From the NCBI GenBank assembly GCA_921293015.1, contig OV121082.1, positions 23,847,997 to 23,911,996 on the forward strand: DNA of 64,000 nt, in the 5' to 3' direction. The position numbers and the translations under genes are program-made. Below the pieces are notes generated by a model, which did not search any database, was not told where the DNA came from, and worked only from the letters and a program-made list of their open reading frames with translations. Origin of the DNA: Phorcus lineatus (Eukaryota > Mollusca > Gastropoda > Trochida > Trochidae). This document shows, piece after piece, positions 1 to 64,000 of the stretch; within the stretch, counting starts at the first letter, position 1, and each line of letters opens with the position of its first letter.

Positions 1-858
1 AGGTGGGCTAACAGTAACGATATGCCTACACGTTTTCCCATAAGACCTTTACACTGTGCTATTTACTTAGTTTCTGTGATGCAACTTAGCCATTCCTTCT
101 CGCCTGTACAAACAGCTTTTTATAGCATTCGTCATGCCCATACTATTATAGGTCTGCCTAGTCCAACAGAGAATTGTTTAGTTAAAAATGTCCTGGAGGC
201 TTCTAAGCGCAAATTGGCTAAGCCGGTGTGTAAAAAAGAGCCTATTTCTATTGATATCTTGGAAAGATTGGTTGAGTCTTATTCTGCTTCAAATAGTTTG
301 AAAGATGTTCGGATTGTGACGATGTGCCTCCTTGCCTATGCAGGTTTCCTTAGATCTGCAGAGCTTCTTTATTTGAGACGTTCTGATGTTTTGATATATG
401 AATCTTATATGATGGTTTTCATAGAGAAATCAAAGACTGATATGTATCGAGATGGGGCATGGTTGTTGATCAGTAGGACAGGTTCCACGATGTGTCCAGT
501 CATGTGGATGGAGAGATATCTGGCGCTGACAGAGATTCCCGAGGAATCACAAGATTATTTGTACAGGAGCATTTCGAAATGCCGTGATAAGTATGTCCTT
601 AGGAGAGAAAACAAGCCTATGACGTATTCGCGTTTGAGAGAGTTGTTTATCGAAACGTTGTCCCCTTTCGTTTCTGATATAAAGAAATATGGTTTGCACA
701 GTTTGCGTGCTGGCGGTGCCTCAGCAGCTGCTAATAGTGGCATCCCTGATAGGATGTTCAAGAGGCATGGTAGGTGGAAGAGCGAAAACGCCAAAGATGG
801 TTACGTCAAAGACTCTGTAGAAAAGCGTTTGCAAGTGTCTCAGTCACTTGGCCTTTAG
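1..858 (+). CDS. Tyrosine recombinase of a DIRS/Ngaro-like retroelement (5' end outside window)
   Basis: The frame is open from base 1, so the protein continues upstream of the window. The first Met in view is at 22, and the numbering below counts from it (278 residues). The fold is the phage-integrase/XerD type. An N-terminal SAM-like helical part (residues about 5-70, ending in the basic SKRKLAKPVCKK) leads into the catalytic domain. Catalytic residues are recognisable in order: box I Arg111 (GFLRSAELL), beta-sheet Lys138 (KSKTD), box II His226-x-x-Arg229 (HSLRAGG), Trp252 in the His/Trp position (HGRW), and nucleophile Tyr261 nine residues later (DGYVKD). No key residue is missing and no frameshift is seen. 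Such enzymes integrate circular cDNA of DIRS/Ngaro elements or, in Cryptons, a DNA circle. The split direct repeats just downstream favour DIRS/Ngaro. Reverse transcriptase and RNase H would lie upstream, out of view. Confidence 0.85.
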   Translation, partial: RWANSNDMPTRFPIRPLHCAIYLVSVMQLSHSFSPVQTAFYSIRHAHTIIGLPSPTENCLVKNVLEASKRKLAKPVCKKEPISIDILERLVESYSASNSLKDVRIVTMCLLAYAGFLRSAELLYLRRSDVLIYESYMMVFIEKSKTDMYRDGAWLLISRTGSTMCPVMWMERYLALTEIPEESQDYLYRSISKCRDKYVLRRENKPMTYSRLRELFIETLSPFVSDIKKYGLHSLRAGGASAAANSGIPDRMFKRHGRWKSENAKDGYVKDSVEKRLQVSQSLGL

Positions 859-878
859 TTGCCCGTTCTTTGAGTCTC

Positions 879-951
879 GCGGTGGTGCACAGCATAGCCT
901 TCCAATGTGTGTTATGTTATTTGTTGTATGGTGTTGAAAGGGCTAGGAGAA
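879..951 (+). repeat. Split direct repeat, copy 1 (B1)
   Basis: It begins GCGGTGGTGCACAGCATAGC and ends GGGCTAGGAGAA. It is identical over 73 bp to 1467-1539. The palindromic core GTGGTGCACA (882-891) recurs inverted in the spacer as TGTGCACCAC (1102-1111). Confidence 0.85.
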
Positions 952-1193
952 ATGTTATTTAAATCGTTTGAGAGACGAATTAGATTGGAATTACTTTCTC
1001 CTAGCGTAGGATAATACAACAAAGGGATGTAATTCGGTGATAGGTGGCGCTATATGAGAGTATATAAGGTGTAAGATATTCGAATGTTCATTCTCGCTTG
1101 TTGTGCACCACGGACGCATTGCGACATGGAAACTTTTTGAGTTTTTAATAATTGAAAATTAATTGATTGTGTAATATGTTTCAGATATCGGCC

Positions 1194-1400
1194 TGTCGCC
1201 GTCTGTGGAGTCCTGTCTGTGAGGGCTGTGGCTTGTCGCCGCCTGAGAGGTTTGACCCCGTCGTTTGGTCAATTGCCGTCTGTGAGGCTCGTCGCCGTCT
1301 GAGGCTTGTCGCCGTCTGTGAGGCTCGTCGCCGTCTGTGAGGCTCGTCGCTGTCTGTGAGGCTCGTCGCCGTCTGTGAGGATTGTTGCCGTTTGAAAGGC
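1194..1400 (+). repeat. 19-bp tandem repeat inside the YR element spacer
   Basis: The unit is close to GTCGCCGTCTGTGAGGCTC, with about 8-10 copies. The copies are cleanest from 1265 to 1380 and degenerate at both ends. The array is CpG-rich against an AT-rich background. It accounts for a spurious minus-strand open frame of 99 codons. It probably represents copy-number variation in the A2 segment. Confidence 0.8.
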
Positions 1401-1466
1401 TCATGGCGTTTGTAGTTTCAGGTTTATTTGAAACAAATCTCCACACTTTTTCTTTCACGCAATAAA

Positions 1467-1539
1467 GCGGTGGTGCACAGCATAGCCTTCCAATGTGTGT
1501 TATGTTATTTGTTGTATGGTGTTGAAAGGGCTAGGAGAA
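1467..1539 (+). repeat. Split direct repeat, copy 2 (B2); probable element end
   Basis: It is base-for-base the same as 879-951. It is followed by CACAATCGG..., which is unlike the sequence after copy 1, so homology stops at 1539. Confidence 0.85.
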
Positions 1540-2900
1540 CACAATCGGTACACAATTATAAGCTACAATTAATGCGCACATGCACTCGCTTTTTACACTT
1601 TATTATATAATTCATCTGTATGTAATACAAACCATCACATTAACACATAAAACGGGTTATTTGGACATTGTTGACTTTAGTGAGACACGAGCAATACGTG
1701 CAAATCCCTTCAATGATGGACAGACGTTGTACATTTCAGCACCATGTTTTTATATATGCACACAAATCACGTAGAACACGTGCTCTTTGCGACAGCGGCC
1801 ATACACTGTGGCTCTTGAAATGTTTAGTAACTACGTCAACTCGTCGAAAGATCAGAACTTGTATCATTTAGAAAATATTATGAGAAAATATTTTTTATTT
1901 ACTTGCATGAAGCTTGAAAACATAACAAAAATTTGGTGTCGTTGATATCACTTTTAAGGAGCACAGAATATGTTGTTGAAATCAAATATGTCACTTTTCT
2001 TAAATGGTGTTATTCTATTGAGAAATAATGGTTGTTTCTGAAAATCACCATCTTTATGCTTATCAGTTCCGTTTAGTGACAACAAAGAGGTTATAGTCGT
2101 GTTTGGTGATCGAAAAACCGGAGAATAGCGCGCGCCACTTGAATTACTCAAACGTAATTTTGAAAACTTTTGGACAGACACAGAGACAATTATTAGTTGG
2201 TAGTGTTAAATAATTCATTAAAAAAAAAATACATGTAATTAGGACGCAGGATTCTTAATATTTCTATAGCCGTTGTAGTATGCAGTTTAAAACAATTTTT
2301 CATTGTTTAAATGCGAACATTGACATGTCCCATGTGCTTATGGGCCTGTTATTTGTATCTCATTTATCTAAGTATTAAAAATGTACAAACAAATACCGAA
2401 CTTAGCCTGGGGTTCATTTCCCACATTCTGGATCTTTTCCTTGTTTATATGTTGAAAAGAATACACGTGGCCGTCGACGCGTCTATTCTCAGTTATGATT
2501 TTATTTGCGTATCGCTGTAAATTTAGTGCGACCTTGATACAAGAATGAGACGTACCATCTGCTTTCTTCGCGTCTTGATTAAGAAATTTATTTGATCTAA
2601 CCTTGCACTCTATGCCTTTTCATAAAGTCTCGCCAGATGTTAACGAAATAGTTGAAACGCTTCAAACCAACATTTGGTCTATTTTCTACAAGCTTGAATC
2701 TATTAGAACTCAGACATTGTTTTGACCGTATCCATTTCATACACTTTCTGATTTTGAACCTAGTACAATTCATCAAATTCTTTCATACACTTAAGGCACA
2801 ACTTACCAAACAATGCGCGTTAAGTCTTTCTAGCAATTATACTAAAGACATACTAAACAAAACACAATTGTGCATTCGTATCTTTTTGGAATATTTTGTT
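1540..2900. other. Non-coding AT-rich DNA with one dispersed repeat
   Basis: No gene is seen. Segment 1957-2170 is related to 11950-12295: both have GATCGAAAAACCGG followed by a short GC-rich CGCG stretch and TAATTTTG. Open frames at 2311-2520 and 2652-2906 are short, low in complexity and have no recognisable motif. Confidence 0.5.
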
Positions 2901-3002
2901 TCTTAAAATATCTCGAATAAACATTAGCCAAATGTATGATCTTCAAAGGACAACCCTGGTCAGCATTAGTTAAAGAAATTAAACAAGAAAATTAACAGCG
3001 GT

Positions 3003-3190
3003 GGGCCATTTTTGTGTGAACACCTTATAATTATTTGAGGTATGGAAATGGATTGAGGAGCTTAACTTAACATGGCAAATTTGTTTAAGAACTGCTTCTC
3101 TTGGTTAATTTTTTTTTCTTACAATTGTTAACTGTTTTCGTTTGTTGTGAGATCACTTTAATTATTGAAAAAAACCCTGCTACCTACCCT
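3003..3190 (+). repeat. Dispersed repeat, copy 1
   Basis: It shares CATTTTTGTGTGAACACC, TTTGAGGTA.GGAAATGG, GTGAGATCA.TTTA and CCCTGC in order with 4031-4215. The first part also matches the reverse complement of about 54800-54865 (CCATTTTTGTGTAAACATCG). Confidence 0.55.
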
Positions 3191-4030
3191 TTAGAAATCT
3201 TCATCCATTTTGCCTTGACCTTATTTCATTGTCTCGAGTATTCTAAGCCGATTTACGCTGGATATTAATTGTCATCCATGCATACTTAGGATGTAAGGAT
3301 ATGTTTTGTAAGTGTCTTGAAACCATTAAATAAAACAAATCTTTTCAGGAGGTCCCTTTTACTATGTTAGAACTTTTTGACCCACATTGCGGTAAATTCT
3401 ATACTTATATATTTGGCGTGTATTTAACCCAATTTTCTATAAGCATCGTAACTATTAAAGTTTGTTTATCTTGACCTGAAACTTATATTACATTCCCCTC
3501 ACCTTTGCCGGCCTAACGGTAATTAAGCAGGTAAGCTACATGCTGACAATAAGGTGATGGCTGAAATATACCATTTGTTGCACGTATACATTTATTGCCC
3601 ATATCGTAATTCACGGTAAGAATACAAGAGTTTTCCAAGAAAACGAAAGTAAAAAGAGATGAAATCATATCCCTTGGTATTTTCAAAATCATAGTTTAAA
3701 ATTCAATTCCCTAATAGTCTCAGTTACAAGTGTATCTTCTTGTTAATTACCCTGTGAAAGGTTGAGTTTTAAAAGATATAAGCAAAGAATTCTCAGCACT
3801 GTAAAAATATCACGAGTGGATATCGAACATGTACACCGTATATGACGAGTTGGCCCTCTTTTCAGCGAATCGTTTTTTGAAGGGTCAGTGCCACGTTTTG
3901 TTAAAGTATATATATTTTTTCAATTTTCCCCTATAACATTGGTTTATGCCAAATGTTTATGTTCAGAGGGTCAAAACATCTCAACTCAACCCGATCTTCA
4001 GTAGTCATAGAAGACATAATCAAGTTTCTA

Positions 4031-4215
4031 GCGACATTTTTTGTATGATCACCTTTTAATCGTTTGAGGTAGGAAAATGGGTTCAAATAGTTATACGTTG
4101 TGGTTTTTTTAGAAACAAAACCCTGCTTCTTTTGACCTAAAGATATTATCTGACAACTGGTATAATTTATTTTCGTATTCGTGAGATCATTTTATTTATA
4201 AAAAACGTCCTGCCT
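4031..4215 (+). repeat. Dispersed repeat, copy 2
   Basis: It is a diverged copy of 3003-3190 with the same anchors in the same order. An upstream ATCAAGTTT is shared with the inverted relative near 54850. Confidence 0.5.
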
Positions 4216-7043
4216 TTTTGATGGTGTAATCCATAATTTATCAGATGATTATACATTAAATTGAGACTTGGTAAAACAAGAACGTGTCTCATAAATTATG
4301 ACCAATGATATCAAGAAATTATCAAATGGTCCTCAGTAAATGTTGAACATTATGTATAACAACTCGGTCATTATGAAATGACATTTCCCTTTCCAATCAA
4401 CAACAAACCCTAATCAGTTGTAGAAAGTCTAAAATAACTTCATTGGAAGCAGCATTAGTGGTTTTTCTACCTAAATGAAATTGTATTGATTAATTTGACA
4501 AAGGACAGAAATAACATAATCTGAACTTTTCAGTAATTACCATCAGGTTTCTCATTATTATCTGATTATGTTTTCTCTTTCATCTTCAATAATGACCCTC
4601 CCAGGAAATTATTAGATATTTTTTAGATTGTCCAATTTGAAATTCTTTGTCAACATGTAGCAATCCATTAATTACTATGATTCCTTTAATTCAAATACGA
4701 GGCTGTCAATCATCTAGTAGATCACCAAGAGTCATATATATTTAATGTCAGAATCTTTGTGCAAAGTATACGTGCTGATACCTCTGTACTGAAATGCATT
4801 TGAAAATTTTGAAGAAAATTCCTTAAAGTGAATGTTGCCTTGACCACTTTTATTGATCATGACTACTAACTTACAAAATAATTTTGTTTGCATTAAATGT
4901 TTTTCATACCAATAGGTAGTTTCAAAAGAAAACAATAAAACAATTTGAAAATTTTCAAATCGTTTAAATCTGTGTTCAGTATCAACCTACATACATAAGT
5001 ACAATTTCGTATAAAGTAAATCCATTAATATCAAAGAGACAGTTGCACATACTTATTTCAAGGTAAAAAAAGGGATATCATGAAAACCAAAATAAATGTT
5101 AGCAATTACAACGAAAAATCTTTTAGTCAAAAGAAGCAGCTTTTACATTAACGTAACATATTCGGTTAAGCTACCCGAATCCATTCCCCACCTCAAGTGG
5201 AGAAAAGGTGTTCACGCTGAAATGGCCGCCAGCAATTTCTTTTATTTGCATTTTTTACGGTGCAAGCCGCCAACTTTTTTCACATGATAGTTTCTTTCAC
5301 GACTTAAGGTTACCGTGCTGAGTAATGAGATGTTTGACGATCTGAAAAAAAATGCATTTGGCATAAACGGAGATTTATTGCGGATCATTTTAAGAAGAAT
5401 TATTGCTTGAATAGTGCTACTTCACCTTTCACATAACCTGAATCCACGAAAATAGATACCACTCTCCGGAGATCGACTTTCACTTTTCTCAAGCTCATTT
5501 ATTGTATTGTTGTTATTGCCAGCGATTTTCATGCTTTTTCTTTGGTTTAACCAGCGAATAATGAATAAGATAATAAACTAAGTCCCGTTTAATTGCCTTT
5601 TATGAAACTTGTGAATTGTTGAGGTAATAAACTATCTTTCAAGTATAGTCTTCCATTTGTTTTAGTGATTTTAAAGCAAAAGTAACTTATGTAAGAATGC
5701 CGTCACATTATTTTTAGTGGTCACTTCACATTGATACATAGCGAAACTATGTCCTAACAATGATTACTATATCCTTCTTTATAAGGACTTCATAATATTT
5801 CATTCAAGAAAGTGTTTACCAAACTGGTATTAATTCAATACTATATAATTTCACGGAAGCGTATAAATATGTCCTTTGCTTAGCCACCTTTTTGTAATAA
5901 TATTTGATAATATATAACTTACAAATGAAATGAATATTTAATATTTACAATCTAATCCTGAAATGAAATGTCTCATGAAGTTAAAAGGTTGAATTTTGCA
6001 CCTCAAATAATATCAGGGTTGAAAATCACTTCGCTAATTCGACGACAAGAATAAAGCAGAAAATGAAGGCGTGAATGAAAGGGCTTGCCATCCAATGCTT
6101 ATCATAAACAGCAGTCAATGCCATTGTGCTAAAAGTGTAACAGAAGTTGCAATAAAATCACCTGTAAATGCAAAAGAAAACGGCAGGTAACATTGAACAG
6201 TTGAACACAAAACATGAATTTCATAATCAAAGTCGTTTTCATATCCCTTTTGTCTTAAAATTGGAAGTCGTAAAAATACTTTGTTCACTATTTATAAACG
6301 TTTTGAAACGTTCAGCTTTAATATATGCGAGTTCTTGTTTACATCATACAGAAAGTCTTACTTAAACATGAGAACCGTTTATCAAACCACAAGTTAAATT
6401 TATTTTGTTAAAAAAATCAAATGTTGTTATTAACTGTATTTTTATATGACAAAGTGAAATTGAACACTTCACATGGACTTTATCACTGTACATAACAGTT
6501 TCACATCAATCATCTCACACCTCGAGAATAATGTGTTCATTTTAAAGTATGTAATATGTTATTCTTAGAAGCTTTAATCAGTAAAGCCAATATATTGGTT
6601 TGTTTTATTTTTAAGTTTACAAAATTATATAAACAGCTTTACAATTACCACGATACTTAATGTAAACGTCCACCTGTAATGACTTTGTATACTAAAATTG
6701 CATTAAAATCAGAAAGAATTTAACCAGGTGTTTCTTCGAATTCATCTATATATCTTTCAGTTGTCACATAAGAACTACATTAATTAACATTCATAAATAA
6801 CGTATGTTTAAGTGACATTGAAATGATATGCGTCTTAGAAATAAAATCGGAATAATGACAATTTCTAAAGTTCGTTGTAGCTGTGGTGAATATGCTTTGT
6901 AAACAGTGATGAACTGAGTTAATCGATAATGTTATTCTCTGACGTATTATATATGGTTAGAATAATCTTTCGATATTAAACATGATCATTTGTGATTAAT
7001 TTGAATTATTTTACTGATATAGAAAAATTCTAAGAAAAATGTT

Positions 7044-7434
7044 TTAAAATGCCCCAACAATTACATGAATGTATTGAATACGTGAATGTATTGAAACAAC
7101 GGAAGGAGTAAAAGAAGGCGTACGTGTACAAAATGTGTTAAAATCTTCAGGAAACCTTCCAACTGGTTTGGGAAGTACCTCATTCAATGTCAAGTGCTTG
7201 TTACAGTTCTTTATGGTTTGTATAAACAAATCATGAAACGATTCATGTCTTAATACTTTTAAGGGAGTAGGCATTACGCAATTTATCATACGATCTCCTC
7301 GAAAATTCTATCATTTCCTGGATGACTGTGCAGTGTGCATGGGTTCCATTTCCCCTGACGTAGTTGTGAAAGGCTAGAAACGTAATGCTGAAAATGTAGA
7401 CAAACTTGAATGAAAAGTGATCTTCACGATTCAT
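7044..7434 (-). other. Two overlapping minus-strand open frames; possible broken or spliced small secreted protein
   Basis: A frame starting at 7434 encodes 63 residues. Its start looks like a signal peptide: MNRED, then a hydrophobic run FKFVYIFSITFLAF, then NGTHAHC. It overlaps by 47 nt a second frame (7289-7044, 81 residues) in another phase that stays open to its TAA. Together they cover about 390 nt with four cysteines. A one-base indel, or a short intron, would be needed to link them. I do not recognise a family. Base composition is slightly less AT-rich than around it. The simplest alternative is two chance frames, since no clear splice pair or poly-A signal was seen. Confidence 0.2.
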
Positions 7435-7626
7435 TAGTCATAATTAATTGTACACGATTATGCCTTAAAGGGAGAATAATGTCGGAGTGTTTTTTCTGGG
7501 GATGAAATTGGATGGTAAATTAATTTTTCGCATTCAGACGTGATTATTTCACAGTTCACTTTGTAGATGAATTCTACATTTTTTCCTTTAAGGTTTTACA
7601 ATGGAACAAAGAATAGCGTCAATAAG

Positions 7627-7700
7627 GTAAAGCGCAGTGGTTAGCACGTTCGGCTTCTCATCAAGAGGTCCCTTGTTCGAAGCCCGCAAGGAGCTAATTG
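7627..7700 (+). mobile_element. tRNA-derived SINE head
   Basis: An A-box-like AGCGCAGTGGTTAGCACG (7630-7647) and a B-box-like TTGTTCGAAGCCCGC (7673-7687) sit at tRNA spacing. Together with TCAAGAGG between them, they match the reverse-strand SINE at 58000-58290 in the same layout. The acceptor stem does not pair properly (no matching 3' end), so this is not a functional tRNA. The body after 7700 is unrecognised. Confidence 0.65.
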
Positions 7701-9560
7701 TATTTAGGAGCTATATGATACATGAATGATCAGATTGATTTATGACGCAAGTCCCTTTATAAGACAAGATCTGTGAAAACATTTGCGCATCGTTGTATAT
7801 CTATCTGGTATCTTTGTAGGATTGACGCTTTATTACTTGCTTATGGGCGGATAACAAAAAGCACAATGACTAATTAAATTATGAAAACATATTTTCATTA
7901 TCATAGAGCAAAATAAATGACATCTTTGTCAGTGATCCTGATAAATGAAATACATCCTAGTACCTTGAACTCATTAACATGCATTGTTCCTAAACTTCTA
8001 TAACATGTAACTTTTTAATGATTTCATATTTACATGCTCGAAGCATTAGTGATATATTTGTCCCATAAAATCATTTTCACAATAACCTACGAACGACGTA
8101 AGGTATATGTATGTAGTCCATAATCTTCTTCATCATGCATTCAGTTCTATTTACTGATTCTTGTGGAGGAAAGAAAAAAAGGAAGTTATCTAGTTATTGA
8201 AGTTAAGTCAAGTAGATCAATGAGAACAAACTAAAATGCCGAAACATACCCTTTGGTATCTTGTATAAGGCAATGTGATACATAAGCATAAAAGTGCCTC
8301 AAATGGTAGCTCGGTTGCATACTCCCTTGGAGTTGAGAATGAATATGAAACAACCTTTGAAACAACCAAGAAAATAAAGTTATGTTGCGTTTTGAGTATG
8401 CTCCTCAGTGGTTTTCAGTTCCGCGCATCATAAGTATCCTCATATAAAAAGAAATTGGCCCGATGATATCGAGCCCTCTCCTAAATAAGGTCTCATCGAT
8501 TGACGGAGTTCAACATCAATAAGTGCTTGTCATCAACATAGGATGTTACAGAACTAATAAGTGTCGTCGTTTGAATATCAATAAGAACAGTAAATGGATT
8601 TAAAAAGCGACACCCTGTGAGAAGAGGTCGTTTGATCTAGTCATTTGGACTGAAAGAGCATGTTGTTTTCAACGGTAAACAAATAATGCAACCCAAGAAG
8701 CAGTAAGATCAAAGTTTAGCTGAAGTATCTTGAAGATCAAGAACTCGGCCGAGTGACACTTAATTGATTATCTAACCTTGAAGCGTAATCAATGATTTTG
8801 TATGTGCTCAAACCAGCATTAACACCATATGGACTTTTTATACATGATACTGATATATTATTGAATTCATACTGGACAAAGATATTTAGGGATATATGAA
8901 CATTCTGAAATTATTAATAATGACCTATATTTAACATTAATCATTACCAATTTTAATAATAAAATTTACAATATCCCTTAGTCATTTTGTCTAGGTTATA
9001 TTCAATGAAAGGTATTTCGTTCGGTTACGTATTTGATATACATTTTGTTTAATAAAACTCACATAATTTATTTCATTTTCGTTTTGAATAAGGTAGTCAA
9101 TGCTGATGTTTCTAAGTATTTAATATCTCTTTGTAGAAAGGATAACTATATGCTGTGAAATTAAAAAGCATTCATTGTATTTAGTCGCGTAATATTTCTT
9201 GCCACTTATTATTACATTTTAGATAAATACAATTAACCTATATCTGAGAACTTACAAATATACCTCATCAAACGCGTAATATTTTGTGCCACTTATTATT
9301 ACATTTAAAAAAAACTACAATTAACTTATATCTGCGAACTTACAAATATACCTTTTCATCAAACAAGGCAGTTAATTTTGGGCAACTTTATCATATTGCT
9401 TTATCAGTGAACAAAGTACATAGTTATTGCAATAAACAGTATTTTTTGGAGACATTTCCTCTTTCAAGTTAATTCTTTTCATTATTGTCATTCAAGCCGT
9501 TGATCGATGCTGCAACTCTCAATTAATGACAGGTCTCCCAAATTGAAAAATTGCCGACGT
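7700..9560. other. Non-coding AT-rich DNA, left fringe of the tandem array
   Basis: No gene is seen. Segment 8598-8640 (GCGACACCCTGTGAGAAG, then GGTCGTTTGATCTAG) is a partial copy of the module described at 11291, 30121 and 38786. Segments 9186-9215 and 9272-9305 share CGTAATATTT.TTGCCACTTATTATTACATTT and are followed by similar sequence, an 85-bp local duplication. Confidence 0.5.
9186..9355 (+). repeat. Local tandem duplication, about 85-bp period
   Basis: GCGTAATATTT appears at 9186 and 9271. Each is followed by CCACTTATTATTACATTT, then CAATTAAC, TATATCTG and GAACTTACAAATATACC. The two copies differ by a few substitutions and small indels. Confidence 0.75.
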
Positions 9561-10605
9561 ATAATCAAAGGTCTATACCAAGGATAATGTTCTTGACCCT
9601 TGTTGTTGTTAGAAGCAAGATTTTCTCCTTAATCTCCAAACTATTAAAACTTTTCTTATGCGAACACATGTCCACTTTCTAAAAGGCTGTTAAGCTATCA
9701 ATTATTCTACAGTTGATTCTGGAATTGTATTTGTGGTTTCAGACCTATTGAAATTCGTTCTGGGTTCATTTTGTTCCATTTACAAACTTCGGAGACCAAA
9801 CCTACGATTGAGTGATGATTTGTTTGAAGTATTAAAGACATATCGCAGAATTTAAACAACAGAGAAAATGCATTATTCTATCATGTATGTAAACCTCTTG
9901 ATATATTTTTTAAAAACAACAGATAGTGAGGAACCGTTTTGGTTTCTATTTCTATGAATTTAGAAGAGTATGAGATATAATCATATAGACATTTATAATT
10001 TCTTTAATAACGACCTAAAATGAATTAAGTTGAATTAACATTTGCAAAGTTAATTTTTTTTTATAATAATGCATATTTCAAATATTTTAAGTTTAAGTTC
10101 ATGCCGTTTAATAAAAAAAAACTGATGGACGGTCCTTGAAAAGATTGCTAAAGGAAAGATTATATTTTTTAGCAAAAGCTGATTACAGTAGCGAAGAGAT
10201 CGATTTCGAAACCATACGATATGTGTGCGCTTCCGATCAAACAAAGGAATTTGAGCTCATCTATGTTGAATAGAATTGCTTAGCCAGATTATCATACAGC
10301 TCTGTGCTATCATTGCAAACCTTTGTTTATACTCCTCTCAAAACGATTTGCATTTCATTTTATTGGTATTGTGTGAAATATTTAGTGACAAAACGGGATA
10401 GTCTTCAAGGCCTTCCTATTCATAACATTTTGCTCACTTAACAATTTTTTTTCAATCAGCGATTGATAGAAGACTTAGATTTTTTGCAAATCTTCAACAA
10501 TATAAAAAATAAAAACCATTTGCAGTTAAATTCATGAACTTGATTATGATTATTTGTGTAGATGCTTATATATATATGTGACCTTGCGTTTGAACCAATT
10601 CAACT

Positions 10606-10610
<5 letters not shown>

Positions 10611-10660
<50 letters not shown>
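10611..10660. repeat. (TA)25 microsatellite
   Basis: It is an uninterrupted TA run of 50 bases. Confidence 0.98.
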
Positions 10661-10661
<1 letters not shown>

Positions 10662-11290
10662 GATTCAAAAGTTAAATTCAACTGTCATGCATATAAAATA
10701 TATATAGCCCGGACTATTGTCCATGTATTGTTTCAAAAATCTTACTAAACACCTGTCACGAAGGTATGGTCTAAATGGGGCTAGTAAATTAGACATCTAT
10801 AAATTATCAACGCTAAGACTACGTTAATTAACCTATGTCAAGTTTTGGTTAACTTTAATTAACCGCTGTGTCATAATTCAAGTCATTAATCGATCATAAT
10901 GCTAATTAGAATTCACAAAAACAATATATACAATGTATACATATATACTTGGTGCAAAAGCAACCTTATTTCTTTAATAAAAATAACTATGAGCTAGGGT
11001 ACATATTTCTTTGTTATATTTACATCAGACACATCTTGTTTGATTTTGTCGTAAATTTTCTGTCCTTATCATATCAAAAACATGATTTAGTTATCTTGTG
11101 TTCACCTGTAATAAATCTTTCAAATACACCAAAAATTCTATTTTCAACATATGCAACTTCAACCTCGCTGATCCAAGCATTCTAAGTTAGTTGAAACCTT
11201 GGGGCTTCCTTGATAGCAAACTCCAATTTAACATTTCTTAACAAAGTTCAATCAGTGTCAATTTCCCTAATGTAGATCTAGAAAACCGAT

Positions 11291-11372
11291 GAGTTGTTTT
11301 CATGTTTGAATGTCAGGGATCGAAGCAATTTAAGCTTAGAGGTGGTACCCTTTGAAGAAAGATCGTTTGATC
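11291..11372 (+). repeat. Module M1, unit A copy
   Basis: It reads GTTGTTTTCATGTTTGAATG, TCAGGGATCGAAGCAATTTA, AGCTTAGAGG.GGTACCC and GATCGTTTGATCTGAG in order. The same series recurs at 30121-30207 and 38786-38870. Confidence 0.8.
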
Positions 11373-11841
11373 TGAGAATAAGGATTTAAAGTAGATTTAC
11401 AAGTAATGAATCTGGAGAGAACTATAGACCAATATAGGCGTTCACATTGTGGGTCCGACTGATTAACATCGACCGTGTTCCGAGTAAAAGTTTATCAATC
11501 GGGATTCGTACTCGTTCTGACCAGGGCTTTCCTCTTCACACTGTTTGATAACAGCGAAGCGCATGATCTGACACCAGTTTAGTGCAGACAACACCTTGTC
11601 ATTAAAGGACCAATCACATCATTGCCTTTATAAGAAGGATGGCGGCGATAATTTCAATGGATGTATGACAGGAGTTACTTGCCCCTAGACCGGAGGTTAA
11701 CTGAGTTTACGTCAGAACATGCGCTACGTGTGACCGAGGTCAGACCGTGTTAAAGTACAGGTCTAAAAAGAACCAGATCGAATCTCGATAGAGTCAATGA
11801 CTTGGAATTTTTAACCTCGTAACACGCGATTTTAAAGATCC

Positions 11842-12295
11842 ACTCCGTGAGTTGTTGGAGTCAAACAAACTTAATCAATGGTGTAATTTGATCGACTGCT
11901 AACAAAAAGACACATTTTAAAGCCAATTGTGTTTTTTCAGTGACAATATGAAGGTAGAACGTCGCAATTATGATCGAAAAACCGGACAGTGGCGCGGGTC
12001 ATATAGTAATTTTGGAGACTTATCTAAAACGGCCAGGAGGGCAGTAGTGTTTGTTAGGTTATATAAGTAGTATCCATGTGCATGTATATTGGACGTGATA
12101 TCTCCACCTCTGTGCATTTATAAGGTTGTTTTGAGATTTTCATGGAAAACCAGTATTTGTCATATACATGTCTTTTGGACATGAAAAGTTAAGATGTTCT
12201 GATTTTGTATCACCACAGATGACATTTAGGTTCGTATCAAAGGCAATTAATATGTTATTAAAATCACGGAGTGGCTTTTTAAGCAGACTGCATTT
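11842..12295. mobile_element. Possible MITE with inverted CACGGAGTGG arms
   Basis: Left arm TTTAAAGATCCACTCCGTG (11847-11868 region) is the inverse of right arm CACGGAGTGGCTTTTTAA (12266-12283). The interior holds a GC-rich patch (GATCGAAAAACCGG, GTGGCGCGGG) and is shared with 1957-2170. Target-site duplications were not identified, so the ends are uncertain. Confidence 0.4.
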
Positions 12296-13021
12296 TGAGT
12301 TTGACGATGGTATTTGACTTTTAAGCATTTGAACTTACTCCGGTACTTTCAATGCTCTTTCAGGTAGATTGATATTTTGAAAAGGGGTTTGCATTAAACG
12401 TGTGCGTGTGTGTACAACGTAATTTGATGTCCACTCAACATAGTGAAGTAGAAATTATCAAGACAATTCTCAACTATTTCATATATAATTTTGACCTTAA
12501 CTATTGTAAATTCATTGACCTTGTTGATCATTCATACCTACATGTAAGGATTCTGTACCAATGAATGAATTAACCATACTTGATTCTTTAACTGTACAAT
12601 TTTGAATGTGAAATCAAATTTCGATAGAAAAAACGAATCATGTATCGTTTAGAAGAGTTCATGTTGTGATATGTCACTGAAGGGATTTAATTCCCCGCAT
12701 TATGACATTATTTCGTTGAACTCTCACTACAATCTATGCAAACGCGTGTCTAAATGCTAAGAAGAGTTTCTGGTATTGGTCAAATCACACTACAACCTTA
12801 TTCGTGAATAAAACATAAGTACTGAAATATATTTGAGTACCTATTCATTCTACTATTATATGTAGATAACTTCATGAATTGTGGGAATATTTCTTTGCTA
12901 AGACATATGTCCAGCACATATGTCACAATCTTTGGGGATTAAAATCATTTCCAGACTTTTGTTTTTTTATCTATTTAATACTATGAAGAAGTTTTTTTGT
13001 GTTAATATTACATATAATATA

Positions 13022-13105
13022 TATATATATAATTTTAACACAATATGCTGACAAAGATGCTGAGCCCCTGGCGGGATCGAACCACGGACCTCTTGATGTC
13101 ACTCG
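13022..13105 (-). mobile_element. Truncated tRNA-derived SINE with AT-rich tail
   Basis: On the minus strand it reads TCAAGAGGTCCGTGGTTCGA (B box), then CCCGCCAGGGGCTC, as in the 58.0-kb SINE. It then diverges into a (TA)n tail flanked by GTGTTAA/TTAACAC. The A-box half is missing. Confidence 0.65.
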
Positions 13106-14270
13106 GGGCAAATTTTCATTTTTGAATATATGATTAGTTGTCTTCTCCACTTGTAAAACCTCGGGTTAATGGTTTCTCAGGAAAGTCATGAGCCAATGGT
13201 GATAGAAAATAATAATATTAGCTATGATGATCCTTTACTTATAATGGCAACCCCCTACTTACAAGGCATTATTGCTTTACTCTAGATCTATCCTTACAAG
13301 AAGGATATGGTTATGTACTCGAAATATCTTTAACTGTCAACATTAAATGGTTAGTGATCACACATCAAACGTGATGATGATAAATAGTTCGTTGTTGAAT
13401 CCAATATTTGAGCTTTTTAAGGCACATCTCGAGTGATACCTATGCTTTAAGAGTGGGTGTTAATTGACCTAGTTCTACGCTTCTGTAAGTAATGACCGCC
13501 AGGGACAAAAGTTAATTAACATCGCCTAGAAACCTTTACGCTATATTGGTAAGTATATCCTGTTAACGATACATGTGGGACTTGATTAACGTTGCAAGAT
13601 TTAGTCATGTGTGAAATGAAGAAATTGGTCTATAGAAATCAACCTGCAGAGAGGGAGATATCGAGAGTTTTAAACGAGCAAATGGGTCAAAAATGTACAT
13701 TGCCTCACCAAAACGAGGGTTATATACTTAAAGATGAAAGTCCTACTAAAAGTGTGCTTCAATTTCGAGATGTAGAATATTTTAATTTCTTATCCAAGGT
13801 ATATAATTCAGCAAAACACATTGATACAAAAGTACAAGTTTGAAAACCCGTTGTCAAGGCAATGCTACAAAAGAAGAATTAATGCTAGACAAAGTTGACA
13901 TTTGGACCAATGCACTTGTGATATCGTTGAGTCTTTACGAATGTATGATATAAATATGCGTGACATGAACCGTAACGGAAATAACCAATGTTTGATAAGG
14001 TAGAAAAAAACTCAACAGAACAAATCATTCAATAAACTATTTTATATTGATATCGAATGTGAATATAATTGCACTCTTTTGCACAGGTAAAGAAACGATT
14101 AGAGTTTTTAATTATGAATTTCAATCCTTTAAGAAATAAATTTCAAATATCCCTTTATTCTTGTTAATCTCAATTAAACGTCTTTGTTTTAAACAGATCC
14201 CATACGGTCCTCTATTCACATATGCACAAATTGTCAATGGCAATATCCGGCATGTAGTGGTGTTAACCCG

Positions 14271-14350
14271 TGAGCAGTTTTTATGTTTGAATGTCAGGGG
14301 TCGAAGCAATTCATACTTCAAGGCGACAATTTGTACAAAGAGATCGTTTC
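14271..14350 (+). repeat. Module M2, unit A copy
   Basis: It shares TTTATGTTTGAATGTCAGGG, GTCGAAGCAATTCATACTT and AAGGCGACAA with 31845-31925 and partly with 40035-40100. It is related to M1 but has its own 3' half, so M1 and M2 are an older duplicated pair inside each unit. Confidence 0.75.
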
Positions 14351-16199
14351 ATCTTAGCATAAAGCTTTGATTGATTTTACGCCTAACGAAACTGTAAAGC
14401 AGCAGGGTGCAAATTAAATGTTGGTTCTCTACGTTGGAAGGTATTTTTTCAGTTGCATAGAGCAACTCTTTGATGTCTCCTGAACCATTGTAAGTAAAGG
14501 GGATTTCAACCTTTCAATTTTGTCGATATTTTTACCTATATATATCACAAAAAATGAATATTTCGATTGCTGGTGTTTAATGGTCTATATACCAATAATG
14601 ATGTAAATTGAACGCGTTTTATTTTGTTTAATGCACATACAAAAGACTGTCTTCGATGTTCATTTAAGGCTGTTATATGCCATACTTATTTGTAGATATG
14701 TATTCAAGCTCGGTGATAAGTTTTGAAATATTTTTATTTTTGCACGCATCAACGACAAACGGTATCTTATGAAAAGATATGGAGAGTCCCTGTAATCCTG
14801 CTGTTCGTGTGTAGGAGTGTCTTGTATGCTTACTTCACCACACACTTAAGCATGCTTAATGCGCTGCCCACATGTCTTTCAACAAACCTTTTCATTCAAC
14901 ATTCGATAGGTGGTGTCACTTAGATTTTCAAAAAAGGCATCTGCGGTTATTTACATATCAAGTTTGGGTTGATATTGTATAGGAGGGATCGGCGAGAGTT
15001 CACAATGACATACCAACTATCGTAAGATATTTAGGATTGAAAAATGCTCGTCACTCGAAACTAAAACCTTGCATTTTTCGTCCATCTGCAAATATTTTAT
15101 GAGATCTAGGATTTTTCCCAAATATTTGGTTGCTTTTCATAAACTGCCTTTCATCATTTTAAATTGCAGTGAAATTTAACGATTTATAATTAACATTTTT
15201 AGATATAAATGGGGAAATAGTTTAAAAAATTTGCCGCACAATCCTTTTTTTTTTTAAAATGTAAACTTCCGCATTCGATAATGATACAACACACTTATTT
15301 TCGCATTTTTGTGTCAAGTTCAAACCTTTTTCATTCAACAGTTACATTCAACGTTATTTACAGGTCCAGTGTTTAAATGTTTAAGAGTATGATAGTTATT
15401 GAGTAATTTAGTTAGTTAGTTTGATAGTCAGTTGATATAGTGTAGTTTATGTATGCGGAAATGGTTGACAGGAAATGAACACTAAGCGAGGAAAATGATC
15501 TATAGGTTTTGGATGTATGGTATTATTTTTCAGAAATAACTATATTCTTACACTGTGAAACACACTTTTGTTAAGCAACAGTAATTGCTTGACATTAATT
15601 CATATCGAAACCTACTTTTTTATTCTGTACAGTCATGTAAGTCTTATATTTTCCCATATTTACTTTAAATACATTTTGGTTGGCATTTTTTAACAAAGGA
15701 AAACACAGCAATTTCTATTGATATAAGGTTATTTGATTGTATTCTAGTGTTCTTTTTGCCCTTTATCCTAAAATTAATATTTTCAATTAATTTGCTTTAA
15801 TAGACAAGGAACTTTTGTTGTATACCATGTATATATCATCGAGTGAAGTAGAAATTTATATTTTTATTCATATTTTTGGCCGAAGTTTAGATACAGATAG
15901 TGTTCGAGAGAAATATCTAAAGTTCTATTAATTCTATTCCCAAATAAGTCACAATTACGTTAATTTCATGAACGGAATACCAAGATCGCTTGGTCATCAA
16001 AGACATCCATCCAAGTGATCAGATTAGTTTTTTTAATGTTCGGCGTTAAAAATCGATTATGGTTTGTGAAAGATATCAATATACACATTTAAGTAAGATA
16101 TCAACATAAAAAAATTCTAAGGTTATGATAATGATTAGTCTTAGAAAGAGTTAGGCTGCTACGACAAACATAAAGATAGATAGTTATCATGTTCATCAT

Positions 16200-16201
<2 letters not shown>

Positions 16202-16241
<40 letters not shown>
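16202..16241. repeat. (AT)20 microsatellite
   Basis: It is an AT run without interruption. Confidence 0.97.
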
Positions 16242-16243
<2 letters not shown>

Positions 16244-16494
16244 TTAAGGAAATAAACTTCGAATCAACCATGGAAAGGTGTTTGACGTCGCAGATTAAAT
16301 CTTTCTATGAATGACTATTAAACAATAGAATTCATATTATGTTGACATATGACTAAAATTTATCTTATATCATGAATGACAAATCGACATTTATCACATA
16401 ACATCAAAGCACGGAGATTATTGTTTGACATTCAGCCGGACAGTCAGCCGCTCACTGTACCTCTGCAGAACAGGGTTCCAGATGGTTCATCTCA

Positions 16495-16523
16495 TGACGT
16501 AATTCAATGGCTTCTTGACGTCA
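16495..16523. promoter_or_regulatory. CRE-like sites (TGACGTAA and TGACGTCA)
   Basis: TGACGTAA is at 16495-16502 and the perfect palindrome TGACGTCA is at 16516-16523. These are bZIP (CREB/ATF) consensus sites. No gene start is visible nearby, so function is only a possibility. Confidence 0.25.
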
Positions 16524-17610
16524 CGGATTACTGATTATACGGTTATTTCACTGAGTAAAATGTCATTGTTATTTCACTCATACGGATTTTAGTTTCGACT
16601 TTAAATGGCGTATTTCGCCATTCAGAATTTAATGAAGGTATTTATTGATATAAATCTATTTACGACAAATAAATACATCTTGAGATTGTGCAGAATATTT
16701 GTTTTTAAACCACCAACTGGCATTTCCATGTCCGAAATACAAGCCGCCACCTAAATGCATCCATCTGACTTGTACAACATGTCATTACAGTTTTCGTTTC
16801 CAGTGTTGTAGACACTCCTGGCCTTAAGTGTCAACTTGAAAGTAAATTGGTATAATAAAACTAGAATTAAACAAAAAAGTATTTGTCAACACGATTGTTC
16901 AGACGATCCCATATAAGATTATATATCAATTATTCCCGGATACTTTACAAATACGAGACATTGTTTAGGGGCGTTTTCTTCAGCCCTTGTGGGTACATAC
17001 CTTTTCATTAAATATTTGATGGGCGGTGTTACAAAGTGAAGAGTTGTATGAAAGAGAAATTATTGACAGGAAGTGGACAGTGAGCATTACTATAAAAAAC
17101 TAAAACTTTATATTTGTCATGGCATACCGAAACATATTTGATGTCCGATAAACGACTTCTTCCTTGAATAATTTTTTTTGAAAATTACATTTGATTTAAT
17201 CATCCGCTTGATAAATGATGTATGATAACTGTTGATTTTAATTCATTTTGATCGTTTAAGACTTACTTAATAAAATAAACTTCAGTAAATTGAAAATCAC
17301 TTCCTGAAAAAATCCACACTTTGGAATTTAACGCTAGAGTAAGGCAAGCAATCCCATAATTATCTTGCGGTAAGGGTGTGTTATGAAATTGGAGTAGAAA
17401 TGTTTTGACAAAAAGTCAAGTAGTCATTACACCCTGCAACGGTTTGAATAACAAATCATAAAACGACTAATATCTTCATAGATTTGAATGAGGATTTATG
17501 TAATTAACATTTGTTTTCTTTCTGAAGTTCTATGACTTTCAGGGTGAAGTAAAACTAGTTTGAAATGATATCTTCTTGAATATTTTACCAACAGAATCTA
17601 TAGAATTCTT

Positions 17611-17638
17611 CCCCCCCCCCCCCCCCCCCCCCCCCCCC
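17611..17638. repeat. Poly-C run (28 C)
   Basis: It is an uninterrupted homopolymer of 28 C, an unusual length in DNA this AT-rich. The assembled length may be inexact. Confidence 0.97.
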
Positions 17639-18515
17639 TTCACCGGATCGAGGACTCAAACGCTGAAATGCTATTTACAAGACCCAGTATCATATACTGT
17701 AGATTTGGTGACCATACCGCCAATCATAAGGGCAAATCTGTTTTAGTCTGTTCTCTCTTTCTCAAGAACAGAAAACCGAAGGCTGACTATTATTGCTCTG
17801 CCAATGTTGAATTCAAAATATCATATGAAAACTGGGTGTTTAATTTTCTAAAAATCATAGTGACTCATATAAAATATTATACGTCTTTATGAATAACAGA
17901 GGAGATACCTTATCTTAATTCATACATCATTTAAATAGCACATCTAGATGAATAACGCCTGAAAACTGGTTCAATGAAATGGTATTCAATATACCATTGT
18001 AGGTCTAGGAACTGGTACATATATTGTTACTAGTATTTCTTTTATAGAACAATAACTATCCTTTCGAATCGCAAAATTATCAATGTCTTATGTCCCATAG
18101 AAATATTCCTTAAAAAGTAAACATATCTGAGAAAAAAAACAGATACCAAAAGATACCCATTTATCTATTCAAACGTATCAAATCTATTTAGAAACATATC
18201 CATGACCGTAGTCATTGGATTTTCTGGTAAACAGAATAATGTATACGGTATGCCATGACACTTAATCGAATTTTTTTAATATTCATCTTTGTTAAATGGT
18301 TCTTTCAGTGCCTACAAAATAAACACAATTGATGTGGCATGAAGCCGCAAGTGTGTTATTTACATGTAAGGTATTGTTTAATGTATTTTCGTAATTGGGA
18401 TATTGACTCTTATTATTTGGTCGTTATCCGTTTGCGATATATCTCTGTGACTTCCCTAATTATTACGCTAGCGACGCAATCGGCCGGACCTTACGACGAG
18501 AAAAGTTAGCTATTT

Positions 18516-18539
18516 TGACGTCATCGCACAATGACGTCA
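18516..18539. promoter_or_regulatory. Two perfect CRE palindromes 16 bp apart
   Basis: TGACGTCA occurs at 18516-18523 and 18532-18539 within a locally CpG-richer 100 bp (18460-18600). Spacing of about 1.5 helical turns would put bZIP dimers on opposite faces. No transcript start can be assigned. Confidence 0.3.
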
Positions 18540-18620
18540 TGATACAGTCTAACAATCAAACAAGCCACAGATAAGGAAATCCGCCATAGATTAGAGACCC
18601 GCCACTGATCTGTATCCTAC

Positions 18621-18640
18621 ATATATATATATATATATAT
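18621..18640. repeat. (AT)10 microsatellite
   Basis: It is a simple AT run. Confidence 0.95.
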
Positions 18641-19237
18641 GGGAGATTTTTTCTCTTTCTATTGATATTCACTGAAAAGTGAAAAAGAGTCTTTGAGGCG
18701 ATTCGAAAACAGATGCCCACTTCAACCAAAATGTCTTTGAATGTGAAATGCCGAGGATAATGTACTTGACCCTTTGGGTTGCGTTAACAAACAAGATTTT
18801 ATCTTCGATGCAGAATACGTTAAACCTTTCTTATGCTCAGGCATGTCTCAATGTCCCAAGGGCTGTTATTGTATTGATCTTTATATTTCTGCAGTTGATT
18901 CAGGTTCTGAAGTAATGGTTTCAGCGTCTGAGCTTATTGAAATCCTTTTTATTCACTTCATCCTCTTTAGAAACCTCTGACAAATAGAGAATCTTACCCA
19001 AGTGTCTTCTGATATCAAACATATCAAAATGAGTTGATAAAGGTCACAAATATCCGAGGCTTGCAGAGGATGTTTTACTTTTTTCAACAAGTGTTGAGAA
19101 ATTGGATATCAGATGACACGAGGGTGAGATTCTATCTATCATCCAAAATAATTTTTTCACTTCGTTTCCACGATAAATGTTCATTTCTGAAGACTGCAGT
19201 ACCCTAAGTCTCCCAGTGTGGTGATGTCACAGCACTG

Positions 19238-19262
19238 TGACGTCGTCATGTTTATGACGTGA
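19238..19262. promoter_or_regulatory. CRE-like half palindromes
   Basis: TGACGTCG (19238-19245) and TGACGTGA (19255-19262) are preceded by GATGTCAC (19223). They match the bZIP half-site TGACG. They are weaker than the pair at 18516. Confidence 0.2.
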
Positions 19263-20610
19263 AAGCATTGTGAAGTCATTACTTGTTTAAGTAAAGCAAG
19301 GCATTGTTTAAAATCTACTGCCAAAACGATATCTCCTGAGGAGATCTCAGTTAATCTCCTCCAAGTGATATATCCTGCTGAACACAGTTTTGAATGATAA
19401 ACAACAAGGCATATAGGATGAATGTTGACAATATCCTAAACATGTGATAAACAATCTGTTTTATTTGTGAAAGCTAGCCTGTTCCAAATTATAAAGATTG
19501 GCCCAAACTGAGACCATTTATTCAATTATTCAAGCAGCTTTTAGGATGAAAACATAACCTTTAAATAGGTAACTTGACAAACTAGCATTGTCGATAATGT
19601 CGAAGAGGAGAAAAGATGAATAATATGAAAGACATTCAGCTGATTTAATCACTTGTATTAGCTTTTATATTGTTATATTTTTTTAAATATAAAGTCCTCG
19701 ATGAAAACTGTTATGAAAGCATTGTCAGCTGGGAAACGTTAAGAAAACTTTTGATGAAATGAATTTTCTTATATATTTTAATCCTATTTGATATTGTCAA
19801 ATTATGGTAGCAAGAGTCAAATCTTTTAGATAATTCTTTTTACATGATGATGTTTACTAAACTTGGTTTTCAAATCTCATTTTTCACTTTAAGTGGCTAA
19901 TGATTTGACATTAAGTGACCTTGCTCCACATTTGTGTGAGTAATGACCACCAGAGAGGAAAGTTTATTTATATTATATAGATGCCTTTATGCTTCATTGG
20001 TTAACAGTTAACTGTACAAACGGAACTGATTATGGTTGTAAATTTCGCTACTGTATGGCTTTAACTTATCCATGGTCTTAACTCTTCATTTATTTCAACG
20101 AAAGCAAACCTTTGTGAAGACATTTTGTTCTCTTAGAAATGCAAAAAAATGAATGTGGAAATAGTTTCTAAGAGTATAAAGTAAAGAGTGGTACTTAGTT
20201 TTACCTGTAGAATTGCAGCAAAAAATTAGATAAAATTGAAAAAAAATGGCTGATATTAAAGATATTATCCATGTAAAGAGATAACCATGTCATATCGTGT
20301 TATTTGCTACTAATAATAAGGCATATGCCAAACAAAAAGGTAACGTCAAAACAATGTACTGTAAATCTAAAAAGATAACAAAAGATGTCATTATGGAAAA
20401 AAGTATGAAAATCTTTAGATATCTAAAACATTTGATTACAATCATAATATTAAAAACTTTAATGTAATATTCAAACAAACAATTATTTGAATTATTATTC
20501 ATCATGTTTATCTTAATTCAACGTCTTTAGATTAAACTGGCTTTAAAGGGCCTTTCAATCACAAATTCGATTTATTCACAAAAATAATCAATTGCACAAT
20601 CGAGGATGCA

Positions 20611-20957
20611 GATTTAGGGTAAACTGACCGAGGTTCAGACACCACCCGAGGTCGCCCGCACTGCGGACACGTTTTACTTGGAGCTTGTAAATGTCGGTCA
20701 GGAGATGTAGGTAGCGGAAAAATATCAGTTAGGGCAGAAGTGTCCAAACCTCGGGCGAATTGATATATGCTAATGAACCCTTATTTTCGGCTAATACTGA
20801 AATACTTATGACTATTGAGAAAGAAATCAATAGGATATTCAATTTTTTTACTCTGGTTTGAAAAAACTTAATTTGTTCAGATAGGTATAATTCATATAGT
20901 CTTTCAAAAATTTTTAATCGATACACTGTCCGAACCTTGGTCAGTTTGCCGTAAATC
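20611..20957. mobile_element. 347-bp MITE-like element with 30-bp terminal inverted repeats
   Basis: Left end GATTTAGGGTAAACTGACCG (continuing AGGTTCAGAC, 20611-20640) pairs with the reverse complement of 20928-20957 at 26 of 30 positions. A second inverted pair lies inside (ACCCGAGG near 20646 against CCTCGGGC near 20749). The interior 20640-20710 is much more GC-rich than the flanks. No transposase is present. No clear target-site duplication was found. A TA immediately inside each end would fit Tc1/mariner-type ends but is inconclusive. Confidence 0.6.
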
Positions 20958-21442
20958 TTTATTAAGTTATAGCCTTATGATCAACGTGTCATTTCATTTG
21001 ATTTATGAAGACAAATTATACACACTATGCTAATCATTTGCTGATTTGATAGTAATTTTCTTGCATAGAACAGTTAAACACGGGAACTTGTGTACATCCT
21101 TAGTTCCTTTATATGTTACACATTATGTTTCCTATATAATTTACAAGCAGACATGAGTCCTCGAATAGCTTAATTTACTTTAGATTATACGAATCCAAAA
21201 CGATTATTCTGCACTCTTTATAGTTCATTTATTCAATTATTTCCACTTATTTTCATCATTAATGTAATAGTCAGCATAACTGCTGCAATATGTATGTTGT
21301 ATTTATATATTCCTTTTATGTATTCAATGGATATGAGACGAGAATGCCGTATGTTTAGTTCTGCAGTTAATTACAAATTATTTACTCAAGATAAATACTT
21401 GCTGACAAAGTGCTGAATAATTGTTTATAAATCCTCACCCTG

Positions 21443-21684
21443 ACATTCCTATGTCTGAAATACTTCCTCAAACAGTTGACAAAATGTACCTATCTAACTT
21501 GTTCAATGTTTTACAACAGTAGTTGTTTTCACTTCCGGTTGACACACCTTGGGTCAAGGGTCACCGTGACGCGTGCAGAACACTTTGATGTAATCTACCC
21601 ACCCATTAATCGTGACAAACAAAAGTTGATTAAATTGAAGGGGAACTACACAGACAAACTACATGTTGATTTATGTGGGAGTGA
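21443..21684 (+). repeat. DR1-bearing dispersed repeat, copy at unit C start
   Basis: It has ATGTCTGAAATACTTCCTC, ACTTCCGGTTGACACACCTT, GGGTCAAGGGTCA (21551-21563, a direct repeat of two RGGTCA-like half-sites with 1-bp spacing), TTTGATGTAATCTACCC, ATCGTGACAAACAAA and ACATGTTGATTTATGTGGGA in order. The open frame 21476-21706 is a shadow of this repeat. Confidence 0.8.
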
Positions 21685-23437
21685 AATTATTTATGACATA
21701 TCATAGTCGACTGGGTTGTTCTGAATGTATGTCCATGTAAAAATGATTTTTTGACAATTTAATGTAGACTGATTTATTGAAATTGAAACTGAAACAGATA
21801 ATAAGCTATTTTGTCGTTTATTATTTTTCGGAGAAAGCCACACATCGCATCTAAACATTTTAATGGCAATATTGATTACTCGCATTTTATCTCTTAATAT
21901 ATTCATCGAAACCGCTTAACTTATCTTCAAGCAAGATAATCTGTGAATGTTAGCAATGATTTAAACAAAATATTAATATACTATTCCTATTTCCAAAATT
22001 GTAATTCTTTGTGCATTTGTAATGTCAACTATTTTGTAAACATAGGTGTCAAAATGATAAAGCATTGATGAATACGTAAGAGAATAGTTGTCTAGTGTTA
22101 ACGTTGTTGATCAATTACTTGAGGTTTAAAGAGAAAGCTTAATCTGGATTTGTAAATGTTTTTACCCTTAGTTACTTCAATGAGCTACCAAAACTGTCAC
22201 AGCGAAATCTCGGGTATGACAATAGTTCATGTAGCAGTGAATTCAATCGTTACTTCTAAATGAAAAAGATACCATCGATTTCATTTTTGGCAATTCTATG
22301 GATACTGGAGGGATAAACAGATATTTACACTAAGACACTCACGTAGCTGAACACTCTTTCGAGGTGCAAAGCAAATGCAGACACGTTAAAAATTTAATTT
22401 ATCAAAACTGTCCTGGAGGATAATCCAATTATAAAAGGAAACACGTTGTATATTTCAATTTTGCGGATCATCTTTTCTATAGCCTTTTAAAATCATTTTA
22501 TCCCCATCAAAAAAGAATTTCCCAAACGAATTTTATCAGTTTGATAATACAGATTGCGCTCTGTTATATTTGAATGAGTGGTTTAAGATGCTGCATCAAA
22601 ACTCACGAATTCATCCCCTACGAAAAGTTCCATCATCCCCTATTCAGTTTTGTCTTTACTTATATACGCCTTAGATCGTAATTTCAAATACTTTTTTGTA
22701 CCATTTGGAAAAAAAAATCTTTTACACTGACACTTTTCCATACATGTAGGTTTTAATGCTCAAGTCAGTACGTCATGTAAAAATCAATGTTGTTTTAAAA
22801 CCGTTCATATATTCAAATGACGTGGAGAGCTGTTTTGCCGACAAATTAAATCAACACGCCTTAGGATTCTATACCATTGGAAAATACATTTGTATGACTT
22901 GATGATATTAGTTTATTTAACTGAAGATCTAGCTGAAATCATTTCCAAACACAAACTATCGATTGAAACTGAGCTACCAGATTGAATAAAACATGTACGT
23001 TTTCAATTGCAATGCAATTTATGTAAAATTAGATATTAGTGCCTTGTTATGATTAACAGTATTATGTTTTATCATGATATTCGTCAAAGTACACGATTTG
23101 TTGGATATGAAACTTATTTATCTATAACGGCTAGAATGCCAGTAAAAGAATTGATTTACTTCCTGTAATAAACTTCCTCTACTTTTTTAATTCAATTTAC
23201 ATAAAACGATGATTCAGCACTTTCGTCTGTTTAATTATGTCTATGTATTTTCATCATCGGTGTCAAGTAAGTATCATTGTTTTCGTATGTATAAAAACAA
23301 AAATCTATTCTTTTTCTGAATTTGATTGATATGAAACGAGGATGCAGGATGGTTCGCCCTGCAGTTAGTTTTCATGAGCAAATCATTTACTCTGGCTAAA
23401 ATACACACTAAGTGGTTGTTTTTAAGCCTCACACTGA
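21443..23437 (+). repeat. Tandem macro-unit C (short)
   Basis: It starts with the DR1-bearing repeat. It then retains only the front part of the unit: AAAAATCAATGTTGTTTTAA (22780) and TCAAATGACGTGGAGAGCTG (22814), up to AACTGAAGATCTAGCTG (22920). These match 24830-24975 in unit D, 34450-34600 in E and 41440-41595 in F. It is about 2 kb long, so the rest of the unit is missing. Confidence 0.6.
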
Positions 23438-23664
23438 CATTACCATGTCTGAAATACCTCCTCAAACAGCTAACTGTATGTACTCATTTAACTTGTTCAA
23501 AATGTGATAACAGTTGTCATTTCCACTTCCGGTTGACACACCTGGTGTTAAAGGTCAACATGTGTGGTACTTAAGTAATAAACCCTCCATCAAATCGTGA
23601 CAAACAAAAAAGTGATAAGATAGTGTGTAAACAGATAAAATACATGTTGATTTATGTGCTAGGT
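23438..23664 (+). repeat. DR1-bearing dispersed repeat, copy at unit D start
   Basis: It has the same anchor series as 21443-21684. The core is CACTTCCGGTTGACACACCT, then GTGTTAAAGGTCA (23545-23557), a degenerate DR1. Confidence 0.8.
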
Positions 23665-25861
23665 GATAACATTCTTTACTTGATTTTAGAGTGGCATTTT
23701 GTCTCTTCAAAAACATTTACGAAAAACATTTACTAAGTAGGATATTCTGTGACCTTTGTCCTGCAAATTTGTGGTTTAAAACGTAATCATAAATCATATC
23801 CTTAAGATAACATATCGAACCCTATGGTATTTTTATTTTGCTTCTGTATACACCTGTGATGTGTTCGATGTATATTGTATTTTATAACCCTGTTAGTGAT
23901 TAATTCCAAGTATGAAAAATTCGACAATTTCATTTCTTACTCAACGTCTATATTTATTTTAAAAAGAATGTTATATATGAATATGTTAAGCATGAACAAG
24001 ATAAAAGTAAAAAAAAACACCTTCCGCGATTAATAAATTATAAACATAAAACGTTATATAAGAGTGACAGACAAATCAGCTCAATTATAAAGTAAGCATT
24101 TGGGGGACGAAAAAGTTTTAAAGAAAAAACATCCACCAATATTGATATTTCATTGAATGTTATATACCAGTCCGGACAGCTCAGCTCAATTATAAAACCA
24201 AGGTTCATGGGGAAAAAGTCCTCCAACATATGGAAAAGTTATAGAATGTCAATCATCAAATAATTCATTCTAGAAAGTGAATACAAAGAAAATATTCTCA
24301 CAAATAAAATATTTTGTTAAAGTAACAGATGGATTAATTAATGTTATAAATGTAAATACGTTGACAGAAAAAGAAAATGAGAATAATTTTTTAGAGAATA
24401 AATGGAGAAAAAATCCATATTTCATTAATCTTTGACTGCATCTCTTAAGAAGTATCGGTTCCATTTTGAACCTATTCAATTATTTTTTGACTTATTTCTG
24501 CCGTATAAAAACATAGATTTACACTTTCTTTACTACAGGGGAAATACATAATTTTTTCAAGTAAAACTGAATGAGTGGATAAGGATGATATATTTAAATA
24601 TGGTTTTAATGCTCACATATTCGTCTCCAACAAAAATTTGATTATGAAAGGCATCTATTTAGTTAGGTTTAAATCACTTAAACCTTATCAAAACCTGATT
24701 TTAAAATAAATTTGCTTTAACATTTGATAATACAGAACATTCTTTATGCAACTGGTGTCACAACGACACATTGAGAAAGGATTTCAACTCTCACAGTAAT
24801 GTTCCCCTATAAATGTCGATAAGTCAAGTAAAAATCAATGTTATCTTAAAAGCATTCATTCAATTGACTTGGCGAGGTTGGTTGACGATAAATTGAATTA
24901 TTACGCATTGTGATTTATACCATTGGGGAACACGTTGTATGAATGGTGGTGTTAATAGTTTATTGAACTGAAGATCTGACTGGGAATCCATTGCATTACT
25001 TTTATCAGATTGATTACCCTTAATTCTTAAGCAGGATGTTTTGAAAATAAAACCTCTTTCCTTTTTCAAATTTTGAAATTTGATAGTGTTCAAAAACGAA
25101 ATATGCCAATAGAGCTATTCCAAAAGAGTTTTAGACATTTATTTCCTTTATTTTCATTTATAAATCCTATATAATATTTTAATACATCAAAACTTCATTT
25201 TCATGAAGGTAAATCTTGCATACAATTTTATCCATAATTGAGCAATTACTGTTTTTCAACTGAGCAATACATGTAGGTAAAGTGCTGAAAACACAAATGG
25301 TTATAAAAGTTTGAACGAAGTCATAAAGATGCGACTCATATTCATGTAAAAGATTTAGATTTAATATATGTAATAGATTTCGTCGTATTTAGATCTCAAT
25401 GTTCCCCTCAATCAATCACGTCATTACATATGATGTATGATCAAGTATCGTTTATCTATTCAGGAAACAAACTTGACTTACTTTGAGATAAAATGACAAA
25501 GTTACCAGGACAAATCAATTCGTATTTAGATGTAACAAATTAATTCCTTCTTCCTTGTTCAGTAGTTTTGAATCTGAGCCAATAACTCAGAAATAATAGA
25601 TTATTATGTCATTATGAATTATTCAATAGATTAATGTATTTACCAGTTCTTAATTCGAAACTGTTATTTGATGACATACTACTATTTCAAATACTAAGTG
25701 CAGTTGTTACCTTTGAATTTGGAGTCTCGTTACTTGATAAAATAGAAAACGGGGAAAGAAAATCCATAATGAAAACACTTAATGTGAATCGTTAATTCAA
25801 TGAAGTAAAGGAAATTCACGAAATAAAAACATATACAAAATATTACAACAAACATCGTTCC

Positions 25862-27441
25862 AGACCATTGCTAAAAATCGAGACTATTGCTGCTTTCGAG
25901 TCTATGGCTGATATCGAGACTATTGCTGATATCGAGACAATTGCTGATATCGAGACTATTGCTGATATCGAGACTATTGCTGATATTAAGACAATTGCTG
26001 ATATCGAGACTATTGCTGATATCGAGACAATTGCTGATATCTAGACTATTGCTGATATCGAGACTATTGCTAAAAATCGAGACTATTGCTGCTTTCGAGT
26101 CTATGGCTGATATCGAGACTATTGCTGATATCGAGACAATTGCTGATATCGAGACTATTGCTGATATCGAGACTTTTGCTGATATCAAGACAATTGCTGA
26201 TATCGAGACAATTGCTGATATCGAGACTATTGCTGATATCGAGACTATTGCTGATATCGAGACTATTGTTGATATCGAAACTATTGCTGATATCGAGACT
26301 ATTGCTGATATCGAGACAATTGCTGATATCGAGATTATTGCTGATATCGAGACTTTGGCTGATATCAAGACTTTGGCTGATATCGAGACGATTGCTGATA
26401 TCGAGACAATTGCTGTTATCGAGACTTTGGCTGATATCGAGACCATTGCTGATATCGAGACAATTGCTGATATCGAGACTATTGCTGATATCGAGACAAT
26501 TGCTGATATCGAGACTTTGGCTGATATCGAGACAATTGCTGATATCGAGACTATTGCTGATATCGAGACTATTGCTAAAAATCGAGACTATTGCTGCTTT
26601 CGAGTCTATGGCTGATATCGAGACTATTGCTGATATCGAGACAATTGCTGATATCGAGACTATTGCTGATATCGAGACTATTGCTGATATTAAGACAATT
26701 GCTGATATCGAGACTATTGCTGATATCGAGACAATTGCTGATATCGAGACTATTGCTGATATCGAGACTATTGCTAAAAATCGAGACTATTGCTGCTTTC
26801 GAGTCTATGGCTGATATCGAGACTATTGCTGATATCGAGACAATTGCTGATATCGAGATTATTGCTGATATCGAGACAATTGCTGATATCGAGACTATTG
26901 CTGATATCAAGACAATTGCTGATATCGAGACTATTGCTGATATCGAGACAATTGCTGATATCGAGACAATTGCTGATATCGAGACAATTGCTGATATCGA
27001 GACTTTGGCTGATATCGAGACTTTGGCTGATATCGAGACTTTGGCTGATATCGAGACAATTGCTGATATCGAAACTATTGCTGATATCGAGACTATTGCT
27101 GATATCGAGACAATTGCTGATATCGAGACGATTGCTGATATCGAGACTTTGGCTGATATCGAGACTATTGCTGATATCGAGACAATTGCTGATATCGAAA
27201 CTATTGCTGATATCGAGATTATTGCTGATATCGAGACAATTGCTGATATCGAAACTATTGCTGATATCGAGACTATTGCTGATATCGAGACAATTGCTGA
27301 TATCGAAACTATTGCTGATATCGAGACGATTGCTGATATCGAGACGATTGCTGATATCGAGACTATTGCTGATATCGAGACAATTGCTGATATCGAGACT
27401 ATTGCTGATATCGAGACTATTGCTGATATCGAGACTATTGC
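25862..27441. repeat. 18-bp minisatellite, about 88 units, with higher-order structure
   Basis: The consensus unit is GCTGATATCGAGACWATT (W is A or T), with variants such as GACTTTGGCT. Every unit carries an EcoRV palindrome GATATC and one CpG. A variant junction, GCTAAAAATCGAGACTATTG, occurs at 25870, 26069, 26574 and 26773. The intervals are 199, 505 and 199 bp, that is 11, 28 and 11 units plus one base each. The blocks 25870-26068 and 26574-26772 appear identical except for one base (CTAGAC against CGAGAC near 26041). Because 18 is a multiple of 3 the array reads open in several frames on both strands, and the extra base at each junction changes frame. The long open frames are therefore by-products, not genes. 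Confidence 0.97.
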
Positions 27442-30120
27442 TTGTATCTATTTCAACCTCCTTGTCAACCCATGTACATTCAAAGGACCAATAATAATCA
27501 ACGTGTCAAGATGCAAAATCAATGATTGTTTTAAACAAAACTGAAAGATAAATAGAATGACTGTTGCGGAAACATTGTTGTTTTCCGATATACGTGGTCC
27601 ATCTGTTAAATTCTTATTCAAGAAAATCCATTTAATAAAGTAGGAAAGAAAATGAGAATTTATACAAATTAACGAAGTATATTTTGTTCTGTGAGCATTG
27701 CATGAGAGTAACTGCAGAGAGTATCCAATGAATTATTGAGTGTGCAGTGTCTAGCATAGTCTTTCATGTAATGGAACATTTGTATACCTAAAAATGTCGA
27801 TATCTTTCGTGGAAGACCTAATATTTTTGGATAAAATTAACACTTGTAATAAATGATTTCAATATCTCTCATGTATGTGTAGTGGTTGAATTAAAAGAAA
27901 GTGGGCGATGAAGAATAGATGATTAGTAGGTTTGATGGATATGTTGATTGACTCATAGATGGATAAATGTTTGTAGCTTTCATTATCTTTATCTTGAGAA
28001 AAATACATCACGATGAGACAAAATACTGGAACATATCCAATGGACATATTGAATCGTAAATATAAATAACTCTACATTTTGTGATCATGGTACTGTTGAA
28101 ATTGATTATATTTCGTAAACCATTGATTTACAATAATTATGGTAGCTGATAATAATCAAAATAATGATAATAAAAATATACCAATATTCCACAACTGCAT
28201 CTATAGGAATAAAAAGGCATCCTTTAAATAAAGAGAAATTATCCTTCTGATATCTTTAGGTATTGAATGATCAGAGAAACGTTGTAATGTTCCCGAGTTC
28301 AAATCTTGAGTGTAAGATAACCAAAATGATAAATACTCCATTGTACATGAATTATAGAATGAAATCTCATGGAACGGATAGAAGAAGATAGATGTAGGAA
28401 TATATGCAAAAGTCTCATAACAGTCCTTTACTTCAACGTTTAGCTACACTAAAATAGTATCAGATAATTGCTCATTCTTGAAACTCCCTCTTTCTTACAA
28501 CCATGTAGAAATATTACCCTACTTAATCAATATTTCATAAGTCCGTCTGGAGAGATGAATGAAAAGCGCTTAAATCTATTAATATAGGAATACGAACTAT
28601 TATTATGTCCCCTAAGGAATATTAACAATTCAGAATCTTTTGACCTCGTCTGGTCAACATTTTCATGGCTTCAATTGGATTACTCTCATAAATATGTAAT
28701 ACATAAAGGTTTCAGAACACATTACATGATAGAATATGCCCTCAGAACTGACTATTGCGAGGTTTCAACGCGAATTGTTTGTAAGGAATGATAATCGGAC
28801 GCATTACTACCGAAAAGTGAATTGTTTTACATTAAACAGGAGAAATACGACGATTCACATGGTACAGGGTTTACATATCATCTTTATAAACAAACACAAT
28901 AAGTTGGGGTTTTTCATATTATAAAGGCATCATTTGATGCCTATGCCTGATTTTTACTTGACTTATCGACACATAAAGTAAATGAATCCACGCCATTTGT
29001 TTTATTGTGGTTATACAGTGACTGTACCGAAAGTATTGCCGTTGGATTAAATATATATGCCCTGACCAAGAAATCATGGTTGGGAATTTTTTCAGTTATT
29101 GGCTGTGTGTCTGTATTTGTATGTATATCAGGTAAGCCATGTCAATTAATCTCATTAATTGTACCACGGACTGTTCCTATAGTCATCTATATGTTTCTCA
29201 AATTGATTTAGGTTCTGTGGTGAAGGTTCCAGCGTCAAAGGTAATCGAAATCCTTTTTTATCCATTCAATCCTCATTAAGAAGCCCCAAAACCACAAACG
29301 ACTAATAACCAAAAGGATTAATGTGGGTTATCGTAAATGTGAAAAACAATGTCATTTATCTTTTAAAAGTAACCTGCACAAAATTGCGAAATATGGCCTA
29401 CACGGAGGCCGTTTATTGAATTATTCATATCAACTTCTTAGGATGTAAGCATAATCTTCAAACCTGAACCATGACAGTACAAACTGTTATTGTCAATCAT
29501 GTCGAAGAGTAGAAAAGATGAATAATACGAATGATATTCACTCAACTGTTTTAATCAAAATGAGCAGCAAATTATTTCAAGTAATCTAAATGAGTACTTG
29601 TCGAAATCTCTTTTTGGTTGCTAAAGTATTTTTCAGCTTTCAGTTTTACTAAGACTTGGCTTTTGGGGACAACGTTTTAAAATAAAGATATATGTTAAAA
29701 GGTCTTATTCTGAGAACTGTAATTCATTACTAGAAAATAATTGATATAAGGATGGTATGCGATACAATGAACATTAGGTACTTTTATAATTTTTAGAATG
29801 AATTTTTCCAAACAATCAAACTAATGTTACTTTTATTTGGTAAAAGATTTTTAAATAGAAATGTTTTAATAAACATTTAAAATTAGTTTTCTGTTGTTAA
29901 AACACATTCACTACATTTTGGATAGCAGAAAAAATCATTTTAAATGATATATAAACTTTATATGTAAACACATAATTTAAATATAATAAACTACAAAACT
30001 TTTTATTTACTGCAATCTAAAATCTTAGGCTTTGTCAATAGCAATCTCGAGTTTTCCAATAAAATTTCTTTAAAAACATTGTTCAATGTAAACATCACAT
30101 GCGTTTTCTCATTGAAACGA

Positions 30121-30207
30121 AGAGTAGTTTTCATGTTTAAATGTTAGGGATCGAAGTAATTTAAGCTTATAGGGGGTATCCCGTGAAGGAAGATCGTTTG
30201 ATCCGAT
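30121..30207 (+). repeat. Module M1, unit D copy
   Basis: It reads GAAGAGTAGTTTTCATGTTT, TTAGGGATCGAAGTAATTTA, GGGGGTATCC and AGATCGTTTGATCC. It aligns with 11291-11372 and 38786-38870. Confidence 0.8.
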
Positions 30208-31844
30208 ATGAGTGAACTGACAAAAAATGGATCTGAAGAAGAACAAAAGGAAAATTGTCGATGGCTCTTTGCGCTCTAATGTGTAATTGAGATGCAAGTA
30301 TTACAGTTGACTACCTTCAGGTATGTCCTCTAAGGATAATCAAGTATATAAGGATTCTGATTTATGGAATATATATGTTATTTATCCGTAATGAAAGCTT
30401 CAGTATAATCGAAATCAGTCTTCCCACCTAGCTTTCCACACCAATAAAATTTTCAATTTTTATAAATCAAATTTTTAAATAAAGTTTGATATGTCATTTT
30501 CAATATTGATTGTTGGCTTTTTGAATTATCATCCAATCAAACACTTCTTTCATTAAAAATTTATAGGACAACAGTTTCACTTCCTTGATAGGCATTTCGA
30601 AATTTCGGGAAATGAGGAAATAAAAGTCTTTGGATTTACAACTTCTTCAAATTACAACTTTCTTTGTGGGCTATCTAAGAATGAAGAAGGCTTATGTCTA
30701 AACTATGAATTTACAACATCTTGATATGTTTTAAAGACATATGAGCTACTTCTGATCTCACGTCCACAACATCAAATGAAACACAATGTTGTCGAATGCT
30801 CACAGCATTATTCACGCACCTGTAGGAAGGCGTTTTTCAACTGAGGTAAAGTGGAGAGATAAGATATTACTTTACCTCTTTTGAAATAGATTACATCATG
30901 TCATTCAGCTAAGGCATACTATCATAAGTCATAAGATTTTAAACTGGCTTTTTTAAATTCAGGTACATGGCTACAAAGGTGCGATCGTTTAGTTTTCTCT
31001 GTCCCTAAAGTTGTAACCATGTTGAAACCTCTCTTTTGCATAAATTATGTTAAGTGAAGGTTATACTTGTAGCGATAACTTTCTGCTAACTTAAGTCATG
31101 GCAATAATGCTTCGCAATATTATTTCTTAAAGGATATGCTTCTGTTAGCAAATGTTTTTCAATCTATCAATATTTAGTGATCACATATCAACCATGATGA
31201 TATTAATCAAATTACTTGAAAATACTTTTGACCACTGCCTATTCAAAGTTTGTTATTTGATTTTAAAATTCTTAAATTCTTTATGTAATGGTCAAATGAG
31301 ACAAAGAGACAATGGTTAATTAAAATTACCCTAATATTTACACTTTATTGCTTAATAATTATGTTAAGTATTTAGACTTAATCATGCATGAAATTAAGCG
31401 ATTTTATTGATATCAGATGGAACCTTTTACTAGCTCCTTGCAGCATTCTTATCTAAGAACTGCTCGATACGGGTCGTGTCAGTGTGACCTACCCAGTGGC
31501 CATCATGATGAGGTCACTCGTTATTTGTTACTGATATACATTATACGACCATATTATTTAGTTATTTTAAAATAGAATAAAAGAAACTGATGAAAAAGAC
31601 GTGTTGTAGCATGTATTGGTAAGGAGATCTATGTATGCAATATTTATGTCTATTTCTAAAATATTCCATTATAAAAATATAAATGACAAGAGTGAAGTAT
31701 AATTAACAATTAAATCATTTTGTTTATTCAATGTTCAAGTTGATGTCTGTGGTTTTATGCACCCGAGCCTATTGGGTCCTCAATTCACAAATGCAATTTC
31801 TTCACAAATATAATCAATGGCAATATCCGGCATGCAGCGTTGGT

Positions 31845-31925
31845 TAACCCATCAGTAGTTTTCATGTTTGAATGTCAAGGGTCGAAGTAATTCATACTTA
31901 AAGGCGACAACCAGTAAAGAAAGAT
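31845..31925 (+). repeat. Module M2, unit D copy
   Basis: It reads CATCAGTAGTTTTCATGTTT, GGGTCGAAGTAATTCATACT and AAAGGCGACAA. After a small deletion it continues GATTTTACAAATAATGAAAC, matching unit A (14371). Confidence 0.8.
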
Positions 31926-32254
31926 TGTCGATTTTAAATTGATTTTACAAATAATGAAACTGTAAAGGAGGAAGGGGCATATAATGTGTTGGTTTTATTT
32001 GGCAGAAGATGGTTTTTATTTTTGTGCCTTTGAGCATAGATCTTCATGATATCGCTTGAAACATTGAACAAAGGTCTTTAGTTTGAGCGTACAATATGTG
32101 AAAATCACTTACATGAAATATTTCTTACCGTTATAAACATAACAATGAAATATAGAATTACAGAATGGAAATATAATCCATATTTAAACCAAACCAGTAG
32201 AAAATAATATTTTTACTGTAGTGAAATTATAATTATTATAAAAGTGACAAAGGT

Positions 32255-32300
32255 AGGATGCATCCAATTACCTCCCTTTGAAATATAATTATCTCCCTGT
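32255..32300. repeat. Mollusc-type CTCCCT repeat motif
   Basis: TTACCTCCCTTTGAAATATA and ATTATCTCCCTGTG are adjacent. They are inverted versions of the CAAAGGGAGATAA motif common in mollusc interspersed repeats. Single motifs also occur at 34796 and 35069. Confidence 0.4.
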
Positions 32301-33088
32301 GTTATCGAACGCCTCCGTTGCGACAAGGCGGGGATTAGGTCTGTGGAGAAATGACTTTTTTTTTGATGTTTTCGGTTTTTAACTGTTTAAATTTTGATGT
32401 GTCGATATAAATTAGATATCGAAAAGCCTTCTAAAGTTCTTAACTCCTTGGTAAATTTATAATAATTCATTTTAACGCAAAAAGCTTGACAAAGCGGGAT
32501 GTCTTTCACAAGCTTAACAGTTCACTCACCGTTTTAATATGTGCAAAATCTGATAACATGTGAACTGCCACCATTCGATGATTAAGTGGTTAAAACAATT
32601 ATATGCAAAATCTTATGGGATTTACAACTCATTTCATTCAATATATATTACTTTTCATTAATGACTCGATGATAATTTACTATATCTTTTCATTCAAGGG
32701 CGATACGGCAATGAAGCGGAGCTTTATGAATGCTTGACAGGAAATGAACATTGAACAAACAATGAAATAACAAAAACCTGATATTTGAAATGAGGGCATG
32801 TCTCCAAAATGCAATTCAAATAATATCAGTTTCTTGTTCCTTGAAGTACATTTGTAACTATAGATCTCAATTATCTAAATTGTTTGAAATGTATAAATAC
32901 TTCCTCGATTAAAGTTATAAATCTGATTCATCTGCACAATAACGCAGCTCTTCAAGTAGTTAGAACGTGTAAGTGATTAATTGACATAGGGTGCGGATGC
33001 GGGATGTTTTGTATTGTGGTTAATTATCATTATCAAAATATTTACCCAAAGATAAATAAATACACAGCAAAACGTGCTGAATCATTGA

Positions 33089-33301
33089 CATTTCCATTTC
33101 TAAATGTACCCATTTAACTTGTTCATTATATGATAGAAGTTGTCATTTCCACTTCCGGTTGACACACCTAGGGTAAAGGTCATTAGCTAAACACTTTAGT
33201 GTACGTAGACTACCCTCCCCAAAATCGTGACAACCAAACAGGTGATTAGACTACAGGTAAACATATGAACTGTTACTACATGTTGATTTATGTGGGAGTG
33301 A
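33089..33301 (+). repeat. DR1-bearing dispersed repeat, copy at unit E start
   Basis: It has CACTTCCGGTTGACACACCT, then AGGGTAAAGGTCA (one base lost between the half-sites), ATCGTGACAACCAAA, and ACATGTTGATTTATGTGGGA at its end. Confidence 0.8.
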
Positions 33302-36300
33302 GACAATGTATAACCTATGATTATCTACTTGGTTGTTCAGAATGTTTGTTCATGCTATACCAGCTTGTGTCAATTAAATTTAAACTGATTTATTGAAATG
33401 ATAACACTAAAGAACACATCTTTGTCATTCAATTCGGAGTAAGGCACGTTATCCATAAACCATCTACATGCAAGAGCTTGTTATGGAATATTAAAACATG
33501 ATTAAGACAGTTATTTTGTCTCTTATAAATATCTATCAAAACATTGTACAAACTTAATCTTCACATCTCATCATCTGCGAAGACTGTACGTGTTAAACAG
33601 AAACAGACATATGAGATAAGTGATACAGCAAGAATATTGGATGAAATTATATTTATCTTGAAGAGTAATAAAAAATCAAAAACATATTCACAATGAATAT
33701 AATATAACCGGACACATCAGCTCAATTATAAAGCAAACATATTGGAACACCATAAATTTACCCTCAATGGTGAATAAACCTTCACAAACAAAATTTTATA
33801 TAAAAGTCACATAAGATTATTTCAATTATAAAAGCAAACACATAAATATAGATTTTCAAGGATCACTAACTTCATCTCAAAGGATGAAGAACAGAAAATA
33901 TGAATCTGCACATAAAATACTTTCTTAAAGTTACAGTTGGATCAGTTAAATTCTCAAAGTAAACACGTTGAAAGCGCATGAAAATGATCTTGACATTTCA
34001 TCTTGGTGGTGAATGAAAAACAAGTCTTCTTTCGCTGATCTTTGATTGCATGCTTACACCCAAAAACAATATTAGTTTTGTTTTTAAAGTATCTTTTCAA
34101 TTACATATTTAAATTATTTCACTGTTATCAAAATGTAAATTTTTGATAAGGATTATCATCAGGGAAACAGTATGTTTTCTGTTAAAACTGAATGAATTGT
34201 TTGAGTTCATATATTTAGATATTTGCAATGCACGCAAAATCGTCTGTCACGTCAAAAATCCTTATGAAAGGTAGCTATTCGTTAAATGTTAAAATCATTT
34301 AAGTCTGATAAAAACATGAATTTTCAATACGTTTTTAACATTTGAAAATAAAGAACTTCCTTTATGCAACTTGAACAAGCTTTTTACGATGACACATTGA
34401 GAGAGATTTTCAATGCTCAATTTCCCTATAAATGTCGATTAGTCAAGCAAAAATCAATGTTATTTTAGAAACATTCATTCAAACGACATGGTGAGATTGT
34501 TTGCTGGCAAATTGAATCATTACCCCTTGAGATTTTCTACCGTTTGGGAATACATTGTATGAATGGAGGTGATAATAGCTTATTGAACTCAATCTGGCTG
34601 GTTTTACTTTCTAACACAAATTATTGATTGCATTACTGTAACCAGATTGAATACTTCTTAATTCGATAGCAGGATGTTTTGAAAGCAAACCTAACTCTTT
34701 GCTTTAGAATTTGGAATTCGATAGCAGTCTAAAAAAGAAAATATGTTAATATAAATATTTCGAAAGGTTTTTTATTATCCAGGCGATTTTTCGTTAAGGG
34801 AGATTAATAACAATTTGTTACGTATATCTGCAAGGTTTTGAATCCAGCATAGTCTTCAAGCCTGTGTCTACGCTTTATGTCGCTAAAATGACACAAAAAT
34901 GTATTTTAATTGATTAGCATTAAACTATATGGTACAGAAAATTCCATACACATTCATTTACTTGAAAAAAGTGCACATTAACCCTAATATTTGGTTTAAT
35001 ATATTTTAATGGCGGTTGTATACATATTTTGAAACTTGCAAATGGCGGCCACCATGGCATGGCGTTATTCAAAGGAAGATAACTCTCAACTGTTCTCGTG
35101 TAGAAAGATTTTATTGAAAGAACACTAATCAATCGTGACTGATGCAGCTCGCTATTGCACTTTTTGAATAAACATAAGAATTGAAATTTAAGATGTTAGT
35201 ATTTGAGATCGTAATTTTAATTACATTGAGGCTGTGATATGGTTTGATATTAATTAGTTGTTCCGTTACTTTATTGGCACGATGCAAACTTGTTTAAAAA
35301 GTTTATTTTTTAAAAATAAATCTTATAAAAAGTTTGTACTAAATAGGATACTTACCTCGTCCCCATTCCATATCAAGTCTATGTCCCTTGGGAAATGATA
35401 TTGCTTTGTCGCTCGTCAAGGCTCGGTAGAAAGCAAAATCAATCCACTCGGAACATAAACTAGATAAGAAAGATATACTATAAGTACGGCATTTTCATTA
35501 TTCATTTTTAAATAATCATTTTCATTTATCTTATTTTCGATTTCAAAACTTCCAAAATGCTCCCAAATACAAAAAGGGCAATTTCAACACTTATTTTCAG
35601 AATGTGTCTTCGGTTTTATTATGATCTAATAATTGCTATTATAAGGTGCTGTTTACTGGTCAACGAACCGTTTGCAATGTGGTTGTTTCCTTCGACTAAA
35701 AAGTCAAAGTGGATAACTGTCATTTCATGATTATTCAAATATAAAACCTCCTATTACAGGATTTTTGGTATCAGTATAATTCTTATTTCATTTACCTTTT
35801 ATGAAACTGTTCGATAAGAAAAATCAGGCGTTAAGCGTTTATCAATTAAAAAATAATACAATGAAGGGAAAAGAAAATGAATGTGAATGTTTTAAAATAA
35901 CAGCATTATGATGTGAGTGATGAAGAGACACATATTTAATGTGCAATGTATTTTGATCTCAATGTTCATGTCAATCAATCATTTGTCAATACATATAATA
36001 TGTGATCAATTATCGCTAACGCATTCATAAAGAAACGAAATCGACTTACTTTGAGATGTTGATGCACTGACAGAATTAAATGGAAGAATCAATTCGTCTT
36101 TAGATGTAACAAATGAATTCCTTTTTCTTTGTTCAGTAGGTTTTTTTTGAGTCCATAACTCATAAATGATAGCCAGCTATGTCGTTATAAATGATTCAAT
36201 ATCTTAACGTATTTATCAGTTTATTATTCGATACTTTAATTTGAGGATTTACTACTGTAACAAAATCAATCTGCCACATGCAATTGTTGCCATTTCCTTG

Positions 36301-37128
36301 TCGTTTGGAGCCTCATAATTCGATAGAATAGAAAACCGGGAAAGGAAATCTATACTGTAAACAGTTCATGTGAAACATTTATTAAATAAAGTAGGAAATG
36401 GCCCAAACCAAATTATATACAAAATATTTCAACAGACATCGGTTGAGACTGGAGCTTTTCAACCCTTGTAATTTCAAAAGACCAATAATCATCAAAATAT
36501 TAATTTGGAGCAATATCGATGGGGTTTTTTTAAGATGAAAATGAAAGAACAATAGAAAAAGAAATAGAATGACTGTGGTGAAATCAATGTTGTTTTCCGA
36601 TGTAAGTATGAACAGGTTAAATTATTTATTCAACAAACGCCAATTAAAAGAATAATGATACGATGTGATACTTTATACGAACTATCTCTAGCAGTGTAAG
36701 CATTGCAAGATAATATGTCCTGAAAGTATGTAATGAATTAGTGAGTGTACAATGTATAGCATAGTTCTCTATGTAATAAAAACTTTCTATGACTTAAGAT
36801 ATGTATTTTTTTCGTTAGTGGGTGTGCTTTCACATAATAGCAATAATGGCATTATAACTTTTAATACATGTATCAGTGTCTGTCAAAAATGGTTAATAGA
36901 TGAATTGAAATAAATTGATTAATGACTTTATAGGTTGGAGATGAAGAATAGACGATTGGTAAGATTGGATAGATACATATGTTAATTTATTGATAAATTA
37001 CATATAGATAAATGGTTGGATAGACGTAGAGGAGAATAACAATGTAACGTAACTTTCATAATTTTTATCCCACTAAAAATACATTTCACTGAGATAAATA
37101 CTGGAATATATTTAATCATTAATCAATT

Positions 37129-37436
37129 CATCCTGCTAACCAAGCGTATATGAATCCGCTCGGATACCCTGATCTCTATCAAGGCAAAACCCTCGTATCG
37201 CTAGCTATGTAACCAGCCAATGAGACCACCCGCATTCAGCAAAAACGACGGCACAACCCGGATGGAAAAATCCGTTGAGTTTAAACCAATAGCTTCAAGC
37301 TCCTTGATTAAAGACATTCATTGGCTGAAAAAATAATAGGTGATCATAGCCACGAATATCAAGCCGCCAGCCATACGAGGGATTTTGGCCCGATCGATTA
37401 TTAGGAAAGATTAATTTACGCTGATTTAGCAGGATG
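37129..37436. mobile_element. 308-bp MITE with perfect 9-bp target-site duplication (Mutator-like)
   Basis: The ends are CATCCTGCTAA (37129-37139) and TTAGCAGGATG (37426-37436), exact inverses. Homology extends inward through AGCGTA and AATC, giving roughly 28 bp of terminal inverted repeat with a few mismatches. A second inverted block follows: AAAACCCTCGTATCGCTAGC (37187) against the inverse of 37367-37388. The element is flanked on both sides by TAATCAATT (37120-37128 and 37437-37445). A 9-bp duplication with long inverted repeats is typical of Mutator/MULE DNA transposons. It has no coding capacity, so it is non-autonomous. It is clearly more GC-rich than the host sequence and interrupts homology between units D and E. 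Confidence 0.85.
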
Positions 37437-38785
37437 TAATCAATTACCACTCCGTATCATATGCTCTTCAAATTAATTCCAATTCGTATACTTAACCAAT
37501 GATTTAAAATAATGATGTTTGTTGTTTGATATAAATCATCTCTACGAAAAATTCCCAACTGCATCTGGGAAAATGGAAATAGACTAGTTGATTAAAGAGA
37601 AATTATTATTTTGATATCATTAGGTATGGCATGGTGTTTAAAACTTCAAGTGTGATTGGTATAACCAAAATGATGAATACTAGATAAGGTAAAGAATGAA
37701 ATATCATTAAACATATCAAAGAAGGAACATGTATGAAGGCACGCGATATGCTCATAAAAGTCTTCTTATTCAACACTTTACTATTTTGAAATAACATCTG
37801 CAGACGATGCGTATTCTTGTAACTCTTTTCTCTTTCTTCTATCAATGTATATAAATGACCTGAATTGCTTAATAAATATTTCATAACTCCGTCTGGTTTG
37901 GATTGGATGAAAAATGCATTGGTGTAAGAATAACAAATTTCGTTATGTAGGAAACAGAACAAATGAGATCATTAAATATGCCTTTAGAACTGACTATTGC
38001 GATTCCATAACGCGAATCTTTTGACAAAAGTAAGCTGTTGCTTCTCAGTTGATTTTTTCTTGTGTGATATATTTCTTTACAGATGAAGATAATTCAACAC
38101 TGTATTAACGAAAAGGTGATAGTTTTACAACATACACCACATGACATTAAGCATATAACAATTCACATGGTACAGTGTTAACTTATCATGCAGTGTATTA
38201 CTTTATCAACAATTTAATACAGAATTGGCGCAAACACAGAAATAGTACATAAAATTACAGTTCATCCTGATTCCATATTCTTTGCAACGTGCCTTTCTAG
38301 TCAACTAAATGCAATACTGAACTAGCCGATTTAATATCATCTTAAAGTGGTAGTCATATTCAATTTCATAATTTATTTTCGGTCTTGATTGACCCTCTGT
38401 GTTGTGTTTATAATCAAGATATTCTACTCAATGTTTACGTTAAAACTTCTCATGTCTCAACTCTCAAGGGCTGTTAATGTCTCGATTTATTTGTTTCTTC
38501 GGTTGATTCACGTTCTGGAGTAGAGAATACTGTATCTAAGCTTATCGAAATAATGTTTGATATACAAATCCTCATTCATAAATTGAGAAGACTAAACTGT
38601 CAACAACTTCAATTATTCATACCAACAGTAAGATTTTTTCTATTTAGAACTATAATATACTTTTGAGGATGGACATGTATATATGACGAAGTATTCTTAC
38701 AGTCCAAACTATCAATATATACTATTCCCAATCAAAGTTCTTCAAAAACTTTTATCAATGTATACATCTCATGTGTAGTCCCATT

Positions 38786-38870
38786 GAACCGACGAGTAGT
38801 TTTCGTGTTTAAATGTCAAGGATCGAAGCAGTTTAAGCTTAGAGGGGTACCCTGTGAAGATCTGATCAGA
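38786..38870 (+). repeat. Module M1, unit E copy
   Basis: It reads CGACGAGTAGTTTTCGTGTT, AAGGATCGAAGCAGTTTAAG and CTTAGAGGGGTACCCTGTGA. It aligns with 11291 and 30121. Confidence 0.8.
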
Positions 38871-39144
38871 ATGAATGGACAAAAAATGGATCAGAAGAAG
38901 AAAAGATGGCTCTAAATGGGTCTAAATGTGTTATTGAGATGCAAGCATTTGCGTTTGCAATGTTCAGTTATGAGCCTTTAAGCATAATCAAGTATTTAAG
39001 GTATCGGATTTATTGATCGTATTTGTTGTTCATCCGTAATGGGGATTCAGTTCCATAAAATTCAGTCTTTCCACCTAGCCTAGGAATTTTTCAAGTTCAA
39101 TTTGTTATTCTAAGCATGGATCATTGGCGCTTTATATCATCATC

Positions 39145-39540
39145 CATTAAAAACACTTCTTTTACAGCAGTCTCGCTTCTTTGATAGGCATTTCAAAATT
39201 TGGTAAGATGAGATGAGATGATCTCAACAGAAATACATCTTCTTTGATTTACAACTTCATTTGTGAAGAAGGGGCTATCTTATGTTCAATAAGTCTAAAA
39301 TCTATGAATTCACAGCATCTTTAATACGTCTTGGGATGAACGTCATTCAAAACACTTCATTGATAGAAGTCTCGCTTCTTTTATAGGCATTCTAAATTTT
39401 GTAAGATGAGGTAGTGGAACTCAACAGAAATACATCTTCTTTGATTTATAACTTTATTTATGAAAAAGGGGCTATCTTATGTTCAATAAGTCTAAAATCT
39501 ATGAATTCACAGCATCTTTAATACGTCTCGGGATGAACGT
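39145..39540 (+). repeat. Local tandem duplication, period about 199 bp
   Basis: Segments 39145-39343 and 39344-39540 share AAAACACTTC, AGTCTCGCTTCTTT, GGGGCTATCTTATGTTCAAT, AAGTCTAAAATCTATGAATT and CACAGCATCTTTAATACGTC. They end in GGGATGAACGT. They differ by only a few bases and small indels, so this duplication is much younger than the macro-units. Unit D has a single copy (30560-30780). Confidence 0.9.
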
Positions 39541-40034
39541 GCTACTCTTGGTCACATGTCCTACCGAATGCAACGGGACAAACCATCGTTGATAACATAA
39601 CAATATTAATTCAATCACAATCATTTAACAATTGCATCTGTATGAAGGCGTTGTGTAACTGAGGTTTTGTGGGAAGAAATTAATTTTTGAAATAAATTAC
39701 ATCATGACATTCAGCTAAGGCTTTTCAAAATGACATCAGCATCTTTCAATACTTGGATCCAAAGATGCAATCATTCAGTTTTCTTCCTCACTGAAGCTGT
39801 AAACAGACATGAACCTCTCTTAATATTTTTATTTCTATTAATTTCCATTATAAAAATGATAGTATCACGAAATGTAAACAATGACGTATCATTCATTATG
39901 TTAATTATTCTTTATGATGTAATGTTCAAGTAAAAGTTTGTGGTTTTATGCAACAGGACGAATAGGGTACTTTAACACAAATAAACAAAGGCAATATACA
40001 GATAGTCCGCATGAAGTGATCTTTCATTAACAAT

Positions 40035-40100
40035 GCGTAGTTTTCATGTTTGAATGTTTTGAATGAAGTCGACGAAATGAAGAAAGATAGTTTCATCAAA
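40035..40100 (+). repeat. Module M2, unit E copy (degenerate)
   Basis: It reads GCGTAGTTTTCATGTTTGAA, then TGAAGTCGACGAAATGAAG, and continues GATTTTGAAATTGATTTCAC, matching unit D after its M2. Confidence 0.65.
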
Positions 40101-40394
40101 GCATTTGATTTTGAAATTGATTTCACATATATAAAATTGTAAAGCATCATGGACAATAGTAAGTGTAGGTAATATGTTGCAGAAGGTGGTTTTCATTTCA
40201 GGGCATTTTAGCATATAAATTTAATTTCATGATGTATCTCGAAACATTTAACAAAGGTTTAAATCTTTGAATCTTTACTTTGAGCTTACAATATGTGATA
40301 ATTATAATTTATATACCCATGATAAAACATTCCAACAAGATATGCTGGCACATTGCTTCAACATCCATGCACCATAATTTCCCTGTCTTCCTCA

Positions 40395-40606
40395 GACTAC
40401 AAACAAAATGCACCCATCTAACTTGTACAACATGTGATTAGAGTTGTGATTTCCACTTCCGGTTGACACACCTGGGGTTAAAGGTCACTGTTGCGCGTCA
40501 AAAACACTTTGATGTAATCTACCCTCCCCAAAATCGTGAGAAAGAAATTGAAAGATTAGATTGAAGGTAAATATGTATACTTCGTGTTGATGTATGTGGG
40601 AGAGAA
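40395..40606 (+). repeat. DR1-bearing dispersed repeat, copy at unit F start
   Basis: It has CACTTCCGGTTGACACACCT, then GGGTTAAAGGTCA (40475-40487), CACTTTGATGTAATCTACCC, AAAATCGTGAGAAAGAAA and TTGATGTATGTGGGAG. Confidence 0.8.
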
Positions 40607-43140
40607 ACTATTCTTAACATCTCTTACTCTACTGAATTTGTCTGATATATTTTCATAATATACTGGCTAAAATCAGTTTAATGCCAGCTGATTTATTTCG
40701 TGTTTTGTATTTGTTTTCAACAACAGTCCTCAACATAGACTGAAAAATTGAATAGTGCGTATTGTAAATCAACATTTGAAACATGTGAAACATTCCAATC
40801 ATGTTTATTTAGAAATAAATACTATCATATATTTTGCAGAAATTTCTATCAAATCATAATGTCTTTTTTAAAATCCAATTTAGTTTTCACTTTTTGTTCC
40901 ATATATTAATCAACATAGATGTTGATGGCAGAGAAAAGTCTATTGTAAAATGAAATTGGAAGGTTGGATTTTGAGTTTCCTTCTTTCAACATGAAAAGGG
41001 TGAAAATTTTTTTTTTTTTTAAAACCACCTGTAAAATGCCTGTCATATGTCTGTAACAGGTAGAAATGACCCGACAATTATCTTAGATTGCATGATTTTG
41101 CCTTTGGAACGTATCAGTTCTATTTCTGAAAGTCATTTATTCGATTACATTTCGAAAACATGAGTTTCTAAAACGAATGTTAACATTAAGAAAACAGAAT
41201 GTTTTGTGAATGGTTTGCGATGGTATTTTTTAGATATGTTTTCACTGCTCAAAAAAAAAGTTTCATAATGAAAGTTAACTATTCGTTTACTTTTCAAATT
41301 GTTAGAGTCTTATAAAACATTTATTTCAATACGGTTTCACCATTTGGAAAAACAGACATTCCTTGTAAAAACTGGTATGAATGTTTCACGAAAGGATTCC
41401 AACTTTAACAAAAGGGTCCCTAAAAATGTCAAAATGTCAAGTCAATATCAATGCGTTTTTTTTAAAGCATTCATTCAAATGACATGATGATATTGTTTGC
41501 TGATAAACTGAATCATTAGGCCTTGTGGTTTTTAACATTGGGGAATACATTGTTTGAATCGAGGTGTTAAAATTTTTAGGACTGAAGATGTGGCTAAGAA
41601 CTCACTGCATTAGAGATACAAGATTGAGTGCTCTTAATTCCTTGGCAGGATTTTTTGAAAGCAACACGTATTTCCTTTCTTCAGAGTTTCGAATTCGATT
41701 GCGTTGCAAAAACGAACATATGTCTATTGAAATATTCCCGAAAAGGTTTAGAGAAAAGCTCGATCATATTGTGTTTAATCCAGTATGATTACGAAACTAT
41801 ACTCAAATAATTCTACCAAATAAATTATTCCGAATCTCAACAATGAAATTCAGAATGTATCTGAGGAAACAGTATGATCTCATACTTAATAAAATCAGGT
41901 GCTGTTTACTGGTTAACGAACCGTTTGAAATGTGGTTGGTCAAAGTGGATACTTGTCCTGTCATAATTAATCAAACATTAGATGTAAAACTGTTATGACA
42001 TTATTTCATGTATTTGAATCGTGCATTTGTCTTTTATGAAACTGTTCGTTAAGGAAAAATAGAAATTTTCATTGAAGAAAATGAAACTATTCATTACGGA
42101 AAAGGGGACATATCTTTTCATTGATCAAGAGTTGAGTGTTATCGATTCAAAATCAAAATAAACTAAGGAAAAGAGAAATGTGTGTACATGTTTTACAATA
42201 AAGGCAAACAGATGTGACTCATAACGATGCCAAAGATGAAGAGAAACATGTCAAATGAACAATTTATTTCGACCGCAATGTTCATGTCAATCAATCAATT
42301 CGTATATAATTATGACATGTGATCAATTTTCGATTATGTATTCATAAAGAAACAAATTCGACTTACTCCGAGATGCGAATGCAGTGACAAAATATATTAA
42401 CTAGAAGAATCAATTCGTCTTCAGATGTTACAGATTACTTGCTTTTTCCTTGTTCAGTACGTTTGCATAAAAAAGGGTTCCATAGATCAACGTTATGAGT
42501 GCTTTATTCGATACTTGATTTTTTAATATATACCACTATGACCAATATCATGTTGGATTGTTACCATTCCCTTTGCATTTGGAGTATCATAACTTGATGC
42601 AATTGAAAACAAAGAAAGCTGAATATTGTGAACACATTTCATGCATCATCAATTCAATTTAAGTATCTAAATACAATAACAGACATCGGTTTGGACGAGT
42701 TATAACAGGGTGTACCTAATTCCTTATTAAATAAAAAATGTTTAAAACAAACACATAATGCGAGGGTGATCAAGGTTGTATCACTTGTACTCAATCCTTT
42801 TCTCATGAATAAAATATGTTTTAAAACGATTATATCGATTTTATTGATGGTTGAATTCCTTTTTAAAAGTAGTTGCATTCAAAGCTACAGTGATACGATA
42901 TGATAATTCATTATGGTTATCTTAGTAATGTGAGTATCGCATAACAATAGGACCGGCAAGTGATCAAGTAATTATTTATTAAACAATGTCAGATAATGTT
43001 AGATAATTCGCTAATGTAATGAAAACTTTGTATTCTGTTTGTTGTTTAAACGCACATATGTTCATGCCCCTCTGAGGCTACGTCAGGAGTGTAGTTCAGT
43101 TCCGTGCGAGTGTTTATACTTTTGGAGATAGATAGATTAT

Positions 43141-43307
43141 AAGGAAGATAATGATATATGGATGTACAACCTCTTTACACAATGACGACGTTTCGGTATA
43201 GATCCTTATACATGATAAGGATGCTTGATAACGGTATAAGAATCTATACCGAAACTTCGCCATTGTGTAATAAAGAAGTTGTACATCAATATATCATTGT
43301 CTTCCTT
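43141..43307. mobile_element. Fold-back element (about 70-bp arms, 22-nt loop)
   Basis: Left arm 43141-43211 (AAGGAAGATAATGATATATG ... TTTCGGTATAGATCCTTATAC) pairs with right arm 43234-43307 with a few mismatches and one 3-nt gap. It belongs to a widespread fold-back type with the phrase GATGTACAAC...ACGTTTCGGTATAG. Each arm also has its own small palindrome, GGTATA...TATACC. A 63-codon frame inside it is not a gene. Confidence 0.85.
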
Positions 43308-44427
43308 ACCCTAGCAGCTCGTATAACGCCACTGAAACAATTCAGATAGATTATAGATATAATGGTTAGATAGACATGTACAAGGTTTTAGATGAATGAG
43401 TTTGTAGCTTTATATTTCATTACAATCACAATACGAGATAGGGTCGAAGTTCATTTACCAAATTGACAGAAAATATTAAATCATGAATATGGTTATGACT
43501 CTCCATTATGCTTTATGTGTAATATTCCTTGAAATCGCAATAATCTATTAAACGATGTTGGGCATTATTGCTGTGTAATATGTGAAAATAAAGTGCTCTA
43601 CTTCTACTTAAACGCTCCTTTCAGGAATCTTGATAGATCGGTTTGATAAAGAGAAATGATTATTATGGTATCCTCATACTTACGAATAATAACATGCTGA
43701 GAGTTCTTAAATTTCACAAATCCAAAACTTGAATAAACCAAAAACAAACCCAAAACGAATTATATCACAAGGGAAGAATTAAATACCTATACTTCATCGA
43801 TGAAGAAAAGAATGCAGAAATGCATGAGATTTGCTCGAACATTCCTTTATCATTACCCTTTAATAGCATCTACAGATGATTGCATTCTTTTAATTACTTT
43901 CCTTTTCTTCCATCGATGTAGATATATGACCTTAATTGCTTGATCAATATTTCATAACTGCGTCTGGAGGGGTTGAATGAAAAGTGCTTAAATTCATTAG
44001 TATAGGAAAAAGAAATTATCGTTATGTTCCCTTAGGAATAATTACCATTCAGAATCTTCTGACATCGTCTGTCGAAAATCATCTTCGCTTCAGTGGGATT
44101 ACTCTTGTACATATTTTATACGAGACAAAACTCAGCAAAATTTAGATGACAGAATGACAGAACTTACTATTGACAGATTTTAATGTCATTTCTTTAGAAA
44201 ATAAACACATCAAAGTTGAAAGTTCACTTGTCAACAAATGTTTAATATGATTCCAAGGATTTGATTATTGAATTTCAAGTAATTTTTTAAGGTCTGAGGT
44301 TTTTATAGGTTACATGAGATTTCATTATTACATTATTTCTCTTCCATGTCCCTCTCCTTAACCCGTTCCTATTCCCAAACCCACGTATTTCCCGACTAAA
44401 ACAAAGCATTTGTCAGGTTTGTGTTAT

Positions 44428-44612
44428 CAGTGATAACATTTGACGTTCCAATTTCCGGTTCAACTATATGAACACCTGTATAGGTCAAAGTTCATTGCAC
44501 TGTGCTCCCGTGACTTCAATAAAAATCACCCACATGAAATCGTGACTCTTTCAAAAATACATTATGATATCAATTAACGTGAATATTATCTTAACCAATT
44601 GAGTGGGAGTTA
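44428..44612 (+). repeat. DR1-bearing dispersed repeat, last plus-strand copy (unit G remnant)
   Basis: It is degenerate: CCAATTTCCGGTTCAAC, AGGTCAAAGTTCA (44482-44494, a good DR1), GAAATCGTGACTC and GAGTGGGAGT. Homology to the units fades after about 44660. Confidence 0.6.
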
Positions 44613-44659
44613 GTCCTGAAATAGTATGATTTATACGAGCCGTTTCTTATTCTTCATTA

Positions 44660-46826
44660 GTTTGATGTGAAAACACCTAAAATGAAGTAGAGTTAATGGG
44701 TACATTTCTAAATTGATATGTTCACGAAATTGCAAAAAATAGAAATTCGAGCTCCAACATGATCATTATGATAAAATCTGATTAATTTACATGTTTCGTG
44801 TCAAAATAACGTGTCTGTTCGGATATCAATATAAAGATTGTTAATGTATTAATTACAATTGAGATTTGTCATTAATTTACAAACGGATTTATAGAAAGAT
44901 ATTTATCTATTGAAAATTTGCATAAATCCCTATATTCCAACAAGTACACTTATGTTTATGAGTGTTTTGATTGTACAAATGTGAAGATGTATTTGTGCAT
45001 ATGACATTTTTTCTATTGTGCTTATTCATAAATACTTTATTACATAATTGCATATCAATTTATCATTCATTCATGTATCCATCCTTCTATCTATCTATTC
45101 ATTTATTTATTCATTTATTCTTGCACTAGAAGTATAATTTGTATAGAATAAAATTCTTGTAACAATGACCAATTAATAATTCCATTGGACATGTAAGAAG
45201 ATGAAATATGTCAATATGACTCAAAATGTTAAAAAGAATTCAAGAAAGTAAATTCAAATCATATTTCCATAAGAAAAACAAACCTATTAATCTCTATTAA
45301 TACCTTAATAATCTATTAACCATCTATATGTATTGATTAAACGTGTTGTAAATTGTACCCCGGTAACTTGAATAATCGTTTAATGGATCAAAGAGAAACC
45401 CTTTGCAAAAACGGTCACGAAAAATAATCAGATAATCTATATGTGGATGTAACGCATGTAAGTGATTGATATGTACATATTTCCATTCAACAGGAACAGT
45501 ATTCGTAACATAACAAGAAGATAAACTAGACCATGAACAGAAATTTGTTTTTTTCGTCATCAGAAACAGAGAAAAAGGGTATGATAAAAAGTGTTTAAGA
45601 ATTTATGTTTTAGTAATGAAGCCGGTTTGTACATATAAACCGCTCTGATTTAGGATCAGGCAATATATATTCATATATATACATTTGTAGAAAAGCCAAT
45701 AAAAAATAGCAACATTATTTACAAAATATATATCAAAAGATAAAAGAATAACATGCCTAAAAGCCTATATAAAGTTAGCTGTAATTCAACTGTGCTCTGC
45801 TCAATGCTTTGATTTTCGCTTTGATTTATCGTCTTCTTAAGGTCAATAAATCAATGCCTTTTGTTTGTTTGGGAATTGTTGCATTGACCTAGATTAACTT
45901 GACTGAAAGTAATGCGGTTAAAGATTAATAACTGTTGTCAATAAACTTAGGATACACTGACTGACACATATATGAACTCTGTTGTATGCTAAGCCCGCCA
46001 TGATTCCATTCTCACCACATTGTTCAGAGAATTACAGAGATGGACTAAGAATGTAGTTTTCTTTGATGGACTTATGGTACAGGTTCGAATCCTACCTCGT
46101 GAAATATGACTTAGCAGTAAGTAGTAGTAGCAGTACTAGTAGAAGTAGTAGTAGTAGCAGTAGTAGTAGTAGTAGCAGTAGTAGTAGTAGTAGCAGCAGT
46201 AGTAGTAGTAGTATCTTTTCGATTCAATGCTACCCTGCCTTTCCTTGTAGTAACAGCCATCGTTTCTCCCGACAACCACATAGACACCCGACATCATATA
46301 ATTTTACATCTGTTCGATCTCAGCTATCATAGTTTTTAAATACACAACTAGAATTTTACTAATTTAGACTAAATCGCTGAAAGGTGTAAAAACCTGCAAC
46401 TTCAGTGTAATTTTTCAACCTTTTTAATTATTTATTTACATTCTTTATATTCATTTATTTGCTATTACTTATTTCGTTATTCATTTTCAAAAATTCATAA
46501 TTATATAACATAAACTCAGTTAAAAAGAAATTTTATCGTTATCTGTGTTTTTCAGCCAAGGATGTCATTTCAACATATCTACGTGTATGGATTTTTTTCT
46601 GCTAGTCTGAAATATTGATAACTCGATCTAACTTGACGCTGTACAAACTCCATTTTAGCTTCGAATTTACGTGTGATTAATACTTAACTCACATGTGTTC
46701 GACATTCACACAATTGCCACATATCATTAAGATTCTTTACAGTATTTTCATCAGAAAAAAGAACATTTGTGAGTTTTTTCACGTGTGTTGGAGCATTTAC
46801 ACAACTGCCACATGTCCTTATGATGT
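44660..46826. other. Non-coding AT-rich DNA with microsatellites
   Basis: No gene is seen. It holds a simple CATT/CTAT/TTTA region (45061-45122) and the AGT microsatellite. A minus-strand frame 45324-45560 includes VPVEWKYVHI, faintly like a LINE reverse-transcriptase motif, but the rest does not fit. Confidence 0.5.
46080..46213 (+). repeat. (AGT)n microsatellite next to a B-box-like sequence
   Basis: The interrupted AGT/AGC repeat runs from 46115 to 46213. About 20 bp upstream is GGTTCGAATCCTACCTCG (46082-46099), a good pol III B box, so the microsatellite may be the tail of an old SINE. A poly-Ser open frame (46063-46332) is a by-product. Confidence 0.8.
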
Positions 46827-47053
46827 GGTGAGATGATTTGGTTATAACGCCGCTTTCAAGAGTATTTCACTTATATCGAAGTTGCTAGTATTATTTCAGG
46901 GAGAAAGCCCGCAACACACATCGTAGCATTACCGTGAAACCTGCTAGCATCGGCTGTAACTAGCGAACCATGGGTGGTCCTGCGCTGAAATTCAGTGTAG
47001 CATTGCACCCAAACCTTACTGAAGACAAAGTTGCCGAGCCCCTGGTGGGAACA
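46827..47053 (-). mobile_element. Mollusc-type tRNA-derived SINE, head truncated
   Basis: It is colinear with 58000-58230: GTGAGATGATTTGG, TAACGCCGCTTTCAAGAGTA, GTGAAACCTGC, AACCATGGGTGGT, AATTCAGTGTAGCATTGCA and GCCGAGCCCCTGG. Homology ends just before the B box at about 47053, so the pol III promoter is lost. Confidence 0.85.
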
Positions 47054-50040
47054 GGTCTCTCAACATTCGAGACAGTAATTTTGAAAGCATACATACTCTT
47101 CATACACTTCAGCCTCGTGATTTCTTCATGAACCTAAGCAGCATGTGCCTTTTAGAACTGAATCGTCTTCTCAGACAATCGAATAACGTCTCTCAATCAT
47201 CTTCCTCATTTAAAATAGACTCGTGTTTGACATTTCTAGACATTGACTCTGTAGTGAACTAGGTGTACAGGCAAGGATAAGGTCTCCCACTATTCGCATT
47301 AGCAAATATTGGTCATGGTGACTCATTCTAACTCAGTAATTGGAACAAAAATCAAATTATATTTGAATCAAACGTAGAATTTGTCTCCTGAAAATGAGTC
47401 TTCTGCCTTTAATTAATTACTTTCTTTCCAATGTGGCATTTTCAACAGAATTTTGTTTGTTATCATGAAAATACTATTTAAAACACAATAGTTAACATCG
47501 AAACCTGGCATGATTATTCAGTAATAGATAGAATAAATTTGTTATTTTCTTTACAATGATGAATAAGTGTGTTCAAACCAAAAAAATGTTTCTTTGATGT
47601 CACCAAAACCTATCGAACCAAGAATCATTTTGTTGTTCCAGACCTGTCTCTTTAAACGTGGATTGAATGGTGTAATTCTTTCCCAAAATTGCTACACTTA
47701 AGGGTGATCTATAAGCTAGACTTAACTACATTCTTGATTGACTGTCTTAAGACATGCAATGGTCGAACCATTGATATGTCTTTGTGCAAAGATAACATTA
47801 TTTTGCGTCGCTTAACGGTTTTCAAAGTTTAAATCTTAAAGCGGAGAAATAATTAGATTTGCGATTAAGGTTTGTTTATTTTTACACATTCGCACCCGAA
47901 TCATTTCCGATTGTCAACCAAAAACCTGTATAATTATAGATGTCCTGTAAATTAATGAACGCAAAATCAACTCGTCATTTTGTCCTTATCGCCTTATCAC
48001 GTGCTTTGCGTGTGACACGATTTCCTCGCGTTTGTCAAATGTCTCTGAATTTGTAAACATGTTCATTTCAATAGAAAGGAATTGCTCGTTTTGTTTATCG
48101 TTAAACTTTCATGTACATTTGATCGTGATGCACGTGCAACATGAATCTCTCGTTTTCTCAATGACTTGCGAATCTTGGTTGGAGGGTTATTGAATTTGTC
48201 GTATACCAGGTTAATCAAGCGCCACAGGAAAGTTTATATATAGGAAGATGCATATAAACACTATCCTTTTCTCAAATAAATCAATTTTTTAATGAAAATA
48301 TAAGTTCAAGTTCAAACTCTTCGTCATCGTTGCTGTGTTCTTGAACTTGTATTCATATAAAGAAAAAATGTAATGTTCTGTCCTGTTTGCTTATGAAGAC
48401 GAGAGGATATAAGAAGATCTGAAATTGTATTTCCCTTAGCTCAAGACCAAAGCGCGTTGTAATACATCTTCTGAGAGACTGGAAGTTCCAACTATTCTAT
48501 TTGCTTACTCAGGGCGAGTGATTTCAGACCAGATTTCCCTAATGAAAAGTAGCAGGGTTGATAAAGTGAAGAGAATCGGAACATTAAACCCTGGGGGAAC
48601 ATCAAACCCTTGGTTACCGGGATGGAGTTCCGTAGGTTCTTGCAACGATATATTTCATATGGAATTTTATTTTTTTCATTTTCTGCTTAATTGATTATAG
48701 CATCATGTTATCGTGCAATCTTGTTTTGATTTCTCAATCTTGACGATTTTGTTTTCAGTTATAAAGCGTTAACGTTTTTTATCATCTCGAGAATCTCATC
48801 ACCGATAGGTCGATGTGACCTTGGATTACTACTGATATCTCCGTCTTAAGCGAAGTGATAAATGTTTTTACCCCTCCATGATAAAAGCGTCTCCTTAAAG
48901 AGCGTGCAGAGTGAGCGTCTTCAAATGTAAGTCGCACTGAACACATCTTGGTTACTTTTAATCAAACGACATGCCCTTTTGACATGACCTCTAACCCCTG
49001 AACCTGTGTTCGAGAGCTGCTCCAGTATCTTTGTACTTATCGAAAGCGTTTGGATATACATTCACAGTTTATATATCTGATTCTGTCAATTCGTTAGCAT
49101 TCGTTAAGATTAATTCTTTATTTTATTCCGTCAAGGGTGACATAGGGATGTATTTGTATTAGTATAAAACCTAACGCGGGATTAATACATCCCAATGTTA
49201 CCCTTGACCGAATGTTATAACTTATCGTATGGCTTTCAGTTAAAAGTTATAACTGTGAGGAAGAAAAAGAATATATCGGCATTGATATATTTTTATATTA
49301 TATATCAGAAAACCAGTAAACCTGTGAGAGGAAACTTGAATCACACGTTTGAATTATCACTTTGAAGTTATCAATTTAGCAATTAAGTTTTTCAGACTAA
49401 TACATGATATGTGTATGGTATCTTGTTCTCAATTATTATTTATGATAAGAGCAATAGGTTCAATCACTCTTAACAATGGCTACTTAGTATTGAATATGGC
49501 TATGGTTATTTGTGTATATGAAGTAACAAATATTAACTTGCTGACTTAATCAATATATTGCACATTCTTCTCTAGCAATTATTGACGAATTGAAATTGTT
49601 TTCACAACAGTAAATCTAGCGTGAGTTTACTACAGATCATCTATATTATTAAAAGGGATACTATGTTCATTGTAAATGCTTAACAGCTTGAAAGATATCT
49701 TTCAATTTCATTCATAATCTATGATTAAACAAGCCAATAAATTAGACGTGATGCAGCTCGCCTTTTTACTGACCTTTCTAGATATACCTCATCGATTTTG
49801 TTGTAAAAATGATGGTTTGATTTACTCTCTTAAAGCAAAAGATGTTAGTTAACATCATAACGTAAAATCCGTCTTTCACCAATATATCTTCAGGATATAC
49901 TTCAAAATTAATTATTCAAACATATTGTTTTAAAAACTTCAGAAAATATTGTTAAAATCAGAACACTCTATATCAATCCTATTTTACAGTGCATTGCATG
50001 TCTCTCTATCTGTAATAAATTCAAATCTGTACATATTCAT
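47054..50040. other. Non-coding AT-rich DNA
   Basis: No gene is seen apart from the fold-back at 49125-49213. The stretch 48940-49030 is a little richer in GC but has no open frame of note. Confidence 0.5.
49125..49213. mobile_element. Fold-back hairpin, 30-bp arms and 29-nt loop
   Basis: Arm 49125-49154 (ATTCCGTCAAGGGTGACATA ...) matches the inverse of 49184-49213 at 27 of 30 bases. A weaker inverted pair GTTATAACT/AGTTATAAC follows at 49214-49252. It is probably the core of a palindromic MITE. Confidence 0.8.
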
Positions 50041-50042
50041 AC

Positions 50043-50315
50043 CTCACAAACTTTCGGTAATTTCTCGTGTACATATTTTGAATCCATGTCCGTCTCTTTG
50101 TGTAGATTGTTGAGAGATAATTGATGTTACCATATGAATCTGGAAAGGACCTTTCTAAGGAATATACTTTGTGCTCATTCCTTTTCTGAAATGGTGGCAC
50201 GTGATCCTGTGCATAGCTCAGTTGACCGCCATCAGTGAAGTTCAGCAATATCTGGCGCGGCTCGCCGATCATTGCTGTAATAAATGAGAGTTCAAGGGTT
50301 ATTTCTTGCCCCACA
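50043..50315 (-). CDS. Candidate internal exon of an unidentified minus-strand gene
   Basis: On the minus strand the segment is preceded by ...GACATGTCTCAG (AG at 50317-50316) and followed by GTATGAATATG (GT at 50042-50041), a good donor (GAG|GTATGA). It is open throughout: 273 nt, about 90 residues, phase 2 at both ends. This symmetric pattern is typical of modular domain exons. An alternative acceptor, TTTATTACAG, would start it at 50274 but break the symmetry. The protein reads VGQEITLELSF, QILLNFTDGGQ, HKVYSLERSFPDSYGN and YLSTIYTKRRTW, alternating hydrophobic strands with a DGG turn, faintly like a PKD or Ig-like beta-sandwich. Local GC is higher than in the flanks. No partner exon was found within the window. 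It could still be a chance frame. Confidence 0.4.
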
Positions 50316-50336
50316 CTGAGACATGTCTTGAGAAAC

Positions 50337-50555
50337 TTGTGGTGTCCCCTTAGGCAAGAGACTTTATTCAAAATGTGCTTCTGTTCACCCAGCAGTACTA
50401 ATTGGGTACCTGGTGTAGATTGTGTTGGAGGTGACCTTTAAGCGCTGTAATCGGCAGCTCGGGTTAGACAAGGGTAATGATGATTGTAAGGCGCCTAGGA
50501 ACAGCCCAGCTGAAACTCGGCGCTATAAAAATTGATTATTATTATAAAAAATAGA
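50337..50555 (+). mobile_element. SINE-like element with ATT-rich tail
   Basis: It has CCCCTTAGGCAAGAGACTTT, TTCACCCAGCAG, ATTGGGTACCTGG, GGCGCCTAGGAACAGCCCAG and CGGCGCTATAAAAATTGATT in order, then a TTATTATTATA tail. The phrases are typical of marine-invertebrate SINE bodies with an (ATT)n end. The pol III head was not found, so it is 5'-truncated or inserted beside the candidate exon. Confidence 0.65.
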
Positions 50556-50901
50556 TTATCATAAATATACGTCAATCAATTCAATACGACAGATGAAAAA
50601 AGGCTATATCCTTTCATGTTGATATTGATACCAGTGACTTCGCGTCACCTTGATATGATACCGGTGTCCGGAATATTTATTGCTCTGATGTACAACAAAT
50701 CATACAATTGTCAACTCAATTTGGACATCCACGAGTTCCTTGAACATGGCATAGAAGAGATATCAACTCTAAAAGAGCCATGAAAAATGACATGGCCAAA
50801 TGTACGATGTCGCTTATCCACATAATAAAGTTCAAGGGCAAGTATGAAGTGAGATTCTTTCTACAAAATATTTCAAGGGCGTGTAAACATCACAATCGAC
50901 C

Positions 50902-51526
50902 TTACTACCATCACCATCCCTGAAGTCAACAACATCACCAACATCACCTGCATTTCTACCATCACAATCTCTCAACTCAACAACATCACCTGCATTACTA
51001 CCATCACCATCTCTGTACTCAACAACATCACCTGCATTACTACCATCACCATCTCTGTACTCAACAACATCACCTGCATTACTACCATCACAATCTCTGT
51101 ACTCAACAACATCACCTGCATTACTACCATCACAATCTCTGAACTCAACAACATCACCTGCATTACTACCATCACCATCTCTGTACTCAACAACATCACC
51201 TGCATTACTACCATCACCATCTCTGTACTCAACAACATCACCTGCATTACTACCATCACCATCTCTGTACTCAACAACATCACCTGCATTACTACCATCA
51301 CCATCCCTGAAGTCAACAACATCACCAACATCACCTGCATTTCTACCATCACAATCTCTCAACTCAACAACATCACCTGCATTACTACCATCACAATCTC
51401 TGAACTCAACAACATCACCTGCATTACTACCATCACCATCTCTGTACTCAACAACATCACCTGCATTACTACCATCACAATCTCTGAACTCAACGACATC
51501 ACAAACATCACATGCATCACTACCAT
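50902..51526. repeat. 42-bp VNTR, about 14.5 units, open on the minus strand
   Basis: The unit contains CATCACCTGCATTACTACCA, then TCACCATCTCTGTACTCAACAA. Two halves share a variant block (CCATCCCTGAAGTCAACAAC with an extra CAACATCAC) at 50914 and 51301. They are 387 bp apart, nine units plus 9 bp. On the minus strand a 257-codon frame (51605-50832) starts with a hydrophobic, signal-like stretch, then repeats the 14-mer SNAGDVVEYRDGDG (very acidic), and ends in a unique tail. Unit differences change amino acids (Y/F, G/C) and a second frame is also open over 381 nt, which favours a non-coding VNTR. An acidic secreted repeat protein is a weak alternative. Confidence 0.9.
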
Positions 51527-51605
51527 GTAGTAAGAGTGGATGAAAAAAGTTGGTGATGAAGATGTAGATAGGGACGATAATCCAACATTGAAAGAACTGA
51601 TACAT

Positions 51606-53199
51606 TCTGTTAAGATAATTTATCTCCTGTTTCTACTCTTGCCTTTGAGTTTCTCGATAACCAATCCAAGGCCAAATTATCTTTTCAAACTGCACAGGAT
51701 ACTTTTGTGATTGATTTTACCATCGTTTCGATATATCTTCTGTGGATTGCAAAATTGACATTTATATAAACATTTAAAAGCTCTTCATATACAAAGAAAA
51801 ACATGCTTCTATCCATGCACAAACAAGGCCAATTGCATCGCATCTACATTTACATTGAAAGGACTCACTCCTCAACCATTAAATCGCAACGATCTGACTT
51901 GGGATTGTTTTGTTTGAAACAAAATACGACTTCAAAGCAAAGGGGAAAGTGTCAATTTCGCTCAGATGAGAGTTAACGCAAAATAAACTGATCATTAGTG
52001 AATTAGAAATGGAAGAATTAAAAAAATCTCGGATCTTATCCTTGACATGACATTTAATAGAATCCACATCACGTGTATCGATTGCTGATATACATTTCAA
52101 TCAGAGATCGGTCATGAAAAACATTTTATATAAAACTGTTTATTTTTATAATACTCAACTTATAAGCACTTAGATGCTGATTTTCATAACAAACCAACTC
52201 TTCTCGATATATTTGACTCTAACAACAGACTCTGTGGCCCTTAATTCAAATAATGCCCTAATAATGAAAATTACAACCATTCCTTTAAAACTTAGCTAAT
52301 GATAGCTCATTAATTTAAGTGAAATCAAACTTGTTTATCTGACAATTTTTATAAAGAAATGAAAGCTCAAAGATCGTAAATGAACCCCCACAGCGTTGCC
52401 ATAGAGACTAGTTTATTCTTATACAGGTAAAATGATGCAGATTTTGACCGCCGTCTTAAAAAAAATAAATCCCTATATCAATGTGCTAGCTGTTATTCTT
52501 TCAAAGCATAATCAATATAAAATCGAATTTAGAGTCATTACGTAATTAGATCGAAATGAATATTTATAAATACTGCATCAATCGATTAGTGTCAGTTAGA
52601 TATCTAAATGGGTGTATTAGCGCTTTGAAACGAACCTTATGGTTGAACTCTTTATACAGTTTATACTGAATACTCTTTAGATTACAAAACCGTTGTTTTT
52701 AACTGTCAAGTTTTTGTTTAGAAATTTAAATGCTGAATTGTTGTTAATAATATAGTAGCTTTATATAAAACACTAACGTTTTGCAAACAAACAAGGACAG
52801 GCTGCTTTTTCGGTTCTTTCAGCTTTTTTTAAGTTTAGTTTTTTAGTTTTCCCAACAAGCATTAACACGTGTTCCGTGAAAAATGTGAATGATGATACGT
52901 TGCCTAAATGAAATAAAAATATATTTACAAAGCCTTGAAACACTACATCTGGTTATTTAAAATAGAGACTCTTTTAACTAGAAAGATTCAAACAGTTTTT
53001 CTCTCCGGAAAAACATTTTTTATATGTGTACAAAGGATCATGATGAATATGAAAGAAAATGCTATAAGTGACAGACTATCAAAATCTTTATGAATGCTTC
53101 TTTTGACTTATCAATGTCCTTAAAAGGAATCGTAATTTCGAAGCTGATACTGAGCGACCATGTGGGTCAATACATCCTGTTTTCAGGTACCTTTTTTAA
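51606..53199. other. Non-coding AT-rich DNA
   Basis: No supported gene. The minus-strand frame 51879-52100 (73 codons) has an AG upstream but no motif. The rest is AT-rich without visible repeats. Confidence 0.45.
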
Positions 53200-53350
53200 C
53201 AGATGGGTGGACAGGATGCAATATGGATGGCGTACCTTGCCTAAGGACATAACGCTATATAGGACCCAGGTCACAAATCTTTGGTGTCTCCACCGGGATT
53301 CGAACCCACCAATCTACCTAAGCTATTCATGGACAACTTGCCATCACCAT
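53200..53350 (-). mobile_element. Degenerate tRNA-like or SINE insertion
   Basis: It has GTACCTTGCCTAAGGACATA, then ACGC, and CCACCGGGATTCGAACCCACC, which is a B box (GGTTCGAATCCC type) on the minus strand. The combination recurs in many invertebrate repeats. The A-box half is not recognisable. Confidence 0.5.
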
Positions 53351-53754
53351 GCAACAATATATATTCAGCATTGTTAAATCATTGTATTGTTAAATAATGA
53401 TATTTACAGAAGTGTGTAGATTTTCTTTTTATCTCGGGCACAACTAAGTCCGAATAATAGCAATAAACATGATCATGAAATATTTAAATTGATATGAAGT
53501 ATAAGGAGCTTATAATAGTATTTGAGATAATACAAAAGATTTTTTTTTTTTAAATTCACTTAGAAATAAATTTGATTGAATAGAATGAATAATAATAATA
53601 CACCAAAACCACTTTGGACAATTTAGACAACTGATTTAGGTTACTGGCAAGTACTAAACCCTAATAGTAGTGAAATCTTAGAATATAGGATTCTCTCTTT
53701 AAATTTTGAGGTAAAAGGCAAGAAAGCCGTTATATGTCAATGTAAAGTTTATCA
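53351..53754. other. Non-coding AT-rich DNA
   Basis: Nothing is recognised in this stretch. Confidence 0.4.
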
Positions 53755-53900
53755 ATGTAGGGCAGCATGACTCGAGTAAAAGCTGCATGACCTTTGACCC
53801 GTGAATAAATCGGAAATGAAATTGACAAGTGGTTGCACGGGCTGCACGGAATTTGCGGGGTAAGCGTGGCTTTGCGGTTAAGGAAAGAATTTGAAACATT
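53755..53900 (-). repeat. DR1-bearing dispersed repeat, inverted copy 1
   Basis: On the plus strand it reads TGACCTTTGACCC (53788-53800, inverse of a perfect DR1), CGGAAATGAAATTGACAAG, GTTGCACGGGCTGCACGG and AGCGTGGCTTTGCGGTTAA. It aligns in reverse with the copies at 21443, 23438, 33089 and 40395. Confidence 0.7.
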
Positions 53901-55369
53901 TTCAAATAGAGAATATCTATTTGAGCTTGAAAATAAAGATATGCAATATTACGATTATTTAAATAGTAAAGATTAATCATCATTTGTTGAACTTTGAAAC
54001 CATTATTATTTGTCAGAAAAGTTTAAAACTAAACTTTTATCTAATTATTTCATATTTCAATAGCTAAACGTTCATGACCGGCCATCGTGTATATTGTGTT
54101 GCGAATAGTGCCATCTGAATTGCAGTTATGTAATTAAATGATAACAAGTGATAGACATTCTTTTTATTTTTCAACATTTTAATCTTAATCGCTAAATAAA
54201 GATGCATTGCAATGGTGATTTATAAAGAAAATGATAATGAAACAGAAGTTATTAATTGTTAAATGTATCAAATTGTACCAGAGTCAAAGACGAAGCCGAG
54301 CATCATAGGTGTGGGTCTAGGTTTGAAACTACAGATTGTTTTGATATTCAAACTTAAATGCTATATTTACTACAAGGCTATTTGATCCATGACATTTGTG
54401 TGTTTATTACTATAATTGTTACACACTTAATTGACTTAAGTTGTGACATTGCGTCATACATCTGATTTGATAAGGTTATTGTCAGTTATAAAGACAAATT
54501 TAACCATGATCTTACAACATTCATCTGATAAACAAACCCACGGATTGTTATGTAAAATTCCTTTACATTAGAAACTGCGATGAAAAAATTGTTTTCTGTA
54601 AACTTTAAAACACAACCATTAACACATAACAATCAAAATCAATGGCAATACTGCTTATTAGACAATAATTTCCAAAGTTTTTATGAAAACAAACTAATCA
54701 TCTAAATCATCTTAAATATTGGTTAAAGATCTCATTTTGGATTGATAGAAATAAAAAACAAAGGTTTCCTTATGCAAGAGAATTTTTTTAATCAAAAGTG
54801 TAGTTTTTAAATGACCTCAAATGATTAAACGATGTTTACACAAAAATGGCCTCCAGAGGTTTTGCATGAAACTTGATTATTTCCAGTATAACCACGGATG
54901 ATCGCGTTGAATGATAAAATGTTTTTTCCATAGAAATATACTTATTGGGGAATATATTTGATGAAATAACATTTCAAATACACGTGCTACTTTCCCTTAA
55001 ACTCACTCTTGTCCTATACATAACTGCTTGAAAAGCTAGTCTTGACATTGGATACAAAATCAAATTTCTTCTTTCTTGCATCTTAAATCTTTTCTTTTTT
55101 TTCAGAATAATAATTTAAGAGACTGGTTGTTAGTCAAAGAGTTCGAATTAATTAGATTCGTAGCCAGGGGTGTTGTGAAGATTTATGGGGAAATTAAAGC
55201 TTGATTTAGCCTCAGTAGTGTTTTGGGCCTTCTTCCTGAGTAATACTCATCAGAGATTAAAACGAAAGCATCTCGAAATCCCATATCACCTCATCTAAAT
55301 CTTTTTCAATCACTTACCACGTGAATGACGTTTTTGAGAAGGGAGTGAATGCCAAGGCATGAAAAAAGC
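53901..55369. other. Non-coding AT-rich DNA
   Basis: No gene is seen. 54800-54865 is an inverted relative of 3003-3190. 55215-55260 contains GGGCCTTCTTCCTGAG and ACTCATCAGAG, phrases often seen in fold-back or Penelope-type repeats, without enough context to classify. Confidence 0.45.
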
Positions 55370-55530
55370 ATGCAGAAAGCATGACGTCACAAACACGTGT
55401 TGCAGCGACCTTTGGTCTGCCAGGTGTGTCGTGGATTTCGTAACGGGAAGTGAAATTGACAACCAGTACAACTTGCTGCACGGGATTATCGTAGAAAACA
55501 TGGGATTGCGGTTTGTCAGGAATTTGAGGC
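55370..55530 (-). repeat. DR1-bearing dispersed repeat, inverted copy 2
   Basis: It has GCATGACGTCAC (a perfect CRE at 55382-55389), CGACCTTTGGTCTGCCAGGT, AAGTGAAATTGACAACCAGT and CTTGCTGCACGGGATTATCG. The DR1 is damaged. Open frames on both strands here are shadows. Confidence 0.7.
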
Positions 55531-55934
55531 ACGTTACAGTCGCCCATTTTCTTACATAACTGTTTCCACCTACTTAATAACATTATGGTTCGTCAATTAT
55601 ATAATAATACCTAACCCTCGCATTTATAGTTTTTTTTAATTCATTAGATTGATTATTGATGGTGTGTGTGTGTTCGTGCGTGTGTGTGTCTACATTTAGT
55701 GAAAAAATACACAATAACCTTTGACAAGGAAGTGGTAATATTTTAAATCGACAACTTCCTGAAAACCTGCTGCTCGAGAATTTCGAGGCTAGATACAAAG
55801 GTATTAATAATTGATATATGCAAATACTTTTCTGCTCTAATTTCATCATATGAAATACAGTTACATTGTTGTACTAAATAAAACTAAATATAAAATTTGA
55901 CGAAGTTGATGTTTTATATCATTTAGATTGTAGT

Positions 55935-56100
55935 AAACAAATCACTTTTGACTCACTGTTTACTTCAACATACTGTAGCACGAGCCATATTAACCTTTGA
56001 CCCGACCAGGCGTGTCGTATTCGGAAATGAAATGTACAACCCACACAACGAGTTGCACGAGATTGTCGAGTATAGCGTGGTTTTGTGGCTTGCGAAGAAT
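55935..56100 (-). repeat. DR1-bearing dispersed repeat, inverted copy 3
   Basis: It has TAACCTTTGACCC (55991-56003), GACCAGGCGTGTCGTATTCG, GAAATGAAATGTACAACCCA and GAGTTGCACGAGATTGTCGA. It is the best match among the inverted copies to the plus-strand copies upstream. The 72-codon frame at 55948-56166 is a shadow. Confidence 0.7.
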
Positions 56101-57999
56101 GTACTGATGTGCACGGTTTTAAAGGACTTTAACTGGTCTTTTATGTATCGCTTAAGAAGGAATTAGATTTTTTTATTTATTTATTTGATTTTCATTATTT
56201 AAGACGTTTTAAGCAATTGTATATAGAGAAATGAGTATTGAGTAAATTTAGTTTGATAAATATATGTATGATAAAGCATAAACGTGTTTTTGACATCATG
56301 AATTTTAAAAAATCCTCAAGAGAAATATTCATGGTGTATTGTATGTCTGACTATTTCATATTCAATGTACATTAAGTTCCATTGACTTTGCATATACATT
56401 TACACATCAAAACCGTAAAATCATGTCGGAAAAACAACCTTTTTTAGCCAGAGAATTCACAACCTCGTCAAGTGATCATGTTCGATTTCATAATGGATTG
56501 ATGTCAGAATTATCATTTCTTCATGACACTCATGAAAATGTTAATGATGTTATCTATTCTCATATCATTATTAGTTAAACACATAAATAACTGATTCAAA
56601 GAGTAAATAATGTCGTCAACCCAGCACAAATATTAACTGCTGTAATAAAGCTTTAACAAGGATGATAGTGCTACTATTTCAATATCAGATGCCAGATTTG
56701 TGGAATGCTGAATGCTTGATAAAACACACTTGTGAAAAAACACTTTTACAAATCCATAACTACACTTTTACATATCCATAACTACTTAAACATGTAAACC
56801 TTTCAATCTATCATACGAGATATTCTTTGAAACCATGTTTCAAGATAGTGATTCTTTTTTCCAAACTGTTTAGAAATTAACCAGCTTGGGAATCGTGCGA
56901 ATCGATTATCTTACAACGCCACTGTGAATATAAGGACTTCCTCTCTCCATTTTTATTGAAATGGTTTATATTTATCACTTATATTCGCCTGACGACTGCA
57001 CTACATAACGAGGAGTTGTATTATTCTCTGACGAATGCTAGACAATTTTAATCTTCATCAATTACTTACGCGGTGTGCTTTTAGGTCCGTGACAAATCTT
57101 TTCATGAAGTATTGATTATGAAAGTAAGTACACTTAGCAATAAATTCAAGTGCCTTTTTGTCTTGCACCAACTTTAATATTATATAATTTCTTCTTCCGT
57201 CTTTAGAACAAATTGAATGTGCCGATTTACACATTAACCAAACATTGTGATATGAATTAACTTTCTATCACTTCGATTTTGTCACAAATCTGGAACATTT
57301 GCTTTTTGTCTGGTGGTTTTGTTAAAAAAATGCTTAACGTGTAAATTACGGTTAGAAGGAATCACGTGATAAACGTTGATTTCATATACCACCGTCGTTG
57401 TTGTGGCGATAGTCCATCGTTGGATTAACGGTCAAGGTCTTTGTGCGTCACCATATAGAAGCTGTTTGAAATGCATTTAATGATCAAGGCAGAATCAATG
57501 ATATCAAGATATATCAAAGAGAAAGAGACATCCATACTTAGATGGTCATTTGGCAAATTCAATGTAGATATAGTGTATACATACATACAATCTGCATACA
57601 AACATTGGAACTTGAATATTCGTCCGTTAGGGAGTATTGATTTTGGCTTGGCGCCTGTTGTGAGCTTTGCTATTAATCTTAATTCAATTTTGATTTTATG
57701 TCCAAGTCTTTGAAATATCTAAATATTGATATTTAAAGGAAATATGTATTATGGAAACTGTCATTGAAATTAGGAAATGACCATACAATATTTTAGGTAG
57801 ATACATGTAATGCATCTATTTTTATGATGAAATAAAATGTAAATTTTATCAAGAATAAAAAAATATCTTTGCATGGAATGACGTTCTTACGAAGTACAAA
57901 TTTGGTAATAAAAATATAAAACCGAAGTTGATCTAGAAAAACGCAGTACTTTCTTGTTTTTATGTTCAAAACAAATGTCACTAGTTTGTTGTCTTTAGG
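56101..57999. other. Non-coding AT-rich DNA
   Basis: No gene is seen. The open frame 57471-57713 has no recognisable motif. Confidence 0.45.
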
Positions 58000-58290
58000 C
58001 GAGGTGAGTTGATTTGGGGTTTAACGCCGCTTTCAAGAGTATTTCACTAGTATAATGGCTGCTAGTATAATTGCAGAGAGAAAGCCCTCAACGCAATACT
58101 TGCTATGCATTGCGGTGAAACCTGCGAGCATCAGCTGGAACTAGCAAACCATGGGTGGTACTGCGTTTAAATTCAGTGTAGCATTGCATCCGAACCTTAC
58201 TGAAGACAATCTTGCCGAGCCCCTGGCGGGATTCGAACCACGAGCCTCTTGATCGGAAGTCGAACGAGCTAAGCACTGCGCTATCCCGCA
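58000..58290 (-). mobile_element. Full-length mollusc-type tRNA-derived SINE
   Basis: On the minus strand it has an A box TAGCGCAGTGCTTAGCTCG (58283-58265), a B box GGTTCGAATCCCGCC (58239-58225), then GGGGCTCGGCAAG, the conserved body (AATTCAGTGTAGCATTGCA in plus sense) and a 3' end reading CGGCGTTAAACCCCAAATCA, then ACTCACC. It is about 290 bp. The pol III promoter looks intact, so this copy could still be transcribed. A 62-codon frame inside it is a by-product. Confidence 0.9.
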
Positions 58291-61200
58291 AACTGTGCTG
58301 TCTTGAAACTTTCTTTTTGATTTAATACTTTCATACTCATCTTTTACATAAAATAACTTTAATTTCCAAACTTAAAAAAATAATATACACTTATAGCCTC
58401 AGACGTGAATGAATAAGATATGTTAGGTGAAATGTTGTATCATAACTTCCCTAGATAATATTTGTAATATCAAAAGCCATTTATTTGCTATTTGGCATAT
58501 TCTCTTTAAGTGTAGTCCCAGTAGTGCTGCACAGACGAATATGACAGCGTTCTTGCTTAATGTATATATTTATCAGAAAACAGGAATACATTGTCTGCGC
58601 TAATCATAAAATGAGAGATATATATCAATATGTAATAAAAACAACTAATAGTTATATTTCAGATATCATACAAAAATACTGATATCGCCAGACAATGGTT
58701 TTATTTCAGTTAACATAAAAGAATATCGACATTGCCATGACATGATGCGATGGTGAATATATGATTAAGTGAATGGCTGGAAGAATGAACGATAGACGAA
58801 GGAATTGATACTTAATCTCCTTTGTACAAAGCAATTATGCCTTTGGGAAAAGGGGTTCTCTTATATTACATTTCTTTTAAGGTATCTGGTTAGAAATACT
58901 ATGACAATCACTTAACAAGGACTTAAATCTAGACTTAAAATCAAGCACAAAGTAGTGTTGTTTTATGGACGATTGACGTTACGTCATAATCGTGTGACAT
59001 CATGACATCATGACATCATGCCTAAATGGTCATGTCAGCAACTTTCTTGCAACATTTTATGATGTTAAAAGCGAGTATTTTGTGAAATGCTTTATGAAAT
59101 ACCATACTCATGAGTAAACTGGTGAGAGTAACCTGAGATACTTGTATACTTCTATACTATATATTGCTGTGTGCATACCAAATAAGAACAAGGTATTTCG
59201 TATATTTAGAGACCTTTTGATAGATTTTGCAATGGCCCTTCAGAAACCGAGTGAAAAAGGGTCGTGACTTTTTGACGCTATTAGTCTAATGATGCTTTTA
59301 AATGTGTATCAATCTTCACAACAGAGTTTTTTCAATCTATGAATGGAAACGTTAAAACATTTCGTGTCAGTACCATTGCAATGAGAATGAGCACATTCGT
59401 TATATATGACTGCTTTGAAAAGGAAGTGGTTTTTAGATATTTATCAGATAGCTTCAGTCTGCATACCTCAAGACTTTTAAAATTTTAATGATGTGTAGTG
59501 TTATCCTTAATGTTGACAATATTTTAATTTTGTCACTGATATTTTTTGTCACTGAAAAATTGCCTTTCTGAATATTTGTTCTTATTCTGAGCAACCAAAA
59601 TAGTATACTCAGTAAAAAATACCCCGACCTTGCTCTCTCTCAATAGAGATGCTTTCTTATACATGGATGCCAAACTCGCCATATGGTCCTTACTTTTTAT
59701 TCCAAGGCCCTGCTTATCAACCCTCAAACATAAATCCATTTTATTAGCAAATATGGTTTCTTTTAGGTACTTTAGTATTGCATGTATATCCAAAGATTTC
59801 ATTTCAGTGACTATATTTTGATAATATTATTTCGCTTCATTTTTCATTTTTTAGTACCCTTTCGTTAAAGAAAAATGAAGACGTGATTTGGCCAGCTTGT
59901 TATCTGGATAATGACTTTCCGAAATGCAACATTACCTAAGATTTCGTGCCTTTTTAAAAAAAAAAAAGGGGGGGGGGGGCAAATATATCCTATAATTTGA
60001 TTTTTTTAAGTCGATATTTTTATAGTAAAGTGATTAGATAGATGAATTATTCTGAAAATTTAAGAATCTGATCATATTTACTTATCCTTGGAACCTTAAG
60101 TACTTTCCTTTCCTCACAAGCAGTAAATATCAATTAATTTAGGGGAAGTCGAAAAATGCTTTTGATTCTTTAACCTCGCTACGTATCACAAGCTTGGTCT
60201 AAACAGTAGCTAGTTCGTGATAACTATAACAGATAAATCGTTTTGTGATAGTTAATCATTAGTTATTTACAGTAAATCATGCACGCGTGATTTAGATTAA
60301 TGTAAAACCTCTTTGATTTCACATAGCACGATTTTTTTTTATTTAAAAACTATTGTTTTATTTTATTAAAGCTTTTTCAAAACATGGTTCTTTATTTTGA
60401 ACTGTTCTAAAAATCATCGACATCGACAAATAACTTATGAATGGTCATTCGAAAATAATGTAAAGGGAATTGTATTGAAAGAGAAATTTGTCATAAAAAG
60501 GATCTTGTTATATAGAAAGAATTGATTTTACCTAAAATGAATTATCAATAAATAAAACGTAATTAATCATCATGTAAAAGATATTTGTCATATTCTTTCT
60601 GAAATGTACACGTCAATATCAACATACTATATAGCTATTGGTTATAGATATCAATGAACAAAGCAATGCTAATGTCAGTTACAGATATGATGACTAGCAT
60701 GAACATCTCTAATCATAATTAGGTAAACATCGGAAATGTCAAAACTATAACTTGTTAACCTAGTAACCGATTTTGAGAAAAATTTGATTTCACAGATGAC
60801 ATTTCAATCATCTGGAATATTGATACTTTCAATTAAATAAGTAGCTTAATCATGACTTTTGATGGTGGAGTCTTGATTTATGAGTTTTGTTCGTCGTTTA
60901 TGTCAAATGTTGATGGAATGATGATAATAATGATAAATACTTATATAAATAATTCACGCGTTTTTCTGGTTTATTTTGTAAAATTAAAGCTTTGAAATTA
61001 CCCTTGCCGTAGTTCTTGAGGAAACATCTTTAAAATGTACAATAACGTCCGATTAATTTTTAACTTGTTTCGATGAAATATGTGTATAGATAAAAATAAT
61101 ATTGAATTTACAGCGAATAGTTACGGGTTGAATTAGTAAATTGTCATTACCACCCCTATCATTCCGTACCTCAAAATATTGAGTAGTGTCTCAATTTTCT

Positions 61201-62960
61201 CAACAAATAACACAAACTCGTTGACTCAATGGTGTTATTGAGGAAATAACAATTCAAATATGTGAACGAAATCACCTAGCTCTAACAGAAACCTATCTAA
61301 ATAAAAATATTCATTTGGAAATGAAATTATTGAAAGCTTTTAAATTGTGTAACAGATCATCAGAGAAAAGATCATATTAAATATCTACATTTAAAAAAAT
61401 AAATATTGCGAAATCCTTAGTTCTGGGCAAAATAATTTTAATCAAAGGCTGATACGATAACATTCACAGAAAAATCATGAAACGATTTTTTATTACAAAT
61501 TCTGTCTGGCTATGTCAATAATGGTTTGACGTATCATAATGTCAGTCAAACTGACTTAAATAATTCGATCTAGTGCATCACAAAGAAATGTCTTTTGCAA
61601 AGGATACCTGAATTTACCTTTGTAAAAGAAATTGGAATAACATTTCCATGCATTATGATCTTTAAAGGGAATTGCACATGGGTGCACCTGGTGCAGATGA
61701 CTTTCCTCTGATGTTAGTTGTAACTTAGAAACCTTCCAGAATCTTAAATGTCATACTCACTGAATTAAGAAAAGGAAAAATACTTTGAAGATTTTTTTTT
61801 ACATGATAAGTTAACGTTTTCACGTTGTTGCTTTGATTGATGAATTCATTACAATACAATACAATACGCTGATGTACGTTCAACCTGCAGCTGCTAACAA
61901 AGGATTGCTACTCTTTCGGAAATTTTGAAGTTGTAAAAATGTATTAATAGTCATAATAGAAAGATTTACATACAATACTTATATACCAATATAGTTTAAG
62001 TGTTTATATCTACACTACACATACAAGGTAAATATATGTTGAAAATTATGTCATTAGTCAAAACGGGCATTTGGTCAAAATTAATAATATCAAATTGTGA
62101 TTCTGCAATAAACTAATAATTAAATCCATTTTCGGCAAATTTCGACAATTTTTGGTTAACGTTACGCCATATAGTATGTTCATTACAAAATATATTGTTG
62201 AAGAAAATTCATAAGAAAGTTTGAGCAAACGCCTCATTAAACGATAGTTTATGATATTGTATGAAGTAATGTAATACACCTTTGTTCAGCAGTTATATTA
62301 AGTCGAGTTGTGGCAAATACATAAGATCGCTTTTCATTACAAGCTGATAATTGCCCTGTAATTGAAATCTTTGGATGAATATTTGAGATGTTCTGAACGA
62401 ATTGCCCTATCGGCATTGATTTAATTGGATTGAAGTCCAAATGAAATACCATTAAAGTCACGGGCTGTCTTTTTATGTCTTTTAGAACTGGATCATCTTT
62501 TTCATATGCCAAAATATATATTTTTTTAATATTGTTATTGCGTCATATGCTATAATTCGTTGCTTATTTGTAACCGTAAACGTCCATTCTCAAGGCAAAC
62601 ATATTTCATGTAAATAATTATACCTATCAAACGTTTATGCTTACCAGTTTATATCTCCTTGACGCAAACCATGACGTTGGCTTCTAGTTTTCTTGTTGTA
62701 TGAAGTAGGAATACGATTGTCTGGCCAAACATATCCCATCTGGAAAATATCAATCTCATATTCCATGAATCAATACTGATGACCCTTGCGGGCTATATCG
62801 TGTAGATATGTTCGCGTTTTGTTACGGTTGTTTGTGAAACGCTGATAGATGTTACTATATGTGGTATATCTTCATTAATGAATTAATATAAAGGTTAACC
62901 TCAACTCTGTCAATGTTTTAAAATATCTAAATTTATCTAATGCATAAAAAACGTCATATA
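58291..62960. other. Non-coding AT-rich DNA
   Basis: No supported gene. Small items are an 8-bp tandem GACATCAT (three copies, 58996-59020) and a poly-A/poly-G run (A12 G12, 59956-59979). Minus-strand frames 59533-59802 and 62249-62512 (89 and 87 codons) have no recognised motif. Confidence 0.45.
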
Positions 62961-62962
62961 TT

Positions 62963-63056
62963 ATAGATAGATAATATATTTGTATAAATATATAGATAGA
63001 TAAACAGATAGATGAATAGATTGATAGATATATAGATAAATAGATAGATATATAGG
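62963..63056. repeat. (GATA)n-type interrupted microsatellite
   Basis: TAGATAGATA, ATAGATAGATAAACAGATAG and ATAGATAGATATATAGG occur with interruptions over about 90 bp. Confidence 0.9.
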
Positions 63057-64000
63057 AATGTAGGGAGGTCAGTATAGGTATAGGTAGTTTGTTTAAAACT
63101 TTCGAAGTTATTCATGACCTTTAAAGGAGAAATGATTATTTGACATTTAAACCAGACAAGTTAATATGATTGTGTACAAACATATAAATAACGAAAGGGT
63201 AATATAACTTATTTTAGTTTTTCTAAATATTATGACTATCTAATATAATATTATCATGTAATAATCAAATCTGTTGGGCATGACTCATACCATCTAAAAT
63301 CTCTCATGAGCACTTTATATTTGTAATTAATATCTTGTCTTACGTCTGAGAATCGTCGACTTTGTTTACAATGAGGGTTTGATCATTTCACAATTCTTGA
63401 TAAGAATTGGCATTATTCGAGCTTTCATTATAGAAATGAGGGTATTTGATTTTTATTAATAGATTGACGATCGGTCAGTTGGTCGGTCGCTTGCTTGCTC
63501 GGTTGTTTGAGTAATCTGAGAACTATTTCTCAAAAAACGATAATAGATCAAGTTTACAAGGACTCGTGTATCTCTGCTGCTGCTTCAATTTCGAGTAAAT
63601 ACAAATTAATTTGTTAATTGGATGCTTGGCTTCTTGCTGGTATATCGGTTGGTTGGTTGGTTGGTTCATATTGGTGTCATGATCGTCATGTCCTTCCAGC
63701 TGGCAAGTGTAGTTTCATCAAATGCGCCAAAAAACAAATTTTTATGGAAATGCATCCTTACGTAGTGTACCTGTACCTAGGATCGAAATCACGTGTTTCC
63801 TTGAAGACGTACGCACCTGCTGCAGTAAAGATCTCTTTCATGTGTTTTATACCTTGTGTTGGAACTTTAAACAATATTGCTAAGAGTTTCAAAGACAATC
63901 TTTACAGAAAATCTTGATAACGATATTAGTTAAAATCATAAAAATCACATAAACGCACATGGTGTCTTTGAATGTTCAAAAATTCTATAGCAGTACAACA
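63057..64000. other. Non-coding DNA with a (GGTT)n microsatellite
   Basis: (GGTT)5 lies at 63647-63666. The 99-codon frame 63618-63917 begins at a TTG, runs through the microsatellite and shows no motif. Confidence 0.5.

What the first reader, a model, noticed from the sequence alone, without database searches (positions are those of the whole stretch)
9560..44612. Ancient 35-kb tandem array of large, diverged macro-units with no gene inside
About a dozen short anchors recur in the same order in units A to G. Examples are AACTGACTATTGCGA (28747, 37986), CTGTTTACTGG.AACGAACCG (35648, 41901), ACTTGACCCTTT-like (9592, 18763, 38387), GATGAAGAATAGA.GATT (27907, 36943), M1 (11291, 30121, 38786) and M2 (14271, 31845, 40035). 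The units are too diverged for standard tandem finders. None conserves an ORF, so this is either a dead macrosatellite or a decayed non-coding duplication cluster.
Basis: seen in the sequence. Interest (0 to 1): 0.75.

Follow-up and report, generated by a model that had tools for sequence, protein, structure and literature searches.

The report
Ancient four-unit non-coding tandem duplication
A 35-kilobase stretch of an animal chromosome consists of four very old, badly eroded copies of the same non-coding block, and a short element inside the copies has stayed nearly unchanged, which suggests that it may still help to control a gene.

Summary
In detail: 9575-44274 is a colinear, same-orientation tandem duplication of non-coding DNA. 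I count four macro-units (about 9.2, 10.4, 9.2, 5.9 kb), not seven, with module order A-B-C1-C2-D-E-F-G/H plus internal duplications and losses. Same-module copies are 47-73% identical. Genome searches with C, D, F and G/H sequences hit only this array, except one 70-bp hit, so it is no transposon family. No coding or RNA-structure signal was found.

"Macrosatellite" does not fit: few, unhomogenised copies. "Dead" is doubtful: two islands evolve far more slowly than their surroundings, C (six copies) and the D core. A 24-base D word occurs four times in the 958-Mb genome (up to 3 mismatches allowed), all here, with 0-1 mismatch, though the surrounding D-E module is about 60-65% identical. A profile of three inverted copies at 53.8-56.1 kb, containing no array letters, recovers four of five array D cores. 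The array ends 47 kb before a neuregulin-like exon. Best reading: old segmental duplication in a gene-poor stretch, mostly neutral, carrying retained, probably cis-regulatory elements. Function and target gene are untested.

The parts
9575..18747 (+). Macro-unit U1 (module A 9575-9795, C1 10727-11466, C2 13270-14567, D 16600-16926; B and E-H not found at the sensitivity used)
   Evidence: blastn/nhmmer matches to the other units; unit ends inferred from module order
18748..29139 (+). Macro-unit U2 (A 18748-18982, B 19413-19714, C2 19757-20635, D-E twice at 21158-22988 and 23161-25400, F 25135-25857, G/H 27461-28800)
   Evidence: unit ends inferred
29140..38388 (+). Macro-unit U3 (A 29151-29290, B 29312-29614, C1 29571-30732, C2 30800-32153, D-E 32858-35032, F 35515-36450, G/H 36455-38226)
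   Evidence: unit ends inferred
38389..44274 (+). Macro-unit U4 (A 38389-38584, C1 38492-39332, C2 39615-40343, D-E 40258-41770, F 41763-42700, G/H 42679-44274)
   Evidence: unit ends inferred
11284..11371 (+). C island, C1 copy of U1 (limits of all C islands approximate)
   Evidence: 6-copy alignment, 18 of 30 columns invariant, 0 of 1000 shuffles reach it
14265..14330 (+). C island, C2 copy of U1
30115..30202 (+). C island, C1 copy of U3
31846..31915 (+). C island, C2 copy of U3
38787..38861 (+). C island, C1 copy of U4
40028..40057 (+). C island, C2 copy of U4 (only the 5' part kept)
16785..16842 (+). D core, U1 copy (diverged)
   Evidence: nhmmer; alignment A5
21515..21572 (+). D core, U2 first copy
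   Evidence: genome-wide 24-mer search (1 mismatch)
23509..23567 (+). D core, U2 second copy
   Evidence: 0 mismatches
33135..33190 (+). D core, U3 copy
   Evidence: 0 mismatches
40439..40497 (+). D core, U4 copy
   Evidence: 0 mismatches
53782..53838 (-). D-like element outside the array, inverted; lacks most of the middle block
   Evidence: part of the 3-copy model
55400..55470 (-). D-like element outside the array, inverted
   Evidence: found by the array-only profile, E 5e-4 in the window, 2e-3 in 264 kb
55712..55792 (-). Weak fourth D-like element, inverted
   Evidence: E 6e-4 with the profile of the other three inverted copies
55986..56046 (-). D-like element outside the array, inverted
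   Evidence: found by the array-only profile, E 2e-3 in the window, 9e-3 in 264 kb; genome DNA search with it finds only itself
22783..22816 (+). E island (homologues at 24834-24863, 34453-34482, 41447-41478)
   Evidence: 24 of 30 columns invariant, above the 99% shuffle threshold of 23
25859..27455 (.). 18-bp minisatellite (about 87 copies) grown inside U2 between F and G; U3 and U4 lack it
   Evidence: TRF; junctions compared

Best explanation
An intergenic, non-coding block of about 9 kb was duplicated in tandem, head to tail, long ago, after a shorter segment inside it (C) had already doubled. The four units then diverged by substitution, indels, local insertions and an 18-bp minisatellite expansion, to 47-73% identity between copies of a module (this part is shown). 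Most of each unit looks neutral. A few short elements, above all the D core and the C island, changed far more slowly (shown within this genome). The inferred step is that these are transcription-factor binding clusters, so that the array is a set of old, partly redundant cis-regulatory modules in a gene-poor stretch upstream of a neuregulin-like EGF-ligand gene. The D element has three blocks (TTTCCACTTCCGGTT, GACACACCTG, GGGTCAAAGGTCA) with spacers of 0 to 11 bp; these resemble, from recall and untested, an ETS site, a T-box/E-box-like site and a DR1 nuclear-receptor site.
For: Colinear forward matches, none inverted between different parts of the array. C1 copies form a clade apart from C2 (support 1.000), and U3 with U4 group in both C1 (0.894) and C2 (0.891). 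Genome searches, the query itself counted: F 5 of 5 matches in the array, D 4 of 4, G/H 4 of 4, C 5 of 6, the sixth a 70-bp hit. No coding signal: 9 of 241 windows z>2 against 10 of 241 in shuffles, while TLR paralogues next door give 39-58% at <=85% identity and 19-31% over all windows. Slow islands: D-E has a run of 20 columns with 0 changes against a mean of 16.3, 0.1% shuffle level 2; C and D windows reached by 0 of 1000 shuffles. D 24-mer: 4 hits genome-wide at <=3 mismatches, all here, backward control 0. A profile of the three inverted copies recovers 4 of 5 array D cores, E 1.2e-6 to 2.3e-3; reversed control best E 2.8. C1- and C2-specific letters persist in and beside the C island, so conversion between C1 and C2 did not make it alike. 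NRG2_N-like exon at 91850-92374.
Against: No expression, chromatin or second-species data. Pairwise patchiness of the array (variance ratio 2.41) is close to that of TLR flanks (2.17) and array 2 (1.98). In the multi-copy test one 3-way TLR flank also has a significant window (p=0.002) and array 2 comes near (p=0.05); variance ratios are 4.2-4.9 for C1, C and 4-copy D-E, but 3.2 for 3-copy D-E, 2.5 for F, 2.2 for G/H, against controls of 1.8-3.4. Modules A, C2 (4 copies) and F show no significant island. With all six copies the C island is only between the 0.1% and 1% shuffle levels on the tree, and its limits were set by eye. The U1 D core and the C2-U4 island are eroded, and the 53.8-kb copy lacks most of the middle D block. 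The link to the neuregulin-like gene is proximity only, and the NRG2_N score (26.8) lies just under its cutoff (27).
Confidence: 0.57

Rival explanations
1. Wholly dead, neutrally decaying segmental duplication. The slow islands reflect local mutation-rate differences, small conversion tracts or alignment luck.
For: Average divergence is like or above that of neighbouring TLR flanks (71-80% identical); patchiness between pairs is similar to those flanks; one TLR flank also has a significant 3-way window.
Against: D core: 24 bases identical in three units and 1 mismatch in a fourth copy, while the D-E module is 59-66% identical; two separate clusters share the element; C1/C2-specific letters are kept.
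Confidence: 0.27
2. The units are loci of long or small non-coding RNAs (lncRNA, piRNA or miRNA host), and the islands are exons or promoters.
For: Non-coding units with conserved short blocks; one alifold window in E (22737) has energy -10.5, z -5.7; the U4 hairpin 43172-43273 gives a sub-threshold mir-286 match, 32 against 54 bits.
Against: No Rfam match at gathering score in the window; consensus folds have almost no covariation (+0.38 and -0.75 kcal/mol); the hairpin segment is a gap in U2 and U3 (alignment).
Confidence: 0.1
3. Relics of a decayed tandem gene family (for example receptors like the TLR cluster 68-99 kb to the left) whose exons were lost.
For: Unit spacing of about 9 kb resembles the 8-12 kb spacing of the TLR copies.
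Against: tblastn of four TLR ORFs: best hit inside the array E 2.1; no coding signal in 241 windows; Pfam scan of 111 ORFs >=52 aa finds nothing credible, best E 0.0057; only 20.5% of 307 gaps are multiples of three.
Confidence: 0.05
4. A transposon family or a true macrosatellite.
For: Kilobase-sized tandem units.
Against: Genome searches with C, D, F and G/H hit only the array, one 70-bp hit apart; four unhomogenised copies; the C1/C2 tree.
Confidence: 0.01

Closest known systems
Diverged tandem segmental duplication of intergenic DNA
   Same: Colinear, same-orientation, kilobase-sized units confined to one locus
   Different: Old (K80 0.33-0.94 between copies of a module) yet still alignable over kilobases; carries slow islands
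Redundant ('shadow') or duplicated enhancers upstream of developmental genes (class recalled, no call)
   Same: Several copies of short slow non-coding elements, both orientations, upstream of a signalling-ligand-like gene
   Different: Regulatory activity not shown; target gene inferred from proximity only; copies are tandem paralogues of a block
Macrosatellites such as D4Z4/DXZ4 (recalled, no call)
   Same: Kilobase-sized tandem units in one locus
   Different: Only four units, not homogenised, no ORF found

Membership tests
Tandem segmental duplication | Several colinear modules in the same order and orientation | tested here: met
Tandem segmental duplication | Module trees fit block duplication, not independent insertions | tested here: met
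   C1|C2 split support 1.000, U3+U4 grouped in both. Unit branching order is not resolved: the D-E tree joins U2's second copy with U3 (0.784), the D-only tree is unresolved (0.019), and G/H makes U2-U3 closest
Macrosatellite | Many near-identical, homogenised copies | tested here: not met
   four units, 47-73% identity between copies of a module
Transposable-element family | Copies dispersed in the genome | tested here: not met
   this search favours closer copies (it missed the U1 D copy) and calls its counts lower bounds
Decayed protein-gene cluster | Residual coding signal between paralogues | tested here: not met
   positive control
Structured ncRNA array | Rfam match or covarying consensus fold | tested here: not met
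   only the E and C islands were folded as alignments, other windows by the scan
Cis-regulatory (enhancer) cluster | Non-coding elements slower than their surroundings | tested here: met
   C and D islands; not met for A, C2 (4 copies) and F
Cis-regulatory (enhancer) cluster | Orientation-independent recurrence near a regulated gene | tested here: inconclusive
   Inverted D copies at 53.8-56.1 kb; neuregulin-like exon 47-82 kb from the array
Cis-regulatory (enhancer) cluster | Open chromatin, factor binding, reporter activity | not testable with these tools
   no functional data

The most novel reading that the evidence does not exclude
A locus-private composite regulatory element (three blocks with flexible spacers), found in eight and perhaps nine copies and in both orientations over 16.8-56 kb of a gene-poor stretch. 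It was amplified in part by ancient block duplication and kept by selection while the surrounding DNA decayed, and it serves as a homotypic enhancer cluster for a neuregulin-like ligand gene.
Probability: 0.35. Interest if true: 0.6.

Novelty: new member of a known kind. Interest (0 to 1): 0.42.

Why it matters
If the islands are regulatory, the locus is a natural experiment in enhancer amplification: four to six paralogous modules, with apparently neutral DNA between them as an internal clock, show which binding blocks are kept and which are free to move. Even if dead, it shows that non-coding tandem duplications can stay recognisable at K80 around 0.5-0.9, and that such gene-free arrays are better found by sensitive self-alignment or profiles than by tandem-repeat finders.

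Tried and rejected
TLR origin: a 63% match of 36895-37646 to the 5' flank of a TLR ORF looked like a link, but in the alignment it fits U3 and not U2 or U4, and the flank copy is partly self-palindromic, so it is probably a transposon; TLR proteins find nothing in the array. LRRNT-like reading of module A (QCPKGCYC...): copies carry frame-breaking gaps and Pfam finds nothing. D core as a minus-strand exon: 1-bp gaps between copies, no D-core window among the high coding scores. Conserved hairpins: the strongest (43180) is in U4; folds lack covariation. Of 13 alifold windows with z<-3 among 288, three have meaningless z from zero-variance shuffles. A viral-contig scan for the D word found 0. 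A fuzzy regex scan timed out. A D-like site at 44.4 kb (E 0.14 and 0.67) and a C-like site at 8.6 kb (E 2e-4) may be remains of further units; not pursued. The organism was not identified (a COX1 family search did not complete). Literature: four searches, of which I saw the listings with abstract openings only; no paper was read. None of the listed titles describes such an array, which is no proof that none is in print.
Full report
Where it lies. The window is G000:C2:23847997-23911996 in a 957.8-Mb assembly of 74 contigs. The size, GC of 32% (base counts), TLR-like genes and tyrosine-recombinase ORF point to an animal, probably an invertebrate (inference; species not identified). I fetched 100 kb on each side. 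To the left lies a cluster of TLR-like genes on the minus strand (-90 to -58.8 kb in window coordinates; stop-to-stop ORFs of 860, 767, 283 and 860 codons). Of two ORFs scanned, both have leucine-rich repeats and one a TIR domain (the other is cut off before it ends). At 0 kb lies a tyrosine-recombinase ORF (PF00589). To the right, at 91850-92374 (+), lies an exon-like ORF with an NRG2_N match of 26.8 bits, cutoff 27, and at 161217 an EGF-like CFNGGTC piece. ORFs in the flanks were listed only at >=100 codons, so small exons could be missed.

The observation. Masked self-blastn gives 45 of 57 forward matches inside 9.4-44.8 kb; 37 of the 45 beat the best reversed-sequence control (49.1 bits). 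There are no inverted matches between different parts of the array; 22,811 of 35,401 bases are covered by 36 forward matches of >=60 bits. The other 35-kb tiles examined have 20, 5 and 10 forward matches to the left (-99 to 6 kb: TLR genes, array 2, transposons) and 2, 1 and 0 to the right (41 to 146 kb, the first including the array's last 3 kb); the tile 6-41 kb, mostly array, has 30.

Anatomy. Profiles of modules place A at 9575, 18748, 29151, 38389; C at 11062, 14041, 29883, 31629, 38574, 39850; D at 16663, 21385, 23400, 33049, 40335; F at 25135, 35716, 41989; G/H at 27837, 37135, 43272. Within 264 kb these modules are confined to the array apart from a transposon-like piece of G/H near -58 kb and weak D and C relatives. 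This makes four units; B, E, F and G/H were not found in U1, C1 not in U2, and U2 has D-E twice. Identities between copies of a module are 0.47-0.73 (K80 0.33-0.94), C1 against C2 down to 0.45 (K80 1.01). The C1 copies separate from C2 with support 1.000, and U3 with U4 group in both (0.894, 0.891); C2 alone, with a U2 copy, gives the same U3-U4 pair (1.000). But D-E joins U2's second copy with U3 (0.784), the D-only tree is unresolved, and G/H makes U2-U3 closest, so the branching order of whole units is not settled.

Not a dispersed element. Whole-genome DNA searches, the query itself counted, find module F (5 of 5 matches), D (4 of 4) and G/H (4 of 4) only in the array; C gives 5 in the array and one 70-bp hit far away on the same chromosome. 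The tool calls its counts lower bounds and favours closer copies: the D search missed the U1 copy and the inverted copies. Modules A, B and E were not searched genome-wide on their own.

Not coding, not structured RNA, by these tests. Mismatches show no consistent three-base period and only 20.5% of 307 gaps are multiples of three. In 241 gap-free windows (>=45 columns, >=55% identity) the six-frame substitution score has mean z 0.07, with 9 above 2 against 10 in shuffles; the same test on TLR paralogues gives 39-58% above 2 at <=85% identity and 19-31% over all windows. Pfam on 111 ORFs of >=52 aa: 5 families, one member each, best E 0.0057. Rfam: none at gathering level in the window; one sub-threshold hit on a U4 hairpin. 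The two consensus folds made lack covariation.

Slow islands. Column shuffles: C (6 copies) 18 of 30 invariant, C1 (3 copies) 26 of 30, D-E (4 copies) 27 of 30 and D-E (3 copies) 29 of 30, each reached by 0 of 1000 shuffles; G/H p=0.008; F p=0.17. A and C2 (4 copies) are not significant. Controls: a 3-way TLR flank p=0.26 (short) and p=0.002 (long), TLR ORFs p=0.70, array 2 p=0.05. Variance ratios are 4.87, 4.46 and 4.21 for C1, C and 4-copy D-E, 3.16 for 3-copy D-E, 2.46 for F and 2.19 for G/H, against 1.78, 2.91, 2.65 and 3.39 in the controls. Pairwise patchiness does not set the array apart (2.41 against 2.17 in TLR flanks, 1.98 in array 2 and 2.57 in TLR ORFs). Parsimony on the tree: D-E has 20 columns with 0 changes, mean 16.3 (0.1% shuffle level 2). 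The C island, with limits set by eye, has 0.40 changes per column against 1.05 in its flanks with five copies (below the 0.1% level of 0.51), and 0.71 against 1.29 with six (best window 0.69, between the 0.1% and 1% levels of 0.67 and 0.71). Nine columns in and beside the island separate C1 from C2 (C2-U4 left out of that count), which speaks against homogenisation between C1 and C2.

The D element. The word TTTCCACTTCCGGTTGACACACCT occurs four times in the 958-Mb genome at up to three mismatches: three exact, one with a single mismatch, all in the array; the backward control gives 0. A profile made only from three inverted copies at 53.8, 55.4 and 56.0 kb recovers array copies at 40422 (E 1.2e-6), 23495 (1.9e-4), 33135 (1.8e-3) and 21518 (2.3e-3), plus 55.71-55.79 kb (6e-4); the next is 44369 (0.14); best reversed control 2.8. 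The fifth array copy (U1) was not recovered. The inverted copies had been noticed by translated similarity and by the array profile, so their choice is not blind, but their profile holds no array letters. The alignment shows three blocks with spacers of 0, 2 or 11 bp between the first two and 0 to 3 bp between the last two; the 53.8-kb copy lacks most of the middle block. Variable spacing between fixed blocks is what binding sites would give; the factor names are recalled, not tested.

Interpretation. The duplication itself is as good as shown. That C and D are retained by selection is likely; that they are enhancers of the neuregulin-like gene is an inference from non-coding nature, recurrence in both orientations, locus specificity and position. 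The strongest rival is a wholly dead array.

A wider pattern. A second array with unrelated modules and no long ORF lies at about -39.6 to -17.4 kb; a genome search with one of its modules gives 3 matches, all there. Its coding potential was not tested. So this region has at least three old tandem clusters side by side: TLR genes, array 2 and array 1.

Noticed in passing
window coordinates -39600 to -17400 (L011-L014): A second, unrelated ancient tandem array (offsets of about 7.7-10.7 kb and 3 kb, 56-65% identity in the aligned pairs); one module tested genome-wide is private. Taken as non-coding for lack of long ORFs; coding potential not tested.
   Followed up: partly
window coordinates -90000 to -58760 (L007-L010): Tandem cluster of TLR-like genes (LRR and TIR domains; about 75-81% protein identity between the longer copies) on the minus strand, at least one copy broken.
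   Followed up: partly
window coordinates -53792 to -50723: Duplicate of the 3' flank of the rightmost TLR gene (66-84% identity, about 10-kb offset) with no TLR ORF match beside it: perhaps a lost copy.
   Followed up: no
25859-27455: An 18-bp minisatellite of about 87 copies inside U2; U3 and U4 carry a single similar word at the same junction (ACATCGGTTGAGACTGGAGCT in U3), the likely seed.
   Followed up: partly
91850-92374: Neuregulin-like (NRG2_N, just under cutoff) first exon on the + strand, the next recognisable gene to the right; an EGF-like piece lies at 161217.
   Followed up: partly
50832-51632: 42-bp tandem repeat with a long open frame (YRDGDGSNAGDVVE repeats, minus strand); its Pfam hits are likely low-complexity matches.
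   Followed up: no
46813-47050 and 57990-58231 (inverted relative at 7626-7755): A 240-bp repeat, 83% identical; looks like a tRNA-derived SINE from recall, but ARAGORN finds no tRNA.
   Followed up: no
43140-43308: A 170-bp palindrome (84% arm match) in U4, a gap in U2 and U3; sub-threshold mir-286 match (32 against 54 bits); probably a MITE.
   Followed up: no
1-858 (upstream ORFs begin near -2971): Tyrosine-recombinase ORF (PF00589) of a transposon, probably DIRS- or Crypton-like from recall, with a 19-bp tandem repeat behind it.
   Followed up: no
window coordinates -26394 to -25694 and -18064 to -17364: A 700-bp pair that is 99.3% identical in forward orientation, far younger than its surroundings.
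   Followed up: no
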